From a virus, in the IMG/VR virus record IMGVR_UViG_3300017991_000048, positions 124,001 through 188,000 of that record: DNA of 64,000 nt; one strand, given 5' to 3'. A model generated the notes under the pieces. That model had not been told where the DNA came from and did no database searches. It worked only from the letters and a program-made list of their open reading frames with translations. Shown piece after piece: positions 1 to 64,000 of this stretch (position 1 is the first letter of the stretch; the number at the start of each line of letters is the position of its first letter). A program made the translations under genes and the position numbers.

Positions 1-485
1 ACACTGTCAAGCTTTGTGAATCTATCAAGGAACTGGGTTTCAACCTTCGCCTCTCATTGAATATGTCGGACATCTATAACGAGGTAGCCCCGGAAAAGTT
101 TTTTGAGACCGCCAAAGAGCTTGACGCTGATCAGATAACATTCAGAGAGCTTTATGCTGCGGAGTCTGACTCAAAGCAAGCCGAGTGGGTAAAGGAACAT
201 TCTTATGCCCGGAACGCTTGCAAATACATGACAGTGAAAGAGCATGTTGAACGTTATGGTCGGAGGTTAGAACGGCTTTCTTTCGGCTCTGATCGGTATT
301 CACTGGACGGGCTATCGGTTGTTATTGACGATAACTGTATGGATAGGGAAAGGGCTAAACTTTTCTGGCCGGTACATCCTTTTCACGACTTTCCTTTCCC
401 CACCAAGACCTTACGTTATCTCATTCTCCGGGAAGACGGCAAACTCTACACAAAATGGGACGACAAAGGTTCCTTACTGTTTTAG
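1..485 (+). CDS. C-terminal part of a radical SAM-like protein (truncated by window edge)
   Basis: The reading frame is open from base 3 to the stop at 483-485, so the gene begins before the window; the TTG at 57 is only an internal codon. The visible 160 residues alternate short strands and helices (IKELGFNLRLSLNMSDIYN, then FFETAKELDADQITFREL), which resembles the last beta-alpha units of a radical SAM barrel plus a C-terminal extension ending in an antiparallel-looking segment. The CxxxCxxC cluster that would prove the family must lie upstream and cannot be seen. Two other radical SAM genes occur in the window, which makes the reading plausible. The product and substrate are unknown. Confidence 0.5.
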   Translation, partial: TVKLCESIKELGFNLRLSLNMSDIYNEVAPEKFFETAKELDADQITFRELYAAESDSKQAEWVKEHSYARNACKYMTVKEHVERYGRRLERLSFGSDRYSLDGLSVVIDDNCMDRERAKLFWPVHPFHDFPFPTKTLRYLILREDGKLYTKWDDKGSLLF

Positions 486-517
486 GATAGTTAATTCTGT
501 TGTATGTGCCGTAAGGT

Positions 518-916
518 ATGAGCTTACCTGAACGTATAGCCGAACGGTATCAAGCCGCCGCAGCCTCGAAATACGCCGTTATCCGTAAGGAAAAAGGCAA
601 ATACTGTGTCCGATCGCCCAACAACCCTGACTGGAATGGCGGATGTTTTGACTCAGAAGAAGAGGCCAAAAAACGGCTGCAACAGGTAGAGTTCTTCAAG
701 TCCAAAAAGGCATACTACTTAGAAGAAGACGATCCAGGCGATCCAAACGCTGATAAAGTCGAAATGGCACACGTCGTCGCACAAGCAGCCACCTCTTCCC
801 TAAAGAAACAAGTAGGGTACTTACGCGGTTTTCACATATCCCCTTCCGAACTTAGACGGTTTCAGAAAGTCATAGGGTCCGCTGTAGCCAAAGAGATTTG
901 GCGAATATGGCCTTAA
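518..916 (+). CDS. Small phage protein with the RY(L)-type N-terminal motif
   Basis: A 132-residue protein. Residues 6-14 (RIAERYQAA) match the short N-terminal motif shared by many otherwise different proteins in this window. Residues about 20-65 (YAVIRKEKGKYCVRS, then CFDSEEEAKKRLQQVEFFK) look like a small basic fold with a strand pair and an 'EEA.KRL.QVE.FK' helix, of a kind frequent in phage genomes. The C-terminal half is helical and ends in IWRIWP. Its stop abuts the convergent J-domain gene. No enzyme motif is visible. Function unknown; membership of the motif family suggests packaging or targeting with the other members. Confidence 0.7.
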   Translation: MSLPERIAERYQAAAASKYAVIRKEKGKYCVRSPNNPDWNGGCFDSEEEAKKRLQQVEFFKSKKAYYLEEDDPGDPNADKVEMAHVVAQAATSSLKKQVGYLRGFHISPSELRRFQKVIGSAVAKEIWRIWP

Positions 917-1345
917 TCACTTCGGCCTCATTTTCACAACGCGCCTGATCTGAGACACCGTAAAGCCTTGAGGTTGCGGTTTGTTAACTTGATGCCAAGC
1001 GGAGAATGTGATCGGTTGTCCGGGCTGTGTCCATTGAACTGGTATGTAAGCCACGGTTTCAAAGTGCGGAACCTGGGGTTGAGCTTGTACTGTTGTTTTG
1101 TTCAGTTCTTCCAGTACGCGGCCCAACAAAAGCCAGAACTCCGTTTTGGCGGCATCCCCTTTGGTCTGATCTGGGTGGTACTCAAGAGCCAATCGTTTAT
1201 AGTTCCGGTGGGCTCTCGCCTTCAGGTCTTTTAGTAACGTTTTGGCCTCAGCTATTGGAACATTACGGATGGTGTCAAAGTCCGTTTGTGTAACCCCAAG
1301 AGCTTTCAGAGCTTTTTGGGACTGGTCTGGGGGAATTGCCGACAT
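917..1345 (-). CDS. J-domain (DnaJ-like) protein
   Basis: A 142-residue protein with a J-domain-like segment: a basic helix (AHRNYKRLALEY) followed by the HPDQ motif, which matches the invariant HPD tripeptide that J-proteins use to stimulate Hsp70 ATPase activity. The usual 'PxEIKKAYR' helix I/II is only partly recognisable. The remaining C-terminal 60 residues (PVQWTQPGQPITFSAW...) have no recognisable fold, and there is no Gly/Phe region or zinc domain, so it is a minimal J-protein that would recruit host DnaK to a specific client. It is transcribed convergently with the gene at 518 and divergently from 1392, with a palindrome between the two starts. Confidence 0.75.
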   Translation of the reverse strand: MSAIPPDQSQKALKALGVTQTDFDTIRNVPIAEAKTLLKDLKARAHRNYKRLALEYHPDQTKGDAAKTEFWLLLGRVLEELNKTTVQAQPQVPHFETVAYIPVQWTQPGQPITFSAWHQVNKPQPQGFTVSQIRRVVKMRPK

Positions 1346-1347
1346 CG

Positions 1348-1360
1348 GTGTACTCTACAC
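1348..1360. promoter_or_regulatory. Divergent palindrome built from two half-copies of the phage promoter motif
   Basis: GTGTA-CTC-TACAC is a perfect 5+3+5 palindrome sitting directly between the divergent starts at 1345 (minus) and 1392 (plus). Each arm, with the flanking bases, resembles the CGGTGTA core of the repeated promoter-like motif seen elsewhere; on the plus strand the sequence reads CGGTGTACTC. It could serve transcription both ways or bind a dimeric regulator. Confidence 0.4.
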
Positions 1361-1391
1361 TTGAAGATAACCCACACCAGGAGAATTACAA

Positions 1392-2111
1392 GTGCCGGTT
1401 ACGCCGTGCATTGGCGACGTTTGGGAGAATAAAGAAGTTGGTGTCGAGGGTATAGTAGTCAGTCTCAAAGGCACTCGTTTAACTCTCGTAAGCCTCACAG
1501 GGAATCGAGCGACCATCAACTATAATCCGGAAACACTGTTTGGAGCGGTATCAATTTGGTGCCGTAAGGAACAAGCACCTCTGTTCACAATGCCTTGCTC
1601 ACGGTTGACCTGCGATAACCCGGCATTTATCCAATACCGACGCCCTGACAGCACATTAGTTGAAGTGGTGTGCCCCTCTCACGTCCCTAAAAACATCGAA
1701 TCGTTTACAGGTATCCTTCCCGATGAAACAGAACGAAATCACTTTGGCGGCTCGAATTGCTGGACCCAAGGCTGTGGTCAGGATACCACAGAGGTCATTG
1801 GGGAGCTTCCATCCGGGGAAGGTTCCATGTGGAACTGCCAGACGTGCGGCAGTTGGTGGATTGTCAGAGTGCTTACTTTTGCAGAGTACGAGGATAGATT
1901 TGGGACACGCTCTCCGGACCGTATCTTAAAACCAAAGGCACTGGTAAGCGATCTTTCTGGGTATAAACTAATTGAAATAGAAGAAACTACGGATCTTCAA
2001 CGCCGTGAAATGCACTACAGAATCTCTATACAACCGAAAGGTAGCAAGCGTTTAAATGGTCCGCGCCCTCGTACCTTATATGATTACCTAAAGCTGCCCG
2101 ACGACTTTTAG
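1392..2111 (+). CDS. Hypothetical protein with Cys-rich central region and C-terminal LYDYL
   Basis: A 239-residue protein with a GTG start, chosen because AGGAGA lies 8 bases upstream. The N-terminal part (GDVWENKEVGVEGIVVSL) looks like a small beta barrel. The centre holds paired cysteines (CSRLTCDNP, CWTQGCGQ, CQTCGSWW) spaced as in zinc ribbons. The C-terminus, TLYDYLKLPDDF, resembles the ends of the products of 24296-24793 (NLYDHLLEDE) and 22532-22759 (TLWDHLIG), so a short C-terminal interaction motif may be shared. No catalytic motif is seen and the protein is not recognised. Confidence 0.65.
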   Translation: MPVTPCIGDVWENKEVGVEGIVVSLKGTRLTLVSLTGNRATINYNPETLFGAVSIWCRKEQAPLFTMPCSRLTCDNPAFIQYRRPDSTLVEVVCPSHVPKNIESFTGILPDETERNHFGGSNCWTQGCGQDTTEVIGELPSGEGSMWNCQTCGSWWIVRVLTFAEYEDRFGTRSPDRILKPKALVSDLSGYKLIEIEETTDLQRREMHYRISIQPKGSKRLNGPRPRTLYDYLKLPDDF

Positions 2112-2143
2112 CCAGGATTTTCTTATGGGTGGCTTGTAATAAG

Positions 2144-3418
2144 ATGCCCACTGATCGCATGGCTAAGGTTGTAGTTTCTCGGTTCCTGGAAGCCCGTGCC
2201 ACCAAGAATTACGAGTTCCTGAACGGCCTCTTTAAGGATCTCAGAGAGGTCTGGCATAAACTTCCAAAAAGTAACTGGTGGGGTCCGGGCTATGCGAAGG
2301 TGTCTAAACCTGACTCCGAAATGTACGCGAAAGAGTTTGCCCGTGCGTCGGGTAAACTTCTCAAAGAACTTAAGTTTACAGCCGAAAACCCGTTCCTAGC
2401 CAAGGCGATAAAAAAGTACGAGGGTAAGCTTCGATTGCTCCGTAAGATGTTAAAAGCGTGGTCAGAGGCTAAAGATTATGAGGAACTTCAAGCGGTACTC
2501 GAAAGTCAGGGCACAAAGTCTAAGAATGCTTGGCAAAAATTCATTGAGTATGAAGATCGAGTGCTCGGTCTTATAAGAGGTCTTGACACTGAAGCTGAAA
2601 CCACCATCAACATGGGGCCATATCGAGTCACTTTGATGACCGCCCATCACGACGAGTGGGACGCGGAAAAAGTTAAGAGGCTACAATACGTTTTAGAAAA
2701 AGTAGACGGCACCTTATCCCGTATGGGCTTGAAGTCATTAGCCGGGGGTAAAGTGTTTGCTTTTCCATCCAAAAGAGTTCCAGGGAGTGGGGCTGCCTTG
2801 GCTACTTACCACACGCATCAAGGAGTATTTGAAATTGCCGCTGAAGGAAAAGTTGCTGACCTTATATCTGTTATGCTTCACGAGATGGGGCACAAGGCTT
2901 ATTACACTTTGGTTGAGGGGCGAGGGCGTACAGCGTGGTCAGACTTCTTTGAAGGCGGCTTGGGAACGCCTGACGTTGATTCCATTATCGAAACCTGGGA
3001 GCGTTCATTAGAAAAGATTGACAACGAACGCGATAGACATCGAGGGCGCTTTTTAGCTTACTATATGCAAGAGTTGATGCCAAAGGGTGATGAGGGGGAC
3101 GCCATGTGGCTGAACATGTTGGCCAGACAACTAGGTATCAAAGAAAAGTTCAATCCCTGGACCGGTGCAGTAAGTAAGAAGTCAGTTCCGGGTTTGGACC
3201 AACTCATAGCTAACCGACATAAGGCTAAAGTTTTCCTCTACCCTGTTACCGCGTACAGCGGCACCAACGCTTCAGAACTGTTTGCGGAGACGTTTATGGA
3301 TTATGCAACCGGAGGTGGTAGGCGTGTTCACCCTCTGGTCGCACATGCTTTCAGGATGACTTTGCCAAAGTTCAAAATGGCCCAGTTATTAAACGAGTTC
3401 CCATCCATTCGGGAATAA
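2144..3418 (+). CDS. HExxH zinc metallopeptidase-like protein with N-terminal RFL motif
   Basis: About 424 residues from the ATG at 2144; a GTG at 2129 and an ATG at 2159 are alternatives. The N-terminus MAKVVVSRFLEA carries the shared motif. A helical region follows, then a compact domain with HEMGH (about residues 246-250), the HExxH zinc site with a catalytic Glu, and downstream ELFAETFMDY, whose Glu is the likely third zinc ligand. The same HExGH...E-x-FAE-x-F arrangement occurs in the product of 29317-30732. It would hydrolyse peptide bonds, perhaps during virion maturation or after entry, but no substrate is visible. Its 3' end overlaps the convergent gene by 47 bases. TTGTAATAAG just before the ATG resembles the phage promoter motif. 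Confidence 0.75.
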   Translation: MPTDRMAKVVVSRFLEARATKNYEFLNGLFKDLREVWHKLPKSNWWGPGYAKVSKPDSEMYAKEFARASGKLLKELKFTAENPFLAKAIKKYEGKLRLLRKMLKAWSEAKDYEELQAVLESQGTKSKNAWQKFIEYEDRVLGLIRGLDTEAETTINMGPYRVTLMTAHHDEWDAEKVKRLQYVLEKVDGTLSRMGLKSLAGGKVFAFPSKRVPGSGAALATYHTHQGVFEIAAEGKVADLISVMLHEMGHKAYYTLVEGRGRTAWSDFFEGGLGTPDVDSIIETWERSLEKIDNERDRHRGRFLAYYMQELMPKGDEGDAMWLNMLARQLGIKEKFNPWTGAVSKKSVPGLDQLIANRHKAKVFLYPVTAYSGTNASELFAETFMDYATGGGRRVHPLVAHAFRMTLPKFKMAQLLNEFPSIRE

Positions 3419-3824
3419 AAAGTTCGGTTGTGAACCCAAACGACACCCAGTGACTGGGCTCTTCTGGAACCTGTGGCGGCTTGCCGACGAGTTTGATTTT
3501 GTTAAATAATAGACCACACTGTTTGGCTATTTTGGTTGGATCTGGCCATTTTTTGCACTCTTCAAAGATAACATCTGCAACTTTATTAAATTGTTCAACT
3601 ACCCAATCCTCATGGCCGCGAGGCGCAAAAAAGTAGACATGATCTTGCACTGTACCGAAAGTTAGGGCGGAAATGAGTACAGCTTCTAACAACTCAGAGT
3701 CTAAGGTTTGGTCTGAAACTCCCCGAAATTTTGGGAACTTTTCATAAAAGCTGAGTTGCTTTGGCGTGGCTTCCCTGCTCAATAAAATCTGATGCCTTTT
3801 GCGAATTGGTGTATTAGTTGCCAT
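3372..3824 (-). CDS. Hypothetical protein
   Basis: About 150 residues from the ATG at 3824 (a TTG two codons earlier is possible). The centre contains YFFAPRGHEDWVVEQFNKVAD, a plausible alpha/beta unit; the ends are hydrophilic. No recognised domain. Its 3' end overlaps the tail of the metallopeptidase gene by 47 bases in convergent orientation. GGTGTAGGG lies just upstream of the start, a weaker form of the promoter-like motif. Confidence 0.6.
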   Translation of the reverse strand: MATNTPIRKRHQILLSREATPKQLSFYEKFPKFRGVSDQTLDSELLEAVLISALTFGTVQDHVYFFAPRGHEDWVVEQFNKVADVIFEECKKWPDPTKIAKQCGLLFNKIKLVGKPPQVPEEPSHWVSFGFTTELFIPEWMGTRLITGPF

Positions 3825-3955
3825 GTTCAAACCCTACACCAAATTGAAGTTCTTGTGATAATAAACCTCCAAAAACAGCAACTTTAACGTCAAGTGCTGA
3901 ACTTGAAAGGAGGGTGTGTTGATTCATGCACTGACGGTACAACATAGGAGACTAT

Positions 3956-4801
3956 ATGAGGTACTTAAACTTAATCCTGTTTTGTGTAATCGCGTGTTCC
4001 AGTTCCGTCGCTCAGGACGTGAACCCACCGGAGCCACGTCTAGTTAAAAGACAGGAACCGATATTGTTTGAACCCGAACCCGAACCTAAAGCACCCGAAC
4101 CTCGTAAATCAGTTAGAAAGAGCCAACTCGAACTTGAGTGGCTAACCAAGATTTGTGTAAGTGAGGGCGGCTTCAACTACGATGAATGTGAGAAGATTCT
4201 ACAGACGTTAGAAAACATGAAAGAAGAGCATGAGCGTTCTCTTTTATCTATCATGTATGCCCAGTCTTCCCGTGTCACTCGCCAGAAGCCATTTACAAGC
4301 ACCCGCCAAATTTGGGTAAGCCATCTGCCAATGCAAGGTAAGAAGCCACCAGAAAAGGGGTGGGTTGAGTGTAAAAAGAAAGGCGTTCCCAAAGGGTGTA
4401 CCGGCTCATGGTTCACCACATTGAAGAAATGGCTTCCGTTCCGGGATAAGGTTCGTGAGCTTTATTACAGCGAGATCGTTCCGGAGCCGATACCGGGCCG
4501 TCCCATTCAATGGGGTGGTAATATGGACTACTGGATCGGGGTTGGCCGTAATTTCTGTCCGTTGAACAAAGGTGGTCTGTGGAAAAATACTTACTGGGGG
4601 AACCCAGATGACCCTGCCAATGAGGGTAAATGCTTGCCTATTTGCCAAAAGAGGGTCAAAAGCAGTAGAGTGCTATCAGCGGCTATTGCCAGCGGGAGAG
4701 CCAAGCAAAAGCCTCGAATCCAACAGTTACTAAATGGTGATCCCTTTATCCAGGATCTCAATAAAGGAGGGGTTACTGATGACGGAACAAGAACTGACTG
4801 A
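3956..4801 (+). CDS. Secreted protein, candidate cell-wall hydrolase (lysin-like)
   Basis: A 281-residue protein with an N-terminal signal sequence (MRYLNLILFCVIACSSSVAQ; cleavage probably after SVAQ, and the Cys in this stretch leaves a lipoprotein alternative). A Pro/Glu-rich linker follows. The body starts with WLTKICVSEGGFNYDECEK, where a Glu after a hydrophobic helix and a following ECE pair recall SleB-like and lysozyme-like muramidases; later it has WVECKKKGVPKGC and a Trp/Gly-rich end (IQWGGNMDYW, CPLN, NTYWGNP). I infer a peptidoglycan-acting enzyme used for lysis or entry; the family call is tentative. A TAGGAG ribosome site precedes the ATG. The next gene overlaps by 23 bases. Confidence 0.6.
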   Translation: MRYLNLILFCVIACSSSVAQDVNPPEPRLVKRQEPILFEPEPEPKAPEPRKSVRKSQLELEWLTKICVSEGGFNYDECEKILQTLENMKEEHERSLLSIMYAQSSRVTRQKPFTSTRQIWVSHLPMQGKKPPEKGWVECKKKGVPKGCTGSWFTTLKKWLPFRDKVRELYYSEIVPEPIPGRPIQWGGNMDYWIGVGRNFCPLNKGGLWKNTYWGNPDDPANEGKCLPICQKRVKSSRVLSAAIASGRAKQKPRIQQLLNGDPFIQDLNKGGVTDDGTRTD

Positions 4802-5240
4802 ACTCCAGGCTCGTTGTATCAGCGCCAGAGCATACGCACGTAAGATCGCCAACGCGGAATATTATGGTGCTGAGTTGGAGATGGAAACCGGACCGGTCCC
4901 ACCTCCGATTGGAAGCCCAAAGTATTCTGCCACCCATTTGCTTGTTCTTATAGACAGAGCTTTTAAGATCCGACAAGGCTTGGAGCAGAAGGCCCCAGAA
5001 CCTAAAGCTGAAAAGCCCAAGGCCAAACCCAAGCCTAAGAAAGCCCCGGAGAAAAAGGCTGCGGCTAAGAAAAAGCCCGAACCTAAGAAAAAAGCTGAAA
5101 AGAAGAAAGTAGCTGCCAAGGCTAAGAAAGCGGCTCCAGCTAAGAAGGCTGCGGCAAAAAAGAAGAAAGCTGCCAAGAAAGCGGCTCCAGCTAAGAAGAA
5201 AGCTGCACCTAAGAAGGCTGCCAAGAAGAAAAAGAAGTAA
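4779..5240 (+). CDS. Histone H1-like lysine/alanine-rich protein
   Basis: A 153-residue protein; the ATG at 4779 is preferred over one at 4734 because GGAGGGG lies just upstream. Residues 1-70 form a short helical head (LTELQARCISARAYARKIAN). The rest is a long run of Lys, Ala and Pro built from KKAAPAKK-like units, as in the C-terminal tail of histone H1 and bacterial H1-like proteins (Hc1, AlgP). Such tails bind DNA without sequence specificity. The protein may compact phage DNA or coat host DNA. A second H1-like gene lies at 24797. It overlaps the secreted hydrolase gene, so the two are probably co-translated. Confidence 0.8.
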   Translation: MTEQELTELQARCISARAYARKIANAEYYGAELEMETGPVPPPIGSPKYSATHLLVLIDRAFKIRQGLEQKAPEPKAEKPKAKPKPKKAPEKKAAAKKKPEPKKKAEKKKVAAKAKKAAPAKKAAAKKKKAAKKAAPAKKKAAPKKAAKKKKK

Positions 5241-5242
5241 CT

Positions 5243-5464
5243 TTAGTACCTATCGTAGTGGTACTCTTCCCACATTTCATCCCAGTGGGCATGATGCTCT
5301 GCGGCACATTCTCGGCAAAGTGGGATCGGGGCGTTGGGATCGGGTATCTTATCGTCATGGATAAGCGCCATCCAGAGAGTGTAAGGTTTCTGAGCATAGG
5401 CTGTGCGGGAATCTTCCAATCTAACATTTTTATCTGACCCGCATCCTCGACAAATCATCGTCAT
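5243..5464 (-). CDS. Small zinc-finger-like protein
   Basis: A 73-residue protein with two CxxC pairs, CRGCG near the N-terminus and CREC about 45 residues later, followed by a His-rich end (EHHAHWDEMWEEYHYDRY). This is the layout of a single zinc-binding module. The start at 5464 is chosen because its ATG overlaps the TGA of the upstream gene (ATGA), indicating translational coupling with the deoxyribosyltransferase-like gene. Role unknown. Confidence 0.65.
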   Translation of the reverse strand: MTMICRGCGSDKNVRLEDSRTAYAQKPYTLWMALIHDDKIPDPNAPIPLCRECAAEHHAHWDEMWEEYHYDRY

Positions 5465-5934
5465 TGCTGGCACCGGAGTCGAACCATCTCCATAGCAGCG
5501 GTGAGCGTTTCAATCAGAGAGTTGCCACCTGGAACCTGATATTTATTGGCGTAGTAACGTTGATACCTTACCTTTTCCGCATAATGAGGTGCCCCAAAGA
5601 CCACTTTTCCGGAGCGCTTCCAGGTTCCCCACTCGTCATTTGTGGTCAAACCCGGTAAGCTTTCCATGTTTCGAGGGAGCCAAAACAGTATACAACCCGC
5701 TTGGTCAAGAGCGGCCTCTTCCCATACTATTTGGGCTTCATAGTCCGTATCGCCCCAGTCCCCATCAGCCGGTTCAGGGATGAATACGTACCCGTCGTAC
5801 CCCATGCTTTTTAGTGCTTGGAGGGCATGTGGACGCCAGCTTTGGACACTTTCGTTACGGGGGGTGGGTCCAGCCAGGAATATGGACTTAACCGTCTCTG
5901 TCGGGAGAGGATCTTGGGCATAAACGGGGATCAT
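5461..5934 (-). CDS. Nucleoside 2-deoxyribosyltransferase-like protein
   Basis: A 157-residue protein. IFLAGPTPRN near the N-terminus is the conserved 'GP' nucleotide-binding loop of the nucleoside 2-deoxyribosyltransferase / deoxynucleoside-5'-phosphate N-hydrolase superfamily. Further family features are a WRPHAL helix, the FIPEP strand, and WEEAALDQAGCILFWLPRN with a Glu before a hydrophobic strand, followed by TNDEWGTW. Members break or exchange the base-deoxyribose bond, so a role in nucleotide salvage or base modification of phage or host nucleotides is plausible. It is read from a perfect copy of the CGGTGTAATA motif with an AGGA ribosome site between motif and start. Confidence 0.7.
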   Translation of the reverse strand: MIPVYAQDPLPTETVKSIFLAGPTPRNESVQSWRPHALQALKSMGYDGYVFIPEPADGDWGDTDYEAQIVWEEAALDQAGCILFWLPRNMESLPGLTTNDEWGTWKRSGKVVFGAPHYAEKVRYQRYYANKYQVPGGNSLIETLTAAMEMVRLRCQQ

Positions 5935-5951
5935 AGGATTTCCTGTATAAA

Positions 5952-5961
5952 TATTACACCG
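5952..5961 (-). promoter_or_regulatory. Phage promoter-like motif CGGTGTAATA
   Basis: A perfect copy on the minus strand, ending 17 bases before the ATG of the deoxyribosyltransferase-like gene at 5934, with a ribosome site between. It is mirrored by the divergent copy at 6015. Confidence 0.65.
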
Positions 5962-6014
5962 ATTGCTATAAAAGTGAGAAAAATAACGTGTTAGAATTGA
6001 GTTTTAAGGTTCTC

Positions 6015-6024
6015 CGGTGTAATA
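6015..6024 (+). promoter_or_regulatory. Phage promoter-like motif CGGTGTAATA
   Basis: A perfect copy on the plus strand, 18 bases before the ATG of the DUF932 gene, with AGGAGG between. Together with the copy at 5952 it forms a divergent promoter pair in a 108-base gene-free stretch. Confidence 0.65.
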
Positions 6025-6042
6025 GTTAGTAGGAGGTCAATT

Positions 6043-6993
6043 ATGCACGAAGTCGAAAATATGTTTTACTACAAGGAGGTGCCCTGGCACGGTTTGGGGA
6101 AGTCCCTGGACAATCCCCCATCCGTGGAAATGGGTATCCTTGAAGCGGGGCTGGACTGGGAAGTTGAGCGAATTCAGTTGGTTATGGAAGGAACAGACAT
6201 TCAGGTTCCAGCCTACGCCAATGTTCGGTCAACCGATCGTAAGGTGTTGGGTGTCGTTGGCCCCACCTACCGACCACTTCAGAACATCGATGCTTTTCAG
6301 TGGTTCCAGCCTTACCTGGATTCCGGTCAGGTTACCCTGGAGACAGCCGGTTCCCTCAGAGGCGGCAGGCACATCTGGGTTCTGGCACGAATTCAGCAAG
6401 ACCCGGTTGAGATTGTCAAGGGTGACCCGGTGGTTGCGTACATCCTGTTGTCAAACTCTCATAACGGGACTGCCAGCATTCGGGCCGGGTTTACCGGGAT
6501 TCGCGTGGTCTGTGCCAACACAGTGGAAGCGGCTCACAGTGCCGGTTCAAGCAAGCTGCTCAAGATTCGGCACACTGAAAACGCCAACGAAGCCCTGGTG
6601 AGCGTCCGTGAGTCCATGGACGTTGCCCGGAGGGAGTTTGTGGCTACCACCGAGAGTATGCAGCAGATGGCTCGTAAGGGCGTGACTGTTGATACCATAA
6701 AGGAATACGTCAAAGAGGTGTTCCAGCCCAAGTTGAGCCTTGCCAACGATGAAGAGGCTCAGGCCAAAATCGACCGTCAGGTTGACCGGCTTATGCCGCT
6801 GATCGAGTCCGGTCGAGGTGCCGATGTACCGGGTGTCAGAGGAACAATGTGGGGTGTCTACAACAGCGTAACCGAGTTTCTGACCTGGGAGCGCGGTCGC
6901 AGCACCGATACCCGCCTGGAAAGCCTCTGGCTCGGTGATGCCGGGAACATTGCTCGGAGAGCCTACGACGTAGCCGTCAGGATGGCTGCATAA
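6043..6993 (+). CDS. DUF932 (phage/plasmid-like) protein
   Basis: A 316-residue protein with the hallmarks of the DUF932 family often carried by phages and plasmids: PWHGLGKSLD near the N-terminus, a VGPTYRPLQNIDAFQWF segment, GRHIWVLARI, then NSHNGTASIRAGFTGIRVVC before a helical C-terminal half. The length matches the family. The molecular role is not established; family members are often near replication or anti-restriction genes, and the immediate neighbours here are nucleotide metabolism and radical SAM genes. A strong AGGAGG site and a perfect promoter-like motif precede the ATG, so it is likely well expressed. A stable hairpin follows the stop. Confidence 0.85.
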   Translation: MHEVENMFYYKEVPWHGLGKSLDNPPSVEMGILEAGLDWEVERIQLVMEGTDIQVPAYANVRSTDRKVLGVVGPTYRPLQNIDAFQWFQPYLDSGQVTLETAGSLRGGRHIWVLARIQQDPVEIVKGDPVVAYILLSNSHNGTASIRAGFTGIRVVCANTVEAAHSAGSSKLLKIRHTENANEALVSVRESMDVARREFVATTESMQQMARKGVTVDTIKEYVKEVFQPKLSLANDEEAQAKIDRQVDRLMPLIESGRGADVPGVRGTMWGVYNSVTEFLTWERGRSTDTRLESLWLGDAGNIARRAYDVAVRMAA

Positions 6994-7004
6994 ACACCCA
7001 AAAA

Positions 7005-7025
7005 CCCCCCGTCTTCGGACGGGGG
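7005..7025. terminator. GC-rich UUCG hairpin after the DUF932 gene
   Basis: CCCCCGTC-TTCG-GACGGGGG is an 8-bp perfect stem with a very stable TTCG loop, 12 bases after the DUF932 stop. No T-run follows on the plus strand, while AAAAA precedes it, so it has the full intrinsic-terminator form only when read on the minus strand. On the plus strand it may be an mRNA-end stabiliser or a weak terminator. Confidence 0.55.
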
Positions 7026-7041
7026 AGCAGGTTCAGGTTCC

Positions 7042-8460
7042 GTGAAAATCGATAATGTCAGATTCTGGTTTGCGTGTAACAGTAGCAGCGTCCATAGCGT
7101 TGTAAGGTATCCGACCGACTCCGAAATAACCGACGACCTCTGTGGCGGGGCTGACTATTTTGGGTGGGAGCCCTTTGTAGCCGCCTCAAACAGAACCAAA
7201 AGAAGCTACCTCAAAACTTTACTCTACGGTCGTATGTTACACCTGAGGGAAACCCTGGAGACAGCAACGGAGACTGCTCGTTTGGTTGCTGATCAGGTAT
7301 TCCCGGACACACCCACCGGACACATTGATCACCAGTCAGTGCCTTTGATTCCAAGAAAGTATGGCTCTCACGAGCCATGTTATGAATTTCTCCGCGAGAT
7401 GACCGACTACATTCTACAGGATGGAGTGGTCATTCATGGCGGTAATGATAACAATGACGGAGAGGATGACCCGGCATACCCCAAGGAATCTAATGTTGAC
7501 TGGTACAAAAACATCCCTCTCGACCAAACCGGTGCTAACTGGGTGTGTAGAAAAGAAGGGGATTGGTGGGTTTTGTTCAACCGAATGAGCGGCACCAAGG
7601 TCACCCTGTCCTTTAAAGATGATGCAGCGCCCCGCACAAGGGCTTCGGTCCCTGAACTGGTAGACCTCAAGATAACAGACTTCTGTCCATACGGGTGTGC
7701 TTGGTGTTACCAGGGAAGCACCCACCAGGGCCGTCATGCTGAGGGCACCCGTGAGTGGTTGAATCTACTTGCAGTTGCACAGGTGTTTGAAGTTGCTATT
7801 GGTGGTGGGGAGCCGACCTTGCACCCAGAGTTCAAGAATTTGTTAAGGACGGCACCCTCTGGTTTGAGTTTGAACTTCTCTACACGGAACCTCGATTGGG
7901 TTTGTTATAACGCCGATCTTATCCGAGAGAAGTGTGGGGGTTTTGCTGTCTCAATTAGTGGAAACTATGCTGAAACTGAGCGCGTCATCAAAGCCCTGGA
8001 TAAAGCGAACCTGCTAGAGAAGGCCACACTGCAATATGTAATGAGCACGGCAAGTGATTGGGACTTTGAGGAAACTGTCAAAACCTGCCACGACTCGCGG
8101 GTTCGCCTCACACTGCTTGGCTACAAGACCACAGGGCGTGGTAAAGCCGCAACAAACCGCTTTGAGACAGCCACTCAAGATCGAGACGGGTGGGTAGAAG
8201 TGATCAGTGACCACAGTTACTATATGGCCATTGACACAGCTTTAGCTGCACGGACACCAGAGGACGTGTTCGATGAAACTTTCTTGAGACGAACTGAAGG
8301 CACTCATAGCATGTATATAGATGCGGTGGCCTCAAAAGCCAGCATCAGCAGTTATTCAGACGCTGATATGGTATCTGTTGAGCCAAGCATGGAATCTTTG
8401 ATCAAGGTGTTCAATGGGTTTGGTGAAGCAGAGACTCTTTGGCGGCATCTAAAAGAGTAA
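7042..8460 (+). CDS. Radical SAM protein
   Basis: A 472-residue protein with a GTG start (CAGG upstream). The N-terminal 200 residues are an unrecognised domain starting with FACNSSSVHSV. The radical SAM core follows: CPYGCAWC (C215, C219, C222) binds the 4Fe-4S cluster, and VAIGGGEPTLHPE supplies the GGE SAM-binding motif. The rest fits a partial TIM barrel. Such enzymes start radical chemistry by cleaving S-adenosylmethionine; the substrate is unknown. There is no obvious SPASM cluster. It may modify a peptide, tRNA or nucleotide during infection. A hairpin and small genes follow. Confidence 0.85.
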   Translation: MKIDNVRFWFACNSSSVHSVVRYPTDSEITDDLCGGADYFGWEPFVAASNRTKRSYLKTLLYGRMLHLRETLETATETARLVADQVFPDTPTGHIDHQSVPLIPRKYGSHEPCYEFLREMTDYILQDGVVIHGGNDNNDGEDDPAYPKESNVDWYKNIPLDQTGANWVCRKEGDWWVLFNRMSGTKVTLSFKDDAAPRTRASVPELVDLKITDFCPYGCAWCYQGSTHQGRHAEGTREWLNLLAVAQVFEVAIGGGEPTLHPEFKNLLRTAPSGLSLNFSTRNLDWVCYNADLIREKCGGFAVSISGNYAETERVIKALDKANLLEKATLQYVMSTASDWDFEETVKTCHDSRVRLTLLGYKTTGRGKAATNRFETATQDRDGWVEVISDHSYYMAIDTALAARTPEDVFDETFLRRTEGTHSMYIDAVASKASISSYSDADMVSVEPSMESLIKVFNGFGEAETLWRHLKE

Positions 8461-8483
8461 TGGAGATTAAAATGAGTAGATAA

Positions 8484-8513
8484 GAGAGCTTCGGGGTCTT
8501 TGCGAAGCGTCTC
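8484..8513 (+). other. RNA hairpin between radical SAM gene and small ORF
   Basis: GAGA-GCTTCG pairs with CGAAGC-(G)-TCTC, a ten-pair stem with one bulged G and a nine-base loop. It ends two bases before the ATG of the 40-codon ORF at 8516, where a ribosome site would normally lie, so it may control translation. There is no T-run. Confidence 0.4.
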
Positions 8514-8515
8514 GG

Positions 8516-8638
8516 ATGACTATAAACAACGTTCACGATTACAAGTTGTCTCCGATGGATCGGGATCACATCAGCACAGCGCTCGCTCGTGCGGTAAAAA
8601 TTGCAGACAAGCTTTTGGAGGGTGAAGATGAAAAATGA
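8516..8638 (+). CDS. Small hypothetical protein (40 residues)
   Basis: An ATG-started ORF of 40 codons with a balanced soluble composition: MTINNVHDYKLSPMD, then a helix STALARAVKIADKLLEGEDEK. It has no clear Shine-Dalgarno site; a hairpin occupies that position. It fills the space between the radical SAM gene and the membrane protein at 8672, in line with the dense packing of the region. Confidence 0.45.
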   Translation: MTINNVHDYKLSPMDRDHISTALARAVKIADKLLEGEDEK

Positions 8639-8675
8639 TACGGCAACCAAGACCGACGTGAAGGCGATCCGATGA
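8628..8675 (+). CDS. Possible 15-residue leader peptide
   Basis: The strongest ribosome site in this interval (GGAGG) is 6 bases before the ATG at 8628, which opens a 15-codon frame whose TGA overlaps the ATG of 8672 (ATGA). It also overlaps the end of the 40-codon ORF. It may exist only to couple ribosomes onto the next gene. Confidence 0.25.
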   Translation: MKNDTATKTDVKAIR

Positions 8676-8872
8676 AATGGGCCTTGGGTCTTTTTATACT
8701 TTTCGCCGTTGCTTGCCTCTGGGGAGCAGGCAGCGGATTAACTGTGACCGCTCAAGCAAAAATCAATGAGAATAGTTACCATCGACAAATGTTAAAAGCT
8801 GAGAAAGATCAAGCTAAAGCTCTCAAAGAGATAGCGGCGACTCTCAAAACCATTCAAAGGGAGTGCCGGTAA
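8672..8872 (+). CDS. Small membrane protein with coiled-coil tail
   Basis: A 66-residue protein with one N-terminal membrane segment (about residues 3-22, LGLFILFAVACLWGAGSGL) and a charged helical tail (LKAEKDQAKALKEIAATLK). This topology is shared by inner-membrane spanins, small holin-associated proteins and uncleaved signal-anchor proteins. No outer-membrane partner is obvious next to it. A signal peptide is an alternative reading. Confidence 0.6.
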   Translation: MKWALGLFILFAVACLWGAGSGLTVTAQAKINENSYHRQMLKAEKDQAKALKEIAATLKTIQRECR

Positions 8873-8885
8873 GGAGAAATTCAAA

Positions 8886-9077
8886 ATGACCAAAACTGTG
8901 ACAACTACCAAAGACTTTACCGTAGCTCATCGTCAGGGTGGCGTGGTCATTACCAACGCCAAATTCAAATGCACCAAGTGCAAGAAATGGAAACCCGCTG
9001 CGGAGTTTGGGCTTCGCAAAATGGGGGATGGCAAGATCAGGAATCAGGCACAGTGTACTGTGTGTCGAGGTGAGTAA
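8886..9077 (+). CDS. Small zinc-ribbon protein
   Basis: A 63-residue protein with CTKCKKWKPAAEFG and a second pair CTVC at the end, the classic two-CxxC zinc ribbon with 'K-x-x-x-E-F' between, common in small phage proteins and at the N-termini of some HNH nucleases; the nuclease part is absent. AAGGAGA precedes the start. The TAA overlaps the next ATG by one base. Confidence 0.7.
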   Translation: MTKTVTTTKDFTVAHRQGGVVITNAKFKCTKCKKWKPAAEFGLRKMGDGKIRNQAQCTVCRGE

Positions 9078-9376
9078 TGGCGTTTGAAATGATCAGCTTC
9101 AAAATACCAAAGACAATCATTGTCTTTGGCGAAAAAGGGAAAGTTGTACCTCGTGGAGATCGTAACTGGACCATCGAACTCCCATTGAATAACACGGAGG
9201 TTTGTGTGCAACTTTCAGACCCTACGCTTGGTTGTGCTGGACAATATATCGCCAGCTTTGGCATGTGGCGTGGGTATAAATCTTCGTTTACCAAATCGGT
9301 ACGTGCTTTGGAAGCTCAGATGTTGAGGTCTTTCAAAATCCTCGGTGGTCTTATGGGATACGACGTGGAGGATTAG
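9077..9376 (+). CDS. Hypothetical protein
   Basis: A 99-residue soluble protein, beta-rich at first (KTIIVFGEKGKVVP, WTIELPLNNTEVCVQL) and helical at the end. No recognised motif. One-base overlap with the zinc-ribbon gene and direct junction with the methyltransferase-like gene suggest one operon from 8516 to about 11833. Confidence 0.6.
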   Translation: MAFEMISFKIPKTIIVFGEKGKVVPRGDRNWTIELPLNNTEVCVQLSDPTLGCAGQYIASFGMWRGYKSSFTKSVRALEAQMLRSFKILGGLMGYDVED

Positions 9377-9991
9377 ATGACTTTTCCAAAAATGAGTGAA
9401 GTCCTGGCTGAGGGAACGAAAGGTGATGTGACAATAGAGCACTTCACGGTTTCTGATGAAGAATCTCAATTCACAGCTTTGCGTGGCGGAATGGGATACG
9501 TACCCGCTGGAGATTATGTCAGGCTACTCATTTCTGGTGCTGTAGTGATGAGTGACACTCGAATGGAACAGTTCACCAACTATGACGTGCTGCGTGAGTC
9601 CAAGGGGCGTGTGTTCATTGCCGGGTTGGGCCTGGGCATGATCTGTCACGGCATCGCGGCTAAACCTGAAGTGTCAAAGATTACTGTTCTCGAACTGAAT
9701 GAGAACGTAATCGATCTTGTGGCCCCGTCCCTGCCTGAGAAGGTAGAGGTCAATCAAGGGGATATTTTTGAGTACAAGCCCGGTCGGTGGGAGCAGTTTG
9801 ACACCATTTACTTTGATGTCTGGAATGATATCTGTACCGACAACCTTCCTCAAATGGGTAAGCTGTTTCGACGTTTTCGGAAACATTTGGCACCTAATGG
9901 TTGGATGGACTGCTGGTGCCGAGATTACCTGAAAAAACAACGTCGTAAGGAGCTACAGCAAGAACGTGAGTTGTCTGCTTGGAGACTGTGA
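9377..9991 (+). CDS. Spermidine synthase-like / class I SAM methyltransferase-fold protein
   Basis: A 204-residue protein with a Rossmann-like SAM-binding fold. Motif I is RVFIAGLGLGMICHGI; ITVLELNENVIDLV supplies the acidic residue at the end of strand 2; GDIFEYKPG and FDTIYFDVWND follow in the expected order. The pattern 'MSDT..EQFTNYDVL...G.VFIAGLGLG' is close to the spermidine synthase-like proteins seen in other phages. It could transfer an aminopropyl or a methyl group. An S-adenosylmethionine decarboxylase homologue occurs at 47524, which makes a polyamine role possible but unproven. GGAGG precedes the ATG. Confidence 0.75.
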   Translation: MTFPKMSEVLAEGTKGDVTIEHFTVSDEESQFTALRGGMGYVPAGDYVRLLISGAVVMSDTRMEQFTNYDVLRESKGRVFIAGLGLGMICHGIAAKPEVSKITVLELNENVIDLVAPSLPEKVEVNQGDIFEYKPGRWEQFDTIYFDVWNDICTDNLPQMGKLFRRFRKHLAPNGWMDCWCRDYLKKQRRKELQQERELSAWRL

Positions 9992-9998
9992 TAAGTAA

Positions 9999-10442
9999 AT
10001 GACACAAGGAGTACCGCCATTAGAAGAAGTCTTGCAGCAAGACTTCGAGCAGCAAGAGGACAAGGATCTTTGGGATCACCTCGTAAATAGACACGACGGG
10101 TTTCTTTATCGGTACGAGGAAAGGCGCTATGTGGACCAGCCCATAGAAATCGAGCTACGGAAACTACGAGTGCTCAAACAAACGGCCAAAGGGATCTGGA
10201 TTCAAGATTGGTATCACAAAAAAGGAAAAAGGTTTGTACTGTTCAATTCTCGGAAGAAGTACGCTTGTCTAACAGAAGAGGAAGCGCTTGAGTCTTTCAA
10301 AGCACGTAAAAGCAGGCAGGTCAAAATATTACGAAAGCAGTTGAACTGTGCTGAGGTCGCATTAAGTATAGCCAAAGGCGAAACACCTAATGGACAGGCG
10401 TTCGCATTACCGCCCGTCTGTTTCCGGGAGGAAGAAACATGA
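9999..10442 (+). CDS. Conserved phage-type hypothetical protein
   Basis: A 147-residue protein. It contains a beta segment (ELRKLRVLKQTAKGIWI), then KKGKRFVLFNSRKKYACLTEEEALESFKARK, a 'RFVL..SRK.YA..T.EEAL.SF..RK..Q' pattern that I associate with phage proteins of unknown function, and a helical C-terminus. It overlaps the next gene by 4 bases (ATGA). Function unknown. Confidence 0.65.
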   Translation: MTQGVPPLEEVLQQDFEQQEDKDLWDHLVNRHDGFLYRYEERRYVDQPIEIELRKLRVLKQTAKGIWIQDWYHKKGKRFVLFNSRKKYACLTEEEALESFKARKSRQVKILRKQLNCAEVALSIAKGETPNGQAFALPPVCFREEET

Positions 10443-11578
10443 ATCAAAAGATACTGTTTGTAGGCGGCACATTCGATAAGACCGGCGGGAAGCCTTCCAA
10501 GATTGTTAGACAACTTGCATATGGCTTATACGAAACCGTCAATGGCGGGTCAGTCGCAGAACTGCGTGATCTGGTCAAGTCCTTTGATGACTATACACCC
10601 CCGACCTGCCACTGCCGTGCTCTCCGTCCTACTTATGATGCTATAATTTGGATGCCTAATATTTCCAACGATGAGGAAAAGCTGTTACCAAAGATTAAAA
10701 AGAAGTCGCCGCATACTGTTCTCATAAGTTCAAAGAGGAACACGCAAAACAAGTACTCCTATGTTGAGCTTGTTGACCGGGCGCTCAAATCCAAGTCACA
10801 GTTGCTTATAGAGATTTCCGACTCGGACAGTGGCTTGCGTTTCAGACTCGTCGATCCCTTGGGCAATGTGTCCAGGATCTTTTTCAAAGGGGAGCTACAA
10901 GATTTCAGAGACATGTTATATGAGAAGATTCAATTCTTATTAAGGATGAAACGAATTGGATCAGGGAATGATGCGGGATACTCTCATATTGATCCACCAG
11001 ACAAACCCCAGATCGATAGTAAGTTTTTGGAAGCCATCACGGGCTACGCTGACAAGTTCCATGATCTTATCCACGGAGAGAATGAAAACCCAAGGTTCAT
11101 GGGCAACGTTTCATTCCGTTGCACCAAAGGCGGTTTTCCTTCACAACGGAACGGAGATGCAATCTACGTCAGCAGGAGAAATGTTGACAAACGAAGCTTA
11201 GACGCTGAGAGCTTTGTAGCGGTAGCCCCCCATAAGATATGTGAGCGGTGGGGAGGTATTTTGTATTGGGGTGAGCATAAACCCTCTGTGGATACGCCGA
11301 TTCAGATTCAATTGTACGACGCTTTCCCCAAGATCAATTATATGCTTCACGCTCACGTTTATTACAAGGGTGCCACCATGACAAATCGATACGTGCCTTG
11401 TGGAGATACCCGTGAGGTGGCTGAAGTCGTGAACGTAGTGCCCAACCCCAAGGTTCGAGCGAAGTTTGCCGTAAACCTCAAAGGCCACGGGTGCTTGATC
11501 GCCAGTGCCAAGGTCAAGGATTTGCTCAACCTGGAAGATAAGTTCTACGCCAGACCGACACCGGAAGAGACATTATAA
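10439..11578 (+). CDS. Class II aldolase/adducin-like protein with N-terminal Rossmann-like domain
   Basis: A 379-residue protein. The N-terminal 150 residues (KILFVGGTFDKTGGKPSKIV, YDAIIWMPN) form a nucleotide-binding-like alpha/beta domain. From about residue 190 it follows the class II aldolase/adducin head pattern: GNVSFR, GDAIYVSRRNVDKR, HKPSVDTPIQIQLYDAFP, then MLHAHVYYKG with His residues in the metal-binding position, and a late LKGHGCLIAS. The fold normally binds a divalent metal and cleaves or isomerises phosphorylated sugars. Similar proteins occur in large phages but the substrate is unknown. It overlaps its upstream neighbour by 4 bases. Confidence 0.7.
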   Translation: MNQKILFVGGTFDKTGGKPSKIVRQLAYGLYETVNGGSVAELRDLVKSFDDYTPPTCHCRALRPTYDAIIWMPNISNDEEKLLPKIKKKSPHTVLISSKRNTQNKYSYVELVDRALKSKSQLLIEISDSDSGLRFRLVDPLGNVSRIFFKGELQDFRDMLYEKIQFLLRMKRIGSGNDAGYSHIDPPDKPQIDSKFLEAITGYADKFHDLIHGENENPRFMGNVSFRCTKGGFPSQRNGDAIYVSRRNVDKRSLDAESFVAVAPHKICERWGGILYWGEHKPSVDTPIQIQLYDAFPKINYMLHAHVYYKGATMTNRYVPCGDTREVAEVVNVVPNPKVRAKFAVNLKGHGCLIASAKVKDLLNLEDKFYARPTPEETL

Positions 11579-11833
11579 ATGGCAAGCCTGGAAGCATACA
11601 AAGGCTTGTTAAAGCGTATCAAATGGCTGGCTGACGGGAACCCAGATCCAGATGAGTTCTTACAGTCTGTGCGGGGCGCTTTTGAGGATGATGAAAACGG
11701 AGTTTGGGAAGGTCTAATTGAACCGTCGCACAGAAATATAGTTCTGGAAGCGGCTATCGCTGAGATCAATTACCTAAAAGCTGAGATCGACCGGCTCAAA
11801 GAAAGATTAGCGGGAGTGCAATCTATAGACTAA
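11579..11833 (+). CDS. Small helical hypothetical protein
   Basis: An 84-residue protein, predicted almost wholly helical, ending in a coiled-coil-like stretch (LEAAIAEINYLKAEIDRLKERL). It starts on the base after the aldolase-like stop, so it is probably the last gene of that operon. Its 3' end overlaps the convergent gene by 27 bases. Function unknown. Confidence 0.6.
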   Translation: MASLEAYKGLLKRIKWLADGNPDPDEFLQSVRGAFEDDENGVWEGLIEPSHRNIVLEAAIAEINYLKAEIDRLKERLAGVQSID

Positions 11834-12010
11834 TGTAGTTGTAAAAGGCCCACCGGTTGTTCTTACAAGAGTGTACCCATCGTTTTCTAGTTTCAGCTTC
11901 TTGCGCTCAGCTTTTTTAATACTCCCGGTATCATTCCAGTCCACCTTGACCAGTACTTCCTTAGCCGCTTGTTTCGCAAGAGCATTTTCAAACGCTTTTC
12001 TGGGATTCAT
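11807..12010 (-). CDS. Small basic hypothetical protein
   Basis: A 67-residue Lys-rich protein (KAFENALAKQAAKEVLVKVDW, KKAERKKLKLENDGYTLV). GGAGGC lies just before the ATG. The end, YTLVRTTGGPFTTTLVYRL, looks like a beta hairpin. It sits 11 bases downstream of the gene at 12022 and is probably co-transcribed with it. Confidence 0.6.
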   Translation of the reverse strand: MNPRKAFENALAKQAAKEVLVKVDWNDTGSIKKAERKKLKLENDGYTLVRTTGGPFTTTLVYRLHSR

Positions 12011-12021
12011 TTTGCCTCCAA

Positions 12022-12408
12022 TTACCGAAGCCGCCTCTTCAGTTCCTTTTTGATTTCCCTGGCTTCCGGACCTTTGAACCCACGGGCATTGGCTAGAAAA
12101 TAAGCCACAATCGAAGCGCCGGGGTCCATTCCATACATTGCATCATTTGGGTCCATTACGTTCAAGCTGTACATGGCTTGCAAGTAAGGCTTGGCACCGA
12201 AGTACACATTTCGCCAGAGGTCTGAAATCTCGTGGGCTATCTCAGAGAGGGTCATATGCCGGTAGTCCGATTGTGCTGTGCGAACGCGGTCAGCCAAAGC
12301 CATAAGCTTGGAAGCGATTTTTTCCCGACTGGGATGGGAGCTTTCAGCGTATCGGAGTAATGTTTGTAGCTCGTGAGCTAATTCTTCAGGTGTGGCTAGC
12401 TTTCTCAT
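12022..12408 (-). CDS. Hypothetical protein sharing its N-terminal module with the divergent gene
   Basis: 128 residues from the ATG at 12408, with AAAGGAAC upstream; an earlier in-frame start at 12477 would add an unlikely hydrophobic stretch. Residues 1-47 (KLATPEELAHELQTLLRYAE, then HPSREKIASKL, LADRV) align position by position with the start of the divergent gene at 12470. The rest is helical and includes RHMTLSEIAHEISDLWRNVYFG and a C-terminal FKGPEAREIKKELKRRLR. Function unknown; the shared head suggests a docking or targeting module. Confidence 0.65.
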   Translation of the reverse strand: MRKLATPEELAHELQTLLRYAESSHPSREKIASKLMALADRVRTAQSDYRHMTLSEIAHEISDLWRNVYFGAKPYLQAMYSLNVMDPNDAMYGMDPGASIVAYFLANARGFKGPEAREIKKELKRRLR

Positions 12409-12469
12409 AGTCTGTTCCGTTCCTTTCACCAGCGTTTGTATCAAAAAAATACTTGTAAGCTGATAAGAT

Positions 12470-13183
12470 ATGGACAAAATTGCATCCCCCCGTGATTTGG
12501 CTTCAGAGCTAAAGAAACTTTTGGGTTACGCCGGTAGCCAATCTCCCAGTCGGGTCAAATTGGCAAACGATCTTCTGAGCTTAGCCAACCGTGTGGCTGT
12601 CGAAGGCCAGCACTGGAATTATTGGGATAAAAGCGCCCCTAGAACGCCGTGGGGGAGAGCGGATGCGGCTTACAATTTGGCAAGGGGCGTCACTTTTTAC
12701 GGTACGCCCTCCCACGGTGGTCTGAAAGTGTCAAGAGGGGCCGCAAGAAGTAAACTATCTCCAGCGGCAATAAAACAAGCGGATCAGTGGGGCGGAGCGT
12801 ATTGGTACGAAGAGGATGTGGCTATTGCGATCCCGTTATATGAAGTTCCCGAATGGAGGGAGCAGGCACGTCGAAAGATGGGCATGAAAAGTGAGTCAGA
12901 GCACAGTTTGGAACGAACAATCGAGAGATACTTTCCTGAATACTTCAAGCTCAAAGAAGAGAAGTACGAGTTGCCGCCTACCCCCAAAGTTGGCGAGATT
13001 TGGCAGTTTACCAAACCAGTTCAGTTCGGGTCTGGGTATGAGTTTGAAAAAGGCGACACCATTAGAATCTGGCGAGCTACTTCAGCAGGCGCTATCCAAT
13101 TCACGGCTGATCAGTACGGGCCAGTAAAGTTTAGACTGAGAGCATCGCAAGCCGACTACATCGAGCCATACAAGGGCAGGTAA
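12470..13183 (+). CDS. Hypothetical protein with the shared N-terminal module and a C-terminal small beta domain
   Basis: A 237-residue protein. The head (KIASPRDLASELKKLLGYAG, SPSRVKLANDL, LANRV) is paralogous to that of 12022-12408. The middle (WNYWDKSAPRTPWGRADAAYN) has no match I recognise. From about residue 170, PPTPKVGEIWQFTKPVQFG begins a beta-rich domain resembling small barrel or KOW/SH3-like folds ('GEIW..' starts). No catalytic motif. The upstream 60 bases contain CTTGTAAGC, a weak relative of the promoter motif. Confidence 0.65.
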   Translation: MDKIASPRDLASELKKLLGYAGSQSPSRVKLANDLLSLANRVAVEGQHWNYWDKSAPRTPWGRADAAYNLARGVTFYGTPSHGGLKVSRGAARSKLSPAAIKQADQWGGAYWYEEDVAIAIPLYEVPEWREQARRKMGMKSESEHSLERTIERYFPEYFKLKEEKYELPPTPKVGEIWQFTKPVQFGSGYEFEKGDTIRIWRATSAGAIQFTADQYGPVKFRLRASQADYIEPYKGR

Positions 13184-13223
13184 AGATCATCTAATCACCT
13201 CTCTTAGTACGGAGGGCGTGATT

Positions 13224-13805
13224 ATGAGTGCCAGTTACGACAAACTCATGGCCGAAATGAAGGAGGAATTTCCTAAATTTCGGATTGTCGAGAAAAAAGA
13301 CAGCTTCCTGATGAAGGTCATCAACGTCTTTCTGAAAGTCATAACTTTCGGAAAAATGCGGACTTTTATGACCCGTTTCATTACCACTGTTCTCTATACG
13401 GTTTATGTGCCGCCCAACTGGGACGATACGGATAGGGTGGGCGTCCTCAAACATGAACGGGTACACATGAGGCAGATGCGTAAGTATGGCGTCATTTGGT
13501 TCGCTTTCTCTTATCTGTTTCTGTGGACGCCAGCCGTATTTGCTCGTTTCAGAAGAGTTTATGAGCAAGAGGCATATGAAGAAAGCATGAGACACGACGC
13601 GGCTGACCATGGAATCGAATCCATTGAGGAACCCGCGTATCGAAATCACACGATCAACCATTTCACTTCCGCTCAGTACTTCTGGACGTGGCCGTTTCGG
13701 AAGTCGATAGAGAAGTGGTACGACAGCACAGCACAACGAATCAGATTAGAGATGGGTCTTCCCCTTAAGGACAATAAACAACAGGAGCATAACAATGGCG
13801 GTTAA
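13224..13805 (+). CDS. Membrane-associated HExxH protein
   Basis: 193 residues from the ATG at 13224, placed 8 bases after GGAGG (a GTG two codons earlier lies too close to it). VLKHERVHMRQM contains HERVH, matching the HExxH zinc-peptidase signature, in front of a hydrophobic segment (WFAFSYLFLWTPAVFARF) and a second acidic helix (YEQEAYEESMRHDAA) where a third ligand could lie. The layout recalls small phage proteins annotated only as hypothetical. Proteolysis is inferred from the motif alone. The next gene overlaps by 11 bases. Confidence 0.6.
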   Translation: MSASYDKLMAEMKEEFPKFRIVEKKDSFLMKVINVFLKVITFGKMRTFMTRFITTVLYTVYVPPNWDDTDRVGVLKHERVHMRQMRKYGVIWFAFSYLFLWTPAVFARFRRVYEQEAYEESMRHDAADHGIESIEEPAYRNHTINHFTSAQYFWTWPFRKSIEKWYDSTAQRIRLEMGLPLKDNKQQEHNNGG

Positions 13806-14082
13806 ACCCGGAACACCAGTATACATCATAATGAAAGCCAGAGGCGTTGCATCACCTAATGTGGTGTCAGCTTTGGCAAAAATACTAAAGGCAAGACGAG
13901 TAAAAGCCCATAAGAACATCTTAAATCTTGACCAGCCCAAAGAAAAACAGAGACAAATGATAAAGACTAGGTTTCAAACTATTGAGAAAAACCTAGAAAA
14001 ATGGTTGTTCGAAACCGGCTTTTCGTCTGCAAACGCAGAAACCATGATCAAGAGAGCAAAGGCCGAGTTGTCCCAGAAATAG
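13795..14082 (+). CDS. Small basic hypothetical protein
   Basis: A 95-residue Lys-rich, mostly helical protein (VSALAKILKARRVKAHKN, FQTIEKNLEKWLFETGF). The Asn-Ala-Glu-rich end suggests a helical bundle. An AGGAG site lies within the end of the upstream gene, which it overlaps by 11 bases. No family recognised. Confidence 0.55.
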   Translation: MAVKPGTPVYIIMKARGVASPNVVSALAKILKARRVKAHKNILNLDQPKEKQRQMIKTRFQTIEKNLEKWLFETGFSSANAETMIKRAKAELSQK

Positions 14083-14092
14083 TGGTGTAATA
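14083..14092 (+). promoter_or_regulatory. Promoter-like motif TGGTGTAATA
   Basis: A nine-of-ten match to the repeated motif, directly after the stop of the previous gene and six bases before the rnhB ATG. So short a gap would give an mRNA with almost no leader. Confidence 0.55.
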
Positions 14093-14098
14093 GATGGA

Positions 14099-14764
14099 AT
14101 GCTTGGCATTCCCAACCATCTTATCCCTGATCGACTCGCTCGTGAGTTAGAAACCCACGACTTTATATGCGGATCAGACGAAGCCGGGTATGGAGCGTGG
14201 GCTGGACCTCTTGTGGTTTGCGCTGTAGTCGTACCTCGAACTTGGCTGTTAGAGGGCCTGACTGATTCTAAAAAGCTGTCCGCAACTGTGCGGGAACGTC
14301 TCTATGCCACTCTGGTCAAGACAGTTCCCCACTATATGGTAGAGGTGACTCCGGAAGAGATTGACGCGGAAGGAGTAGGGAAGGCTTGGCCCAAGGCTCA
14401 CGAAAAGGCTATTCAAGGGGCTCTGGACGCCCACAAAGGCGAGCAGCCCCTTGTCATCGTGGACGGGAACAGGAGCTTTTCAGGGGCCACTGCGCTGCCC
14501 AAAGCCGACTTACTGATTCCAGCGGTTTCCGCTGCTTCTGTCCTGGCCAAAGTCCACCGGGACCGAATTATGAGGGAAATGGACCTGGAATATCCGGGGT
14601 ACGCTTTCAAGAGCCATGTAGGCTATGGCACACAGAAACACAGAGCAGCATTGGAGCGTCTTGGTGTAACTCCGATCCATCGGAAAAGCTACTCCCCCAT
14701 TTCCAGTATGGTGGTAAACCCTGAAGCCCCAGACATTATGGAGTTGTTAGATAGCCTTGAATGA
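14099..14764 (+). CDS. rnhB: Ribonuclease HII
   Basis: A 221-residue protein of the usual RNase HII length. GSDEAGYGAWAGPLV holds the catalytic Asp-Glu pair (D27, E28) of the D-E-x-G signature; DSKKLSATVRE, VIVDGNRSF and AASVLAKVHRDRIM are the other conserved blocks, with the third and fourth acidic residues near them. It nicks RNA in RNA-DNA hybrids and at single ribonucleotides, so it probably removes primers or ribonucleotides during phage replication; the family A polymerase here has no 5'-3' exonuclease domain, which makes a primer-removal enzyme useful. It overlaps the next gene by ATGA. Confidence 0.95.
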   Translation: MLGIPNHLIPDRLARELETHDFICGSDEAGYGAWAGPLVVCAVVVPRTWLLEGLTDSKKLSATVRERLYATLVKTVPHYMVEVTPEEIDAEGVGKAWPKAHEKAIQGALDAHKGEQPLVIVDGNRSFSGATALPKADLLIPAVSAASVLAKVHRDRIMREMDLEYPGYAFKSHVGYGTQKHRAALERLGVTPIHRKSYSPISSMVVNPEAPDIMELLDSLE

Positions 14765-15021
14765 TGACCCCGGAAGAAATCAAAGAAACGTTGGCCGAGT
14801 GTAATCCTGATGCTCTTCTGGCTGACGGATTCGACGATGCCTTGATAGGAATCGCCCAGAGGTGCGGACAGCCAGTTCTGGCTGTCTATGACATCGACAA
14901 GTGTGTTGACGTGCTAATGAAGCGTGATGCAATGACCTATGAAGAGGCGCGGGAATACCTGGAGTTCAATTCAATCGGGGCGTGGGTGGGGGAGCACACT
15001 CCCATATGGTTGGAGCGGTGA
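14761..15021 (+). CDS. Conserved small hypothetical protein
   Basis: An 86-residue acidic protein. The segment LLADGFDDALIGIAQRCGQP, followed by VYDIDKCVDVLM, MTYEEAREYLEFN and GAWVGEHTP, forms a pattern I associate with an uncharacterised protein common in phages and bacteria. It overlaps rnhB by four bases and the methylase by 16, so the three are co-translated. Function unknown. Confidence 0.75.
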   Translation: MMTPEEIKETLAECNPDALLADGFDDALIGIAQRCGQPVLAVYDIDKCVDVLMKRDAMTYEEAREYLEFNSIGAWVGEHTPIWLER

Positions 15022-15983
15022 AAGAGCGAACTTCACCCTTTCTCAAGTGGGTTGGGGGTAAGAGCCAACTGCTCCATGTTCTCTCCCGTCTCATAGCCAA
15101 AAAGAGCCTGACCTACTACGAGCCGTTCTTAGGCGGAGGGGCTATATTCTTCCATTTTGCCGACCGGCGTCGGTTCCGGAAAGCCGTTCTCAATGACAGC
15201 AACCCGGAGCTTATTAACTGTTATGAGGTCGTAAAAGACCGTCTCCCAGAGCTTCTCCAAAGGTTGGACACTTTCAAACAGGATTCCGATTGGAACACCA
15301 AACCTTACTTTGAACACATCCGGGCTCAGAGACTTTCTGATCCCGTGGAACAGGCTGCTCGTACTGTCTATTTGAACCGTACTTGCTTCAATGGCCTTTA
15401 TCGGACCAACCGGGCTGGTGAGTTCAACGCTCCTTTTGGGAAATACGACAACCCTCAACTTTACAATCTGGTAAACATTACAGCCTGTTCAGAGACTTTA
15501 CAACGCTTTGCCACATTACGGGTTGGAGACTTCTCTGAAGCTGTGGCAGACGCTCAAGCCGGTGACTTGGTTTACTTTGACCCTCCGTATGTTCCGTTGT
15601 CTAAGACCTCTAGCTTTACCTCGTACACAGGGGAGTTTGGGGTAGATCAACAAATATCCTTGGCCCAACTCTTCCAGGAACTGTTCGATCGCGGTGTTAT
15701 TGTCGTCCAGTCAAACTCCGATACCCCGTTCGTGCGGGAATTGTACGAGGCTTTTGACCTACATGTAGTAGAAGCCAAAAGGAGTGTGAACTCCAAAGGC
15801 GACAAGAGGGGAGAGGTCGATGAGCTTGTAATAGTAGGGCAGCCAAAGGATCTAAAAATCGACGTGGCTGCCGTATCATACGGCCCTGACGTTTTCCCTT
15901 TGGAGTGTGCTGACTGCGGGACTCTATACAGTTCCGCAGAAATTGTTTGTGTTGAATGTGGTTCGGCAGACGTTAAGGAATGA
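15006..15983 (+). CDS. dam: Dam-type DNA adenine-N6 methyltransferase with C-terminal zinc ribbon
   Basis: 325 residues from the ATG at 15006, placed after a GGGGGAG site (a GTG at 15018 overlapping the upstream TGA is the alternative). FLKWVGGKSQLL is the N-terminal SAM-binding motif of Dam-family enzymes; FLGGGAIFF and DLVYFDPPYVPLS (DPPY catalytic motif IV) follow in the alpha-class order, and VVQSNSDTPFV is also typical. It transfers a methyl group from SAM to adenine N6, probably in GATC. The last 45 residues add a CADCGTL...CVECGSAD zinc ribbon that the standard enzyme lacks. Likely role: protection from restriction or marking of replicated DNA. Confidence 0.9.
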   Translation: MVGAVKERTSPFLKWVGGKSQLLHVLSRLIAKKSLTYYEPFLGGGAIFFHFADRRRFRKAVLNDSNPELINCYEVVKDRLPELLQRLDTFKQDSDWNTKPYFEHIRAQRLSDPVEQAARTVYLNRTCFNGLYRTNRAGEFNAPFGKYDNPQLYNLVNITACSETLQRFATLRVGDFSEAVADAQAGDLVYFDPPYVPLSKTSSFTSYTGEFGVDQQISLAQLFQELFDRGVIVVQSNSDTPFVRELYEAFDLHVVEAKRSVNSKGDKRGEVDELVIVGQPKDLKIDVAAVSYGPDVFPLECADCGTLYSSAEIVCVECGSADVKE

Positions 15984-17699
15984 TCACGGAAACATCACTT
16001 CACACTCAAGCAACAGATCGGCACCTTTGTTGAAAGACTTAACCTTGGCTTTGAACCCGGACACTCCCCTGGTGTTCTTCTTTATGGAAGCTTCCATGAC
16101 CTTTTCAACAGCTTGACGGGCTTTACGAGCAGCGGTGGCGTCCTCAGAAGCTCCTTCGATGGTCAGATAAACAATGGGACCGGAGCCTGCTTTTGCGTCA
16201 GAGGAATAGCCCTCAACTTCAACTTTCTCAATTTCTTTTGCAAGGCTACGCATCCACTTTGCAAGCCACCCTTTATCTTTTTCCATTTCCGCCATTTGTG
16301 CCTCCAAATACCGATTGACAATCTGTTGGGCTGCGGTCTTTTTAGCCGCTGCTTTCGCTTGCCACCTCTGATAGTACTGCTTTTGTTGTGCCCACGGCAA
16401 CGACCGAACCTTGACCTGGGGAAACTGTTTCCGAGACTTTGGGTTGGGGTTCGGAACCATGCTATCCCCAACTTCACGAAGGAACCGCATCCGAGTTTTG
16501 TCTTTGTCAGGTTCTTTCTTCTTCGGCTCTTTCTCCGGTTCTGCCTTTTCCTTCGGCTTCTCTTTCTTTTTCTTGGGAGTCGCTCCTGTAGCTCTTTGGT
16601 GCGCCTCTTCATTCATGCTCTTCACAGCCGTGGCAATATCTCCCTCTTCCGGTTTCTTGGGCAAGCCGCTTAATGCATGACCGTATGAGGTAGGCTTATT
16701 TAGTTTATAAGGGGAAATAGCGTAAAGGATCTTATTGATCTCTTTTGTCGCTTTCTCTTTTTCATCTTCGGACATACCCGCGAGCTTGTTCATCAGGTCT
16801 TTGGCCTTGGCCCGAAGCTTACTGGCTTCTTCGGGCTTGTCGTGCGGCGGTCCTTTACGATAGTGGACGAAGTTATCGGGGGATGCTGATTGAATATCCT
16901 TCAGGGCCTCTTCATTTTTCTCGTACCAGTTAGAAATATCAAACTGGTCCACCATCCGTTTTCCCCGGACCTTGCCACGGGAAAGGTTAGATAGCTCCGT
17001 GTCAGCCTGTTCCGGGTGAAGGAAAATGACTGTAACCTCGTACCCGTTAGATTTGGCGTTATCGATCTGGCCTTTGAAGTCTTGAGCGTCAATATCTTCA
17101 CCAGCCGAGTCAACAATCAGTAAATCCTTGACCTTTTCTATCTTACTGCTAACCGACTCTTCAAACCGGTGACGGGCCTCATCTTTATAACGTTCTTTTG
17201 GTTTGCCCGTCTCTTCGTTCTTTTCTTTAGGATCATCATGCCAGCCACGCATGGACACATAGAAATCTTTGTTGGTTTTTCCGAAAAACTCATCGAAGTC
17301 ATCAGGGAAATCATCATGCCCTACGACTTTACTTAACTCTATACGCTCTCCGTCCTTGGTTTCATACCAGTGATCTGCCAACGCTTTCTTGAAAGTATCC
17401 TTGCCTTTTTCGTGGGCTTCTTTGAGAGCGTCAAAGTGTTTCTGAGCCTCTTCAAACTGGATAGCTCGCAAATGGTTATCTGACTCATCCTGCTCAGGAC
17501 GTTCTGGGATGTCCTCTTCTGTCAGTAAAGGGTTGCCTTCATCATCCACGAGCATCTGTGGCAACTTCCATCCGAACTTGGGTGGCGGCTCCCCTAAAAA
17601 GAAGCCTTTACCCGCTGCCGGTGGTCCCATCATTACCACCATTCGCTTCTTATCGCTTTTGGCGTTTAGATAACGAGCTATGATTCGCTGCCTATTCAT
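15984..17699 (-). CDS. Zeta-toxin-like P-loop kinase with N-terminal and internal RYL motifs
   Basis: A 571-residue protein. It begins with the shared motif (QRIIARYLNAKS), then MVVMMGPPAAGKGFF, a Walker A loop. Asp-rich segments and a strand (VKDLLIVDSAGEDID) and VTVIFLHPEQ follow as in zeta-toxin/ATP-dependent kinases. After a Lys/Glu/Pro-rich linker (about residues 385-410) a second copy of the motif (QIVNRYLEAQ, from residue 460; bases 16296-16322) starts a separate C-terminal domain of about 110 residues. I infer a two-module protein. No antitoxin-like neighbour is seen. Kinase substrate unknown. It overlaps the upstream gene by 8 bases. Confidence 0.7.
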   Translation of the reverse strand: MNRQRIIARYLNAKSDKKRMVVMMGPPAAGKGFFLGEPPPKFGWKLPQMLVDDEGNPLLTEEDIPERPEQDESDNHLRAIQFEEAQKHFDALKEAHEKGKDTFKKALADHWYETKDGERIELSKVVGHDDFPDDFDEFFGKTNKDFYVSMRGWHDDPKEKNEETGKPKERYKDEARHRFEESVSSKIEKVKDLLIVDSAGEDIDAQDFKGQIDNAKSNGYEVTVIFLHPEQADTELSNLSRGKVRGKRMVDQFDISNWYEKNEEALKDIQSASPDNFVHYRKGPPHDKPEEASKLRAKAKDLMNKLAGMSEDEKEKATKEINKILYAISPYKLNKPTSYGHALSGLPKKPEEGDIATAVKSMNEEAHQRATGATPKKKKEKPKEKAEPEKEPKKKEPDKDKTRMRFLREVGDSMVPNPNPKSRKQFPQVKVRSLPWAQQKQYYQRWQAKAAAKKTAAQQIVNRYLEAQMAEMEKDKGWLAKWMRSLAKEIEKVEVEGYSSDAKAGSGPIVYLTIEGASEDATAARKARQAVEKVMEASIKKNTRGVSGFKAKVKSFNKGADLLLECEVMFP

Positions 17700-18351
17700 A
17701 TTGCTCCTTAAGTGCCTTTGCTCTCACCGCTCTATTAAGAACCTTACGAGTATCGTTGATGAGCTTATCAGGGTAATCAGGATCATCACCCATTTCAGCT
17801 TTCAGATCCTTGCCAAAAACTTCAACCTTCTTGGCAAGTGAACGAAGATGATCTCTTAAAGTGTTCTTCAATATTGGCTTTCCTTCGTCCCATGCCTTGA
17901 TTTGGGCTATTGTCCAGTCAATACCAAAAAACCCAGTCGTACCTTTGTCGAAATAGTGCCCCAAGTTAAATGATGTGAGCAAGGGGATAACCCGCTCTTC
18001 AAACTTTTCTAGTAGTTGACGAGTGTCTACTAATACAGCGGGGAGAGGTCCCATGTTAGCCTCTCCTTCGATCTTCAGTGTTGCCTTTACTTTAACAGAC
18101 CCGTCTCTATCCATGGTAAGAGACCCCTCTCCTGCAACTTTGCGCCCGTCTGTTGTGGCCATCTCAAGGGTAAAAGACCCTTTAGATTTCGGCTTGCACT
18201 TAATACTCCCTTTGGGTTCAGTGTTGTGCTTGTTCAATCTGAGCCACATGAGAATTTCATTACGAAAAGGCAAAAATTCATCGAATTCTATGCTGTCCTC
18301 TGTCGGCAGACCAGCGAAGCGTGTGACAACTCGATTTGTAATATCAGGCAT
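17692..18351 (-). CDS. Hypothetical protein with N-terminal RF motif
   Basis: A 219-residue protein. ITNRVVTRFAGLP at the N-terminus fits the shared motif. The middle has beta-strand repeats rich in Lys and Gly (GSIKCKPKSKGSFTLEM, GSLTMDRDGSVKVKATLKI), followed by helices (TRQLLEKFEERVIPLL; TLRDHLRSLAKKVEVFG). No recognised family. It lies between two larger motif-bearing genes, 3 bases from one and overlapping the other, so all are probably made together. Confidence 0.7.
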   Translation of the reverse strand: MPDITNRVVTRFAGLPTEDSIEFDEFLPFRNEILMWLRLNKHNTEPKGSIKCKPKSKGSFTLEMATTDGRKVAGEGSLTMDRDGSVKVKATLKIEGEANMGPLPAVLVDTRQLLEKFEERVIPLLTSFNLGHYFDKGTTGFFGIDWTIAQIKAWDEGKPILKNTLRDHLRSLAKKVEVFGKDLKAEMGDDPDYPDKLINDTRKVLNRAVRAKALKEQYE

Positions 18352-18354
18352 CGT

Positions 18355-21222
18355 TCACCTCTTTACATGAAACTTATCAATAATTGTTCCGTCTTTTAGG
18401 TAGCTACTTTCGAGTCCGGGAACAAGATATTGGGATTTTAATGTGCTGGCTTCATGCCCGACAGCTTTGGCTGTGTCCTCAAGAGCCTCTTTGAACTCAG
18501 CCTTGAGTTGGGTCTGACGTTCTTTACGGTCTGTGGGCAACTGTCCAGTTCTTACTTTCTTGAGCCTCTCTCGCATTTCATGGTTCGCGTGGAACCCCCT
18601 GATATCCTTGGCTGTGATTCCGAAAGGCTTCAGGTAAGCATTGACTTTCTCCGGTGTCACCCGACCGCTGTCCCACTGGAGAAGTCCCGCGCCGTTGTCT
18701 TTCATGGCATCATAAGCGTCCCGTAAGGCTTTTCGTATACTCTTGTCCGTGATTTTCTTCTCTTGTTTGACTCCTGACTTGCCCACGTACTTGATAAAGG
18801 CTGCGTCAGGCTGGAAACTCACGTGTTTACGTTTCCAGCCTGTGACGCCAAAATGACCGTCCTTGGCTGATAAGTCATTGCCCACTCGCTCATAGGTGTG
18901 ATCCATGAGAGCCACAGCGAGTGCTGTTCTTGCTATTTCCGGGTCTGAGGATCTAAGGTCTTTCTTAACTTTAGACCGGAGTTTCTTTATGGCTTGACCA
19001 AGCTTTTGGATACGTTCGGCTTTCTTACGGTTTCGATCGGCTACCTGACGTTCGGAGTAAACATATACCGTTGTCTTGCCCCCATCTTGAGAGGGAACCT
19101 GCTTCTTCTCTTTGTACTTGGCGGTCAGGTAGCGTTGAACAATTTGAGCAGCTATCAAAGTACGTCCTTTCAGACGGGCAAAAAGACGGTCCATCACAGG
19201 GCGAATCTCTGTATCAAAGCGTTCTTCTTCAACATAAGTGTCCGCGTCATAGCTCATTTGGGTAAGCCAGGGGTTAGAGATCCCGGCATCGATTAGCTTA
19301 TTATAAACGTACTGTTCGCACATACGCGCCCAGACTTCGGCGGTACTATGGTAATAGGTTAGCCTTCTATCATCGCCACCCATCATATTTTTGTACTGCT
19401 TTTGGACCTCTTCGTTTAATTCAGGTGGCAGTTCAGACCGGTACGCTGCCTCGTACATGGCATTATAGTAAGGGTGGTCCTTGGGTAAATCAAAATACTC
19501 CTTCCCCGTTAAGCTTTTGATCGCTTTTGGCATCGCCAAATCATAAGGTGAGCCGAGCTTGTCCTCCCACCTTTTGTAATCAGGCGTGGCTAATACAGCG
19601 TCAATAAATTCTACAAGCTCAGGAAATTCACTCTCATGTAGATAGTCTCGACGATACGCTAATGCCTCGCCTTCTCCAAGACGGCTCAACGGGACACCGG
19701 TCAGACCAAAGAGGTCACCAGGGCCACCTTTGATTCCCAACTCTTCTCGTTTCTTGGCTTGTTCAGGGTCTACTTGCTTTTGGATACGGTAAGCCAGTAA
19801 GTCTTCTAAGTAATGAGATAGCTCGTGGGCCAACAACCCCTCATAGTCATCACCAAATGTGACTCTGGGTTGCCACTCGCTTTTGTTATCCCAAACAAAA
19901 TAATGTGCCCTTGTCATGCCGCCTGAAAACTTATTGAATCGAAAGGCTAATTTTCTGTTATGTTTGCCGCAGAACCCTTTACCGAATACAGCTTCTAAAT
20001 CGGTTACGGCTCTAGACACGCGGCCAAGTATCTCTTTACGTTCCTCTTCTGTATAATCATGATCAAACTCTATATCGCCTGTGTCGTGCTTTACTTGAAA
20101 TTCCTCTTCAGTAACAGGTTCATATTGAAGCGGGACAAGAGGCTTCCCTTCTCGGACGGCTTTGTTTTTGGACGCTTGATCAATAATGGTATCAATGTCC
20201 TGGACCATCTCTCTCCCCACTATTTTACGTTCGACCGCTTCTTTAATGATCCGTTGCATTGTGGGAAAAGTTTTGGCTTTGCGTATAGAAGTAAGGAGTT
20301 TTTTCGTCTCACGGGGAAGTGTTTTGCGTGTTTTGTCAATACCTTCCCACCGCCCCACCTTGTTTATATATTCTTCGATCTTGAGGCGTGTAAATTCTGT
20401 GGGGCCGTCTGAATCAAGTTTAGCCTCACTGCGGAGTACCTTTTCAAGGGGAACTTCGTCCTTTCTTCTAATAATATTTAGGTTCGCACCGGCAATGTTT
20501 TGTACTTTTTGAAGACGTCTCGTGACATCTTTATAAGCTTCGAGACGTTCCTCTGGGTCGCTATCCTTATGTTTTTCCCAAACTTGATCTTGTTCAGCCT
20601 CAAGTTTATCAGCCAACTCTCTAAGGTTCTTTTTCTTGTCGGCTGGCATTTCGAACCAAGCGCCTGGATTGGCTGTCTCAGAGAGCGGGGCGTTTGGGGT
20701 CGGTAGCTTGATAACTTTACGGAATAAGGTTCGGAGTTTCGGAGGAATTGTTTTAACCTGGACAATAGTCTCCAGGAACTCTTTGACATCCCGCCCTTCT
20801 GTGCTGTCGAGGTTCCGGGCTATGTAGATGACTCTGAACAACTTGGGGTCGTCAATATCACGATAAGAGAGGTTTCTCAGCCCTCTGAAAGCAAGAGCCA
20901 ACTGCCGCAGAGCCTGTTGTTCCTGTCTTACATTCAAAGCGCCAATGGCTCGTAATGGTCTGATCGCAGGTTTTACAGCAGGGCCAAACCGCCCCTCTTC
21001 AAAAGCGTCTGCGAGGTCTAGACAGGCTTTGACAAAATCTGCATGAAAAGTTTTACGCAGTTGCAAATACTTTTTGATCTCGCTCTCATCGAAGAAAGGG
21101 TTGGTGACAATATAGTTTTGGGCCAACAGCATCGCGATACCGGCTGTTACGATTTCCAGGGTTTCTTCAGAATAAGCCGCTGTTAGATACCGGCCTACTA
21201 CGTTTTCAGAACGTGAAAGCAC
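18355..21222 (-). CDS. Fusion of HExxH metallopeptidase-like domain and DNA topoisomerase IB
   Basis: A 955-residue protein. Residues 5-15 carry the shared motif (ENVVGRYLTAA). A long helical part leads to a zinc site, LLAHELSHYLE (HELSH 466-470), with AEVWARMCEQ later as possible third-ligand helix. A second copy of the motif (IVQRYLTAK, residues 694-702; bases 19117-19143) precedes a type IB topoisomerase of the small viral/bacterial kind. Its active-site residues are all present: R779 (YERVGN), K799 (WKRKHV), R875 (DIRGF), H923 (VGHEAS) and Y932 (SQYLVP), with the H-Y spacing of nine seen in the vaccinia enzyme. It would relax supercoils through a 3'-phosphotyrosine link. The fusion is unusual. 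Confidence 0.85.
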   Translation of the reverse strand: MLSRSENVVGRYLTAAYSEETLEIVTAGIAMLLAQNYIVTNPFFDESEIKKYLQLRKTFHADFVKACLDLADAFEEGRFGPAVKPAIRPLRAIGALNVRQEQQALRQLALAFRGLRNLSYRDIDDPKLFRVIYIARNLDSTEGRDVKEFLETIVQVKTIPPKLRTLFRKVIKLPTPNAPLSETANPGAWFEMPADKKKNLRELADKLEAEQDQVWEKHKDSDPEERLEAYKDVTRRLQKVQNIAGANLNIIRRKDEVPLEKVLRSEAKLDSDGPTEFTRLKIEEYINKVGRWEGIDKTRKTLPRETKKLLTSIRKAKTFPTMQRIIKEAVERKIVGREMVQDIDTIIDQASKNKAVREGKPLVPLQYEPVTEEEFQVKHDTGDIEFDHDYTEEERKEILGRVSRAVTDLEAVFGKGFCGKHNRKLAFRFNKFSGGMTRAHYFVWDNKSEWQPRVTFGDDYEGLLAHELSHYLEDLLAYRIQKQVDPEQAKKREELGIKGGPGDLFGLTGVPLSRLGEGEALAYRRDYLHESEFPELVEFIDAVLATPDYKRWEDKLGSPYDLAMPKAIKSLTGKEYFDLPKDHPYYNAMYEAAYRSELPPELNEEVQKQYKNMMGGDDRRLTYYHSTAEVWARMCEQYVYNKLIDAGISNPWLTQMSYDADTYVEEERFDTEIRPVMDRLFARLKGRTLIAAQIVQRYLTAKYKEKKQVPSQDGGKTTVYVYSERQVADRNRKKAERIQKLGQAIKKLRSKVKKDLRSSDPEIARTALAVALMDHTYERVGNDLSAKDGHFGVTGWKRKHVSFQPDAAFIKYVGKSGVKQEKKITDKSIRKALRDAYDAMKDNGAGLLQWDSGRVTPEKVNAYLKPFGITAKDIRGFHANHEMRERLKKVRTGQLPTDRKERQTQLKAEFKEALEDTAKAVGHEASTLKSQYLVPGLESSYLKDGTIIDKFHVKR

Positions 21223-21225
21223 TTG

Positions 21226-21501
21226 TTATTTCTTCTGCTCTTCCTTCTCGCGCCTTTTAGTTTCTTGCACATCCTCTGGAGACATTTTGCGGATTGTGTA
21301 AAGCCCCATGGTCCGATTCTTTTTACGTCCTTTGGGCACAGGCTCAATTTCTATGTAAGGGATACCCCTCTTGTCCAAGTATACCCTGACCACTTTGGCT
21401 CGTTTGTTCTTAAACTTGCCAAAAAGGACGTAATCCCCTGGTTTAAAATGTGCCGTCAGAAACCGGGCAGCTACCCGGTCAGATGAGACTTTTCGGTCCA
21501 T
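21226..21501 (-). CDS. Small basic protein with N-terminal RFL motif
   Basis: A 91-residue protein. SSDRVAARFLTAHF is a clear copy of the shared motif. It is followed by a small beta barrel-like stretch (FKPGDYVLFGKFKNKRAKVVRVYLDKRG) and a charged helical tail (VQETKRREKEEQKK). The KPGDYV..G...NKRAKVVRV pattern resembles SH3/KOW-type nucleic-acid-binding folds. It lies 3 bases upstream of the topoisomerase fusion. Confidence 0.7.
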   Translation of the reverse strand: MDRKVSSDRVAARFLTAHFKPGDYVLFGKFKNKRAKVVRVYLDKRGIPYIEIEPVPKGRKKNRTMGLYTIRKMSPEDVQETKRREKEEQKK

Positions 21502-21526
21502 ACTACCTTGAGCTAATAAATATGGA

Positions 21527-22501
21527 TTAACCCTTCAGGGCTTGTTCATACTCGCTCAATAAACGCTGGAATTCGGAGTAGGGGTCATAAAAAGTCTTAC
21601 CCGGCTCGAACTTTACGGCAAACCCCGCAGCTTGAGTGTGACCACCGCCGCCCTTAGATTTGCAGAACTGGCCACAGTTAAAATCCGTATGGGAGCGGGT
21701 TGAAAAGCTCAGGGTGGCAAGCTCATTTGAGTCTACCCCAATGTACTCAAAACCTACTACTAAGTCGGCTTCATCGTGGAGAGCCTCAGCCGCATCGCTG
21801 CTGTATCTGGCTCCAGGGAAAAGGACGACTCTGGTGCCGAATGGGGTTGTGAACCTGTGAGCACCCTCAACAGCCTTTTCAACATCCCGTTCCAAGCGCT
21901 CTACAAGGATCTGCCCCACTGCCCGTCGATAGTCCCACCAGTCACAAAATTCCCGTGAAAATATCGGCTTTGAACCTGCTATAGTTAGCCACCCCTCTTC
22001 TGGGAAAAACCGTAATGTTTCAGAAAGGATGCAAGCCTTTTTCCAGTCCGGGCTCTGTCTCTGCCACGTGTCACGAATTCCTGTCAGATAGGCTAGCTCC
22101 CGTGCAAGGGAGCACTCATACCGGTTGTCCTGCAAAGGTAACCAAACTTCGTGGAAGGCCAAGACCGCCCCGCAGACCCCCGGCTGGAACAGTTCGTCTC
22201 CGAATACCCCATTCTCCCCGAACGCCTCAACAATCGGCTGTGCTGTCTTATGGTGGTCCAGGATCAGAGCGCCAGCTTCTATGAATTCCTTGTACCTGCT
22301 AGGGTGTGGGGAAAAGTCGCAGAATAACATACCCGGCTCTGGTTCCAACTCCAGGTGCTCCGGGGTATCGTATTGAATGAACCGGACCTCTACATGAGGC
22401 AGTGCGTTTTTACAGAATATGGCAGACGCAAGGCCATCAGCACATGAAGCATGTGAGACGACGATCTTGACTGCATTTAGTTTGTCCGTTGCTAAAGGCA
22501 T
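21527..22501 (-). CDS. DHH-family phosphoesterase
   Basis: A 324-residue protein of the DHH/DHHA1 family. VVSHASCADGLAS is the first metal-binding block, FCDFSP the second, LILDHHKTA the DHH motif that names the family, and KSKGGGGHTQAAGF the C-terminal DHHA1 glycine-rich substrate loop. Members (RecJ, oligoribonucleases, cyclic-di-AMP phosphodiesterases) hydrolyse phosphodiester bonds with Mn2+. At this size it fits a nanoRNase or phosphodiesterase more than a RecJ exonuclease. It could clear short oligonucleotides or degrade a signalling nucleotide. AACTGTAATA lies five bases before its ATG. Confidence 0.85.
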   Translation of the reverse strand: MPLATDKLNAVKIVVSHASCADGLASAIFCKNALPHVEVRFIQYDTPEHLELEPEPGMLFCDFSPHPSRYKEFIEAGALILDHHKTAQPIVEAFGENGVFGDELFQPGVCGAVLAFHEVWLPLQDNRYECSLARELAYLTGIRDTWQRQSPDWKKACILSETLRFFPEEGWLTIAGSKPIFSREFCDWWDYRRAVGQILVERLERDVEKAVEGAHRFTTPFGTRVVLFPGARYSSDAAEALHDEADLVVGFEYIGVDSNELATLSFSTRSHTDFNCGQFCKSKGGGGHTQAAGFAVKFEPGKTFYDPYSEFQRLLSEYEQALKG

Positions 22502-22506
22502 GTCTA

Positions 22507-22516
22507 TATTACAGTT
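22507..22516 (-). promoter_or_regulatory. Promoter-like motif variant AACTGTAATA
   Basis: A seven-of-ten match to the phage motif on the minus strand, keeping TGTAATA, five bases upstream of the DHH phosphoesterase ATG. The gap is too short for a normal ribosome site, as for the copy at 55186. Confidence 0.4.
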
Positions 22517-22531
22517 GAGCGCCCCGATCCT

Positions 22532-22759
22532 CTAGCCTATTAGATGATCCCAGAGAGTTTTTCTCGCGGCTCGCTTGAGAGGGATAATCAAAGTCGCTCC
22601 GTCAAGCATCTGATACAACAACTGTGTTTGTTCAGGATCAATCCAGGCACGATCAGCTTGACGAAGCGCCGTTAACCCTTCTGACGATACTCTTGACATA
22701 GGCACTGACATTTCAGGCTGATCGTGCCGGTCTTTAACTGTTTTCCATCCGGGCTTCAC
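22532..22759 (-). CDS. Small hypothetical protein with C-terminal LWDHL
   Basis: A 75-residue protein with a GTG start overlapping the upstream TGA (GTGA). SEGLTALRQADRAWIDPEQTQ leads to a hydrophobic strand (LDGATLIIPLKR) and the end RKTLWDHLIG, which resembles the C-termini of 24296-24793 and 1392-2111. No family recognised. Confidence 0.6.
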   Translation of the reverse strand: MKPGWKTVKDRHDQPEMSVPMSRVSSEGLTALRQADRAWIDPEQTQLLYQMLDGATLIIPLKRAARKTLWDHLIG

Positions 22760-23415
22760 AGGGCTTTCTTTTTCTCACGGATTCTATCCAGCAGTTCGTT
22801 TCGTAACTTCTGGCTCACGACCTGATCTCGCTGCTCTTTGGTCGAAGCATACCACTCATTCAGGGCTTCCAGGCTTTCAATGGATTCCAGTTCTTGTAAT
22901 AGCGACTGCTGAATGCCATCCTCCTGAAACTCAGCGGGTGGCTTTTTGAACTCCTGAGCCTCTTTGCCGGTCGCCGCTTCTGGCACCTCTTCCAGCTTAC
23001 TGGTAATTTCCGTGGCCTTTCTAGCCACGTCTATCGCCATTTCCAGGGCTTTCTGGGCCTTATCCTCTTGGGCCTTATCTTGTTCCATTATGGCGTTCAG
23101 AAGCAGCTTTAGGGCGTCCATGGCGGCAATAACAGCATTGTACTGGGCCTGTGTCTTTATTCCTGGTAACTGCTGGCGTAACAGGTTGACTATTGCATCT
23201 TCCGGTTCCGTCGATTTGGCTTCTGGTCCTTGTGCCACCTTCTTAAGTTCGCCCCAATCGAGCCACTCGTAATCTTTGGTCAACTCTCGCCAGAGGGCTT
23301 CATGTTCCGGACCGCCTACTTGAAGGGCGTGAATGGCCAGTCGTCTGACTTCCGCTTTCCACGCCTCTTCCCCTTTTGTTTCTCGGAACTGTCTCAGGTA
23401 TTGTGCAATTTCCAT
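22756..23415 (-). CDS. Helical, coiled-coil hypothetical protein
   Basis: A 219-residue protein predicted almost entirely helical. The N-terminal third has EVRRLAIHALQVGG and WRELTKDYEWLDWGELKK; the centre (MDALKLLLNAIMEQDKAQEDKAQKALEMA) looks like a coiled coil; the C-terminus (ALNEWYASTKEQRDQVVSQKLR) resembles short scaffold or DNA-associated helices. No catalytic motif. It lies one base from its upstream neighbour. Confidence 0.6.
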   Translation of the reverse strand: MEIAQYLRQFRETKGEEAWKAEVRRLAIHALQVGGPEHEALWRELTKDYEWLDWGELKKVAQGPEAKSTEPEDAIVNLLRQQLPGIKTQAQYNAVIAAMDALKLLLNAIMEQDKAQEDKAQKALEMAIDVARKATEITSKLEEVPEAATGKEAQEFKKPPAEFQEDGIQQSLLQELESIESLEALNEWYASTKEQRDQVVSQKLRNELLDRIREKKKAL

Positions 23416-23416
23416 A

Positions 23417-23704
23417 TTAGTGTAACTTTTCCTTGTCCTGTTTCAGGATCTCATAAAAGCGCTTCGACACACTCCGGATGTTAATCGGGGGTACACCGGC
23501 TGCCCTCAAGTGCATCTCGTAAAGTCCTTTGAGTAGCTGAGCGCCTGCCTCTCGGTCCTGCATAACCTTCAGGCAGGCGGAGCAGTAGTTCACTTCATCC
23601 GGGGCGCTATCCCCGATCGCTTTCTTTTCAGCGTCAGTCAGCGTGAAGGTTTCGCCAGTTGCATACGGCTTCTGGCATATGATACAAAGGATTTCTTCAG
23701 TCAC
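23417..23704 (-). CDS. Small zinc-binding hypothetical protein
   Basis: A 95-residue protein with a CIICQKPY pair near the N-terminus and CSAC about 33 residues later, forming a zinc-ribbon-like module, then a helical tail (LLKGLYEMHLRAAG). It overlaps the upstream Cys-cluster gene by 8 bases, hinting at co-translation. Function unknown. Confidence 0.65.
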   Translation of the reverse strand: MTEEILCIICQKPYATGETFTLTDAEKKAIGDSAPDEVNYCSACLKVMQDREAGAQLLKGLYEMHLRAAGVPPINIRSVSKRFYEILKQDKEKLH

Positions 23705-24299
23705 TAAAACGATCTTTCATGTATTGGAAGCCCAGGTTTCCGACTTCCAAGGTTTCGGATTCCAAAGCTTCACTCAGAAGGATGGCCTCTGATAGAGGCA
23801 TGAGAACTTGTGCCGTTTCGAGACGTTCCAACTGATTTTGAAGGTTAATATTGAACTCTATGACGATCTCTGAGCCCTGTGTCAATCTTATGTTTTCGCT
23901 CAACTCATGGGGATGGCACAAAAGAGGATCGCCGGTTGAGAACGTAGCTCGACAATATAGCGGTCTTCTCTCGTATGCGACACACAACTTTTCTTCCAGC
24001 AGTGGGCATGGAATGTTGCTCAGTAGCCAAATGTCGAAGGACAACTTCAATGTTTTGTCCCGATCTGCTTTGAGCTTTTTCTGGAGAGAAGGCGTCCATT
24101 TACCACGCGCAGTCAAATGTCGATACAACAACAGCCCTTCAAGTATTGTGATGAGAAAAGGGTGGTGGCAGCAATAAGAGCAGCCTTTTGAACAGCTAAG
24201 AAGATTGGACCCCTGTCGCAACTGCTGCTCAAACTCTTGCCCCATCTGAGTTTGAAGAGCCTTGGTTTCGGCTAAAGCTTTCTCAAATGGAAGTTTCAT
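23697..24299 (-). CDS. YkgJ-family cysteine-cluster protein
   Basis: A 200-residue protein with CSKGCSYCCHHP, a C-x3-C-x2-CC cluster, and a second block PCPLLEEKLCVAYERRPLYCR, whose order (CPxL...C..Y..RP..CR) is diagnostic of the YkgJ/UPF0153 family thought to bind an iron or zinc centre. A first helix (LAETKALQTQMGQEFEQQL) and a C-terminal helical part complete it. Molecular function of the family is not settled. It shares a 4-base overlap with the upstream gene. Confidence 0.75.
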   Translation of the reverse strand: MKLPFEKALAETKALQTQMGQEFEQQLRQGSNLLSCSKGCSYCCHHPFLITILEGLLLYRHLTARGKWTPSLQKKLKADRDKTLKLSFDIWLLSNIPCPLLEEKLCVAYERRPLYCRATFSTGDPLLCHPHELSENIRLTQGSEIVIEFNINLQNQLERLETAQVLMPLSEAILLSEALESETLEVGNLGFQYMKDRFSD

Positions 24300-24793
24300 T
24301 CGTCTTCCAATAGATGGTCGTACAGGTTGGCGGAAGTCCTCTCCGGTGGCGGTCTTTCTCTCACTATCCTCTTCTGGCTCATTGGCTGAAAGTCTCTCGG
24401 TACTTTTATGGGAAAGTTCACCTCCCTGGTGAAAACCTGATACCGGAGAATAAGCTGATCACCGAAGCCCAACCGCAGTTCAGGGTTTAGGTAAAGCGTC
24501 CCGCCTATCTGGAATTCATCAATCTTGGCCCAGTCCAGGAGCCATTTTAAAATGACAACACCCCCAGAGGACGGCCTGTGGACTTCCAGCAACCGTCCTT
24601 TCCTTGGGGGTGTTGTAATAGCAGGCCAATCGCGGAGCGGGTTGCAGGGAATCGGGCAATCCGCTTCCACGCCTAGTATCTGTTTTTCTCTGTCCTGGGA
24701 TTCGATAAACGCCGTATCCGTAGCTGGATCTATTTTATGTACCAACCACAGCTTGGATTGTCGTTGTATCAAATCTCCAGTTTGGATTGCCAT
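24296..24793 (-). CDS. Hypothetical protein with C-terminal LYDHL
   Basis: A 165-residue mostly beta protein (DLIQRQSKLWLVHKI at the start, TLYLNPELRLGFGDQLILRY in the middle). A basic Pro-rich linker (RIVRERPPPERTSA) ends in NLYDHLLEDE, similar to the tails of 1392-2111 and 22532-22759. The disordered linker plus short terminal motif suggests a docking peptide. No recognised family. Confidence 0.6.
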   Translation of the reverse strand: MAIQTGDLIQRQSKLWLVHKIDPATDTAFIESQDREKQILGVEADCPIPCNPLRDWPAITTPPRKGRLLEVHRPSSGGVVILKWLLDWAKIDEFQIGGTLYLNPELRLGFGDQLILRYQVFTREVNFPIKVPRDFQPMSQKRIVRERPPPERTSANLYDHLLEDE

Positions 24794-24796
24794 TGC

Positions 24797-25741
24797 CTAA
24801 GAAGAAGGAATGCCAAGATCCTTAGGGTCCATGCCCAACTCAGAAAACATATCATCAGCCGGGGTTGAGCCAACGTCTATGGGTTCTGAAGAAGCGACAA
24901 CGGGTTCCTCCGTAGTAGTCGTCTCTGGTTCAGAAGTTTGAGCTTCTGGAGCTTCTGGTTCCGAAGGCGTGACTGTCTGCTCTGGGGCGGTCTTTACCTC
25001 AGTTGGAGTCGTCTCCTTGACAGTCTCTGGAGCCGTCTCCTTACGCTCTTTTGGGGATTTTGTCCCTTTCCGTACCCAGTCAGCAACCTTGAACCGACCA
25101 CGATCAACCGTTACGAAAATCTTGGCCTTTACAGGGTTACCGTTCTTGTCCTTGACAGTCTTACCTTTGTCGTCCACCTCGTTCGGGGCATCCTTACCAC
25201 CTCGCGCCCCACTGAAAATTGAACTCATGTAAGCTGGAAGATTGTTGCTTGGCGGAGCTTCACCTCTCTCTTCGAGAGCCGCTGCTATATCACGAGCGCC
25301 CATGACCTTTGCTCCCATTATGCGAATAATAGTCTCCGTCAAAGTTAGGCCACCCTTACGGGCGTTTGCGCCTTTCTTTTTCGCGTTGGTCTTGGTGCTC
25401 TTCTTTTTGCTATTACCGCCTGTCTTACGTGCTGACACAGCTTTACGTGCCGCTGGAGCCTTGGCAGGTGGTTTCGGTTCTGGCTTCTTCTCACCGATCA
25501 GCAGCGTTTCAGCTTCCTGCTTGACCTCCGCATATTCAGCGGCGGCTGCATCATACTCAGACTGCGCTACAGCGAGAGCTTTATCAGCTACATCCAGGCG
25601 TCCCTTTGCCTCTTTGAGAGCGGCTTGGACGATGCCCTTAAATTGGCCCTGTAATGTCAGGACCGCTTTTCGTAGCTGGTCTTTGGCTGTGGCGGGTTTC
25701 TTCTTTGCCGGTGCAGCCTTTTTACGTCTTCTATTTCCCAT
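24797..25741 (-). CDS. Histone H1-like protein with winged-helix-like domain
   Basis: 314 residues from the ATG at 25741 (AAGGAGA upstream; an earlier in-frame start at 25849 has no ribosome site). A basic N-terminus (MGNRRRKKAAPAKKKPATAK), a helical coiled-coil-like section, and a second Lys/Ala tract lead to a compact domain (LTETIIRIMGAKVMGARDIAAAL, YMSSIFS, FVTVDRGRFKVADWV) that resembles HARE-HTH-type winged helices. The last 90 residues are Pro/Glu/Thr-rich and acidic. I infer a nucleoid or DNA-compaction protein; the acidic tail may temper DNA binding. Confidence 0.75.
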   Translation of the reverse strand: MGNRRRKKAAPAKKKPATAKDQLRKAVLTLQGQFKGIVQAALKEAKGRLDVADKALAVAQSEYDAAAAEYAEVKQEAETLLIGEKKPEPKPPAKAPAARKAVSARKTGGNSKKKSTKTNAKKKGANARKGGLTLTETIIRIMGAKVMGARDIAAALEERGEAPPSNNLPAYMSSIFSGARGGKDAPNEVDDKGKTVKDKNGNPVKAKIFVTVDRGRFKVADWVRKGTKSPKERKETAPETVKETTPTEVKTAPEQTVTPSEPEAPEAQTSEPETTTTEEPVVASSEPIDVGSTPADDMFSELGMDPKDLGIPSS

Positions 25742-25795
25742 TTTATTTGGTTCTCCTTTTCCATTTGATACTAGGCTTCTGCCCGTCCCTTTTAC

Positions 25796-25805
25796 ATATA
25801 CACCT
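25796..25805 (-). promoter_or_regulatory. Promoter-like motif variant AGGTGTATAT
   Basis: A relative of the phage motif on the minus strand (GGTGTA kept), 54 bases upstream of the H1-like ATG, inside a 162-base gene-free stretch. The rest of that stretch is AT-rich and holds no ORF I can support. Confidence 0.3.
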
Positions 25806-25903
25806 TTAATCGGTGTTTTGAATCTAACTTCTTTTAAAGTTACACGCAATTAAATTAGGTAAGATTCTGAATTTAGGTCTTAGCGTGTAAATAGTTAGAA
25901 TCG

Positions 25904-26149
25904 TTATGATTCTTTGGTGTTAGGAAATTCCCGGTCCAAATCTACCTCATGGATAATGCCGAGTCTCCGGAGGTGCTGCTCTACCTGATTCGAACTTAAG
26001 GCTTTGCGTAATCCCTCAACTCTCCGGTCTTGACTCTTCTCGGCCCTCAGGATTGCTTGGCGTAATAACTTCTTCCAGCCGTCCTGACGGGTCGGCGGCT
26101 GAATCTGACGTTGAGATCTCTGCGGTTTCTGAATTAGGTGTACGGGCAT
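25904..26149 (-). CDS. Basic hypothetical protein overlapping its upstream gene by 134 bases
   Basis: An 81-residue basic protein (GWKKLLRQAILRAEKSQDRRVEGL, EQHLRRLGIIHEVDLDREFP). A GAGG site lies before the ATG. Its first 44 codons overlap, in another frame, the low-complexity end of the gene at 26016. Both frames stay open and look protein-like, but the overlap is unusually long, so one boundary could be wrong. A weak 6-bp hairpin lies at the stop (25899-25915). Confidence 0.5.
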   Translation of the reverse strand: MPVHLIQKPQRSQRQIQPPTRQDGWKKLLRQAILRAEKSQDRRVEGLRKALSSNQVEQHLRRLGIIHEVDLDREFPNTKES

Positions 26150-26474
26150 TTTCTACCTCATTCAATAATCGGGCTTCTATCGAAAGAACCTGATCTAAGG
26201 GGATATCCATCCCGGTTGCAAACAGCCGTAAAAAGACTTGGCGTTGTGTTTCCAGCATGTTCCGTAAGGCTGTGTTCTCAGCTTCGGCCTTTTGTAACGC
26301 TTCGTTTGCAGCTTCCAACTGGATCATCAATTGGTCAATCTTTTCAAGCTCTGGCTTGATCCGTTGAGCCAGTTCAACGACCTCTTGGAGAGGTCCAAGT
26401 GCCGAAAGAATCTGGGTCAACTCTTTTGGTACAGGCTTTTTCTTCTCTTTCGCTCTACGGGTAGCTCGATTCAT
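26016..26474 (-). CDS. Coiled-coil hypothetical protein
   Basis: A 152-residue protein: basic N-terminus (NRATRRAKEKKKPVPKEL), then a heptad-like coiled coil (VELAQRIKPELEKIDQLM, LEAANEALQKAEAENTALRNM), then a Ser/Thr/Glu-rich tail likely to be disordered. The tail is the part that overlaps the next gene. Function unknown; a structural or scaffold role is possible. Confidence 0.6.
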   Translation of the reverse strand: MNRATRRAKEKKKPVPKELTQILSALGPLQEVVELAQRIKPELEKIDQLMIQLEAANEALQKAEAENTALRNMLETQRQVFLRLFATGMDIPLDQVLSIEARLLNEVENARTPNSETAEISTSDSAADPSGRLEEVITPSNPEGREESRPES

Positions 26475-26480
26475 TATTCC

Positions 26481-26879
26481 TCATTGAGAGAAAGGCGGCT
26501 GCCCACGAAAGACTGCATAGAACGGGATTGAGCCAGGATTGTTAGGCTGATTGAATTGTGCCTGTTCTGCGTCCATCCGCTCCACTACCGGGAGCCGTGG
26601 GGTGGTCCTGGCCAGTTCTAACAGGTGAGGGTCGGAGGTAATTCTTATCAGGTCTTGACGGGCTTTCTCGTCACGCTGGAGAATGTATATAATCTGACAA
26701 TCTTCCAGAGTATCAAGCATACAGACCCCTGGAGCATCCCCATCGGAAGGGCCGTCACCTCTTTCCACCCAAACATTGTCCGAGCCGGGAACGTACAAAT
26801 CACATCGGCTGGTGGGTGCTTCACATTCAGGCAGTTCAGGGCAGACACACGGGGAAGTTTGACAGCTAACACAAGACAT
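26481..26879 (-). CDS. Cys-rich hypothetical protein
   Basis: A 132-residue protein with an N-terminal cysteine cluster (MSCVSCQTSPCVCPELPEC, then TSRCD), probably metal-binding. A soluble helical part follows (LEDCQIIYILQRDEKARQDLI), with a Pro/Gly/Asn-rich end. A GAGGT ribosome site precedes the start. No family recognised. Confidence 0.6.
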   Translation of the reverse strand: MSCVSCQTSPCVCPELPECEAPTSRCDLYVPGSDNVWVERGDGPSDGDAPGVCMLDTLEDCQIIYILQRDEKARQDLIRITSDPHLLELARTTPRLPVVERMDAEQAQFNQPNNPGSIPFYAVFRGQPPFSQ

Positions 26880-26905
26880 TTTTCACCTCTTAACTAAGCC
26901 GATTC

Positions 26906-27163
26906 TTAGGAGGATAACCAATCTGCCCGGAATATGATAGTGTGGGAGTGCTCTTTTTGACATTGGAGGTCCATCCGCGCATAAAGAAACGGCACTCTAC
27001 GCCTCAGAGCGTGAGCGAAGACTTCGATTTCCTTCTCACATTCAGGGCAGCGAGCATCACGCAGACGCTTTAGCATAGCGTCTACATTAGCTACTGCAAT
27101 GGCTGACTCGACCTCTTCGTCGGTTAGATCTTCTGAATCATCTTCAAGTTCTGGAATAAACAT
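26906..27163 (-). CDS. Small zinc-ribbon-like protein
   Basis: An 85-residue protein: an acidic N-terminus (LEDDSEDLTDEEVESA), a CPECEKE pair, and a later Cys/His pair (LQCQKEHSHTIIF) that together resemble a zinc ribbon ending in a beta strand. Its ATG overlaps the TGA region of the DUF1848-like gene by one base. Function unknown. Confidence 0.6.
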   Translation of the reverse strand: MFIPELEDDSEDLTDEEVESAIAVANVDAMLKRLRDARCPECEKEIEVFAHALRRRVPFLYARMDLQCQKEHSHTIIFRADWLSS

Positions 27164-27984
27164 TATGTCGTATCACGTCTTTCGGGGGATAGCTTTTCAT
27201 CCCCGGCATAACAATAGGAACAGTTGTAAGCACATGCTTCATTGATTGTAAAAGGATCAACCATTTTGACACAGCCGCATTCTTCAGTAAGTAAAGGCTT
27301 AGTATCTGTCACGTGATCCCAAAGGTTTCGGTTTATAAAATCAGTTTCCGGGACACAAACCCCCGTCGAGAATAAACCATTCGCTTCTACTAAATCTTGA
27401 TCGTCAGCGCACAGAAAAAGCTGTATCTTACACTTCACAGCCTGTTCTGTCATTTTGTTCAGTATCTCTATTTTCTCTTCGGTAGAACGTGTCTCTGGCA
27501 CCCGGTCATTTTCCTGGAGAAAAGACACATACACGCTCTTTATCCCGGCTCTAACAGCGTAGGAAAGAAGGTCATAGAATCGCGAAAGTACGCTATGAAA
27601 TGGCAACAAGGGAACGGGGCTGAACCGCCAATAGACTTTCTCAAATGTTTCAGAGGCTTGAGACATTAGAATCCCGGCTTGTGTGCTATTTGGTGGGCCG
27701 TCCTCCGCTTCCGTCCATCCGGTAGCGGTCATTTGCACGACCACATTGTAAGGTTCCAGAAGTTTACTACTTTTAATCAAATTCGTAGGATCTTTGGTCC
27801 AGAAAACAAGCCCTAATGTATCTTTGGGGTCCAGGGACCAGATCTCAGGTACGGCTGTTTGAGGGTCAAAAGCCGTCATTTTCCCGGCCAATAGGCGGTC
27901 TATAAACCAGTCCCATTTCCCGGCACAAACATCAGTCCACCGGGAAAGGCTATATGGAAGCCGGGATATGACACCACTCCGCAT
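27163..27984 (-). CDS. DUF1848-family protein with Fe-S-type cysteine cluster
   Basis: A 273-residue protein. SRWTDVCAGKWDWFIDRL, LGLVFWTKDPTNL, VVQMTATGW and SVYVSFLQENDRV follow the order of DUF1848, a TIM-barrel-like family. Near the C-terminus, INEACAYNCSYCYAG supplies a C-x3-C-x2-C cluster that could hold an iron-sulfur centre, as in radical SAM enzymes but at the opposite end. Activity is not known. It is preceded by a perfect CGGTGTAATA motif only seven bases from the ATG. Confidence 0.75.
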   Translation of the reverse strand: MRSGVISRLPYSLSRWTDVCAGKWDWFIDRLLAGKMTAFDPQTAVPEIWSLDPKDTLGLVFWTKDPTNLIKSSKLLEPYNVVVQMTATGWTEAEDGPPNSTQAGILMSQASETFEKVYWRFSPVPLLPFHSVLSRFYDLLSYAVRAGIKSVYVSFLQENDRVPETRSTEEKIEILNKMTEQAVKCKIQLFLCADDQDLVEANGLFSTGVCVPETDFINRNLWDHVTDTKPLLTEECGCVKMVDPFTINEACAYNCSYCYAGDEKLSPERRDTT

Positions 27985-27991
27985 ACCCTAG

Positions 27992-28001
27992 TATTACACC
28001 G
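27992..28001 (-). promoter_or_regulatory. Phage promoter-like motif CGGTGTAATA
   Basis: A perfect copy on the minus strand. It is followed by CTAGGGT and then the ATG of the DUF1848 gene. TAGGGT also follows the copy in front of clpX. Confidence 0.6.
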
Positions 28002-28021
28002 ATTCGAAGCTAAATCCAGAA

Positions 28022-28480
28022 CTATCTGAGAGGAAACTTCTTAGGTTTACGGACTTTCCTGAAACGGGTCTGCCGAACTTTGGGCCTGTACCCTCTTGAA
28101 ATTGGCTCCACGGTCATATCGAACTTCTTAGCAACCTGGGCCAACTCCGCCAAAGCCGTCCTCTCTGCTGTATCAACAGAGCCACCCTCGTCTACCGGGA
28201 CTTGCAGGTCCACCCGTGTTTCTGTGCGTAGGCCCTTTTCCTCATCAATCCGTGTCAGAAGACCCGATGATTGATGTCCGGTTACTTTCAAAAATATATC
28301 GTGGATCTCTCCGTCGTCGCCTATCACTGGCACAATGGTGCGATTGATAGCCCGAATAACATCGATGTTGAAAGGAATGAGCTTGCGCCCTTCCGCAAAT
28401 AAGACGCTCATCCTATCTACAGCATAGCTGAAGCCAGCAGTTTTGAGATAACGAGAAACAATCTGTTCTGCTGTTTTCAT
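28022..28480 (-). CDS. Hypothetical protein with N-terminal RYL motif
   Basis: 152 residues from the ATG at 28480, chosen because TGAGGA lies just upstream and because MKTAEQIVSRYLKTA is one of the clearest copies of the shared motif. The body (FAEGRKLIPFNIDVIRAINRT, IFLKVTGHQSS, ETRVDLQVPV) is a mixed alpha/beta fold; the C-terminus is strongly basic (RQTRFRKVRKPKKFPLR) and may bind nucleic acid. No family recognised. It follows the next motif-bearing gene by 7 bases. Confidence 0.7.
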   Translation of the reverse strand: MKTAEQIVSRYLKTAGFSYAVDRMSVLFAEGRKLIPFNIDVIRAINRTIVPVIGDDGEIHDIFLKVTGHQSSGLLTRIDEEKGLRTETRVDLQVPVDEGGSVDTAERTALAELAQVAKKFDMTVEPISRGYRPKVRQTRFRKVRKPKKFPLR

Positions 28481-28487
28481 AGTATCC

Positions 28488-29303
28488 TCAACGCCACACT
28501 GAGAAATGAGTGTCATATCCGATCTTGTTTTTCTTCAGCCACTCGTCAAACTTGGACCAACTCACATTTTTAAGAACTGTAGGATCGGCGTTTACTATTT
28601 TATAGAGCTTACGGGCTGCTGTTGGCGATGTTGACCCGTAATAAGTATAGTGAGGATCGGCCTGTTGGAAATCGGAACTAGGGCTATACGCTTTGAAGCC
28701 GGTCCACTTGGACATAAAGCTAAAGTCTTTGCCCTCAACTTCTATGGGATCTACATCCTCTGGGACTATGTTAAGATAAAACTCTGTTCTTTCGTGCCAA
28801 TCTTCTTTGCGAAGCCACTCTACATTTTCCTCTGAAACCCCTTTCTCAACACATCTGTCAGCCGCTTTTTCATAAGCGTCCAAAATCTTCTTTTTGATCC
28901 TTTCGTAGTTATCAGAGGAACTCAACTTTGCATCTCGAAGTATGTTTGAAGCGATGAAAGGATCAAACTCACCCATACCTCGACTACTGGGGTTCATCAA
29001 ATCCGCTACTTTGAGCTTTTTCTTACCTTTCTGGGGGAGTTCTTCTAAGAGCCATGTAGTTCTGCTCCAACGTAAGCGAGCATCACGACCCATAAACTTG
29101 CCATCCCAGTCATCCCAACGTCCAGTTCTCCCCTGGAAACGGGCCACAACTCGTTCAGCAGCCTCTTTGAACCGGTCCTTGTTCTTCTGATGCTCTTCGC
29201 GCCACTTCTTGGCGTCTTCAGGACTCATGTTTTCAGTGGGATCAGCGGGTTTACCCTCTTCAAACCGTGAAACTACATCTTCGCTTCGTTGCTCCGTCGC
29301 CAT
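28488..29303 (-). CDS. Hypothetical protein with two RF-type motifs near the N-terminus
   Basis: A 271-residue hydrophilic protein. SEDVVSRFEEG (residues 7-17) and, after an acidic helical spacer, EAAERVVARFQG (from about residue 47) are two copies of the shared motif, as if the protein had a second, older start. A globular part follows (DARLRWSRTTWLLEELPQ, YEKAADRCVEKGVSEENVEWL). The C-terminal 60 residues are rich in Tyr, Ser and Trp. No catalytic motif seen. Confidence 0.65.
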   Translation of the reverse strand: MATEQRSEDVVSRFEEGKPADPTENMSPEDAKKWREEHQKNKDRFKEAAERVVARFQGRTGRWDDWDGKFMGRDARLRWSRTTWLLEELPQKGKKKLKVADLMNPSSRGMGEFDPFIASNILRDAKLSSSDNYERIKKKILDAYEKAADRCVEKGVSEENVEWLRKEDWHERTEFYLNIVPEDVDPIEVEGKDFSFMSKWTGFKAYSPSSDFQQADPHYTYYGSTSPTAARKLYKIVNADPTVLKNVSWSKFDEWLKKNKIGYDTHFSVWR

Positions 29304-29316
29304 TATTGACTCCTAT

Positions 29317-30732
29317 CTAAGGCTGTCCCAAAAGTCCTTCAACCATCTTTACTGTTTTTTGATGCCGTCGTTTATCCCAATCTGAGAACTCTTCCGCAGA
29401 GAACTGCTTATCCGGATCAACGATAAACCAGTCAGGATGTATTTCCAGACCACCGGGTTGAGCATCAGCATCCCACCCCTTGGGAAGCAAGTCTCCCACT
29501 TCCCTGGCAATCTGGTTTAGAATAGAAGGGCTGGCTCCTTCGACTTCGATAAACGATCCGGGCCACTCTGAGCCAGCAGGGGTAAAAAGTGTGTCTCTCT
29601 TTATAACACCCCAAACCTTCGTGCTGTACGCAGCCTGACTGAAATCCTTGGTAAGCTGTTCCAGTTTCTTGGTAACAGCGGGAGTCCTACCCAAGCCCCT
29701 GGAAGCTTCACTCATTAGATCACACAAGGTTTCGAGGCTCTTGTACGCTTTGCCTGTATCTTTGGCATTTGTGGCTTTGAGCAGATCCTTTGCGTGACCG
29801 GGCATGTTCCTGGCAGCAAAAGACACAAGGTTCCAAACGACCTCTTTTGCGGTCTTCTGTTGCTCTTCATATCTCCTAACAACTGAAACAGCGGTGGTCA
29901 TATTCGCCTTCTTACTTACAGAACGCATAAGTTCTGACACAAGTTTAGCCTGCTCTGGCGCGTGTTTATGAAAACCTTTGGCGTCTCCTGTAAGTAACTC
30001 CACAAACGCTTCTGCAAATTGCTCACTGTGGTTCCCGGCAGGGTACATTGAAGCTGCGGGTTGATCGAAGCCCCACCCGTCCTTGTGCATCCAACCTTCC
30101 GGTGCCTTTTCTTCCAGGGCATGTCCAATTTCATGCAATAAGACCATCTCATTAGCGTATTCAGGCTCTCGCACCTGGATCTTTTTGAGCTTTGAGTTGT
30201 AGTCGGCTGTCCCTCTGGTTTCGCTCTTGTCGGTGGAAACAATGCCCTTGATGAGCTTTGCGTCTATCAAACCTTGCACCACTGGAAACTTCTTAGCCAG
30301 CCCTCCGAGAAGTTTCCCTATAGGTTCCAAGCCCTTACTGGTTTCGACGGGACTCTTGGCAGCGGGTTTGACTTGTAGCTCCTCACCCGCATGTAGAGCG
30401 CCTTTAAAAGCCAGACTCTTTTCCTTTTCCCACTCCTTTTTGGAACGTTCTCGCTCTTTTTCTTTCTGGCCACGGGTGATCTCGGCTTTGAGTTGATCAG
30501 CTTGATCAGGGCTAAGCTCAAAGCTTTTCATATATTCTCGCCACTTCTCAGGGCTGACTGAAACAGCCACATCCTCATACATCTGGAGCGACGTTTTATT
30601 CTCTACCCTTTTCCGCCACTCGCTCAGAAGGGTGCCCTTTTCCCGCTTTTGCTTGACCGTGTGCTTCTTGGGGTCAGCTTTGGGGTGCTCTTTGAAGTAC
30701 TCCCTCCGAGCCTCTTCTGACGGGAACTCCAT
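29317..30732 (-). CDS. HExxH metallopeptidase with internal RY motif
   Basis: A 471-residue protein. The first 130 residues are a charged helical region. A zinc site VLLHEIGHALEE (H200-E201-H204) follows, and EQFAEAFVELLTG about 35 residues on gives the likely third ligand; the same layout is seen in 2144-3418. From residue 281, AVSVVRRYEEQQ (bases 29863-29892), after an Asn-Met-Thr-Thr, repeats the shared motif and starts a second, helical then alpha/beta domain. So this too looks like a two-module protein with the motif at the border. Likely a peptidase, substrate unknown. Confidence 0.75.
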   Translation of the reverse strand: MEFPSEEARREYFKEHPKADPKKHTVKQKREKGTLLSEWRKRVENKTSLQMYEDVAVSVSPEKWREYMKSFELSPDQADQLKAEITRGQKEKERERSKKEWEKEKSLAFKGALHAGEELQVKPAAKSPVETSKGLEPIGKLLGGLAKKFPVVQGLIDAKLIKGIVSTDKSETRGTADYNSKLKKIQVREPEYANEMVLLHEIGHALEEKAPEGWMHKDGWGFDQPAASMYPAGNHSEQFAEAFVELLTGDAKGFHKHAPEQAKLVSELMRSVSKKANMTTAVSVVRRYEEQQKTAKEVVWNLVSFAARNMPGHAKDLLKATNAKDTGKAYKSLETLCDLMSEASRGLGRTPAVTKKLEQLTKDFSQAAYSTKVWGVIKRDTLFTPAGSEWPGSFIEVEGASPSILNQIAREVGDLLPKGWDADAQPGGLEIHPDWFIVDPDKQFSAEEFSDWDKRRHQKTVKMVEGLLGQP

Positions 30733-30735
30733 ACG

Positions 30736-31155
30736 TTACCCGAATATAGCTGTGATGTCGTACTTGTCTAAAGGATCGTCCACCGAACCGGCACCCGCCG
30801 CTGTGATCGTCCCGTAGATGGTGTCAGGACGTCCTCTTTGGTTAGTAAAAGGTATCTCAAATGTCCAGGTTTTGCTTGTGGGCATCTGTTGGCGATGATA
30901 GGGACCAGGGGCGTATTCCCGTGGGATTATATACTCTTCGTCGGTTAGCGTGAAAGGGATACCCTCTTTACGAAGTACATCAAAAATGCGATTAATCCCT
31001 ACCCAACTCTGGTCACTGTAAATGCCACGTGTGTACCTTTGGGTGAGCTTGTAAAGGTAATTGGTAGCCTTTTGTTTCCGCATCCCATCTAATGGGTTTG
31101 GAAGCTCCAGAGCAGCTTTATAACGAGTTACGATTCGGTCAGTTCTTGTGCCCAT
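30736..31155 (-). CDS. Hypothetical protein with N-terminal RY motif
   Basis: 139 residues from the ATG at 31155; a TTG at 31173 is possible. TDRIVTRYKAALEL matches the shared motif. After a basic helical region (KATNYLYKLTQRYTRG) comes a beta-rich part (KTWTFEIPF, PDTIYGTITAAGAG). No recognised family. It lies between clpX and the metallopeptidase gene in the same orientation. Confidence 0.65.
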   Translation of the reverse strand: MGTRTDRIVTRYKAALELPNPLDGMRKQKATNYLYKLTQRYTRGIYSDQSWVGINRIFDVLRKEGIPFTLTDEEYIIPREYAPGPYHRQQMPTSKTWTFEIPFTNQRGRPDTIYGTITAAGAGSVDDPLDKYDITAIFG

Positions 31156-31178
31156 GCCTTTATGAAAACACAAAAACT

Positions 31179-32432
31179 CTAGGCATTGCCCTCTGTCGCT
31201 CTCAGTACCAGAGCAGAGCCAGGATTTGTCACCGCTTCTGGTGTAATCTGGATAGTAGAAATATCTGAATTGTCTGGAGCTTCATAGGTGTACGGCTTCA
31301 GTACCTCTTCCATGATGGAACGTAGCGCCCTGGCACCAGTAAGCCGTTCCTTTGCCTTCTTTGCTATGGCCCGTAACGCTTCTGGGTCAAACTGTAGGTC
31401 GATACCATCAAGAGAAAACAGAGCCCGGAACTGCTTACAAATGGCATTCTTGGGCTCAATCAAGATCTGAACAAGCTCATCTTCACTTAGCTCATAAGTG
31501 GACGTAAGAATCGGGAGTCTGCCTACAATCTCAGGAATCAGCCCAAATTCCTCCACGTCCTCAGATGTAATGTTGGAGTAAATGTCCGTCTTATCCCGCT
31601 TGCTAGGTGCGGTTCGGCCAAAGCCCATACCAGTTGACTTATTGAGCCGCCCGTCAACTATTTCCTCAATACCAGCAAACGAACCGGCTGCTATAAACAG
31701 GATGTTTGTCGTATCGATTATGTCTGAGGAGGTCAGACCTGAGACAGCCTTTGTTCCCATGCCCCGTGGAACTGGAACCTTGTGCCCTTCTATGAGCTTG
31801 AGCAGCGCCTGTTGCACACCTTCGCCTGTTACATCCCGATACCCGGAAGGGCTGCGACCGGACTTACGTGCCAGCTTGTCGAACTCATCTAAGAAGATAA
31901 TGCCCCACTCGGCCCGTTCTATATTCTGTTGAGCATCTGCGAACAAACCCTGGAGTATAGCTTCTGGATCATCTCCAACATACCCGGCCTGAGTCAGTCT
32001 GTTACAATCAGCGACATAAAAAGGTACATCTAACATTCTGGCGATTGCTTTAGCAATCAAGGTCTTGCCAGAACCTGAAGGACCGGGGAGTAAGATGTTA
32101 GATTTCTCGATCTCAACTCTCTCGCCCTCTAACATTACACCCCCGCTTTTGCTCACCTCTCTACGCCTGTAATGTTTGTAAATAGCTATGGCCATATCTC
32201 TCTTGGCGTTCTCTTGGCCTATAACGATTTCGTTCAGTAAATCTGTGATTTCACGAGGTTTTTTGAGCGGGACTTCTGTCGCTTCCTGCTTCCGTTCAGT
32301 CTCTTCGATAGCTCTGGAAGTCTCTTCAATACAGCCATTACAGATATGAGTGCCGTCTTTAGCCCCTACAAGGTGCTTGACTTCATTACGGGGTCTTCCG
32401 CAAAAGTTACACTTTCGTGGTTCTTTAGACAT
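31179..32432 (-). CDS. clpX: ClpX-type AAA+ unfoldase
   Basis: A 417-residue full-length ClpX. The zinc-binding domain has C8, C11, C31 and C34. The AAA+ core shows GPSGSGKT (K123), the pore loop GYVGDD (Y151), Walker B FLDEFDK (D182-E183) and sensor/arginine regions (FGLIPEIVGRLP). In place of the ClpP-docking IGF loop it has GMGFG (M269-G270-F271), which could still bind ClpP. The RKH loop that in host ClpX helps recognise ssrA tags is replaced by RGMGTKAVSG. It unfolds proteins for ClpP or remodels complexes; the loop change suggests altered substrate choice. No ClpP gene is in the window, so it may use host ClpP. A perfect promoter-like motif precedes it. Confidence 0.93.
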   Translation of the reverse strand: MSKEPRKCNFCGRPRNEVKHLVGAKDGTHICNGCIEETSRAIEETERKQEATEVPLKKPREITDLLNEIVIGQENAKRDMAIAIYKHYRRREVSKSGGVMLEGERVEIEKSNILLPGPSGSGKTLIAKAIARMLDVPFYVADCNRLTQAGYVGDDPEAILQGLFADAQQNIERAEWGIIFLDEFDKLARKSGRSPSGYRDVTGEGVQQALLKLIEGHKVPVPRGMGTKAVSGLTSSDIIDTTNILFIAAGSFAGIEEIVDGRLNKSTGMGFGRTAPSKRDKTDIYSNITSEDVEEFGLIPEIVGRLPILTSTYELSEDELVQILIEPKNAICKQFRALFSLDGIDLQFDPEALRAIAKKAKERLTGARALRSIMEEVLKPYTYEAPDNSDISTIQITPEAVTNPGSALVLRATEGNA

Positions 32433-32442
32433 GACCCTAATA

Positions 32443-32452
32443 TATTACACCG
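32443..32452 (-). promoter_or_regulatory. Phage promoter-like motif CGGTGTAATA
   Basis: A perfect copy on the minus strand, ten bases before the clpX ATG and followed by TATTAGGGTC. A TTGACA lies about 15 bases further upstream; no other copy has such a -35-like partner, so this may be chance. Confidence 0.6.
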
Positions 32453-32488
32453 AAAAAGCCGGTGTCAAGATCATTACATCCGCTTTTA

Positions 32489-33265
32489 TTACACTTCCCC
32501 GAAAACTATACAGTCTTGATCCCAACGTAGTCCTTCGCTCTGCACACGGGCATCAGGGTATATGATACATATCCCGCCGTCTCCAAAGTCGTTGTTAGCT
32601 TCTTTGCCGTATCGGTTAGATACTATGAGCGTCGTGTCGTTCTCTTCCACAAATTCCATCCAAGCAGTAGCTGGAAAAGCACCCCTTCCCCAATTTGTAG
32701 ATAAGGCCACAACATCAGCGTCACCTTTTTCGTAAAAGTCTTTCCAGTCGCTGTTCTTCTTGTCTCGAATATCCCGGCAAAGTAATAAACCAACCTTATA
32801 CTCCTTACCGTCAACCACAATCTTTCTGATTGGAGGGTTGGCTCTGCCAGGAGTGCCCCATAAGAAGTCATTACCAAAGAAATTGATTTTACGAACAAAA
32901 TCAAAAGTACCGTCCGGACAAAGCATTACTTGGGTGTTATAAAGGTTTCCGGTGCCCTGGTCTTTTTCAACCAACCCCCAAACGATGTGCATGTTCCATT
33001 TGGCAGCCAGGACGTAAAAGACGTCCATACTCGAAAGCGTTGTTTTGAGGGGCTTCAGGTTCTTTGGATCGAACTCCGTAAGAACTTCTGACAGGGGCTC
33101 CGCTTCTTCTACATTCATAATTGAGTAGCCGGTGGTGGCAAGCTCTGGCAACACCACGAGCTTAGCTCCCAAATCAGCGGCTTGGTTGATTAAACTGATC
33201 ATCATCGTCAAGTTACCTTTACGGTACTTGAAATGCGGACGGAACTGGATAGCAGCTACTTTCAC
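32489..33265 (-). CDS. Carbon-nitrogen hydrolase (nitrilase superfamily)
   Basis: A 258-residue protein with the catalytic Glu-Lys-Cys triad of the superfamily: E41 in VVLPELATTGY, K126 in FVRKINFFGN, and C163 in GLLLCRDIRD. The order and spacing fit amidases and N-carbamoyl-type hydrolases, and the length is normal for a single-domain member. It would break a non-peptide C-N bond. NAD, polyamine or amide metabolism are all possible; the polyamine-type genes elsewhere in the window make N-carbamoylputrescine-like chemistry worth considering, but no feature here decides it. Confidence 0.85.
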   Translation of the reverse strand: MKVAAIQFRPHFKYRKGNLTMMISLINQAADLGAKLVVLPELATTGYSIMNVEEAEPLSEVLTEFDPKNLKPLKTTLSSMDVFYVLAAKWNMHIVWGLVEKDQGTGNLYNTQVMLCPDGTFDFVRKINFFGNDFLWGTPGRANPPIRKIVVDGKEYKVGLLLCRDIRDKKNSDWKDFYEKGDADVVALSTNWGRGAFPATAWMEFVEENDTTLIVSNRYGKEANNDFGDGGICIIYPDARVQSEGLRWDQDCIVFGEV

Positions 33266-33274
33266 AACGCCTCC

Positions 33275-33946
33275 TTACAAGGCTGCTTTCATAGGTGAAA
33301 GTTTAGCTTGTTCCTCTTTGAACTGGAATTTCCAGCGTTTGATCCGGGTTCCAGCGAAGGTTTGCCCCAAACCCATTCTAGGCGTGGCGCACATGGAGGA
33401 TGTTGAGTACTTGCCGCTTCGACCGGGTAACTGGGCTATATAAGCATCCCTTTCCTGGACGATGTGTGCTCGCCATGGTCCCTCCATCAACATGTAACCG
33501 ATTACTGCCTGAATGTCTTCTATGTCAGAACGAAAACGTACAAAAGACGTAGCTCCGATGGAGGGTAAATCCAAGACCTGGAGTTTACGAAACAGAACCC
33601 CGGTTCTTTCAGCAGCTTCCGTAACCAGATAAGCTACGTCTTTATAGTTCTCACCTCTCAAAAGCTGAATGCCGAAATAGGTGCCTAATTTAACATTCGC
33701 TTTTGATCGAATCGGGCTTTGTTTTGGAGGTGGGGGAAAGACAGGTATTGGAGTTTGAGGGATGTTGATGGACGCCATTTTTCTCGGTTTTGGTGGGATA
33801 ATTTCGTTGTTTTTAGGTTCTGACCTACGCAGTCGCCAAATGGTCTTTCTGCTAACGCCAAACTCTTGAGAGAGCTTAGTGTCAGAAGGTTCTTCCGGTA
33901 TCTTAGAAAGAATGCCTTGACGCAATTCGTTACTTAACTTTTGCAT
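33275..33946 (-). CDS. HTH-containing hypothetical protein
   Basis: A 223-residue protein. Its N-terminal 45 residues contain a helix-turn-helix pattern (DTKLSQEFGVSRKTIWRLRR), as in homeodomain-like or resolvase-type DNA-binding units. A Pro/Lys-rich linker (PPKPRKMASINIPQTPIPV) joins it to a C-terminal domain with AYLVTEAAERTGVLFRKLQ and a basic end. This could be a transcription factor or a DNA-binding virion protein. It lies nine bases upstream of the hydrolase gene. Confidence 0.65.
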   Translation of the reverse strand: MQKLSNELRQGILSKIPEEPSDTKLSQEFGVSRKTIWRLRRSEPKNNEIIPPKPRKMASINIPQTPIPVFPPPPKQSPIRSKANVKLGTYFGIQLLRGENYKDVAYLVTEAAERTGVLFRKLQVLDLPSIGATSFVRFRSDIEDIQAVIGYMLMEGPWRAHIVQERDAYIAQLPGRSGKYSTSSMCATPRMGLGQTFAGTRIKRWKFQFKEEQAKLSPMKAAL

Positions 33947-33972
33947 CTTTTGGAAAGGGAAACATAAGTAAG

Positions 33973-34176
33973 TTACTTTCCAGTATGCGCCTCAGAACCA
34001 TCAAGTCTGTTCAACGCATCTATACGAATTCCATCTGATTTCAACTGGTTTTTGAAGGTACTAATATCATCCGTTAGAACGGTAAAAACATTAATCCCTG
34101 GCTCAATGAAAATTACATTCGGTTCCTTGTATTGAACCGAAACTTTCGAGAAAGCGCAGATCGAGTAGTAAGGCAT
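33973..34176 (-). CDS. Small hypothetical protein
   Basis: A 67-residue protein with a beta-alpha pattern (SVQYKEPNVIFIEPGINVFTV, then STFKNQLKSDGIRI). GAGTAAG upstream is a poor ribosome site. The composition is ordinary for a small soluble protein; no family recognised. Confidence 0.5.
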   Translation of the reverse strand: MPYYSICAFSKVSVQYKEPNVIFIEPGINVFTVLTDDISTFKNQLKSDGIRIDALNRLDGSEAHTGK

Positions 34177-34196
34177 CTACTTACTCACTTTCATAT

Positions 34197-34544
34197 TTAA
34201 ATCAAACGGCCTAGCGTTTCACCTAGATGTTGCCACAGTCGTTGCATTTCTTTTTCCAGGTCTTTAACAGCGCCCCGGAAATTCTTTGACTCCCCGCTTA
34301 TTCCTAAATAGGTCGCTTCAAAATACCCCGTCTTTTTCTCCACCACTATATCATCCATCCTGCCGACCTCTGGATCAGCATAGCCATAAAACACATTCAC
34401 ATCTTTGTCTTTCATCAGGCTGGTACGGACTGGTATGTGCCATAGAGGGTAGTTTGGGTTATCGGACCCTCTTTCCACTCTCAGTTTTTTACCACCGACC
34501 GTAATGGTCTTTGGGATATAACCCCATCGAGTATTCTTTTTCAT
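34197..34544 (-). CDS. Hypothetical protein
   Basis: A 115-residue mixed-fold protein (KTITVGGKKLRVERG, PLWHIPVRTSLMK, GYFEATYLGI) with a C-terminal helix (AVKDLEKEMQRLWQHLG). Its ATG overlaps the TGA of the upstream 382-residue gene, so the two are coupled. Function unknown. Confidence 0.6.
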   Translation of the reverse strand: MKKNTRWGYIPKTITVGGKKLRVERGSDNPNYPLWHIPVRTSLMKDKDVNVFYGYADPEVGRMDDIVVEKKTGYFEATYLGISGESKNFRGAVKDLEKEMQRLWQHLGETLGRLI

Positions 34545-35689
34545 ATCACTTCTGCCACAAGCTCTGGCCCCGGTACGTCCTTAAGGTTATACACCGAAAG
34601 GGCGATGGGCCTGACATAAAGCGTATACTCAAACTCAGCCGCTACTTCCCATCGGCTCAAGAGTTCACGGGACTGGCAATCATAAGAGTGAGGGTGGACG
34701 TGGATACATGCTACCGGCTTCAGCCAGCTATGGAGTAACACTGTCTTAATGTCTTGTATTGGCAGGACTCTTTGGGATGTGAGGGCCATAGCCACATTCG
34801 GCTCAGCTAACCAAAAGCTATTGGGTAAACTATCCAAGATCGAAGCGTCGATTTGTTCACACCTGGAACACGCCTCTTCCGCCATGATTCGACCAATGCT
34901 CCTGGCCCACTGAGCGGTGATCTGTTGCTTGAGCAATGTGTAAGGATCGTGTCGAAGATTGGATGAGAGAGCGTCTGTAATTGGGGTGGCTACAGTGGCT
35001 CTGTTTTTGAACGTCCCGCATTTTTCATAATCGGTACATTCAGGCAACTCAGGTGTGCAAAAAAGGAACAGGTCAAAGAAGTCCCTCACTATACCGGTTT
35101 CAGGCGGAATGAGTTGATCCAGCTCATCACGCAGCATTTCGACTATCTTTTTACGACCGGAACGTGTCGCTCTCAGGAGCCGGTTATCACCCTCCTGGAT
35201 TTGTAGCTCAGATTGGGGTAGGCGCTCTGCCAGCTTTTGGACAATCTGTTCATCTCGTTTCTTCTCGTGCTGCCACTGGACGATGGTTCCTTCCAAGTGA
35301 GGCTTCAGACGTGGTAGTGGTTGGGCCAGATTCCCGGATTCACGCAGCACAGGCTCAGGCTGGTACATATCGTCGTCTGTGATCTCACAGATAGCCATGC
35401 CTGTTTCACGTGAAACAAGCAATATCTTGTCTCCGTGCTGCATGAATTCATCGGCCAGATACAGGGCCGTTTCCCAAAGGTTCTCAGTCTCTATTACATA
35501 CTCTGGCAGACGCACGTGTAATGCATCCGCCAGTTTTTCTGAGGGCCAACCTTCGGCTTTAGCCTGTTGGAATAGCTTTTGAAGTTCCGGACGAACTCGA
35601 ATGGCTGTCCGGGCAGCCATTAAAGAGTCAGAGGTAGGCTTCGCGAGAGAGTCTACCTCTACCTCAATACGGGCGAGTTCATCGGACAT
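34541..35689 (-). CDS. Hypothetical protein (382 residues)
   Basis: A mostly helical protein starting DELARIEVEVDSL. It has a segment LLVSRETGMAICEITDDDM, a second half with paired Cys (CTPELPECTDYEKC; ACSRCEQ) and a His-rich stretch CIHVHPHSYDC. The cysteines and histidines could bind a metal. No family recognised. It follows the Ycf46-like ATPase gene by one base, so it may be the partner of that module. Confidence 0.6.
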   Translation of the reverse strand: MSDELARIEVEVDSLAKPTSDSLMAARTAIRVRPELQKLFQQAKAEGWPSEKLADALHVRLPEYVIETENLWETALYLADEFMQHGDKILLVSRETGMAICEITDDDMYQPEPVLRESGNLAQPLPRLKPHLEGTIVQWQHEKKRDEQIVQKLAERLPQSELQIQEGDNRLLRATRSGRKKIVEMLRDELDQLIPPETGIVRDFFDLFLFCTPELPECTDYEKCGTFKNRATVATPITDALSSNLRHDPYTLLKQQITAQWARSIGRIMAEEACSRCEQIDASILDSLPNSFWLAEPNVAMALTSQRVLPIQDIKTVLLHSWLKPVACIHVHPHSYDCQSRELLSRWEVAAEFEYTLYVRPIALSVYNLKDVPGPELVAEVI

Positions 35690-35690
35690 G

Positions 35691-37253
35691 TCATCCTACA
35701 GAGAATTTACGGTCTGACCCATTTGGATCAGCGGCGTATCTGGCTCGTACTCCGTCATCGGCATCAGGATCAAATCCAACCCAATCAAGAGTTTCCTTGA
35801 TTTCATCCTGCATGGTATGAACGATGCGAGGCTTACGTTCCAGTGCTTTCAGGAAAATATCTTCCCCTACGCAATCCAAACCGTCTTCAAAGCTCTCTGT
35901 CATAGACGACTTCAGGCACTGCTCTATCTCCCGGCCCACCATACTTTTGGCAGCTTCCGACAGTTGAGCGAGATTATAATCGGCGGGTTTTTGCCCTCGT
36001 TTCTTCAGATGGATCTTGATAATGTCAATCCTATCTTCAACAGAAGGCAGATCAAAGAACCAACGCTCATCGGCTCTGTTCACCAACTCAACGGGTAACG
36101 TCTTCAGAGAATTAGCGGTCATCGCCAAACAAACAGGTGCTTTGGTTTCCTGCAACCATGTGGACAGGATACCGATCATGCGACTTGTGGTTCCAGCGTC
36201 GGTATGAGACGATGAGTGACCGCCTGCAAAGCTCTTTTCGGCTTCATCAGTCCACACCACACAAGGTGCCACGGACTCAATGATCTTGAGAGCATGATAG
36301 ACGTTGGACTCAGAATCCCCGACTCCTGACTGGCGTAAACTGCCCAGGTCGAACTGAATCAAGGGTAGACCCCAAGCATTACCCAGAGCCTTGATAGACA
36401 ACGATTTACCGGTGCCCCAAACACCAACCGCCAAAACACCACGAGGTGGCTCCAGACCGAACTCACGTCCTTCTGGGCTCCAGGCGGCAGCGGTACGCTG
36501 TGCCCAGGTTTTGAAACGTCCCGCCCCACCGATTTGGTCAAATGTGAAATCTGCGGTATCGATGTATCGGACAAGGGTGGTTTTTTTAAGTTGTTTGAAA
36601 CGGTACTGGGTGAGTACCTTCGGATCGGCGTGTCCTTGGGTTTTCTTGTAGGTTTGAATGAGGGCCGACTGGACTTCAAACGAGGTCAGACCTCTAAAGT
36701 GCGACTCCGGGTTTTCCGGAGCGTCCATTTTCAGGTTTGAACAGGTTTCGTTCACGACCTCTTCGATTTCTTCGACGGTAAGGCCGGTGTCATGGACAAC
36801 TTCAGTGTAACGGGCCAGCTTCTGTGGGACATACTGCATACTGCCCACGCAGATCAGAACCTTAACGGTTCCCACATCATTGTGGACTTGGTGCAGGATA
36901 TTCAGTATACGCCTTTGAACATGGGCATCTTTTAACCACCGCTCCGGGTCAGTGATTACATAAAATTGCCGCTCTTTCGGCGTTTGATCCTTGTAGATAG
37001 TGATCAGGGCATCATGGATACCCTGAGTCTTACCGTCCGTCGAATGCCCCTTGGACTTCCAATCTGATATAAGGTCGGAAAGTGGCACAAGCCCAAAAGC
37101 AGCATTGTAGACTTTGACAAAGGTTACTTTATCCTTCATCGCAGCCTGAAGCTGGACCAGAAAACGATCCTCTTCTTCAGTCACAAAGTAAATCAACCTT
37201 GTGACTGCCCGGAGGTGAAATGCAAGTTCAGGAAACATTATGCCATATGCCAC
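35691..37253 (-). CDS. Ycf46-like AAA+ ATPase
   Basis: A 520-residue protein whose N-terminus (RAVTRLIYFVTEEEDRFL) and AAA+ core match the Ycf46 family of chloroplasts, cyanobacteria and many phages. The P-loop is GVWGTGKSLSIKALG, Walker B CVVWTDEAEKSFAGG, and the following TSRMIGILSTWLQE and ALTANSLKTLP segments are typical. It hydrolyses ATP to remodel a client that is not known. It overlaps the DUF1257 gene by 16 bases, and a DUF2997 gene lies next to that. In other genomes these three families occur together, so the module is probably one functional unit. Confidence 0.85.
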   Translation of the reverse strand: MAYGIMFPELAFHLRAVTRLIYFVTEEEDRFLVQLQAAMKDKVTFVKVYNAAFGLVPLSDLISDWKSKGHSTDGKTQGIHDALITIYKDQTPKERQFYVITDPERWLKDAHVQRRILNILHQVHNDVGTVKVLICVGSMQYVPQKLARYTEVVHDTGLTVEEIEEVVNETCSNLKMDAPENPESHFRGLTSFEVQSALIQTYKKTQGHADPKVLTQYRFKQLKKTTLVRYIDTADFTFDQIGGAGRFKTWAQRTAAAWSPEGREFGLEPPRGVLAVGVWGTGKSLSIKALGNAWGLPLIQFDLGSLRQSGVGDSESNVYHALKIIESVAPCVVWTDEAEKSFAGGHSSSHTDAGTTSRMIGILSTWLQETKAPVCLAMTANSLKTLPVELVNRADERWFFDLPSVEDRIDIIKIHLKKRGQKPADYNLAQLSEAAKSMVGREIEQCLKSSMTESFEDGLDCVGEDIFLKALERKPRIVHTMQDEIKETLDWVGFDPDADDGVRARYAADPNGSDRKFSVG

Positions 37254-37564
37254 ATCAGAACGATGCTACCCTCTTCGTCGGTGGTTTCTTCATCGATCAC
37301 TGTGCCGGTCTTCAGGAACTCTGCCTTGACCTTGGCCGAACTGTAGTGCTGACGCAGAACGCCGAACCTATCCTGCTTGTGTCCATAGTCACTGTCGCCC
37401 TCGATGTTTCCGGTGCTCAGATCCAGGGAAGCGTTTTTGAAGTCACCGGAACTCATGTAAATCATGTTTCCCCGAACTTCGTGCATAATCCCCGCCTGAT
37501 TCAGAGCCTGGATTGCCAGATCCTTGTCAGTGATATCTGTGGTTTGGTGTATTCGCCGTGACAT
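37238..37564 (-). CDS. DUF1257 (Ycf35-like) protein
   Basis: A 108-residue protein with the DUF1257 pattern: the start SRRIHQTTDITDKDLAIQAL, then YSSAKVKAEFLKTG and a final beta strand (GSIVLMWHMA). The family is related to chloroplast Ycf35 and commonly neighbours Ycf46-type ATPases and DUF2997. Biochemical role unknown. It lies 18 bases after the DUF2997 gene and overlaps the ATPase gene. Confidence 0.8.
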   Translation of the reverse strand: MSRRIHQTTDITDKDLAIQALNQAGIMHEVRGNMIYMSSGDFKNASLDLSTGNIEGDSDYGHKQDRFGVLRQHYSSAKVKAEFLKTGTVIDEETTDEEGSIVLMWHMA

Positions 37565-37582
37565 TAGTAGTTGTCCCTTTCT

Positions 37583-37756
37583 CTAGTTAAGAGTAGTTTC
37601 GTGAACGTCGTCGCAATCAGGACCGGTGACCTCTTCATCAACGGTCTTCCCAACATTGGATGTTACCTTATGAACATCCTTACAGTCTTGCCCTTCACGG
37701 TCAAGAACCTCTGTTACAATCTTTCCATCCTTCTTAATAATGGTTTTACCTTTCAT
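37583..37756 (-). CDS. DUF2997-like small protein
   Basis: A 57-residue protein found by reading the gap upstream of DUF1257. MKGKTIIKKDGKIVTEVLD, then GQDCKDVHKVTSNVG and CDDVHETTLN, follow the DUF2997 pattern ('I.KDG.I..EV....G..C...'), though here the cysteine block is repeated. AGGAGG lies just before the ATG and a perfect CGGTGTAATA motif lies 17 bases upstream. It therefore leads the DUF2997-DUF1257-Ycf46 operon. Confidence 0.8.
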   Translation of the reverse strand: MKGKTIIKKDGKIVTEVLDREGQDCKDVHKVTSNVGKTVDEEVTGPDCDDVHETTLN

Positions 37757-37773
37757 GGTAACCTCCTGTCTGT

Positions 37774-37783
37774 TATTACACCG
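37774..37783 (-). promoter_or_regulatory. Phage promoter-like motif CGGTGTAATA
   Basis: A perfect copy on the minus strand, 17 bases before the DUF2997 ATG with AGGAGG between, at the head of the Ycf46 module. Confidence 0.65.
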
Positions 37784-37785
37784 TT

Positions 37786-38358
37786 TTACCCTATTTTGAT
37801 TTTTTCTCCAGGTTTTATTACACGGGCATTGGTATCAATAGGGGCCGCAGGAGCGTCCCAGGCATCTTTTTGAGGTTTACTTTTCGCCCCGGAAATCATC
37901 TGGCCTTGTTTTGTCGGAGTGTTAGAATAGGCTAAATCACGGGATAATTGCCCTTTTTCTTGAGGCGGAGGTGGCGGGGGTGGGTCCAGAATCTTAGGGG
38001 GTGTCTCTTCAGGAAGGGGCTCAGACTTAGATTCAATTTTTGTTTCAATTTTAGGTTCTGGAACCGGGGCAGGCAGATCTTTAGGCTCCGTCCAGTCAGA
38101 ATTTACGGCAACGGGCTCTTCAGCAGGCATAAACTTCTGGGCTGCAATCTTCTCATAGTTAGGATCATCGGGGTCCATCTTAGGGACTTCTGAGAATAAC
38201 CGCTCATACCAACTGCCTGTGCGAATCTCAAATTTAGACTTCCCGAAGAAGCTCCGGGTACACCTGGGGCTCACGCAACGCATACAACACTCCGCCGTGA
38301 ACTCATCCACCGGAATGTTATCCATATTACATTCGCCGTATTGGTCTGTCCGTTCCAT
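37786..38358 (-). CDS. Cys-containing, Pro/Glu-rich hypothetical protein
   Basis: A 190-residue protein. The start at 38358 gives MERTDQYGEC; an ATG at 38325 (MDNIPVD) is an alternative. The N-terminus has ECCMRCVSPRCTRS, a four-cysteine cluster likely to bind a metal. The middle is a Pro/Glu/Lys-rich linker with a poly-Pro run. The C-terminus is basic and Gly/Ala-rich. The similar E/P/K-rich tail of the neighbouring polymerase suggests disordered linkers are a local habit. Function unknown. Confidence 0.6.
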   Translation of the reverse strand: MERTDQYGECNMDNIPVDEFTAECCMRCVSPRCTRSFFGKSKFEIRTGSWYERLFSEVPKMDPDDPNYEKIAAQKFMPAEEPVAVNSDWTEPKDLPAPVPEPKIETKIESKSEPLPEETPPKILDPPPPPPPQEKGQLSRDLAYSNTPTKQGQMISGAKSKPQKDAWDAPAAPIDTNARVIKPGEKIKIG

Positions 38359-38367
38359 CTGAGTTCT

Positions 38368-41304
38368 CTAAGGAATTAGGTTATGCTCCTGAAGGTGAGC
38401 CATTAGCTTTTCTTTGTTGACCTTAAACTCAAGCGTCATATCTGGCGACAAAGGTAAAGATGACGGAACAAGGGTGGTTCCCACAATATCAGTTAAATGC
38501 AAGGGAACTCCCTCAGTCATTAGACTATCCATTATGGCATCAAATACCTGTTGTACGGTTTGTTCATTGAGTTGGTTAATACTTAATACCAGAGTTTCAG
38601 CCTCTGCGACAGGCTTTTCCACCTCAGTCTTAGACTCAATCTGAGGTTTCGCCTCAATCTTAGATTCCGTCTTAGGTTCTGTTGTATTCTTAGACTCGAC
38701 CTCAGGTTCTGGCTTCATCTCAAGTTTCGGTGTCTCAGGTGTCTCAGAAACTATATTAGATACACTCCCCGGCTTGTGTCCCATCAACCACGGAGCATCC
38801 ACAATCCGGAATACCTTCCCGTCCTGGACCTCATTCTGATCCAGAGGCTCTACAACGTCGCCCTTATCATTAACACGTGGTTGTCGAACGGTACTGTACA
38901 CGAAACCATTAAGAACAACCTCATTGCCCTTGGGCTTGTAATCTTTAGGGACTCGCCTCGCGTCGTAGCCAGAACCCCAGTTGAACCCAATCAAGGGCTC
39001 CACTACCAGGGGAACCTTCCATGGCGGCGTAGTAGGCATCCTCCAAGGCATCTCCATCTTACTGACAATTATCGGAACAGCCTCAGCCACGAGGTCGTGT
39101 CGGACCTCGAATACAACTTCATCGTGTACTGTAAGAAGCATCCGGATTGAATCGTCTCCGCCGTTCTTGAGCCATCCTTTTTCATGGAAAATCTTGTGTA
39201 ACCTGATCATGGCAATCTTCATTATATCAGCCCCGGAACCCTGAATCACGTAATTGACAGAGTAACGCTCACAGGCTGCTCTAACCTTATTTTCATCGCT
39301 GTTGGCATCTGGAATGGGAAGCCATCTGCCAAACGCTGTATAAACCCCCAACTCCTTTTTGACACGCTTATGCTGACTTTTGATCCAGCTAGCAAAGGTG
39401 GGCACGGCTTTATCAAACGCCTGTTTACGGCGTCGGGCCTCAACCTCACTACAGCCGGTCGCTCTTACTATGGTCCTTGGGCCACCCCCGTAAAGCAGAG
39501 AAAAGTTCGCTGTTTTCCCCGCACTGCGTTCCTTCTTGGTGATATCCTTCTTTCCGAACAGGGCTCTGGCAGTGATTGAATGAAGGTCGCCGCTGCCCTG
39601 TAGAAACTCGTGAATCCAGACGCTTTCCCCGGAAACGTTGGCCGCGATACGCAACTCTTCCCCGGCATAATCAGCCTTTATCATTGTGTAGCCGGGTCGG
39701 GCTATGAACACTCTTCTGACATCTGAACCGTTGGGAATACCATGTACCGGGATGCCTGAATAGCCGTGCTCAGGGTTTCCAGCCGGGGCAGAAAACCTCC
39801 CGCTGGCAGCGCCGGTCTGTTTGAAGCTAACTCTCAACTCATCGTTTTCATCCGGGTTGTTGGCCAAACCTAACAAGTAAGTCCCTATGAACTTCTCAAC
39901 TTCTCGGAATTTAACAATGTCCTTTAGGATGGGGGGAGCGCTTTCAGCTTTTGCCAACCTCTCTAAGGTGTCTGCATCTGTCTTATACTGACCGCTGGCA
40001 ATGTTCTTGTCGGGCTTGGGAGAGATATCTAAGCCTTTGGGAGCAGGACCGAAAAGGAATGATGAAAGCTGCTTTGGGGAGTTGGGGTCCAGTTCTTCAG
40101 AGCGTCCGTTAGCCTTGGCGAACTTCTGAATCTTCCCATAAATCTGCTCACGCTTCTTTTCTTGTTCAGCTAACGTTTCACGGACCGCTTCTCGTTCGAT
40201 CCGGACGCGGTTCCTCTCCATAACCCGGACCACACAAGTGGTCTGCTTCTCAATCTTATACGTTACTGCGTGTTTGGCGTGACACCGAGGCACCAAATCT
40301 GGAATAGTGCATAACTTGTACGTGCAGATGGCGTCCGACCCTGTGTAGCGCAGCACTCCCGGCTCATCCGGAGCCAAGGTCTGGAATCTAATGTTCTTGG
40401 TCTTACCGAAGAATAACTCCTTCAACTCGATCATCTCATAGGGGTTGCCGTCTGGATCGTGAAGCAACTCCTTGGATTTAGCTTTCAGACCAAACCGCTT
40501 GGCTCCTGCAAAAACTGTAAAAGCGGCAAGCATTCCATCTTCAAAAGAATCAGGATGCCACCAGTCGATACCCGTCACCGGGTAAAGGAACTCCTGGTCA
40601 AACTGAGCATTCCAAAATGCTATGACAAGGTTAGGGTTTTCTGCGGGGCGCTCGACTTTGTAAGAAAGCGGGTCTTTTTTGATAGCTTCCGGAGTCCCTT
40701 CCGGAATCGCGGCATGGCAAAGCCGTGAAATGGCTTCATCTACTTCCTTGACGCTGACATTGAGATTAGGCCCACCGTCAGCCGGTTGGTGACGAACGGG
40801 GATATAAAACCCCTCTTCCCCATCATAAGATATACAGTACCCTACGATTTTGTGTACCGTTTCGGGCTTGCCGTCTTTGTAAATGATTCGATTATCGAGC
40901 CCTTCACATTCCAAGTCCAGCGAGCAAAACTTTCGCTTGATACATTCATCTACGATTTGATTGACTTGTGCTACAGATTCTACCCTGGTGAATGTGTGGT
41001 GCTTCATCCAGGGGTACATGATATCTGGCACTTCCCGATCCCGTTCGAGCCCGGAGTTGTCCATAAAAACCGAAAGGGCATCCAGGTTTTCTTCGGACTT
41101 TTCTTCAGGTTTCAACTCGACTTTGGGTTTCTGAGAACCGCCCAGATCAATGGCATCGAGCACCTCTTCCACACTGGCGTCAAGGTCAATAATCTCCTGC
41201 TCCGAGACAGGTGTTTTAACGTCCTCTTTCTTTGGCTCAGGTTCTTGTTTGGGCTTCTGGCCATTGAGGAATTCATCGAGAAAGTCATTAATATCATCAG
41301 GCAT
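38368..41304 (-). CDS. polA: DNA polymerase, family A, with 3'-5' exonuclease
   Basis: A 978-residue phage replicative polymerase. The 3'-5' exonuclease domain shows SLDLECEG (D130, E132), FWNAQFD (D236) and RYTGSDA (D324). The polymerase domain has motif A KADYAGEELR (D545), motif B RSAGKTANFSLLYG (R593, K597, F601, Y605, each four apart as in E. coli Pol I) and motif C LLTVHDEVVFEV (D728). There is no 5'-3' exonuclease domain. An acidic N-terminal 95 residues and a Glu/Lys/Pro-rich linker near residue 880, followed by a 70-residue C-terminal domain, are extra parts that may bind partners. It sits beside primase and helicase genes. Confidence 0.95.
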   Translation of the reverse strand: MPDDINDFLDEFLNGQKPKQEPEPKKEDVKTPVSEQEIIDLDASVEEVLDAIDLGGSQKPKVELKPEEKSEENLDALSVFMDNSGLERDREVPDIMYPWMKHHTFTRVESVAQVNQIVDECIKRKFCSLDLECEGLDNRIIYKDGKPETVHKIVGYCISYDGEEGFYIPVRHQPADGGPNLNVSVKEVDEAISRLCHAAIPEGTPEAIKKDPLSYKVERPAENPNLVIAFWNAQFDQEFLYPVTGIDWWHPDSFEDGMLAAFTVFAGAKRFGLKAKSKELLHDPDGNPYEMIELKELFFGKTKNIRFQTLAPDEPGVLRYTGSDAICTYKLCTIPDLVPRCHAKHAVTYKIEKQTTCVVRVMERNRVRIEREAVRETLAEQEKKREQIYGKIQKFAKANGRSEELDPNSPKQLSSFLFGPAPKGLDISPKPDKNIASGQYKTDADTLERLAKAESAPPILKDIVKFREVEKFIGTYLLGLANNPDENDELRVSFKQTGAASGRFSAPAGNPEHGYSGIPVHGIPNGSDVRRVFIARPGYTMIKADYAGEELRIAANVSGESVWIHEFLQGSGDLHSITARALFGKKDITKKERSAGKTANFSLLYGGGPRTIVRATGCSEVEARRRKQAFDKAVPTFASWIKSQHKRVKKELGVYTAFGRWLPIPDANSDENKVRAACERYSVNYVIQGSGADIMKIAMIRLHKIFHEKGWLKNGGDDSIRMLLTVHDEVVFEVRHDLVAEAVPIIVSKMEMPWRMPTTPPWKVPLVVEPLIGFNWGSGYDARRVPKDYKPKGNEVVLNGFVYSTVRQPRVNDKGDVVEPLDQNEVQDGKVFRIVDAPWLMGHKPGSVSNIVSETPETPKLEMKPEPEVESKNTTEPKTESKIEAKPQIESKTEVEKPVAEAETLVLSINQLNEQTVQQVFDAIMDSLMTEGVPLHLTDIVGTTLVPSSLPLSPDMTLEFKVNKEKLMAHLQEHNLIP

Positions 41305-41719
41305 CGGGACAGGGCTCCTGTACTGTCACTACATACACCTCTTGACGCCATAATTTGATGATATCGGCAGCGAGACTTCCGGGCACAATCCCATCTGGCT
41401 CAAAACACCACGGCATCTTGGAAAAAAGAACGCCACATCGACGCGGCATATAAAAAGGACAGGGGTCTTCATGGGCACATCTTTGAGCTTGTTTCGACAG
41501 CTTACGCAGCATTCCTTTGGGCGGTGGTCCCAAGTTGTCTACAAGAGGGCGAGTCCACCCTCGTAAGGCGTGATCCATTGTCTCTTTGGCCACTGACGGG
41601 ATATCCATCACTCCTTGTAAAGGCTGCCACGTTTCTTCCCACGTCCCGCCTACGTCATAGATAAGGTACAGTTCAACCTCCCCCATCTCAGCGGTAGACA
41701 GTTTCAATCGCCTTGGCAT
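41297..41719 (-). CDS. Hypothetical protein beside the polymerase gene
   Basis: A 140-residue protein. It begins MPRRLKLSTAEMGEVELYLIYD and has a Cys-containing middle (RCAHEDPCPFYMPRRCGVLF), then MPWCFEPDGIVPGSLAADII. The cysteines (C-x6-C, then C and C) may bind zinc. It overlaps the polymerase gene by 8 bases and the primase-domain gene by 16, so it is likely part of the replication operon. Confidence 0.65.
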   Translation of the reverse strand: MPRRLKLSTAEMGEVELYLIYDVGGTWEETWQPLQGVMDIPSVAKETMDHALRGWTRPLVDNLGPPPKGMLRKLSKQAQRCAHEDPCPFYMPRRCGVLFSKMPWCFEPDGIVPGSLAADIIKLWRQEVYVVTVQEPCPDA

Positions 41720-42342
41720 TTCTTATTCCGTACCTTTTCTCCTATCTTATTTAACACCTGTTCCAGATTCTTTTTAATCGCCTCTAAGGGAAGAGCTTCA
41801 TTGTCTGAAACATAATGAAGCTGGTCCAAAATTGCCCCCAGTTTCAAATGAGCTTCCATCTCAAAGTACTCCCGCTCTTCTCTTAAGCGGTTTTCACAAG
41901 CTTCAAACAAAGAAGCGACCTCATCCTTAAGAGGGTTATATTCATCTTCGATATGAATAGAAGACTGCGGTTCCGGGACCGGAAGCCCAAAAGCTTTCTC
42001 TATTTGGAACAGCAACTCTGAAAACTTGACTTCTCCGTTAAACTTTTGCCACAACCGGATGGCATCCCATTGTTCACGACAAACAAAACACCAGACGGCA
42101 GAAATTCCGTTCTTATTCTGAGGGTAATAACGCGCACTGGGTTTCGCGTCATCACCATGAAAAGGACATGAAAACTGCTCTTCTTGGGCTCCGCTTTTGT
42201 GGAGCGTGATTCCGTGTCGGCCAAGAACGTCTGCCGCTGTGATGTTGCTGTGGATGTTTGCCACCCGTTCTTTTATCCACTGTCGGATGGCCACGCCGCG
42301 TTCATGTTCCGCGTAGGCTTCCTGTTGGTAGTTTCGAGCCAT
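41704..42342 (-). CDS. CHC2 zinc-finger primase-type protein
   Basis: A 212-residue protein. ITAADVLGRHGITLHK followed by FSCPFHGDDAKPSARYYPQ and AVWCFVCREQWDAIRLW is a CHC2-type zinc finger (C-P-F-H ... C-F-V-C) as in DnaG primases, with the usual 'K-PSA' loop between. The RNA-polymerase (TOPRIM) domain is absent; the rest is a helical linker ending in a charged helix (LEQVLNKIGEKVRNKK). So it is a zinc-binding primase fragment or a loader for a primase elsewhere. It overlaps the helicase gene by one base. Confidence 0.8.
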   Translation of the reverse strand: MARNYQQEAYAEHERGVAIRQWIKERVANIHSNITAADVLGRHGITLHKSGAQEEQFSCPFHGDDAKPSARYYPQNKNGISAVWCFVCREQWDAIRLWQKFNGEVKFSELLFQIEKAFGLPVPEPQSSIHIEDEYNPLKDEVASLFEACENRLREEREYFEMEAHLKLGAILDQLHYVSDNEALPLEAIKKNLEQVLNKIGEKVRNKKCQGD

Positions 42343-43823
42343 TAGACATCCATAGCTTCGATGTACTCATTGTACTCATCAAGGGTTTCAACGGAGATCC
42401 CTTTAGGTTCCACCTTTTGGGGCGAGAGGATACGACGGCAAGGGAATAATATATGCGCCTCAAAGGGGTCAAAAAGCGGGTTGTCTCGATTTTTAAGGTT
42501 TGTGAACTTTGTCCGTCCTGCTGTCCTCAAGGCATCGTTCAAATAAGTTGTCGTGATAACATCAGCGCTTTTCTCAGCGGCGTTGGCATAAGTAAGTGCT
42601 TTGATCTTATAAACCCCCTCGTTTTTATCGGCATCGTCTTTTCCTTGTCGGTTGATCTGGAAAAGCATAAGCACTGGGACGCCATTATTATGATCAAAAT
42701 GCAATGCGAATTGCTTGGCATCGTTTATAACGGAGTTAAGTTCGATCGTGTAGTCTTTATTTCGACGGCTTTTCCGGGCCTCGATCCATTGCCCGTGGTC
42801 CAATATAACCATACCCACTTCGAACTCTTTGTGTAATAATTCGATTTGAGCCGCCACATCTTCCATATCCCACGGACGGTCAGGAGTCACCACCTCATAG
42901 GTAGTGTAGTTGGGGTTACTTTCCCAGTCCGGTTTTACGTGGTTAAAGTAAAAGTCCTTTTCTTCCGTGGTAAGCTTCCCGTCACGGATACCTTCATAAT
43001 CTAGAGGCTTGAACCCTTTCAAAGCAAACTTGGCATTCGCACTATGAACCGTAAAAATGTTACGGCGGATCTGAGCGTAGGGCATCTCAAAGGAAACATA
43101 GACCACATTTTTCTTGAATCTGGTAACAGCCTCGTAGCCCCAGTTCACTGCAAAGGTGGTTTTAAGTTCTGAAGGAAAGGCCGCGTGTATCCATAACTCA
43201 CCCTTCTTGACTCCTTTACAAGCGTCGTCTATTTCATTGATCCCTGAAAGCACCCCATAAACACGACTCTTGTCGCTTTCAGCAGCTTCATACTCTTCCA
43301 CCATCTCCTGGCCGTCTTTACGGACATCCCCATGAACTCTCACATTCGTGTCTACAACCCGGATCTCCTGAGAGCGTTTGGTAAAATGCAGGATGGCGTC
43401 TTCCAATCCCTTACGGACCGTTTTCTTTTTCTTGTCCTCAACGCCTTTGATGAGAATATCATGTGTCTCTTTGAGGAGAGCTACAGCTTTAACTTTGGCT
43501 TGGCTCTCCTGTAATGTACGCAACAGGTGAACAAAGTTTGTACGAGCGTAAGGGCGGTAGGTTTGGACATCTTTTAAGCGCTCAACAGCCTCTACTCCGC
43601 TGTTTTCCACAAAGTAGTCGAGGACGGTTTGAGCAGACGGCATCTCAAAATGCTGAATGAAGAAACCTAATATGTATTTGAAAATCTGGTCATCTTCCGG
43701 ACGGCTCCATTCAAATTGCCCTATATCAACCGCTTTACGAAGAAGTTGAAAATTGCGAACGAGGTTTTCCGGGGAAACCTCTTTGTCAAACTCTATAACA
43801 GATCGTAATAATCGTGTGGGCAT
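42342..43823 (-). CDS. DnaB-like replicative helicase (variant P-loop)
   Basis: A 493-residue protein in the DnaB/RecA-like family. An N-terminal helical domain is followed by the SGINEIDDACKGVKKGELWI entry strand and HAAFPSELKTTFAVNW in the Walker A position (K221). VVYVSFEMP, then MVILDHGQWIE (Walker B region) and VLMLFQINRQGK follow in DnaB order. Against the usual ARPSMGKT, the Gly before Lys is Leu. It should unwind DNA at the fork with the polymerase beside it. The primase-type gene overlaps it by one base. Confidence 0.8.
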   Translation of the reverse strand: MPTRLLRSVIEFDKEVSPENLVRNFQLLRKAVDIGQFEWSRPEDDQIFKYILGFFIQHFEMPSAQTVLDYFVENSGVEAVERLKDVQTYRPYARTNFVHLLRTLQESQAKVKAVALLKETHDILIKGVEDKKKKTVRKGLEDAILHFTKRSQEIRVVDTNVRVHGDVRKDGQEMVEEYEAAESDKSRVYGVLSGINEIDDACKGVKKGELWIHAAFPSELKTTFAVNWGYEAVTRFKKNVVYVSFEMPYAQIRRNIFTVHSANAKFALKGFKPLDYEGIRDGKLTTEEKDFYFNHVKPDWESNPNYTTYEVVTPDRPWDMEDVAAQIELLHKEFEVGMVILDHGQWIEARKSRRNKDYTIELNSVINDAKQFALHFDHNNGVPVLMLFQINRQGKDDADKNEGVYKIKALTYANAAEKSADVITTTYLNDALRTAGRTKFTNLKNRDNPLFDPFEAHILFPCRRILSPQKVEPKGISVETLDEYNEYIEAMDV

Positions 43824-44674
43824 TATACGTCCGGTAAACCATTCTTACGCTTTTTATACTGCTCGTAGGGCTTACGCTGCTTTTCAGGGATTTCGATAGT
43901 GTCTGCATCCAACATACGAGATCCCTTTTCCAAAGTTTCACTCTTGGTTACTTCTATCCCAGGCCCCATGGCAATTTCATTGTCAAAAGCCTCTTGCGCC
44001 TCAACCTTCTTTATCTCCCGTAGCTCTTCTACGTTCCCACCCAAATCAATAATGTCGAAGTTCTCGCCTATATAACTGTTTACTTTCTCACTATATGTAG
44101 CGCTATCATGCGAAAACCCGTCATCTCCTGCAATGATCCAGGTAGCTTTACGGCGGCGTCTACGAATTGTAAGGGCTTCATATAATACATCTGGCATCGC
44201 TCTATTTCGTTTTACTGCTCCCAGGTACAAAATTACCAAATCAGGGTCGGAAAGTAAGTCGGAAAGACAGTTATTGGTTTCAATAACGTTTCGAACCCCC
44301 GATGGTCTAAGGTCGTATCTCTCTTTGCCAAGCCAAACATTGAGCAGACGATCATCATCCATAATTTTGAAAGCAAATTCGGGAGAGTATAAATACTTGC
44401 CCGACAATACCCAACGAAGGTGTCGGCAAACGATTTCCCATGTTCCTTTGAGAAATAAGTCGTCCGTTGTTCTATCTACTGGGTCGTTTTCACTGGGAGC
44501 ATAGAGCGGAGACTTTTTTACCCATTTAGCATTATAAACATCAGAGTTACCGATGTACTCTTGAAATAGTTTCTTCTCCAAGCACTTACAGCGCTTAGGA
44601 ACAACCACTTCATCCTTGCACTCGTAAAGCCACTGTTTTCCTTTACACAGTGGGCAAGTTTTTTCTTTAGTCAC
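43823..44674 (-). CDS. Possible helicase loader-like protein with N-terminal zinc site
   Basis: A 283-residue protein with a GTG start. CPLCKGKQW...CKC near the N-terminus is a zinc-binding knuckle like that of DnaC-type loaders. The middle (PDLVILYLGAVKRNRAMPDVLYEALTIRRRRRKATWIIAG) has the Walker B/sensor layout of such AAA+ proteins, but I see no Walker A, so it would not bind ATP normally. Its place between SNF2-helicase and DnaB-like genes supports the reading. This is an inference. GGTGTAGAAAG lies just upstream, a relative of the promoter motif. Confidence 0.5.
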   Translation of the reverse strand: MTKEKTCPLCKGKQWLYECKDEVVVPKRCKCLEKKLFQEYIGNSDVYNAKWVKKSPLYAPSENDPVDRTTDDLFLKGTWEIVCRHLRWVLSGKYLYSPEFAFKIMDDDRLLNVWLGKERYDLRPSGVRNVIETNNCLSDLLSDPDLVILYLGAVKRNRAMPDVLYEALTIRRRRRKATWIIAGDDGFSHDSATYSEKVNSYIGENFDIIDLGGNVEELREIKKVEAQEAFDNEIAMGPGIEVTKSETLEKGSRMLDADTIEIPEKQRKPYEQYKKRKNGLPDV

Positions 44675-46445
44675 GGGTACTTTCTACACCAGAACGCAAG
44701 CGTTTAATTAGCTGCTTGGCGAAGCTGCCCTCCTCTTCGAAGTCAAGAGCGCCGACAGCGGACTCGCCTAAAACCTTGTCTATCAAGGCTTTCTTGCGTT
44801 GGAGAATCTCCAATGTGTAGTGGTCGATAGTTTTCTTCGGGTTTCCGGGACGTTCCGCAACAAGATGGATGGCAACTACGTGCTGATGGGGAGAGCCTAT
44901 TCGAATCGGACGCCCTAATAACTGGACATAATTTCCCCATGACCACGGGGCGTTATAGGCGATCAGAACCTTGGCGGCTTGGAGATTGATAGACTCTGAG
45001 CCAGCATCAGAGATAAAGATAACCCGAACCTTTGATTTCAAGTCCTGGAAGGCTTCCATGGCTTTTTGTCGGGCCGGGTTTTTCTTGGTGTCTACAACCT
45101 TTCCAGTGATAGCGGTGGACTCGATCCCGGCCTTTTTGCAAAGCTGTTGAAGTCTCGGAACCAGAGAGGCAAAGCGTGTATACACAATTACCTTCTCTTC
45201 ATCGAACTCGCCTGTCAGAAGGTCCATGAGCGCCTGTTCCTTTGAACTAAGCTCAGTGACTTTCGCCTGCTCATCATGGTACATATCAACATCGATAAGA
45301 TCCCCCTCTTCATAACGAAGCAAATGCAAGGAATCCACAGTCTGCTGACAATAGATAAGGGCTACGAGTTTCTTATGTTCTTCATAATCCCTGACCTCAC
45401 CGTCGCCAAGTTCCAAAATACCAGTCAGAGCCTCATCGTACTTGGCGTCTTCGGCGGCTGTTAGCTCAATCAGCACCTCTCTTGTGATAAGCTTTGGCAA
45501 CTCGTTAGAAATGAGATGCTTGGCGCGGCCCAAAAAGAACGGGTCAATACGTTTACGGAAAAGTTCCAGGTTTTTGTAACCGGTAATAATCGGAATCTGG
45601 CGTCGTGTTCCAGTCTTTGTGACTACCGGCTGCATCCTTGTGGTGCAGAACTGGCCCATGAACTTTGTCTTGGTGGTGAAGACACCAGGGTAGATACACT
45701 TATAAATGGCGAAGCCTTCGATCAGGTTGTTTTTCAGAAGGGTTGCCGTCATCCCATAACAGCGATTGGAACGATCCGCCAACTCCCAACACACTTGCCA
45801 AGTCTTGGTCCTCTCGTTCTTGAACGCAGTGCATTCATCATAAGTAATGCTAAGGGCCGGTATGCCTTTGGTGATCCCGTCCAGCAAACCAGGAGTAGCT
45901 GGAGCTTTCATATCCGGTTGTCCGTTTGCTTTTAACGGTCTTTTGGCTCCTTTGCCCCAGTCCCGGACCAGTGAAGCATAACCTATGACCATAATGGCTT
46001 TTTCGTCTCCACTGTGGGCTGCAAAAGCCTTATATGTTGCTTTTCGTTCCTCTGCGGTCCCTTCTACTAGATAAACCTTGATCCCTGTTGTAAACCTGTA
46101 AATCTCGGCTCTCCACTGTCTGAGAGCACTTTTAGGGGCTACCACTATGACTTTATTCTCTGGTTCCTTCTGCCACGCATAACAATGAGAGGCGATTGCG
46201 ATTATGGTTTTACCGGTCCCGGTGTCGTCTCCCAGAACAAACCGCTTCATTGAGATCAGGTGGAAAACCGCCTGAACTTGATAATACCGGAGCTTGAAAG
46301 GCTTCTCGTCTCCGTTCAAATCGACAAACTCTGACCGGAGCATTGAGGTCGGCTTCAGAGAAACCTTCGTACTGGCGCGAACCTTTTGGAGAAGTTCATA
46401 AACCTTCGCGTGTTTAGCCAGTAAGTCTTCTTTTTTGGAGGCCAT
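44667..46445 (-). CDS. SNF2-type DNA helicase
   Basis: A 592-residue superfamily 2 protein with both RecA-like lobes. LGDDTGTGKTIIAI is motif I (Walker A), VIVVAPKSALRQWRAEI motif Ia, SITYDECTAFKN motif II (DEC-T in place of DEAH), YGMTATLLKN motif III; in the second lobe VIVYTRFASLVPRL, VIFISDAGSESINLQAA and QLLGRPIRIGS are motifs IV to VI. This is the Swi2/Snf2 pattern, giving ATP-driven movement on duplex DNA. In phages such proteins act in replication fork restart or recombination. A promoter-like motif precedes it; the downstream gene overlaps by 8 bases. Confidence 0.92.
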   Translation of the reverse strand: MASKKEDLLAKHAKVYELLQKVRASTKVSLKPTSMLRSEFVDLNGDEKPFKLRYYQVQAVFHLISMKRFVLGDDTGTGKTIIAIASHCYAWQKEPENKVIVVAPKSALRQWRAEIYRFTTGIKVYLVEGTAEERKATYKAFAAHSGDEKAIMVIGYASLVRDWGKGAKRPLKANGQPDMKAPATPGLLDGITKGIPALSITYDECTAFKNERTKTWQVCWELADRSNRCYGMTATLLKNNLIEGFAIYKCIYPGVFTTKTKFMGQFCTTRMQPVVTKTGTRRQIPIITGYKNLELFRKRIDPFFLGRAKHLISNELPKLITREVLIELTAAEDAKYDEALTGILELGDGEVRDYEEHKKLVALIYCQQTVDSLHLLRYEEGDLIDVDMYHDEQAKVTELSSKEQALMDLLTGEFDEEKVIVYTRFASLVPRLQQLCKKAGIESTAITGKVVDTKKNPARQKAMEAFQDLKSKVRVIFISDAGSESINLQAAKVLIAYNAPWSWGNYVQLLGRPIRIGSPHQHVVAIHLVAERPGNPKKTIDHYTLEILQRKKALIDKVLGESAVGALDFEEEGSFAKQLIKRLRSGVESTRD

Positions 46446-46454
46446 ATCGGTGGA

Positions 46455-46464
46455 TCTTACACCG
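46455..46464 (-). promoter_or_regulatory. Promoter-like motif CGGTGTAAGA
   Basis: A nine-of-ten match to the phage motif on the minus strand, nine bases before the SNF2 helicase ATG. Confidence 0.5.
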
Positions 46465-46478
46465 ACAATCGGATAAGT

Positions 46479-47519
46479 CTATCTCATCTGGGCTTCAGCG
46501 GCTTTCAGAATCTCAACAGCGTCTTCCGGTAGGTCTTTCATATACTCTACCAGCCAGCCGATGATCTTCTTCCCGTTTCTAATCCGGGTGAGCATCTTCT
46601 TAGACCCTCTGTAGTGGTAACGGCCAAAAATGAGTCGCAGAAGTTCCTGACCTCCGAAACGGGCACGGTTGAACTTATCGTAATCTCTGTCGGAAAGCGT
46701 GTATGCGCGGCCATTCAAAATAAGGTCCAACTCTGGCTTGTCATAACTACCACCGATTTCCAGTTGGACAGTTTGCTTACGTCCAGCAACAGAGGGGTCC
46801 GTTCCTGAGACTTGACCGCTGTTTACGAGCCAGTGTTTGATAGACGTGGGCGAACCAGAAGGCTCTCGCTCTCCGAGTCTCCACCCTTTGGCGTCCAACA
46901 CCTTGGAATTGAACCGGCCTTTGAATCCCAGAGCCTTGAGAGCCTTGACTACATTACCATACAACCATCTCGGCTGTACCCCTTCATCCTTTTTAATAGG
47001 TATTTCTATGGACTTCACGGTCCATATGTTCTCATCGTGAGTACCACCTATGAAATAGTCGTGCCTTGTGTAATGACGTGCGGCCACAAAAACGTGCTCT
47101 CTGTCCGTTCTGCCGTAGGCTACAAAGTTAGAATCTCCCTGACTGGACTCGTCTGAACTCCAGCGAGGACCGTACTGTCTTGGAGTGACAAAAAACCACT
47201 CGACCCCGCCTGGAATCCCTGCTCTGGATTCCGCTTGGTCAAATGTAACCTCCGTCTTCTTCGGGGGTTCCCATTTCCTTACCGGGGTATCTCGTCTGTC
47301 ATAACTGGGACGGGCTTTACCCTCCAAGATGTCCTTGGCAACGTTAACTTCTTCCATCTCTCTGTCAGTCCCGCCTACATCCGGGTGTAGCTTTAGCGCT
47401 TTTTGACGGTAAGCCTCTTTAATCTCTCTGGGGCTTGGATCACTGTCAGGCGGAAAGCCAAGCTTTTCCTTGGCTTCGGACATTGACATGGCGGCTAATA
47501 AGAAGGCGTAACGGTCCAT
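46479..47519 (-). CDS. DnaJ-domain protein
   Basis: 346 residues from the ATG at 47519, which lies 4 bases after the upstream stop; longer starts would overlap that gene deeply. After MDRYAFLLAA a J-domain is clear: EAKEKLGFPP, PREIKEAYRQKALKLHPDVGG with the invariant HPD, and VAKDIL. The remaining 250 residues (WFFVTPRQYGPRWSS, NVVKALKALGFKGRF, LDLILNGRAYTL) belong to no family I know. It probably recruits host Hsp70. It is the second J-protein of the window. Confidence 0.85.
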   Translation of the reverse strand: MDRYAFLLAAMSMSEAKEKLGFPPDSDPSPREIKEAYRQKALKLHPDVGGTDREMEEVNVAKDILEGKARPSYDRRDTPVRKWEPPKKTEVTFDQAESRAGIPGGVEWFFVTPRQYGPRWSSDESSQGDSNFVAYGRTDREHVFVAARHYTRHDYFIGGTHDENIWTVKSIEIPIKKDEGVQPRWLYGNVVKALKALGFKGRFNSKVLDAKGWRLGEREPSGSPTSIKHWLVNSGQVSGTDPSVAGRKQTVQLEIGGSYDKPELDLILNGRAYTLSDRDYDKFNRARFGGQELLRLIFGRYHYRGSKKMLTRIRNGKKIIGWLVEYMKDLPEDAVEILKAAEAQMR

Positions 47520-47523
47520 ATTA

Positions 47524-47958
47524 CTAACTGCAAATAATAAGAGACTTAACTTTGGGCGGCTGGCGCTTTTTCCGCTCCATAATGGTAACACTGGCAGTTC
47601 TGATACCCATCCGACCTTTGACCGTATCAATGGCTTCTTCAGGGTCATACTTCCCACAGGAAAATATGTCCATACTAAAGAACGACTGAAGAGGCCATGC
47701 GTGGAGACTGATATGGCTTTTCGTAATAACACAAAAAGCTGTCAAGCCACCTTCGTCATGGAACTCGCCAGTTTCTTCCGATTTACGTAATATCTCCGGA
47801 TCGATTGGGACTTCATAAAAACGTGGGCGAGCCAAGAACTCCGATTTCAGAATCTGGACCAGATCATCGAAAAGGATGTATAAAGTATCCTCATTAAAGA
47901 CATCAACATCTCTCACAAAGGCGTCAATTGTGACATGCGTTCCCGCGCTCTCGATCAT
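47524..47958 (-). CDS. speD: S-adenosylmethionine decarboxylase proenzyme-like
   Basis: 144 residues from the ATG at 47958 (a TTG at 47964 is an alternative). THVTIDAFV, then DEGGLTAFCVITKSHISLHAWP and MDIFSCG, is the prokaryotic AdoMetDC pattern. Ser81 (future pyruvoyl group), His86 and Cys101 keep the 5- and 20-residue spacing of the T. maritima enzyme (S63, H68, C83). The residue before the cleaved Ser is Lys where Glu is usual, so processing efficiency is in question. It would supply decarboxylated SAM for spermidine synthesis. A spermidine-synthase-like gene lies at 9377. It overlaps the next membrane-protein gene by 35 bases. Confidence 0.85.
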   Translation of the reverse strand: MIESAGTHVTIDAFVRDVDVFNEDTLYILFDDLVQILKSEFLARPRFYEVPIDPEILRKSEETGEFHDEGGLTAFCVITKSHISLHAWPLQSFFSMDIFSCGKYDPEEAIDTVKGRMGIRTASVTIMERKKRQPPKVKSLIICS

Positions 47959-48082
47959 CTTCAAATCTCTTACGTCTGTAATCTAGGTATTCACAGGTGC
48001 AGGCATAAGTGAATCCACACACCCAGAAAACGGCGAAACAAGTGAGTATTACCCACGCTGTTATATTAAGGATCTCTACCAC
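47924..48082 (-). CDS. Small membrane protein
   Basis: 52 residues from the GTG at 48082, chosen because TGAGG at the upstream stop codon gives a ribosome site; a TTG at 48115 would overlap that gene. One membrane helix (ILNITAWVILTCFAVFWVCGF) is followed by a basic, Cys-containing tail (YACTCEYLDYRRKRFEDDRERG). Lysis or membrane-remodelling roles are possible; nothing specific is shown. Confidence 0.6.
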   Translation of the reverse strand: MVEILNITAWVILTCFAVFWVCGFTYACTCEYLDYRRKRFEDDRERGNACHN

Positions 48083-48089
48083 TATGGCC

Positions 48090-48743
48090 TCAGAAAGCGA
48101 AGTAAACCGCCACAAAGGGATTAGAGCGCCATGCGGTCCAGGTAAGGCTATACCCGGCGTACAGGCCGAAGTTGGTGGTCAGATCAGCAGCCAGACCAGC
48201 CCCTAAGGACCTGACTCCGACATAGGCATTCAGGTTTGCCCAATGGAAGTAGAACAACTCCATCAGAAGTCCACCATCTAATACTTCCTGGAACTCCTTG
48301 GCCTGGAAAGCATCGGCCACTAGAAAGCCAAATACAGCCTTTATCCTGAGTCGGAAACCGGCTTTTGGTTCCACACGTTGTGCTACTTGTAGTTCTATGT
48401 CGGATTTGGCTGTGATTTGGTAATTGCACCAATTTATCTGCAACTCATAAGGCTTCGGGCCAGACCCGGAACCGTAGACCCGCCCTTTTCGGTCAACCAT
48501 GATCTTGACGGAATCGGACGTGACTTTAGGAGCTTCATCCATCCGACATTTGTGTTGCTTCAAGAGCTTGAGGAACAAGTCCAAATCTTCAGTTTTTACA
48601 CAGGTGCCGCCTGGACAAGATGCCGGTCCTGTGGATGCCATAGGTGGTTCCACGGTCACTGTAGACTCTTCCACAGTTGGAACGGGCTTGGCATTCGCAG
48701 TGGTGGTCACGAAAAGCAATAGAAATGGCAAAAACAGACGCAT
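48090..48743 (-). CDS. Exported protein, beta-rich C-terminus
   Basis: A 217-residue protein with a clean signal peptide (MRLFLPFLLLFVTTTANA, cleavage after ANA). The mature part has CPGGTCVK, a helix (LDLFLKLLKQHKC), then many short alternating strands with small and aromatic residues (ANLNAYVGVRSLGAGLAADL, GLYAGYSLTWTAW) and a final Phe (FVAVYFAF), the pattern of an outer-membrane or periplasmic beta protein. In this phage context it could act in lysis or superinfection control. Function unknown. Confidence 0.6.
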   Translation of the reverse strand: MRLFLPFLLLFVTTTANAKPVPTVEESTVTVEPPMASTGPASCPGGTCVKTEDLDLFLKLLKQHKCRMDEAPKVTSDSVKIMVDRKGRVYGSGSGPKPYELQINWCNYQITAKSDIELQVAQRVEPKAGFRLRIKAVFGFLVADAFQAKEFQEVLDGGLLMELFYFHWANLNAYVGVRSLGAGLAADLTTNFGLYAGYSLTWTAWRSNPFVAVYFAF

Positions 48744-48758
48744 TATGTTCCTTGAGTC

Positions 48759-49412
48759 TTACGGCATATCATTAAATTTTTGCTTGTACTCTTGCCTGAT
48801 CTCGTCAGTTATCTCATCAAACTCGCTATTAGTAGCCTTGGTCAGATTTCTAAGTAGATCTATTACCTTAGTCCCACGACTACAAACGTTAGACATATCT
48901 GACAGTATATCGTCCTCACCCTTTACAACCTGCTGTAAAGTATCCACATTGACAGACAACACTGCTAGACCATTGGAAAGCTCATGCACAATTAGACGAG
49001 TCAGTTCTTTACATATATCTACACGTTTTATCTGTTCCTGTTGGGCAAAAATCATCTTCTCAGCTTCGACCAAAGCCTTGTCGGAGGTAATATCTCTAGC
49101 CAAGATCAGTACTTTGCCATCACCCAGAGAACTGACAGTGCTTTGGTATATTCGCTTCTTTCCTTCCGCATCAACCCTGGAAGTTTCGTATTTGGTAATA
49201 GACCCGTTTTTGGCTTGTCGAATAGAGGTACTCATTATACCTCTATGCTCATCTTCCATCCAATCCATAGCGGATGTACCAATCACTTCTTCCCTGGTCG
49301 TATTTATTCCCTCTTCAAGAAGATTGATGTACTCAATCTTCCCGTCGTTGTCTGTTATTATTACCATCTCAGGGATGCTGTCTAAGACACGTTCCCAGTT
49401 TTCGTCAGACAT
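48759..49412 (-). CDS. PAS domain plus histidine-kinase-type dimerisation helix, no ATPase domain
   Basis: A 217-residue protein. Residues about 5-110 form a PAS domain (LDSIPEMVIITDNDGKIEYIN, EEVIGTSAMDWM, GDGKVLILARDIT). A helical region follows with LTRLIVHELSNGLAVLSVN, matching the H-box of histidine kinases, where the His is phosphorylated. The catalytic ATP-binding domain (N, G1, F, G2 boxes) is missing; the protein ends about 70 residues after the H-box. So it cannot autophosphorylate by itself. It could be a phosphotransfer or dominant-negative partner of host kinases. Confidence 0.7.
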   Translation of the reverse strand: MSDENWERVLDSIPEMVIITDNDGKIEYINLLEEGINTTREEVIGTSAMDWMEDEHRGIMSTSIRQAKNGSITKYETSRVDAEGKKRIYQSTVSSLGDGKVLILARDITSDKALVEAEKMIFAQQEQIKRVDICKELTRLIVHELSNGLAVLSVNVDTLQQVVKGEDDILSDMSNVCSRGTKVIDLLRNLTKATNSEFDEITDEIRQEYKQKFNDMP

Positions 49413-49420
49413 TATAAACC

Positions 49421-49993
49421 TTAATTATATTTGTTGAGCAAGGCGTCGATCTCTTCGGCTTCGATACCGGAAGTGTCTTTGACCGTAACGGCAAATTTCT
49501 TGGGCTTTACCACTATAACTTTGTCAACATCCTTGGCTTTTACACCGGTAGGTAGTTTGACCTTTACAGACTTATCTTCACCAGGAGGGGTGAACTCAAC
49601 CACGTCAGGATTCGAGAAAATGCCCGGTTTCTTAATCGGCACAACCACAGCCTGAGTGTTTCCCTCAGAATCAGCTTCACCCGGTTTGATAATCTTGCCA
49701 TCTTTGTCTACCCGGTCCTCAGGCACCGTATTGGCTGTATCTATTGCATTGTCGTCAGGGTCTTTTTTACCGAACAACCGCCCCAGGATTCCACCTACCT
49801 GTATGTTTTTGAACCCAAATATTATCAGAAGGACGGCTACCGCTACTACAATTAAAGCCACGCCAGGGGCCACAAAAACCTTAGCCAACCACTTGCCGAT
49901 ATCTATGGTTTTAGCCTTTACCGTCTGCCAGAACGTAGGTTTCTCCTCTGGCTTCGGTAGCGGAGGTGGCTCCGCTTTAGGTGTGTCGCACAT
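49421..49993 (-). CDS. Single-pass membrane protein with Pro-rich N-terminus
   Basis: A 190-residue protein: a Pro/Lys/Glu-rich start (PKAEPPPLPKPEEKPTFW), a helix, one strong membrane segment (VALIVVAVAVLLIIFGF), then a hydrophilic Asp/Lys/Val-rich domain with beta-like strands (PTGVKAKDVDKVIVVKPKKF). It overlaps the next membrane gene by one base. It may be a virion or lysis-region membrane protein; no motif decides it. Confidence 0.6.
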   Translation of the reverse strand: MCDTPKAEPPPLPKPEEKPTFWQTVKAKTIDIGKWLAKVFVAPGVALIVVAVAVLLIIFGFKNIQVGGILGRLFGKKDPDDNAIDTANTVPEDRVDKDGKIIKPGEADSEGNTQAVVVPIKKPGIFSNPDVVEFTPPGEDKSVKVKLPTGVKAKDVDKVIVVKPKKFAVTVKDTSGIEAEEIDALLNKYN

Positions 49994-50394
49994 TAGTCAT
50001 TACCGTTGGGCGTAAGATCCTTGGGATCAACACCAAGCTTCTTAGCAAAACCCATGCGTAACCCCTTGTAAAGCATGCCGCTGAACCAGCCGATAACGCT
50101 GCCAAAAAGACAACGAGCCGCTGTCGTTTTGAGGTCTTCCCCAAAAATGAACGGCATATCGATCAGCCCTGACAGCGCTCCAGTGACCACGGGGATAAGG
50201 TAAAGGATGAACTTGTTCCACCATCTGGCGAACGGAGTCTCATAGGTTGCATCCTTATGATTTTCGTCAGCTTTTTTCGCCAGAGAAGGTCTGGCTGTCT
50301 CTACGGCTCGACGGATAAACCATGTCACGATGTAACACGCCAGTGCCAGAATCACCGCACCGGTTGATATAAACTGTTGTACTATTTCATCCAT
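49993..50394 (-). CDS. Membrane protein, possibly holin-like
   Basis: A 133-residue protein with an N-terminal membrane helix (STGAVILALACYIVTWFI), a basic middle, a second hydrophobic stretch (FILYLIPVVTGALSGLI) and a third (LFGSVIGWFSGMLY), then a basic tail. Two to three short helices with charged ends recall phage holins. Its place next to the large virion protein and other membrane genes agrees, but lysis is an inference. Confidence 0.55.
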   Translation of the reverse strand: MDEIVQQFISTGAVILALACYIVTWFIRRAVETARPSLAKKADENHKDATYETPFARWWNKFILYLIPVVTGALSGLIDMPFIFGEDLKTTAARCLFGSVIGWFSGMLYKGLRMGFAKKLGVDPKDLTPNGND

Positions 50395-50396
50395 CT

Positions 50397-50678
50397 TTAA
50401 CTCCCCTCGATTGTTGCTTTAGTCAGTTCTTTCACCTTTTCAATAAGCGCTGGATTCACCGCTTCTGAGACAGGCGGTAGCTTCCCGAAAGAAGGACGTT
50501 CAGCAGCCCCTCTTTCCCACAGGTCTATCTTTTTGAGTTGGTTGTGAAGCTGTTGAATCTGTTCAGGCGCAAGATCGGGGTTTGATAAAGACGCCTGAAT
50601 GCGATCCTTGACAGCTTTCGCGCCTTTCTTCCGTTGTTCCGGAGAAAGATCTAAATAACTCATGCGAATAACCGACAT
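50397..50678 (-). CDS. Small helical hypothetical protein
   Basis: A 93-residue protein, mostly helical (LSPEQRKKGAKAVKDRIQASL, PEQIQQLHNQLKKIDLWERG, PALIEKVKELTKA). AAAGG within the end of the upstream gene serves the ATG at 50678. Its place directly after the 1451-residue virion protein suggests a tail-assembly or lysis-region function, unproven. Confidence 0.55.
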   Translation of the reverse strand: MSVIRMSYLDLSPEQRKKGAKAVKDRIQASLSNPDLAPEQIQQLHNQLKKIDLWERGAAERPSFGKLPPVSEAVNPALIEKVKELTKATIEGS

Positions 50679-50682
50679 AAAA

Positions 50683-53600
50683 CTAAACCTTTCTAGCTAA
50701 CTGGATCGTGGACGGATCGATAAGCATCTTGACATTATTACTTACCATCGGGTGTCCCTCGATACGGTACAGATCCGCTGCTGAGTATCCTTCACCATCA
50801 CCATTGGTTCCGATGAGAATGGTGGAAGGGTCATTCGCAACTGAAGGAGGTCGCGTTACATTTGTTATCACCAACAACATTAGCTCATCGCCAGCCGATA
50901 CCTCATTGGAACCGACATTCGTAACAGTGTTACGGACTAACATGGCTCTACCTTGTATTGCGTTTACATTGGTTGAAACCACGTTACTCATTGCGTTTTG
51001 CAATGAAACAGAGCCGCCAGGATGAGGCCCAGAAGCTGTAAACACAGAGCCGCCCCGGAGCACACGGAAGTTGGTTAGCAGCGAGTAGTTGCCCTGCTCC
51101 CCGTCCACATGAACCAGAACATCACCAGGATCTCCGATCCCTGAAGACGCTGTGCTCAGATTGACTTCATCTTGCTCTATTTGGCTATCAGCCGCCAATC
51201 CTGTCGAGCTACCGCTTCCCACAACATCCTCAAGTACCAGTGTTGCAGGCATCAAAGACGAGTGGATTTTACCGCGAAAATCTTTGTCACGCCAAAGCGC
51301 TCCCAAAGGTAGCCGTTCAGAACAGCCAAGATACTCCGTTCCGATGTTAAGAGCGTCACCAGAAACAAAGTTCTTGGGCAGCGACTTGGGCCTGTCAGCA
51401 ATTGCTGTGCTTGGCGGGTAGACCGTGGGGTCTTCATAAGCCACATTGGTGAAGGTGCCCAACTCTCCAGGCAGTGCAGCGTAGGAAGCATCCCCGGAAT
51501 ACCGTCCGGTGCCAAGGGTTGTGGAAAACCCTACAGACGCCAGTATTTCTAACACCTTCTCATTGGGCCGCGTGAGGGTATCATAATCCAAGTCTGTAGA
51601 ATCAATCTCATACGCTGTGCCTGACGTTAACGGCCCCGGCGCATAAGGTATGTCAATGTAACTCGTCTGACTGCCCCAAGCGTCTCCTTGGTACGGAGTC
51701 CGAGAGTAATTGATCAGGATCTGATCCGATTGCTCAGCAGGCCCCGGCAAAACACAAGTAGGCAACGGAACCACCTTATTAATGTTATCTTCGCGGTTCG
51801 GGTTGGTCTGAGGATCAGTGCCGTCTCCAACAAGATTCCAACCATTGAGATTTCCCGGACGGGTCATCACCAAACGAAATTCTGAGTCTAGGTCAAACGA
51901 GCCACGATCAAACCCAAAGATCACCGCTTCGACAACATATTCTCCCGACTGGAAATCAGCGATCGGCACGGGAGATTTTGTAATATCGATTGCATTCGCA
52001 TTAAGAATGAACGTCGAGTCTCCGTCGTCATCGATTTCAACCCATAAAGGTGGACCGTCCGACTGAGGCACTGATTGGCGAAGTAAATTTACAGCCGTAC
52101 CCGTGCCGCCCGTGTCACGTTGTAAAGTAAATGGGCTGTCATTGGTTGTGTAATCAGAGGCTTCATACACGCCGAAAATCCGAGCGACCCCATAAAACGG
52201 CGGGAACTCCAACCCCTCCCGATCATAACCTCGCGTGTCGGTAAAGAATCGAATACCACACCAATCGTTACCCCCGATGCCAGTCCCGATAGTATTATAT
52301 GGAATAGGCGTGGAAGCATTGTCCACCTGACTGAAGATAGAATACTCTCTTGTGCCGCCTGCATTTCCGTTAAAATAAGCAGCATATGTAAACTGTTCAG
52401 CCGTTGGCGTACCGGGAAGACTTCTGATCATAAAGTCGATGCCACTTGCAAACGTTGTAGTTCCAACGGTACGAATTGGAACCTGTACTTCTCCCCACCC
52501 CGGCATTAGATGACGAGGTAAGGACACATAAATGTTCTTCTGTGTCGCGATGCTGTGAGTTTCACCACAGAACAAGCCCAAAGGATCAGTAGTTGCCCAC
52601 TTTGGAGTTACGCCATCCGGTTCGAAGAGAGGCATAACTCCTTGCGCGTCGTGGACTGTATACGAAACAGCAACCCCTGCTTGAGCGCGGATAGGACGAT
52701 CCAACGTGTAAGCCGTTGGAGCCACAGATAGAATTGTATACCGACCGGCACCCGGCCCTGACGGAATAACTAAAGCGTCTCCCCCGGCAGCGGGGGCTGT
52801 CCCACTACCGTCATTCAGGATGGGATCATTGAGTCCGTTAGTAACTCCTGTAGCGCTGGTCTTTTTCGCAGTTGGGACAGGGTTCGCAGCGTCTCCATCA
52901 ACTGTTAACGGACCTGTGAAATCCAAACGGCGGAAAGGAGTGACTAAAACAGTCTTGCTTCCAAGGTCTGCGTACATCTCAGAAGTCACAGGAAGCAGGT
53001 TGTTGAATGTGGCCGAGCGGTACTTGCTCCATAAAGGAGCCCAGGCCACTCTTGCCCCTAAATTACTAGAAGGAGCACCCCACTGTTGGGTGAGTATGTC
53101 TGCTCCTGGATTAAGATATGAAATCGAATGCAGCGAATCAGGTCGGCGGGACAAGCCGCGTCCCGGACCATACACCGCGTGAACCTTAATATGCAAATAA
53201 GTTGGGGCGGCAGTTGTCGTGGTTTGTGTTGGAAAGTCTGGACCCAATGTAATGGTCAAATCATCATTTGGACCTGGAACTGCGGGGGTTACCGTGTACA
53301 TCGAAGGCGGCAAATCGCCTGTCTCACCGTCAAGCCGAAGAGACACAGACCCAGACAAACTGTCATATAGCCATCGTACCTGATCTGTTGCTCCAGCCTG
53401 AAACCCCGTCTTGAGCTGGTTTACGGGGATTACAATTATGTCACCGCTTTGAAAGGCGTTAGCCGCCTGTTGGTTTATCGTTTGAACTGTCAAACCAAGG
53501 GACCAATTTACGTCAATGTCAACACCGGGACCAGGAGGTACGATACCGGTACTTGGTTCAACCACGCACTCAATAGGCTGAAGAGTAGCCGCGTCTGAAA

Positions 53601-55038
53601 ACACCATACGAATGTTGTCCGGTGCATCTAACTGAGTGACGCCCAGAGACACCGCAGCCGACTGAATCGCATCTTGATAATGGACAAAAGAGCCTTGAGG
53701 ACCAGCACCAGTGCGCTTCCAGTTAGCTCTAAGCTGCCCACGCAGAAGCTTGTCGAGGTTGTTTCTAAGAAGCGCCGTATAATCCATACCGTTAGGATTA
53801 ACCAAATGCCTAAGGTCTAAGATATCCGTATTGGCAACCTGATCTGCATACAACCCATCTGGACGACCTGACACCACTGTAATCACGGACCCTGCCGTAT
53901 GTGCTTCCGCGAGAGTTCCGTTAGCACCACGAGTTATGCCACTTATAGTGGTTCCCGTGATTGAGGTATAGGTCATAATCTCGTCGTTGATCTTGATCGT
54001 AACCGCTGTTGCGGGTGTGGTGGGCAACGGTATATCGGTTGCCGACACAAGGGTTGCCGACGTGTCAGAATCCGTCATCGCGGCGTCTAACGTAGGAACT
54101 GTCGAAAAAGTGGCGACCCCTGTGCGATCGACCGCTGTAGGATTTCGGTCAAAACTGCCATTAAGATTCTGAGAAGGGGTGCCATTCCATACGACTGTAT
54201 TACGACGGAAAACAACACAGATAGGAACGGCGTAAGAATAACCATCCACAGTGCCCAGATCATTCTGACTACCATCACCGGCTCTCCATAGCCCTGGATC
54301 ACCAAGTGTCTCTCTCATGTTCTCAAAAACATAAGCGGTAGGAGCAGAAGCCGCACCCTGAGCCTTAACAACAACAGGATCAAACCCATCGGGATTTGTT
54401 GTCAACCCTACTAACCCTTTGACAACACGAATGCGATATTGAATCTGAACTCTTTGCTCAGTCTCAAACCCCAACGCCGGGTCAATAAGGTCGTCAGATA
54501 GGAAGCTGTAACCACCTTCGACATTCCCATACTTATAAATAGCGCTCGCAGATGGCTTATTAGTAGTAGACGGGTCAGGTTGAATCCGAGCTTTCCAAAC
54601 TTCCAGGAAAGCAAAGTCGATACGGAAATCCCCTGAATTCTCCGGAGGTGGGTCCAGAGCTATGACATTAGTCGTATCGGTATCATCAGGTGACCCCGGA
54701 GGTGTTCCCGTCCGAGTCCCTGTAACCGGAATAAGCCATCCATTGACGTTAGCCCACATGATGGACTTCTGCTCGCCGGTTCTTTGTGGGCCAAACTTAA
54801 ACCAATTTGACCAGATGGAACTTGTAAGAAAGTCGGCCTGCGGGTTGGTTTCATTACCCAAGAATCCTGAAGGCATGTCACGCAAAAGAGCCGCCTGTAC
54901 GGACCTACCCGCCAACTGTTGCATTAGATTCAATGCTGCGTCAGTCGGTGGCTTCCCTTCTTGCCAAATAGCGAGTTGGTACGCCGTTTCATCAGCCAAA
55001 AGAACTCTGGATACCCCGGAACCAAAATTGTCTGTCAT
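50683..55038 (-). CDS. Large virion protein (baseplate or tail-fibre type)
   Basis: A 1451-residue, Thr/Ser/Gly/Asp-rich, beta-dominated protein. The N-terminus AYQLAIWQEGKPPTDAALNL resembles the 'VLF..GKPVTD.E.N' starts of phage baseplate/tail proteins that polymerise at the virion end. Around residue 340-390 a domain with ISGITRGANGTLAEAHTAGS is a repeat type found in phage tail proteins. The remainder is low in Lys and Cys and shows many short strands, as expected for fibres or baseplate spikes. It is the one clear structural gene in the window. It is the first gene of the minus block, 162 bases from the divergent lipoprotein gene. Confidence 0.7.
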   Translation of the reverse strand: MTDNFGSGVSRVLLADETAYQLAIWQEGKPPTDAALNLMQQLAGRSVQAALLRDMPSGFLGNETNPQADFLTSSIWSNWFKFGPQRTGEQKSIMWANVNGWLIPVTGTRTGTPPGSPDDTDTTNVIALDPPPENSGDFRIDFAFLEVWKARIQPDPSTTNKPSASAIYKYGNVEGGYSFLSDDLIDPALGFETEQRVQIQYRIRVVKGLVGLTTNPDGFDPVVVKAQGAASAPTAYVFENMRETLGDPGLWRAGDGSQNDLGTVDGYSYAVPICVVFRRNTVVWNGTPSQNLNGSFDRNPTAVDRTGVATFSTVPTLDAAMTDSDTSATLVSATDIPLPTTPATAVTIKINDEIMTYTSITGTTISGITRGANGTLAEAHTAGSVITVVSGRPDGLYADQVANTDILDLRHLVNPNGMDYTALLRNNLDKLLRGQLRANWKRTGAGPQGSFVHYQDAIQSAAVSLGVTQLDAPDNIRMVFSDAATLQPIECVVEPSTGIVPPGPGVDIDVNWSLGLTVQTINQQAANAFQSGDIIVIPVNQLKTGFQAGATDQVRWLYDSLSGSVSLRLDGETGDLPPSMYTVTPAVPGPNDDLTITLGPDFPTQTTTTAAPTYLHIKVHAVYGPGRGLSRRPDSLHSISYLNPGADILTQQWGAPSSNLGARVAWAPLWSKYRSATFNNLLPVTSEMYADLGSKTVLVTPFRRLDFTGPLTVDGDAANPVPTAKKTSATGVTNGLNDPILNDGSGTAPAAGGDALVIPSGPGAGRYTILSVAPTAYTLDRPIRAQAGVAVSYTVHDAQGVMPLFEPDGVTPKWATTDPLGLFCGETHSIATQKNIYVSLPRHLMPGWGEVQVPIRTVGTTTFASGIDFMIRSLPGTPTAEQFTYAAYFNGNAGGTREYSIFSQVDNASTPIPYNTIGTGIGGNDWCGIRFFTDTRGYDREGLEFPPFYGVARIFGVYEASDYTTNDSPFTLQRDTGGTGTAVNLLRQSVPQSDGPPLWVEIDDDGDSTFILNANAIDITKSPVPIADFQSGEYVVEAVIFGFDRGSFDLDSEFRLVMTRPGNLNGWNLVGDGTDPQTNPNREDNINKVVPLPTCVLPGPAEQSDQILINYSRTPYQGDAWGSQTSYIDIPYAPGPLTSGTAYEIDSTDLDYDTLTRPNEKVLEILASVGFSTTLGTGRYSGDASYAALPGELGTFTNVAYEDPTVYPPSTAIADRPKSLPKNFVSGDALNIGTEYLGCSERLPLGALWRDKDFRGKIHSSLMPATLVLEDVVGSGSSTGLAADSQIEQDEVNLSTASSGIGDPGDVLVHVDGEQGNYSLLTNFRVLRGGSVFTASGPHPGGSVSLQNAMSNVVSTNVNAIQGRAMLVRNTVTNVGSNEVSAGDELMLLVITNVTRPPSVANDPSTILIGTNGDGEGYSAADLYRIEGHPMVSNNVKMLIDPSTIQLARKV

Positions 55039-55185
55039 ATCTTTTACCTTCTGATTTAATCCTGACGAAAGCCTGTCGAAAGGGTTAAATTATAGGGACT
55101 TTCGCAATAGGGGTTGTGCTCCTGGTACACCAACCTCAAAAGTGTTATTTAAAAAGGGGGAAATTCTAGAGTTTTTACCCCTCTC

Positions 55186-55195
55186 AAGTGTAATA
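55186..55195 (+). promoter_or_regulatory. Promoter-like motif variant AAGTGTAATA
   Basis: An eight-of-ten match to the phage motif, followed by TCTTC and the lipoprotein ATG at 55201. The five-base gap leaves no ribosome site. The surrounding 162-base gap (55039-55200) shows no other structure I can support. Confidence 0.45.
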
Positions 55196-55200
55196 TCTTC

Positions 55201-57540
55201 ATGGAAAGATTTTTTCTCGTTTTTACCCTAATCGTGGCGACAGCCTGCGGGACTAGCGCCACCCCTCCCTCTGGGTCAAAATCTGGCGATCCGACGTCTG
55301 TTACAAGCGGTGAAACCGACGATGCTGAAAAGCCAGACGACACCTCTACTCAAGATGCTGGAGTGTTGGATAGTGCTTCTGAGGTATTGGACAGTGGCTC
55401 TGAGCCCTTAGATTCCAGTGTTGATGCTAGTATAGAAGACTCAGGCACTGGTGCTTCAGACACTGGTATAGGAGACTCAGGCACTGATAGCGGGGCAATT
55501 GACGCTGGCTCCGATACGGCTACAGACACTTCTGTCCCAGATTGCACCACAGGAACTAAGTGCGTCGATCTTAAGGTCTTTGCCTGTGTTAGCGGCTCCT
55601 GGGTAGAGCAGAGCACCTGTCCCTACGTGTGTGACAACGGAGCTTGCACTGGGGTCTGCACCCCCTCTGACAAGCGGTGCAACGATAAGAATTTAGAGGT
55701 TTGCGATCTAAACGGGCAATGGGAAATCTCCACTACATGCCCCTACATTTGTTCAGGTACTGCCTGTGCTGGAAGTTGTGTTCCAGACGACAAAGACTGC
55801 TCAGGAACTACGTCCCGGACCTGTAACAACTCTGGCGAATGGGTCAATGGTTCGGCCTGTCCTTATGTATGTTCAGACGGAGACTGTACAGGTGTGTGTG
55901 TCCCAACTACTCGTCAATGCGATGGATTAAAATCTCAGACCTGTAGTGCTCAGGGGCAATGGGAAACAGACCAAACCTGTCCTTACGTTTGCTCAGGTAA
56001 TGGAAACTGTACAGGCGAGTGTGTTCCTACCACTAAACAGTGTGATGGCTCTACGCCTCAAGTATGTGACGGTGACGGCTTTTGGGCTTCTGGATCAGCT
56101 TGTGGCTATGTATGCTCACAGGGGGATTGTACGGGGGTCTGTGTCCCAGAAACTGATCGATGCGAGGGCAAGAAGTCTCAGACTTGTAACGCTCAAGGTC
56201 AATGGGCGACAAATCAAACCTGTCCCTATGTCTGCACAGGGGCCGGGAACTGTACCGGTGAGTGTGTCCCTGAGAGTGAGGACTGTCAGGGAGATACCCC
56301 ACGGTCTTGTAATGCTCAAGGTCAATGGATAAGCGGCTCAGAGTGCCCGTTTGTGTGCTTAGATGGCGATTGTACCGGTGTCTGTGAGCCTGAAGATACC
56401 CAGTGCTCTGACGAACAAATTCAGGACTGCAACGCTCTAGGCCAATGGAACACGCCTGTTGATTGTGAGGCTGTTGACGGAGCCGAGTCCTACTGTGAAA
56501 CAGGTGAATGCACCTATGCTTGTAAGCTAGATTTTGATGATTGTGACAGCAATCCTAACAACGGTTGCGAAGCCGATCTAAATGCCGATCCTGATAACTG
56601 TGGCTATTGTGGGCATTGGTGTTGTGGCGGAGCTTGCGGGGATGGAACATGCGAAGTTTACACTTCAGGTATCTACCCTTCGTTAGGTCCGTGGCCCCAG
56701 ATAGACAGTTACGATGTAAGTCAAACGGACATCTACTGGACTACTGGCACTGATCTCAAAAAACAGTCTCGCTCAGGTGGGGGAACCACAACGCTTGTTT
56801 CCGGAGAAACCAACCTCCGGGCTGTAACAGTTTATGAGTCGGAAGTGTTTTGGACTTCCGATAGCCCTTCTACTCGTATATATTCTCTCACCACTCCGGA
56901 AGGCATCAGCACCTTTACCAGCATCGCCAATCAACTCGTCGTGACTTCTACCGATATTTTTTATGCTGTTGGCAACCGAAGTGTTATAAATTACGTCCTA
57001 CGTTCTAATAATCACGTTGATAGCGTAATGAGTGGCGGTTTAACCAACGCATACGCAGAGCCAATCGTAACAGATGGCACTTATGTATATGCCGCCCGTC
57101 AGATGTACTCTTCAAACCAAACCCCTATTGTAAGAGCCCCAATCCATGGTGATACGGAAGCGGTCTTTGTCGATTACTCACCAACAATACCAACCGCAGC
57201 ATACAGTTTCAGGCATCTGGCAATAGACGACGCTAACTTATATTATGTCTTCTATATAGGCGCTGAGCCTGCTTCAAACGGTATTTACAAAAAGCCGCTT
57301 GCAGGCGGGGATGCAGTGCAACTTCTATCTAGCTCTACCTCGTATGCGCTTGCTACCGATGGTCTGAACATCTACTACGCCAACTCTCCTCCTGGTCCCG
57401 ACTCAATTCAGAAAATCAGTGTAGATGGAGGATCAGCGACAACCTTACACACGGGCGACAACTTCCGAGATATAAAAGTTGTAGACCAATGTGTGTACTT
57501 TTATGGCAATGGAGTCCAAGCCATTGCAGTGGAGCCCTAG
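55201..57540 (+). CDS. Myxobacterial-style lipoprotein with eight Cys-rich repeats and propeller-like domain
   Basis: A 779-residue protein. A lipobox (IVATAC, acylated Cys16) follows a hydrophobic signal. An Asp/Ser/Gly/Thr-rich linker leads to eight Cys-rich units of 38-46 residues (115-440), each with CPYVC and a C-x-G-W core. Then comes CKLDFDDCDSNPNNGC...NCGYCGHWCCGGAC, a Cys motif common in myxobacterial surface proteins. The last 290 residues (DIYWTTGTDLKKQ, VFWTSDS, LYYVFYIGAEP) repeat Y/F-W/Y strands as in DUF5050-type beta propellers. I infer an outer-surface lipoprotein acquired from a host. It could block superinfection or alter the cell surface. Codon use looks like its neighbours. 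Confidence 0.8.
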   Translation: MERFFLVFTLIVATACGTSATPPSGSKSGDPTSVTSGETDDAEKPDDTSTQDAGVLDSASEVLDSGSEPLDSSVDASIEDSGTGASDTGIGDSGTDSGAIDAGSDTATDTSVPDCTTGTKCVDLKVFACVSGSWVEQSTCPYVCDNGACTGVCTPSDKRCNDKNLEVCDLNGQWEISTTCPYICSGTACAGSCVPDDKDCSGTTSRTCNNSGEWVNGSACPYVCSDGDCTGVCVPTTRQCDGLKSQTCSAQGQWETDQTCPYVCSGNGNCTGECVPTTKQCDGSTPQVCDGDGFWASGSACGYVCSQGDCTGVCVPETDRCEGKKSQTCNAQGQWATNQTCPYVCTGAGNCTGECVPESEDCQGDTPRSCNAQGQWISGSECPFVCLDGDCTGVCEPEDTQCSDEQIQDCNALGQWNTPVDCEAVDGAESYCETGECTYACKLDFDDCDSNPNNGCEADLNADPDNCGYCGHWCCGGACGDGTCEVYTSGIYPSLGPWPQIDSYDVSQTDIYWTTGTDLKKQSRSGGGTTTLVSGETNLRAVTVYESEVFWTSDSPSTRIYSLTTPEGISTFTSIANQLVVTSTDIFYAVGNRSVINYVLRSNNHVDSVMSGGLTNAYAEPIVTDGTYVYAARQMYSSNQTPIVRAPIHGDTEAVFVDYSPTIPTAAYSFRHLAIDDANLYYVFYIGAEPASNGIYKKPLAGGDAVQLLSSSTSYALATDGLNIYYANSPPGPDSIQKISVDGGSATTLHTGDNFRDIKVVDQCVYFYGNGVQAIAVEP
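55543..56520 (+). repeat. Tandem Cys-rich protein repeat, eight units, with two-unit higher order
   Basis: Each unit follows C-x-P-x4-C-x6-C-x3-G-x-W-x5-C-P-Y-V-C-x4-C-x-G. Units 3 and 5 share SQTC..QGQW and GNCTGE; units 4 and 6 share the GSxC...DCTGV end. This alternation of 40- and 41-residue units suggests duplication in pairs. The first unit is short and the last is divergent. Confidence 0.8.
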
Positions 57541-57541
57541 A

Positions 57542-57775
57542 ATGCCTGGAACACCATCTATTGCGTCCCGACGAGTAATCTTGCTCATCGACGACAATAA
57601 GGACACCGAAAGAGCCAGAAGCCTGCTCAAAAACCGGCGTATCAAGTTTTCTGAAGTAAGTGACGCCACTATCCGTGGGCCAAAACCACCTTATCCGCGC
57701 CCATCACTGATAGCTGGCGGAGTGGTCTACAAAGGCTTGAACGAAATCAGATTTGGCGTCAACTTTGTTCTATAG
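57542..57775 (+). CDS. Small protein, possibly glutaredoxin-like fold without CxxC
   Basis: 77 residues from the ATG at 57542, one base after the lipoprotein stop. RVILLIDDNKDTERARSLLKNRRIKFSEV, then PSLIAGGVVYKGLNEI, is the beta-alpha-beta order of a thioredoxin/glutaredoxin fold with a cis-Pro-like 'PSL' and a conserved Gly, but there is no cysteine in the redox position, so it is unlikely to be a working redox enzyme. The reading is tentative. Confidence 0.55.
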   Translation: MPGTPSIASRRVILLIDDNKDTERARSLLKNRRIKFSEVSDATIRGPKPPYPRPSLIAGGVVYKGLNEIRFGVNFVL

Positions 57776-58024
57776 TGATTTAATTATCCATACAGCCAAC
57801 GCTATAAGAACCGGGATAGCCCCACCCATCAGACCCCAGACGTGAGATTTAACCTTTAGAACACCGATCTCGACCTTAATGTCCGTCTGGTCACTTTGGA
57901 TCTTCTCTACCGTCTGATTTATTCTCTTAATCTCCTTGAGCACGTGAATAGTGTACTCGCTAACGTCTCTCTGAGAGCTAGGAGTGCGCGGAGGTGTGAG
58001 GCTATCATCATCATAGATTCCCAT
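57770..58024 (-). CDS. Small protein with coiled coil and C-terminal membrane helix
   Basis: An 84-residue protein. A soluble start, then a coiled coil (HVLKEIKRINQTVEKIQSDQ, IKVEIGVLKVKSHVWG) and a terminal membrane segment (GGAIPVLIALAVWIIKSL). This is the layout of XhlA/holin-associated proteins and small phage membrane proteins. Its stop overlaps the convergent gene by 6 bases, and it overlaps the upstream gene by 14. Confidence 0.65.
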   Translation of the reverse strand: MGIYDDDSLTPPRTPSSQRDVSEYTIHVLKEIKRINQTVEKIQSDQTDIKVEIGVLKVKSHVWGLMGGAIPVLIALAVWIIKSL

Positions 58025-58226
58025 CTAAGTTTCTTTCTCGTGCTATAATCCTAGTCGCAAGCTTTTCTATTTCTTCCAGTTCCCCGTTCTGGCCATTTCC
58101 CCCATTCACACGTTCCTCTTCCTCTATTACACCGTTTTTCTTTTGAACCTCCATCGCGTAAACAACGCCCACGCTGGCTATAACTGAGATGCAAACAGTG
58201 AGCATGATTAAAAACGCGGTTTCCAT
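58011..58226 (-). CDS. Small membrane protein
   Basis: A 71-residue protein with an N-terminal membrane segment (TAFLIMLTVCISVIASVGVVYA) and a charged, Glu-rich tail (LEEIEKLATRIIARERNL). GGAGG lies before the ATG. It forms a pair with the coiled-coil membrane protein downstream. The codons K-N-G-V-I contain a perfect CGGTGTAATA motif. Confidence 0.6.
   Translation of the reverse strand: METAFLIMLTVCISVIASVGVVYAMEVQKKNGVIEEEERVNGGNGQNGELEEIEKLATRIIARERNLDGNL
58125..58134 (-). promoter_or_regulatory. CGGTGTAATA copy inside a coding region
   Basis: A perfect match on the minus strand inside the gene at 58011-58226, about 100 bases upstream of the start at 58024. It may be an internal promoter for that downstream gene, or simply coding sequence. 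Confidence 0.3.
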
Positions 58227-58315
58227 CTTAACACACCTCCTAGAGGCTAAACGGCTTCTTACTATATAATAACAGTAATAATAAGATCTTCATTCCTATT
58301 TTACAGTTTTTCCAA

Positions 58316-59167
58316 CTAAGCTCTTTCCTCCAAATAAACGCTAAGAGCCTCTTCCCAAGGAATTAAACGGTCCAACCCTATCGTTTTCAAACCCTTATTT
58401 TCCAAAACCGAGTAAGAAGGCCGAGTAGCCTTGGCTCCAGACTCCGCTGTTGTTTGTGGGCTCACGTCAGGTTCGAGCCCTTTTTGCCTGAAGATTTCCA
58501 GGGCAAACTCGTACCAGGAGCACTGACCCTGACATGTAGCATGGTAAAGCCCGTAACTCTCTGTCCGAATCAGAACTCCTATTTGCTGTGCCAAGCCTTT
58601 AGTTGAGGTAGGCGTTAAAACCTGATCGTCAACCACTTTTATAGGCTTTCCTGATTCAGCCAATCTTAACATTGTTTCAACAAAGTTACCCCCTTTGCCA
58701 GATGAGCCTGCTAACCCGTACAGCCCACTGGTCCTGACAATGAAATGCCTGTGCCACGAAAGCTGAATGTCAAGTTCCCCTGCTACCTTGCTAGACCCAT
58801 ATACATTCACTGGGTCTACTTCATCCGCCTCTATGTATGGTTCGCCTTTCTTCCCTGAGAAGACATAATCTGTGCTCAGATGTACCAGAGCGGCGTTCAA
58901 GTTGTTGCATACTCTCGCAAGATTAGAAGCTCCATCAGCATTCACTTTAGTGGCCAAATCAGGATGCTCTTCGGCTTCATCAACTCGGTGGTATGCCGCT
59001 GTGTTTATTACGACTTCTGGCTCTAGAGGCTCTAATACGGTCTTAACGGACTCATATTGACTCACCTCTATGTCTCTGTGAGTGAGCTTGGAAACCGTGT
59101 CCTCGTTCAATGTCAGAATGAGGTCGTGAGCCAGTTGCCCGTTTGCCCCAATCAAAGCAATCCGCAC
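58316..59167 (-). CDS. rfbD: dTDP-4-dehydrorhamnose reductase
   Basis: A 283-residue SDR-family protein with a GTG start. IALIGANGQLAHDL is the NAD(P)-binding Gly motif; STDYVFSG and YGSSKVAGE (catalytic Y-x3-K) are the diagnostic RmlD blocks, and VRTSGLYG and STKGLAQQIG agree. It reduces dTDP-4-keto-rhamnose to dTDP-L-rhamnose. In this window the preceding genes encode a related epimerase/dehydratase and an RmlC-like cupin, so a nucleotide-sugar pathway is encoded here, with the thymidylyltransferase and 4,6-dehydratase either elsewhere or taken from the host. Confidence 0.88.
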   Translation of the reverse strand: MRIALIGANGQLAHDLILTLNEDTVSKLTHRDIEVSQYESVKTVLEPLEPEVVINTAAYHRVDEAEEHPDLATKVNADGASNLARVCNNLNAALVHLSTDYVFSGKKGEPYIEADEVDPVNVYGSSKVAGELDIQLSWHRHFIVRTSGLYGLAGSSGKGGNFVETMLRLAESGKPIKVVDDQVLTPTSTKGLAQQIGVLIRTESYGLYHATCQGQCSWYEFALEIFRQKGLEPDVSPQTTAESGAKATRPSYSVLENKGLKTIGLDRLIPWEEALSVYLEERA

Positions 59168-59168
59168 G

Positions 59169-60206
59169 TCAAAAAACCGATCCAGTCACCTTGATAACGC
59201 CACTAGCCTCTTCCAAAAGCCTCATCCAATTAATATTATAGTATCGAGGGTTCTCAAAATCCATATAATTATATTCTTTGATCTTCTCGACTATAGTCAC
59301 AACGGATTCCTCGATCGTAACCTTTGGTTTGATGCCCAAAACTTTTTCCATCTTGGTGGTTTCAACTCTGTAACTCCGTACTCCTTTGTAGGAGTATACC
59401 GGTTCGATATCTACCTGTATGTTCAACTGAGACAGTGCCTCTTTCGTTCTAAGAGCCAGTTCAGATATACGCATGTTTTCAGATGAGATATTAAAGATCT
59501 CACCCCTAACTTTTTCAGCCGGTGCTTCGATGCTGGCTATATAGGCTCTGGCTACATCTCGTACACTAATCAAGGGACGCCACATTTCCCCGCCATAATG
59601 TAAAACCAACTTGCCCTTTGTCAGAGCATCTTTGACAAAGGTGTTGACTACCAAGTCGTAACGCATCCTGGGCGAGAAACCAAATATAGTACCTTTACGT
59701 AAAAGCACAGGACAGAAATCTCCATCCACCATCTCAAGCAAGAGCTTTTCGGCTTCCAGTTTGGAACTTGAGTAAGCTGAACGAGAAACTACGTCAGCCT
59801 CTTCATCCTGAAGCATGTCTTGTTCATCATCCCCAACTCCTTTGTCGTAGATCGAACAAGTGGACGCAAGGACGTACCTCTGCACCCCGGCTTCTTTACA
59901 CAGTCGTGCCAATGTTACCGTGGCGTCCGTGTTCATCTCGTGGTTGGCTTTTGGATTGAACTCAGCAGTCGGATCGTTTGAAAGACCGCCAATATTTATA
60001 ACAGCGCTTACCCCCTCAAAAGCTTCAGGGCCGACTGAACGCATATCTTCAACGATGAGTTCAACTCTGTCCCGAAATTCGCGTAAACCGTAATCCCCAA
60101 AGTAAAGCCTGTCCACAATCTTTACAGAGTAGCCTCGCTCCAATAGCTCTTCTGTCAAGACGGACCCAACATACCCCGCTCCGCCAACAAGTAGGACTTT
60201 CTTCAC
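59169..60206 (-). CDS. NAD-dependent sugar epimerase/dehydratase
   Basis: A 345-residue extended SDR. VLLVGGAGYVGS is the Gly-rich NAD-binding motif, ASTCSIY carries the catalytic Ser, and AYSSSKLEAE the Y-x3-K pair. RKGTIFGFSPRMRYDLVV and WRPLISVRDVARA fit NDP-sugar 4-epimerases or dehydratases; the exact sugar cannot be read from the sequence. It stands between rfbD and the cupin gene with one-base and zero-base junctions, so the three are one operon. Confidence 0.85.
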   Translation of the reverse strand: MKKVLLVGGAGYVGSVLTEELLERGYSVKIVDRLYFGDYGLREFRDRVELIVEDMRSVGPEAFEGVSAVINIGGLSNDPTAEFNPKANHEMNTDATVTLARLCKEAGVQRYVLASTCSIYDKGVGDDEQDMLQDEEADVVSRSAYSSSKLEAEKLLLEMVDGDFCPVLLRKGTIFGFSPRMRYDLVVNTFVKDALTKGKLVLHYGGEMWRPLISVRDVARAYIASIEAPAEKVRGEIFNISSENMRISELALRTKEALSQLNIQVDIEPVYSYKGVRSYRVETTKMEKVLGIKPKVTIEESVVTIVEKIKEYNYMDFENPRYYNINWMRLLEEASGVIKVTGSVF

Positions 60207-60668
60207 TTACTTGCCTTTCACCGTCCAAAGGCCGCCATAAAAGTTCGGCGGAATCCGAACTTCGTCGGGCTGCTCAGGATTGTAACAATGGCTGGCTACG
60301 CTGATCATCTGAGTATCGTCCTCAAGAGACATCCAGCCGTGGTATACACCGGGGGGTACAACAACCAGCCGGGGCCTTCTGGAACTGGCAATGATTGTCA
60401 TCTTTTCGTCCTTGGTAGGCCCTTCACGATCATCGACAAGCACAAATTTGGCGGTGCCGTGGCTGATAAAGAACCAGTCCCAAAGCTCTTCATGTTTATG
60501 AAACGCCCGAATGGTCCCGCGTACAGGGTCGCCTACCAAATAAACTTGGCCGAACTTATGAACCACACCATGCGGCATGGAGTCTTCGGCATGACGGACG
60601 ATTTCAATGAGATAACCTCTGTCGTCCTCGTGGCAAGTTAGATCTATTATTTTCACATCTGTAATCAT
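60207..60668 (-). CDS. RmlC-like sugar epimerase (cupin)
   Basis: A 153-residue cupin. DDRGYLIEIVR is the first family motif; GTIRAFHKHEELWDWF carries the His block and KFVLVDDREGPT the second strand; VVVPPGVYHGWMSL and HCYNPEQPDEVRIPPN close the barrel. It resembles dTDP-4-keto-6-deoxyglucose 3,5-epimerase, but the usual RGLHYQ motif is RAFHKH, so it may be a 3,4-ketoisomerase or epimerase of another sugar. It ends where the epimerase gene begins. Confidence 0.8.
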   Translation of the reverse strand: MITDVKIIDLTCHEDDRGYLIEIVRHAEDSMPHGVVHKFGQVYLVGDPVRGTIRAFHKHEELWDWFFISHGTAKFVLVDDREGPTKDEKMTIIASSRRPRLVVVPPGVYHGWMSLEDDTQMISVASHCYNPEQPDEVRIPPNFYGGLWTVKGK

Positions 60669-61355
60669 CTATATATCCTCATTAGGTAAATCAAACTCTG
60701 CGAAGAGAGATGCGACATACACATTCTCAACAGAATAATTATCAGTAATTTGAACTTCCAAGCGATAAGGGTGGGGGAACATATGTGAAAAGAATGTGTC
60801 TGAGAAAATGTTTCCTACCGACTTGGCCGGTACGTGATCTTCGGCTGTTAGTACAACCTCATTACCGTCCTCACCTACCAACAAACAGTCCACGGTATGA
60901 TCAACCGGATCGTTGTTAAACAGAACAAAACTAGCGCCACAAGGGTAGAAACTTGTTACCGGGACTTGCCACATCTTTCCTGGAGGCGGCGCGGCTACCA
61001 CGGTTCGTCCGGGACCAATACGAACTCTTGGGCTGACACAAGACTTGTCTACGTGAATCTTATCTGGGGTAAAAACCAGATCGTCTTTTTCTGTTTGTAA
61101 TATGATTTTTTCATTTGCCACAAGACCGAACGTAGCGGAAGCTGGATTAGGGGACGGCACATTCGCAGATTCATCTTTCCCCAAAACCCCATCAGCTAAT
61201 GCCAATTCATTGCCGTGAGTATCGATATACAAGATCTTATATTCAACCGGATCACTGCCTTTGTTGTGTATAGCCCCGACATTGACCGCCTCGCCTACAT
61301 TACAGACAATCCTGATCTCATCCTCAGCCCCTTCAACGAGCACACGGTTTACCAT
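60669..61355 (-). CDS. Hypothetical protein with twofold beta repeat
   Basis: A 228-residue beta-rich protein. The first half (VLVEGAEDEIRIVCNVGEAVNVGAI, VEYKILYIDTHGNEL) and the second (FYPCGASFVLFNNDP, DCLLVGEDGNEVVLTAED) look like two copies of one domain, with a Pro/Lys-rich hinge between. This is typical of phage decoration or tail accessory proteins. It lies between sugar genes and a sulfotransferase gene, so it may be the substrate protein that gets modified. Not recognised by family. Confidence 0.55.
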   Translation of the reverse strand: MVNRVLVEGAEDEIRIVCNVGEAVNVGAIHNKGSDPVEYKILYIDTHGNELALADGVLGKDESANVPSPNPASATFGLVANEKIILQTEKDDLVFTPDKIHVDKSCVSPRVRIGPGRTVVAAPPPGKMWQVPVTSFYPCGASFVLFNNDPVDHTVDCLLVGEDGNEVVLTAEDHVPAKSVGNIFSDTFFSHMFPHPYRLEVQITDNYSVENVYVASLFAEFDLPNEDI

Positions 61356-61993
61356 TTAACTAGATCCTCAAACTGTAAAAACGCTGGTTTTTTTGGATAC
61401 CCTTCTTTGGTGGCGTCTTCAACTAACATGGGAAGCCCTGGAGAAACGAGGCCAGTAGAAGCCACATTTGTTCTTGGGTACGGAATGCGTTTCCCTAAAA
61501 ACTTAGCCAAGTCCTCCATCTTGGTAGTTGATTCCAACGGAAGAACAAGAAGTTGTTTCGTTCCAGCAAAATAATCTCGTACTCCTTCTTCATGTTCTAA
61601 AAAGACACGCTTGAAATGAGCCTCATGGTATCCCTCGATATTACAAGGACACCCGAAGATTTTGGATGAACGCCAATCGAGAAGCTTTTGTAATCTCGGT
61701 GGCCAGACGGTCTTCATGTGCTTCTGTATTGACACTAACCACTTGTCCACATTCCGTGTGGTCAGTATGAATTTACTGTCAGGGTACGTCTTATCACACA
61801 ACTCGTATTCGACCTCATTCATATTACTGATTGAATCCCAAGGTCTGGCGTCCCAGTAAACATCTCCGGTTTCCTGAAGATGTTCCGCATATTTCAACGG
61901 GAAGTGTATATCGACCAGCCCCATCATTCGTACAGCAAACGAGTAAGAAGTTGTTCCGGTTTTGAAATGGCCTATGGCAAAAATCTTAGACAT
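61349..61993 (-). CDS. Sulfotransferase family protein
   Basis: A 214-residue protein. AIGHFKTGTTSYSFAVRMMG matches the 5'-phosphosulfate-binding loop (K-x-G-T-T-S) of PAPS-dependent sulfotransferases; FILTTRNVDKWLVSIQK is the 3'-phosphate-binding 'RNP..W..S' motif. It should transfer sulfate from PAPS to an acceptor, here possibly a sugar or surface glycan, given the nucleotide-sugar genes beside it. It overlaps neighbours by 7-8 bases. Confidence 0.75.
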   Translation of the reverse strand: MSKIFAIGHFKTGTTSYSFAVRMMGLVDIHFPLKYAEHLQETGDVYWDARPWDSISNMNEVEYELCDKTYPDSKFILTTRNVDKWLVSIQKHMKTVWPPRLQKLLDWRSSKIFGCPCNIEGYHEAHFKRVFLEHEEGVRDYFAGTKQLLVLPLESTTKMEDLAKFLGKRIPYPRTNVASTGLVSPGLPMLVEDATKEGYPKKPAFLQFEDLVKW

Positions 61994-62747
61994 CGAAATA
62001 AGTTTCTATAAGTTTGTCCACAGCATTTTCCTTAATCACATCTTTCGGAATGTGACGTCCTGGCCATGTTTTCTCAAGCTCGATCAAATCTTCGTATAGA
62101 GGGAAGTAATCTACACCATTATTTTCCTCGGCCAATTCCTTACACGCTGTTACCAATATAGCTTTCGATTCGGGTGTGGTTGCAGTGTTCACTGGAGCAA
62201 GAGGGGATACCATCAATATGAACGATGTATCGGCTTTCACTGATCGGAGGGTGTTTATTGAATCTTGTATATAACTTTTGCATTCTGGCACCGATAACAT
62301 TTTCGCTGTGGTATTGGCTTTCTTAAACCCTCTAGCTGGCACTTGCCAAAAACAATCATCAGCGTCTTGCCAAACTTCTGCCATACCGAAAATGAATATT
62401 ATGTTTTGAGCATCAAACATATGCCGCAAAACATTATTGTAAAGCCATCGCCTACGGTCAAAGAAATGCTCTTTTGTGAACGGCATGAGGCCAGCTAATT
62501 GTATATCAATATACTGCCCCAAGTAGCTGCGGCAAAACTTTTCATAATCTTCATCGTGAACGACTCCGCCTCGATGATAAATTTTCGTCGCTATCTCTAT
62601 TTCACAGTAAATACCGGGCGGAGAATATTTATTGAAGTCGCCTGGGGTTTTCACTACTTTGAGAACCCCATCTAAATGGTTTTCCATCTGTCTTGCTATA
62701 CAACTCCCGAACAAAAATAGCTTTGTGTCTTGAAAATCAGTAGCCAT
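61986..62747 (-). CDS. GSCFA-domain-like protein (SGNH-type hydrolase fold)
   Basis: A 253-residue protein. LFLFGSCIARQM has the 'GSC' block for which the GSCFA family is named, where the Ser acts as nucleophile; IIFIFGMAEVWQD and a final SFILMVSPLAPV then PLYEDLIE...PGRH give the expected order. Members are found in polysaccharide gene clusters and are thought to act on sugar-linked groups such as O-acyl substituents. It is between two sulfotransferases. Confidence 0.65.
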   Translation of the reverse strand: MATDFQDTKLFLFGSCIARQMENHLDGVLKVVKTPGDFNKYSPPGIYCEIEIATKIYHRGGVVHDEDYEKFCRSYLGQYIDIQLAGLMPFTKEHFFDRRRWLYNNVLRHMFDAQNIIFIFGMAEVWQDADDCFWQVPARGFKKANTTAKMLSVPECKSYIQDSINTLRSVKADTSFILMVSPLAPVNTATTPESKAILVTACKELAEENNGVDYFPLYEDLIELEKTWPGRHIPKDVIKENAVDKLIETYFDV

Positions 62748-63414
62748 ACTTCTTCGCCAGTGTTTTCAGGCCCTCTTGTAGTGGCGCACTCAGACCGCTC
62801 AAACTCAGCCCCTCAACAGTGTTTTTCAGATCAGGGTCTGAGTGCCACCATCCTATATTTACAGTGGTCGGGGTACTATCTAATGCTTTCCTTGCGTCAT
62901 CCAATGATCTATGGTGCCCTACCAAATCAGCTATCTTTGTCAGTTTTTCAGCACTAAGAGTTTCTAATTGGTATCTAAAATGTGCGTGGTCTTCTATTTG
63001 TTTGTTCCAATCCAGCCAAAACGCGACGGATTTAGATACCTCGTCAGTGTAGTTATGAACACCAAGCGCGTACTCTTCAATCACATCGATGTACCCCTTA
63101 TTTCGTGGGTTCCCGGTAAATAGTTCTCTGCCTACCAGCGACTTTAAAGCTGCCATTGGGTGTCGCACTTGGTGGATAACGATCACGTCTTTCGGAAGTA
63201 CGGGTAGAAAAGGAACGGCGAGCCAAGACGAATCTCCAAGGGTATCAGGCAGAGAAAGGTCCGCACCGGCCTCTAAAGAACCTCTGAACCGCCCTCGTGC
63301 CTCTCCAAGCCCAAACACCGACTCATGCCCACAAGGTATACCAAGATTTGTGAGAAGTTTTGCTATATATCCTGTGCCGCTTCTAGGCACAGCGCATATC
63401 AGAAACCGTTTCAT
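62737..63414 (-). CDS. Sulfotransferase family protein
   Basis: 225 residues from the ATG at 63414, which overlaps the upstream TGA (ATGA). FLICAVPRSGTGYIAKLL is the PAPS-binding loop and VIVIHQVRHPMAALKSLV the second phosphate site of the family. Homology to the neighbour at 61349 is weak, so it is not a simple duplicate. Together they suggest two sulfation steps or two acceptors. Same operon as the GSCFA gene, overlapping by 11 bases. Confidence 0.78.
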   Translation of the reverse strand: MKRFLICAVPRSGTGYIAKLLTNLGIPCGHESVFGLGEARGRFRGSLEAGADLSLPDTLGDSSWLAVPFLPVLPKDVIVIHQVRHPMAALKSLVGRELFTGNPRNKGYIDVIEEYALGVHNYTDEVSKSVAFWLDWNKQIEDHAHFRYQLETLSAEKLTKIADLVGHHRSLDDARKALDSTPTTVNIGWWHSDPDLKNTVEGLSLSGLSAPLQEGLKTLAKKYGY

Positions 63415-64000
63415 CCGACTGGACAGATCGCGCAATAAGGGTACTTTTTCCGACCACCGGGTTTCCCTAAAGTTAGTATTATCTCCTGGTGCTTTTCGCT
63501 ATACCACAAATCTTCTACTGAAGTGTCTGAGACACTGCCCAAATCAAACTCGCCAAGAGGGTCTTGACAGCACAATCGCATCTTGCCGTCAAATCCGATG
63601 ATCATGTTTTGCCGACATCCAGCAAAGCAAGGCTTCGAACTTTGACGCCTGATCGCCTCATTCAAAGTCTCTCTGGGGTCATAATGAGTCAGATGATGTA
63701 CACTTCTAAAGGCTACTTTAGCCGACTTGAACAGGCCACCAATGTATTTTCTACGCTTAAAAGCTGCTTGGTCATTTAAAGAGATATTCAATTGATGGAA
63801 ATATGGGTCAATACTCTCCGCTATTTCTGGAGTCAGAATATCTCCATTGCTACATGCTACCACCGGGTCAAAGCCCTTTTCCATTGCATACTTTGCGAAA
63901 TCTGGAAGACGTTTATCAAACAATGGCTCATTGAAGAACTGTAGGACAACCATCTTCCGGTGTCCCATGTCCCAAGCCTGATCTAAGATGTCATACACCA
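63411..64000 (-). CDS. C-terminal part of a radical SAM/SPASM protein (cut by window edge)
   Basis: Residues visible to the stop number about 196; the frame stays open to base 64000, so the start and CxxxCxxC motif lie outside. FFNEPLFDKRLPDFAKYAMEKG and VACSNGDILTPEIAE are barrel units; KPCFAGCRQN, MRLCCQDP and CAICPVG give the Cys-rich SPASM-type region that holds extra Fe-S clusters. Such proteins modify peptides or sugar-linked substrates. It overlaps the sulfotransferase gene by 4 bases. Confidence 0.7.
   Translation of the reverse strand, partial: VYDILDQAWDMGHRKMVVLQFFNEPLFDKRLPDFAKYAMEKGFDPVVACSNGDILTPEIAESIDPYFHQLNISLNDQAAFKRRKYIGGLFKSAKVAFRSVHHLTHYDPRETLNEAIRRQSSKPCFAGCRQNMIIGFDGKMRLCCQDPLGEFDLGSVSDTSVEDLWYSEKHQEIILTLGKPGGRKKYPYCAICPVG

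Follow-up and report, generated by a model that had tools for sequence, protein, structure and literature searches.

Why should proteins that have nothing obvious in common along most of their length begin with one and the same short peptide? The question was raised by the window, a 64,000-nucleotide stretch corresponding to positions 124001-188000 of the 398,071-bp virus record IMGVR_UViG_3300017991_000048, in which an earlier note had listed nine proteins with a shared N-terminal motif. All nine were present in the translations where they had been reported, and the statement that nothing obvious is shared after the motif held as well. So did the remark that some motif proteins are of the HExxH type: 2129-3418 contains HEMGH and 18355-21222 contains HELSH, and an unlisted neighbor, 29317-30732, contains HEIGH. 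The position given for the motif was accurate in the listed proteins other than 2129-3418 (or 2144-3418, depending on the start), where it begins at about residue 12-15. The tagged proteins and tag copies of the window are collected in Table 1.

Table 1. Positions in the window of tagged proteins and of individual tag copies
Feature	Position	Strand	Basis or remark
Class A N-terminal tag MSLPERIAERYQAAA of gene 518-916, whose body is a small VIRKEKGKYCVRSPNNPDWNGG domain	518..565	+	profile
Class A tag AKVVVSRFLEARA near the start of HEMGH protein 2129-3418	2162..2203	+	profile
Class D N-terminal tag MNPRKAFENALAK of 67-aa gene 11807-12010	11972..12010	-	missed in the earlier note
571-aa protein: class A tag, Zeta-toxin-like kinase, internal class A tag, C-terminal domain	15984..17699	-	
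N-terminal class A tag MNRQRIIARYLNAK of the 571-aa protein	17658..17699	-	profile
Internal class A tag KKTAAQQIVNRYLEAQ of the 571-aa protein, at the C-terminal-domain junction, KTA just before	16290..16334	-	
N-terminal class A tag MPDITNRVVTRFAGLP of 219-aa protein 17692-18351	18304..18351	-	profile
955-aa protein: class A tag, HELSH peptidase-like region, LPD1, internal tag, topoisomerase IB	18355..21222	-	
N-terminal class A tag MLSRSENVVGRYLTAAY of the 955-aa protein	21172..21222	-	class E MDYTYDHRWAA in G004 ortholog
Internal class A tag IAAQIVQRYLTAKY of the 955-aa protein, at the LPD1/topoisomerase IB boundary	19114..19155	-	
N-terminal class A tag of KOW protein 21226-21501	21448..21501	-	
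N-terminal class A tag MKTAEQIVSRYLKTA of 152-aa protein 28022-28480	28436..28480	-	
N-terminal class A tag EDVVSRFEEG of 28488-29303, continuing into repeat module B RFEEGKPADPTENMSPEDAKKW	29250..29303	-	
Internal class A tag EAAERVVARFQGRT of 28488-29303	29121..29162	-	
Internal class A-like tag MTTAVSVVRRYEEQQ of HEIGH protein 29317-30732	29854..29898	-	
N-terminal class A tag MGTRTDRIVTRYKAAL of 139-aa protein 30736-31155	31108..31155	-	profile

Genes were called over the whole record with a simple home-made codon-model caller, which gave 494 proteins. No close relatives were found with the window DNA as a query against phages or with the 955-aa protein as the sole query; relatives were reached only through the major capsid protein (MCP; phrog_2522), for which 529 relatives were detected in IMG/VR and 80 close ones were retained for locus analysis. 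The MCP is related to those of the 485-kb uncultured phage LR745208 (84%), Tunturiibacter phage Tunturi_5 (48%), and the cultured Bacillus phage G (40%). The comparisons cover only close relatives (G001, G004, and the L-numbered loci) beside Tunturi_5 and phage G. The phage family carrying the tags is one of giant soil phages, and a scan of genome contigs for a host gave matches in two MAG contigs only.

The motif, which we call class A, has the consensus RVxxRYLxA and is amphipathic and basic; its conservation stops at about position +7, which is Ala in 34 of 83 cases, and later columns are near background. A loose form of the pattern, [IVL][VIATLS].R[YF], was counted 20 times within residues 1-25 of the 494 proteins, where the rate in protein bodies predicts about 5. 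An iterated profile with a score threshold of at least 12 gave 20 N-terminal matches, compared to 0.4 in shuffled sets that preserve N-terminal and body composition. About 19 of these are convincing; the protein at 326201-326845 looks like a false positive. Because the profile was built from the same N-termini that were counted in this genome, the fair test lies in other genomes. Trained solely on this genome, the profile detected N-terminal copies in each of three related phages of 363-485 kb (16, 12, and 5; shuffled expectation, 0.4, 0.4, and 0.2) and none in the more distant Tunturi_5. A profile survey of this kind, which the earlier note had proposed as a check, speaks for the motif. In the capsid gene neighborhoods of the 80 retained relatives, we observed 20 N-terminal and 34 internal non-redundant matches (shuffled, 1 and 2.7). 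Since Tunturi-like capsid loci yielded only one N-terminal and one internal match, and G-like loci one and none, tag A is a property of its own clade. With so short a motif, and with amphipathic helices being common, chance likeness of short helical N-termini comes to mind, but it is refuted by the shuffles and the held-out genomes, with the control clade at 1 match versus 0.33 shuffled, and we give it practically no weight.

Class A is one of several such peptides. A de novo search that compared four-residue patterns at N-termini with those in random internal segments of 2,152 non-redundant proteins returned three groups, RVA.RF..A, [FYW].[YF]D.R, and P.RAFE, corresponding to class A, class E (YSYDRRxxA), and class D (NPRKAFExAL or NPRKAFExALxK), respectively. 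The single motif of the earlier note was therefore recovered de novo, but classes D and E had been overlooked. At the N-termini of this genome, the core patterns were observed 10 (A), 8 (E), and 8 (D) times against 0.5, 0.4, and 0.4 expected from the remaining parts of the proteins, the class E pattern being a broad one; none of the three occurs at Tunturi_5 N-termini. The motif is present in the two gene runs where it had been described as clustered, but tagging extends over the whole genome, to about 37 of the 494 genes, each with one of the three classes. Tagged genes are adjacent in 16 pairs (2.9 expected), and D or E genes lie close to A genes in 10 cases here (2.7 expected) and in 4 in G004 (1 expected); in G001, D and E genes were not close to A genes. 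Several tagged genes are situated far from the head operon (290-326 kb of the genome). Exact DNA scans detected class D in 6 contigs and class E in 18, counts that are not abundance estimates because the scan patterns were narrow. No description of these tags was found in the literature available as open-licence full text.

Most tags are N-terminal, as the earlier note had described for class A, but internal and C-terminal copies also exist. Three of the listed proteins carry a second, internal class A copy (the 571-aa protein at 459, the 955-aa protein at 693, and the 271-aa protein at 51), as does the unlisted neighbor 29317-30732 at 283, a protein that starts with module C MEFPSEEARREYFKEHPKADP. 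C-terminal copies were observed in G001 251524, G004 70657, and G004 56501. Given these internal and C-terminal copies, the tag is more than an N-terminal signal. The internal tag IAAQIVQRYLTAKY is preserved in the L305 and L306 orthologs of the 955-aa protein, and the G004 ortholog, which is without the topoisomerase, ends at the equivalent tag, so that the tag forms its C-terminus.

The same protein bodies occur behind different tags. The VIRKEKGKYCVRSPNNPDWNGG body of 518-916 bears other class A tags in L081, L092, and L096. The 955-aa protein begins with class A here and with class E in G004, where the ortholog is 46% identical over 727 aa; the gene at 300022 of this genome is class E, and its L065 and L070 orthologs are class A; and L056 14763 (class A) and L068 8255 (class E) are 62% identical past the tag. 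Within this genome, MDQNRWKAA and MSKLAERVVKRYA each lead into KKKVPPEFLEQQKKMKEK. By these ortholog swaps, which are evolutionary and not experimental, the tag is exchangeable between proteins.

Tags also mark the places where proteins are joined or separated. The 151-aa product of the gene at 115386 of this genome, with an N-terminal tag, corresponds to the C-terminal part of the 368-aa G001 247809, in which a tag stands at 222; likewise, 28022-28480 matches the C-terminal portion of a G001 protein of 545 aa with an internal tag at 413. The second tag of 28488-29303, EAAERVVARFQGRT, is N-terminal in a separate G001 gene (295377-296066, 229 aa). The domain ahead of the topoisomerase IB unit is LPD1 here and a KOW domain in G001, and a tag precedes the unit both times. 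Two-unit proteins include G001 293736-295373 and the 955-aa protein. In the head operon itself, a portal-adjacent protein of 900-1400 aa (311503-314202 in this genome) contains RV[LV]xR[FW]xxA after GGS, at about residue 72, in nearly all relatives inspected; in this genome and in L021, HTA stands at the GGS site instead of the tag. The body of 28022-28480 is embedded in the portal-adjacent protein of L046, L064, and L100, behind [KHR]TA, and [KHR]TA|G always precedes this embedded module where the class A tag is absent.

Identical tag residues were encoded by differing codons in 71% of comparisons, compared to 73% expected from genome codon use, and DNA upstream of tags was no more similar than random. 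Because codon choice in the tags is random, selection acts on the peptide; the tag is under protein-level selection. A mobile 5' gene cassette, spreading by recombination and leaving a peptide without function of its own, could account for tags on unrelated bodies and for the frequent fusions and fissions. Against it stand a consensus maintained over several genomes, the random codon choice, and the unrelated upstream DNA, and we reject it as very improbable.

In the head operon, KTA is the most overrepresented tripeptide (21 occurrences versus 6.1 expected from dipeptides), with a density 4.75-fold that elsewhere (p=2e-7); KAT, TKA, and ATK showed no enrichment there. Near the N-termini of tagged proteins, KTA is enriched 11-fold. 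[KR]TA falls within residues 5-30 in 18 of 100 tagged but 38 of 2,027 untagged proteins (p=1e-11), and a KTA-type site lies just upstream of 11 of 54 internal class A tags, compared to 4% at random. Only 7 of 53 class A N-termini have [KR]TA, [KR].TA, or [KR]TG, and class A and KTA are not obligatorily linked. KTA is enriched also in Tunturi-like head loci, which are without tag A and in which the de novo search gave no clear tag, and in the head region of phage G (p=0.001), so this head feature is broader than tag A. The enrichment suggests that KTA is a candidate cleavage site, and the head maturation protease (phrog_18299; 308711-310216 of the genome), which has a predicted catalytic serine, would be the enzyme that cuts there. 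The MCP N-terminus, ISEYIKTA, was considered as a homolog or mimic of tag A and rejected, its profile score being not significant (rank 34 of 494); we retain it simply as a KTA-bearing N-terminus.

These observations raise the alternative that the tag serves the head protease solely as a polyprotein or propeptide processing site, with the bodies themselves driving entry into the head. Internal copies at domain junctions and the closeness of KTA to many tags fit this explanation. However, the conserved residues reach 8-12 positions upstream of the putative cut, farther than recognition by a protease requires; tags are mostly N-terminal, a position at which cutting on its own releases nothing; and C-terminal copies exist. 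We regard processing alone as quite unlikely.

The bodies behind the tags include a Zeta-toxin-like kinase (PF06414, E=6e-6, in the 571-aa protein), LPD1, topoisomerase IB, a KOW domain, DUF5662, ART-PolyVal (L056 16390), and M78-like and other HExxH proteins. A poly(A)-polymerase-type protein of G001 is also among them, with its tag at the C-terminus. Several effector-type domains are united in the 955-aa polypeptide: the HELSH region, LPD1 (PF18796, 620-685), and topoisomerase IB (PF01028, 729-930, E=6e-26). Its structure was predicted with low confidence (pTM 0.34), and the tag segments, which are among the least confident stretches, may be flexible linkers, as the model weakly suggests. 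Searches of the tagged bodies against PHROG and most Pfam searches gave no match, and for the 28022-28480 body a fold search of PDB and viral models returned nothing at E<=0.001. Tags are absent from all 13 replication and core genes inspected (polymerase, helicases, ligase, RNR, GroEL, MCP, portal, terminase, and others).

This set of clients bears on whether the tag could instead be a localization or binding signal unrelated to the head, for example, an amphipathic helix directed to a membrane, the nucleoid, a replication compartment, or a host chaperone or protease. The amphipathic and basic character of class A would suit such a role, as would the many tagged genes outside the head operon. 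Yet internal tags occupy a fixed site in a head-operon protein, the client domains are those of packaged polyvalent proteins, the inspected replication enzymes are untagged, and three dissimilar tags replace one another. We therefore consider a signal of this kind unlikely.

With moderate confidence, we favor capsid targeting followed by proteolytic release, mediated by interchangeable tags on injected proteins. At least three exchangeable tags of 10-18 residues (A, D, and E) would be attached to virion-internal, injected proteins. The tag would bind the prohead core or scaffold (the scaffold gene lies at 307467-308660 of the genome), and the protein would thereby be carried into the head. There the head maturation protease (308711-310216) would cut the chain at the tag or beside it, the probable site being after Ala in [KR]-x-A or [KR]TA. 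N-terminal tags would be removed in this step and polyproteins divided at internal ones; the separate effectors freed in this way would be injected with the DNA into the next cell. Head entry, the binding partner, cleavage, and injection are steps that we infer from sequence. The proposal of the earlier note, that the motif marks cargo for packaging or a processing site of injected proteins, gains indirect support from the swaps, the junction tags, the head-operon site, the client domains, and KTA, and both of its halves keep their inferred character. For the C-terminal copies, removal of a propeptide would have no obvious purpose, which counts against this best explanation. So do the loose association of class A with KTA, the KTA enrichment in Tunturi-like loci that are devoid of tag A, the distance of D and E genes from A genes in G001, the non-significant score of the MCP N-terminus, and the tagged genes remote from the head operon.

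A more specific form of targeting and release, to which we assign slightly less than an even chance, is a packaging code in which exchangeable tags and a [KR]TA-specific head protease would load and cut about 40 effectors per virion, with phage G using a divergent MKRLIKKA/S, also on ADP-ribosyltransferase-like proteins. Under such a code, tags may be N-terminal, C-terminal, or interdomain, and some effectors would be delivered as polyproteins.

The closest precedent for targeting and release is found in T4. There a stretch as short as the first 10 residues of IPIII is enough to direct a protein to the head, and the prohead protease gp21 takes the peptide off; gp21-cut capsid-targeting sequences are present on IPI, IPII, IPIII, and Alt (PMC9026906, PMC7411985), and that of the ADP-ribosyltransferase Alt packages the enzyme (PMC7411985). 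In both systems, a short N-terminal peptide is common to otherwise unrelated proteins, and ADP-ribosyltransferases are among the clients in T4, in one phage of the family described here, and, by sequence, in phage G. Sequence homology is absent: IPII and IPIII have identical N-termini, MKTYQEFIAEA, which differ from the consensus of tags A, D, and E. In contrast to T4, several interchangeable classes serve tens of clients here instead of four, tags also occur between fused domains and at C-termini, and the candidate P1 residue is Ala rather than Glu, with targeting and cleavage here predicted from sequence.

In SPN3US and phiKZ, head proteins are processed at AXE| tripeptide sites by gp245, and targeting of the SPN3US protease has been ascribed to a C-terminal propeptide (PMC10052503, PMC7411985). 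These are likewise large-genome phages with a phage protease and a tripeptide site, which in our case is a candidate one. They belong to a different phage lineage, however, and their propeptides are mostly 111-254 residues and protein-specific, whereas the tags here are 10-18 residues, common, and swappable, and overrepresentation points to KTA. Polyvalent proteins of phages and conjugative elements, which combine LPD domains, ARTs, and metallopeptidases, are predicted to be packaged and injected (PMC5512222). LPD1 and ART-PolyVal on tagged proteins and the multidomain polypeptides resemble them; no common tag or junction motif is described in the parts of that account consulted, whereas the units here bear a short tag in common and can also be encoded by genes of their own.

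If targeting and release by tags is correct, the tags provide a sequence handle by which the injected effectors of giant phages, a set otherwise almost wholly unannotated, could be picked straight from genomes. The T4 capsid-targeting idea, which concerns four proteins of a single virus group, would widen to a system with multiple tags, tens of clients, and polyprotein cargo, and the tags may supply short peptides with which very large capsids could be loaded with proteins. The explanation would be testable in phage G, which is cultured and has an N-terminal tag of its own, MKRL[IV]KK[A/S], in 10 strict cases among 634 called proteins; KRL[IV]K cores occur at 11 N-termini there, compared to 1.2 expected. 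Phage G products bearing MKRLIKK include gp38, gp53, and gp251. One phage G ART-like protein has weak Pfam support (PARP, E=2.5e-4, below the curated cutoff), and of the five short phage G proteins with an HGT[S/D] ADP-ribosyltransferase-like start, four carry MKRL[IV]KK[A/S].

The tripeptide most over-represented in the head operon (genome 290000-326000, outside the window) was KTA, which was also enriched in head genes of Tunturi-like phages and of the cultured relative phage G (NC_023719). Several proteins carried the class A motif (N-terminal tag RVxxRYLxA) at their very C-terminal end, in some cases preceded by the candidate cleavage site [KR]TA. In phage G, a divergent N-terminal tag, MKRL[IV]KK[A/S], was carried by at least 10 proteins, four of them ADP-ribosyltransferase-like. 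A nucleoside-deoxyribosyltransferase-like protein was untagged in the window (5461-5934) and bore MKRLVKA in phage G (244460-245650).

Other modules recurred. Relatives had several copies of RFEEGKPADPTxNMSPEDAKKWKxxxxKNKDKF in one protein of the head operon, and this module also stood at tagged N-termini; a second element, FPTEEARKKYLKEHPKADPSKHTVK, was found between domains and at N-termini. Three proteins shared an N-terminal module ending in PSRxxLAxDLxxLAxRVA, followed in the window copy by DUF7007 (PF22653).

Locations of recurrent elements (G001, G004, related phages; L-numbers, sequences from relatives)
Element	Window	Genome	Other
RFEEGKPADPT module	28488-29303	294865-296484	L030, L031, L036, L039, L052 and others
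FPTEEARKKYLKEHPKADPSKHTVK	start of 29317-30732	268949-271990 (3 copies)	L054/L055 residue 78; G004 47641, 86699
PSRxxLAxDLxxLAxRVA module	12470-13183	33291, 300664	
C-terminal class A motif			G004 70657-71388, 56501-58729; G001 251524-252738; L065, L068, L069
MKRL[IV]KK[A/S] (examples)			phage G 28218-28733, 35181-36314, 178671-179204, 245994-246467, 446709-447356

The product of window 4734-5240 had a basic, Lys/Ala/Pro-rich, histone-H1-like C-terminal tail (KAAPKKAAKKKKK), and a collagen-like protein of 2267 aa (genome 286112-292915) contained many G-x-T repeats (GATGPTGNTG).
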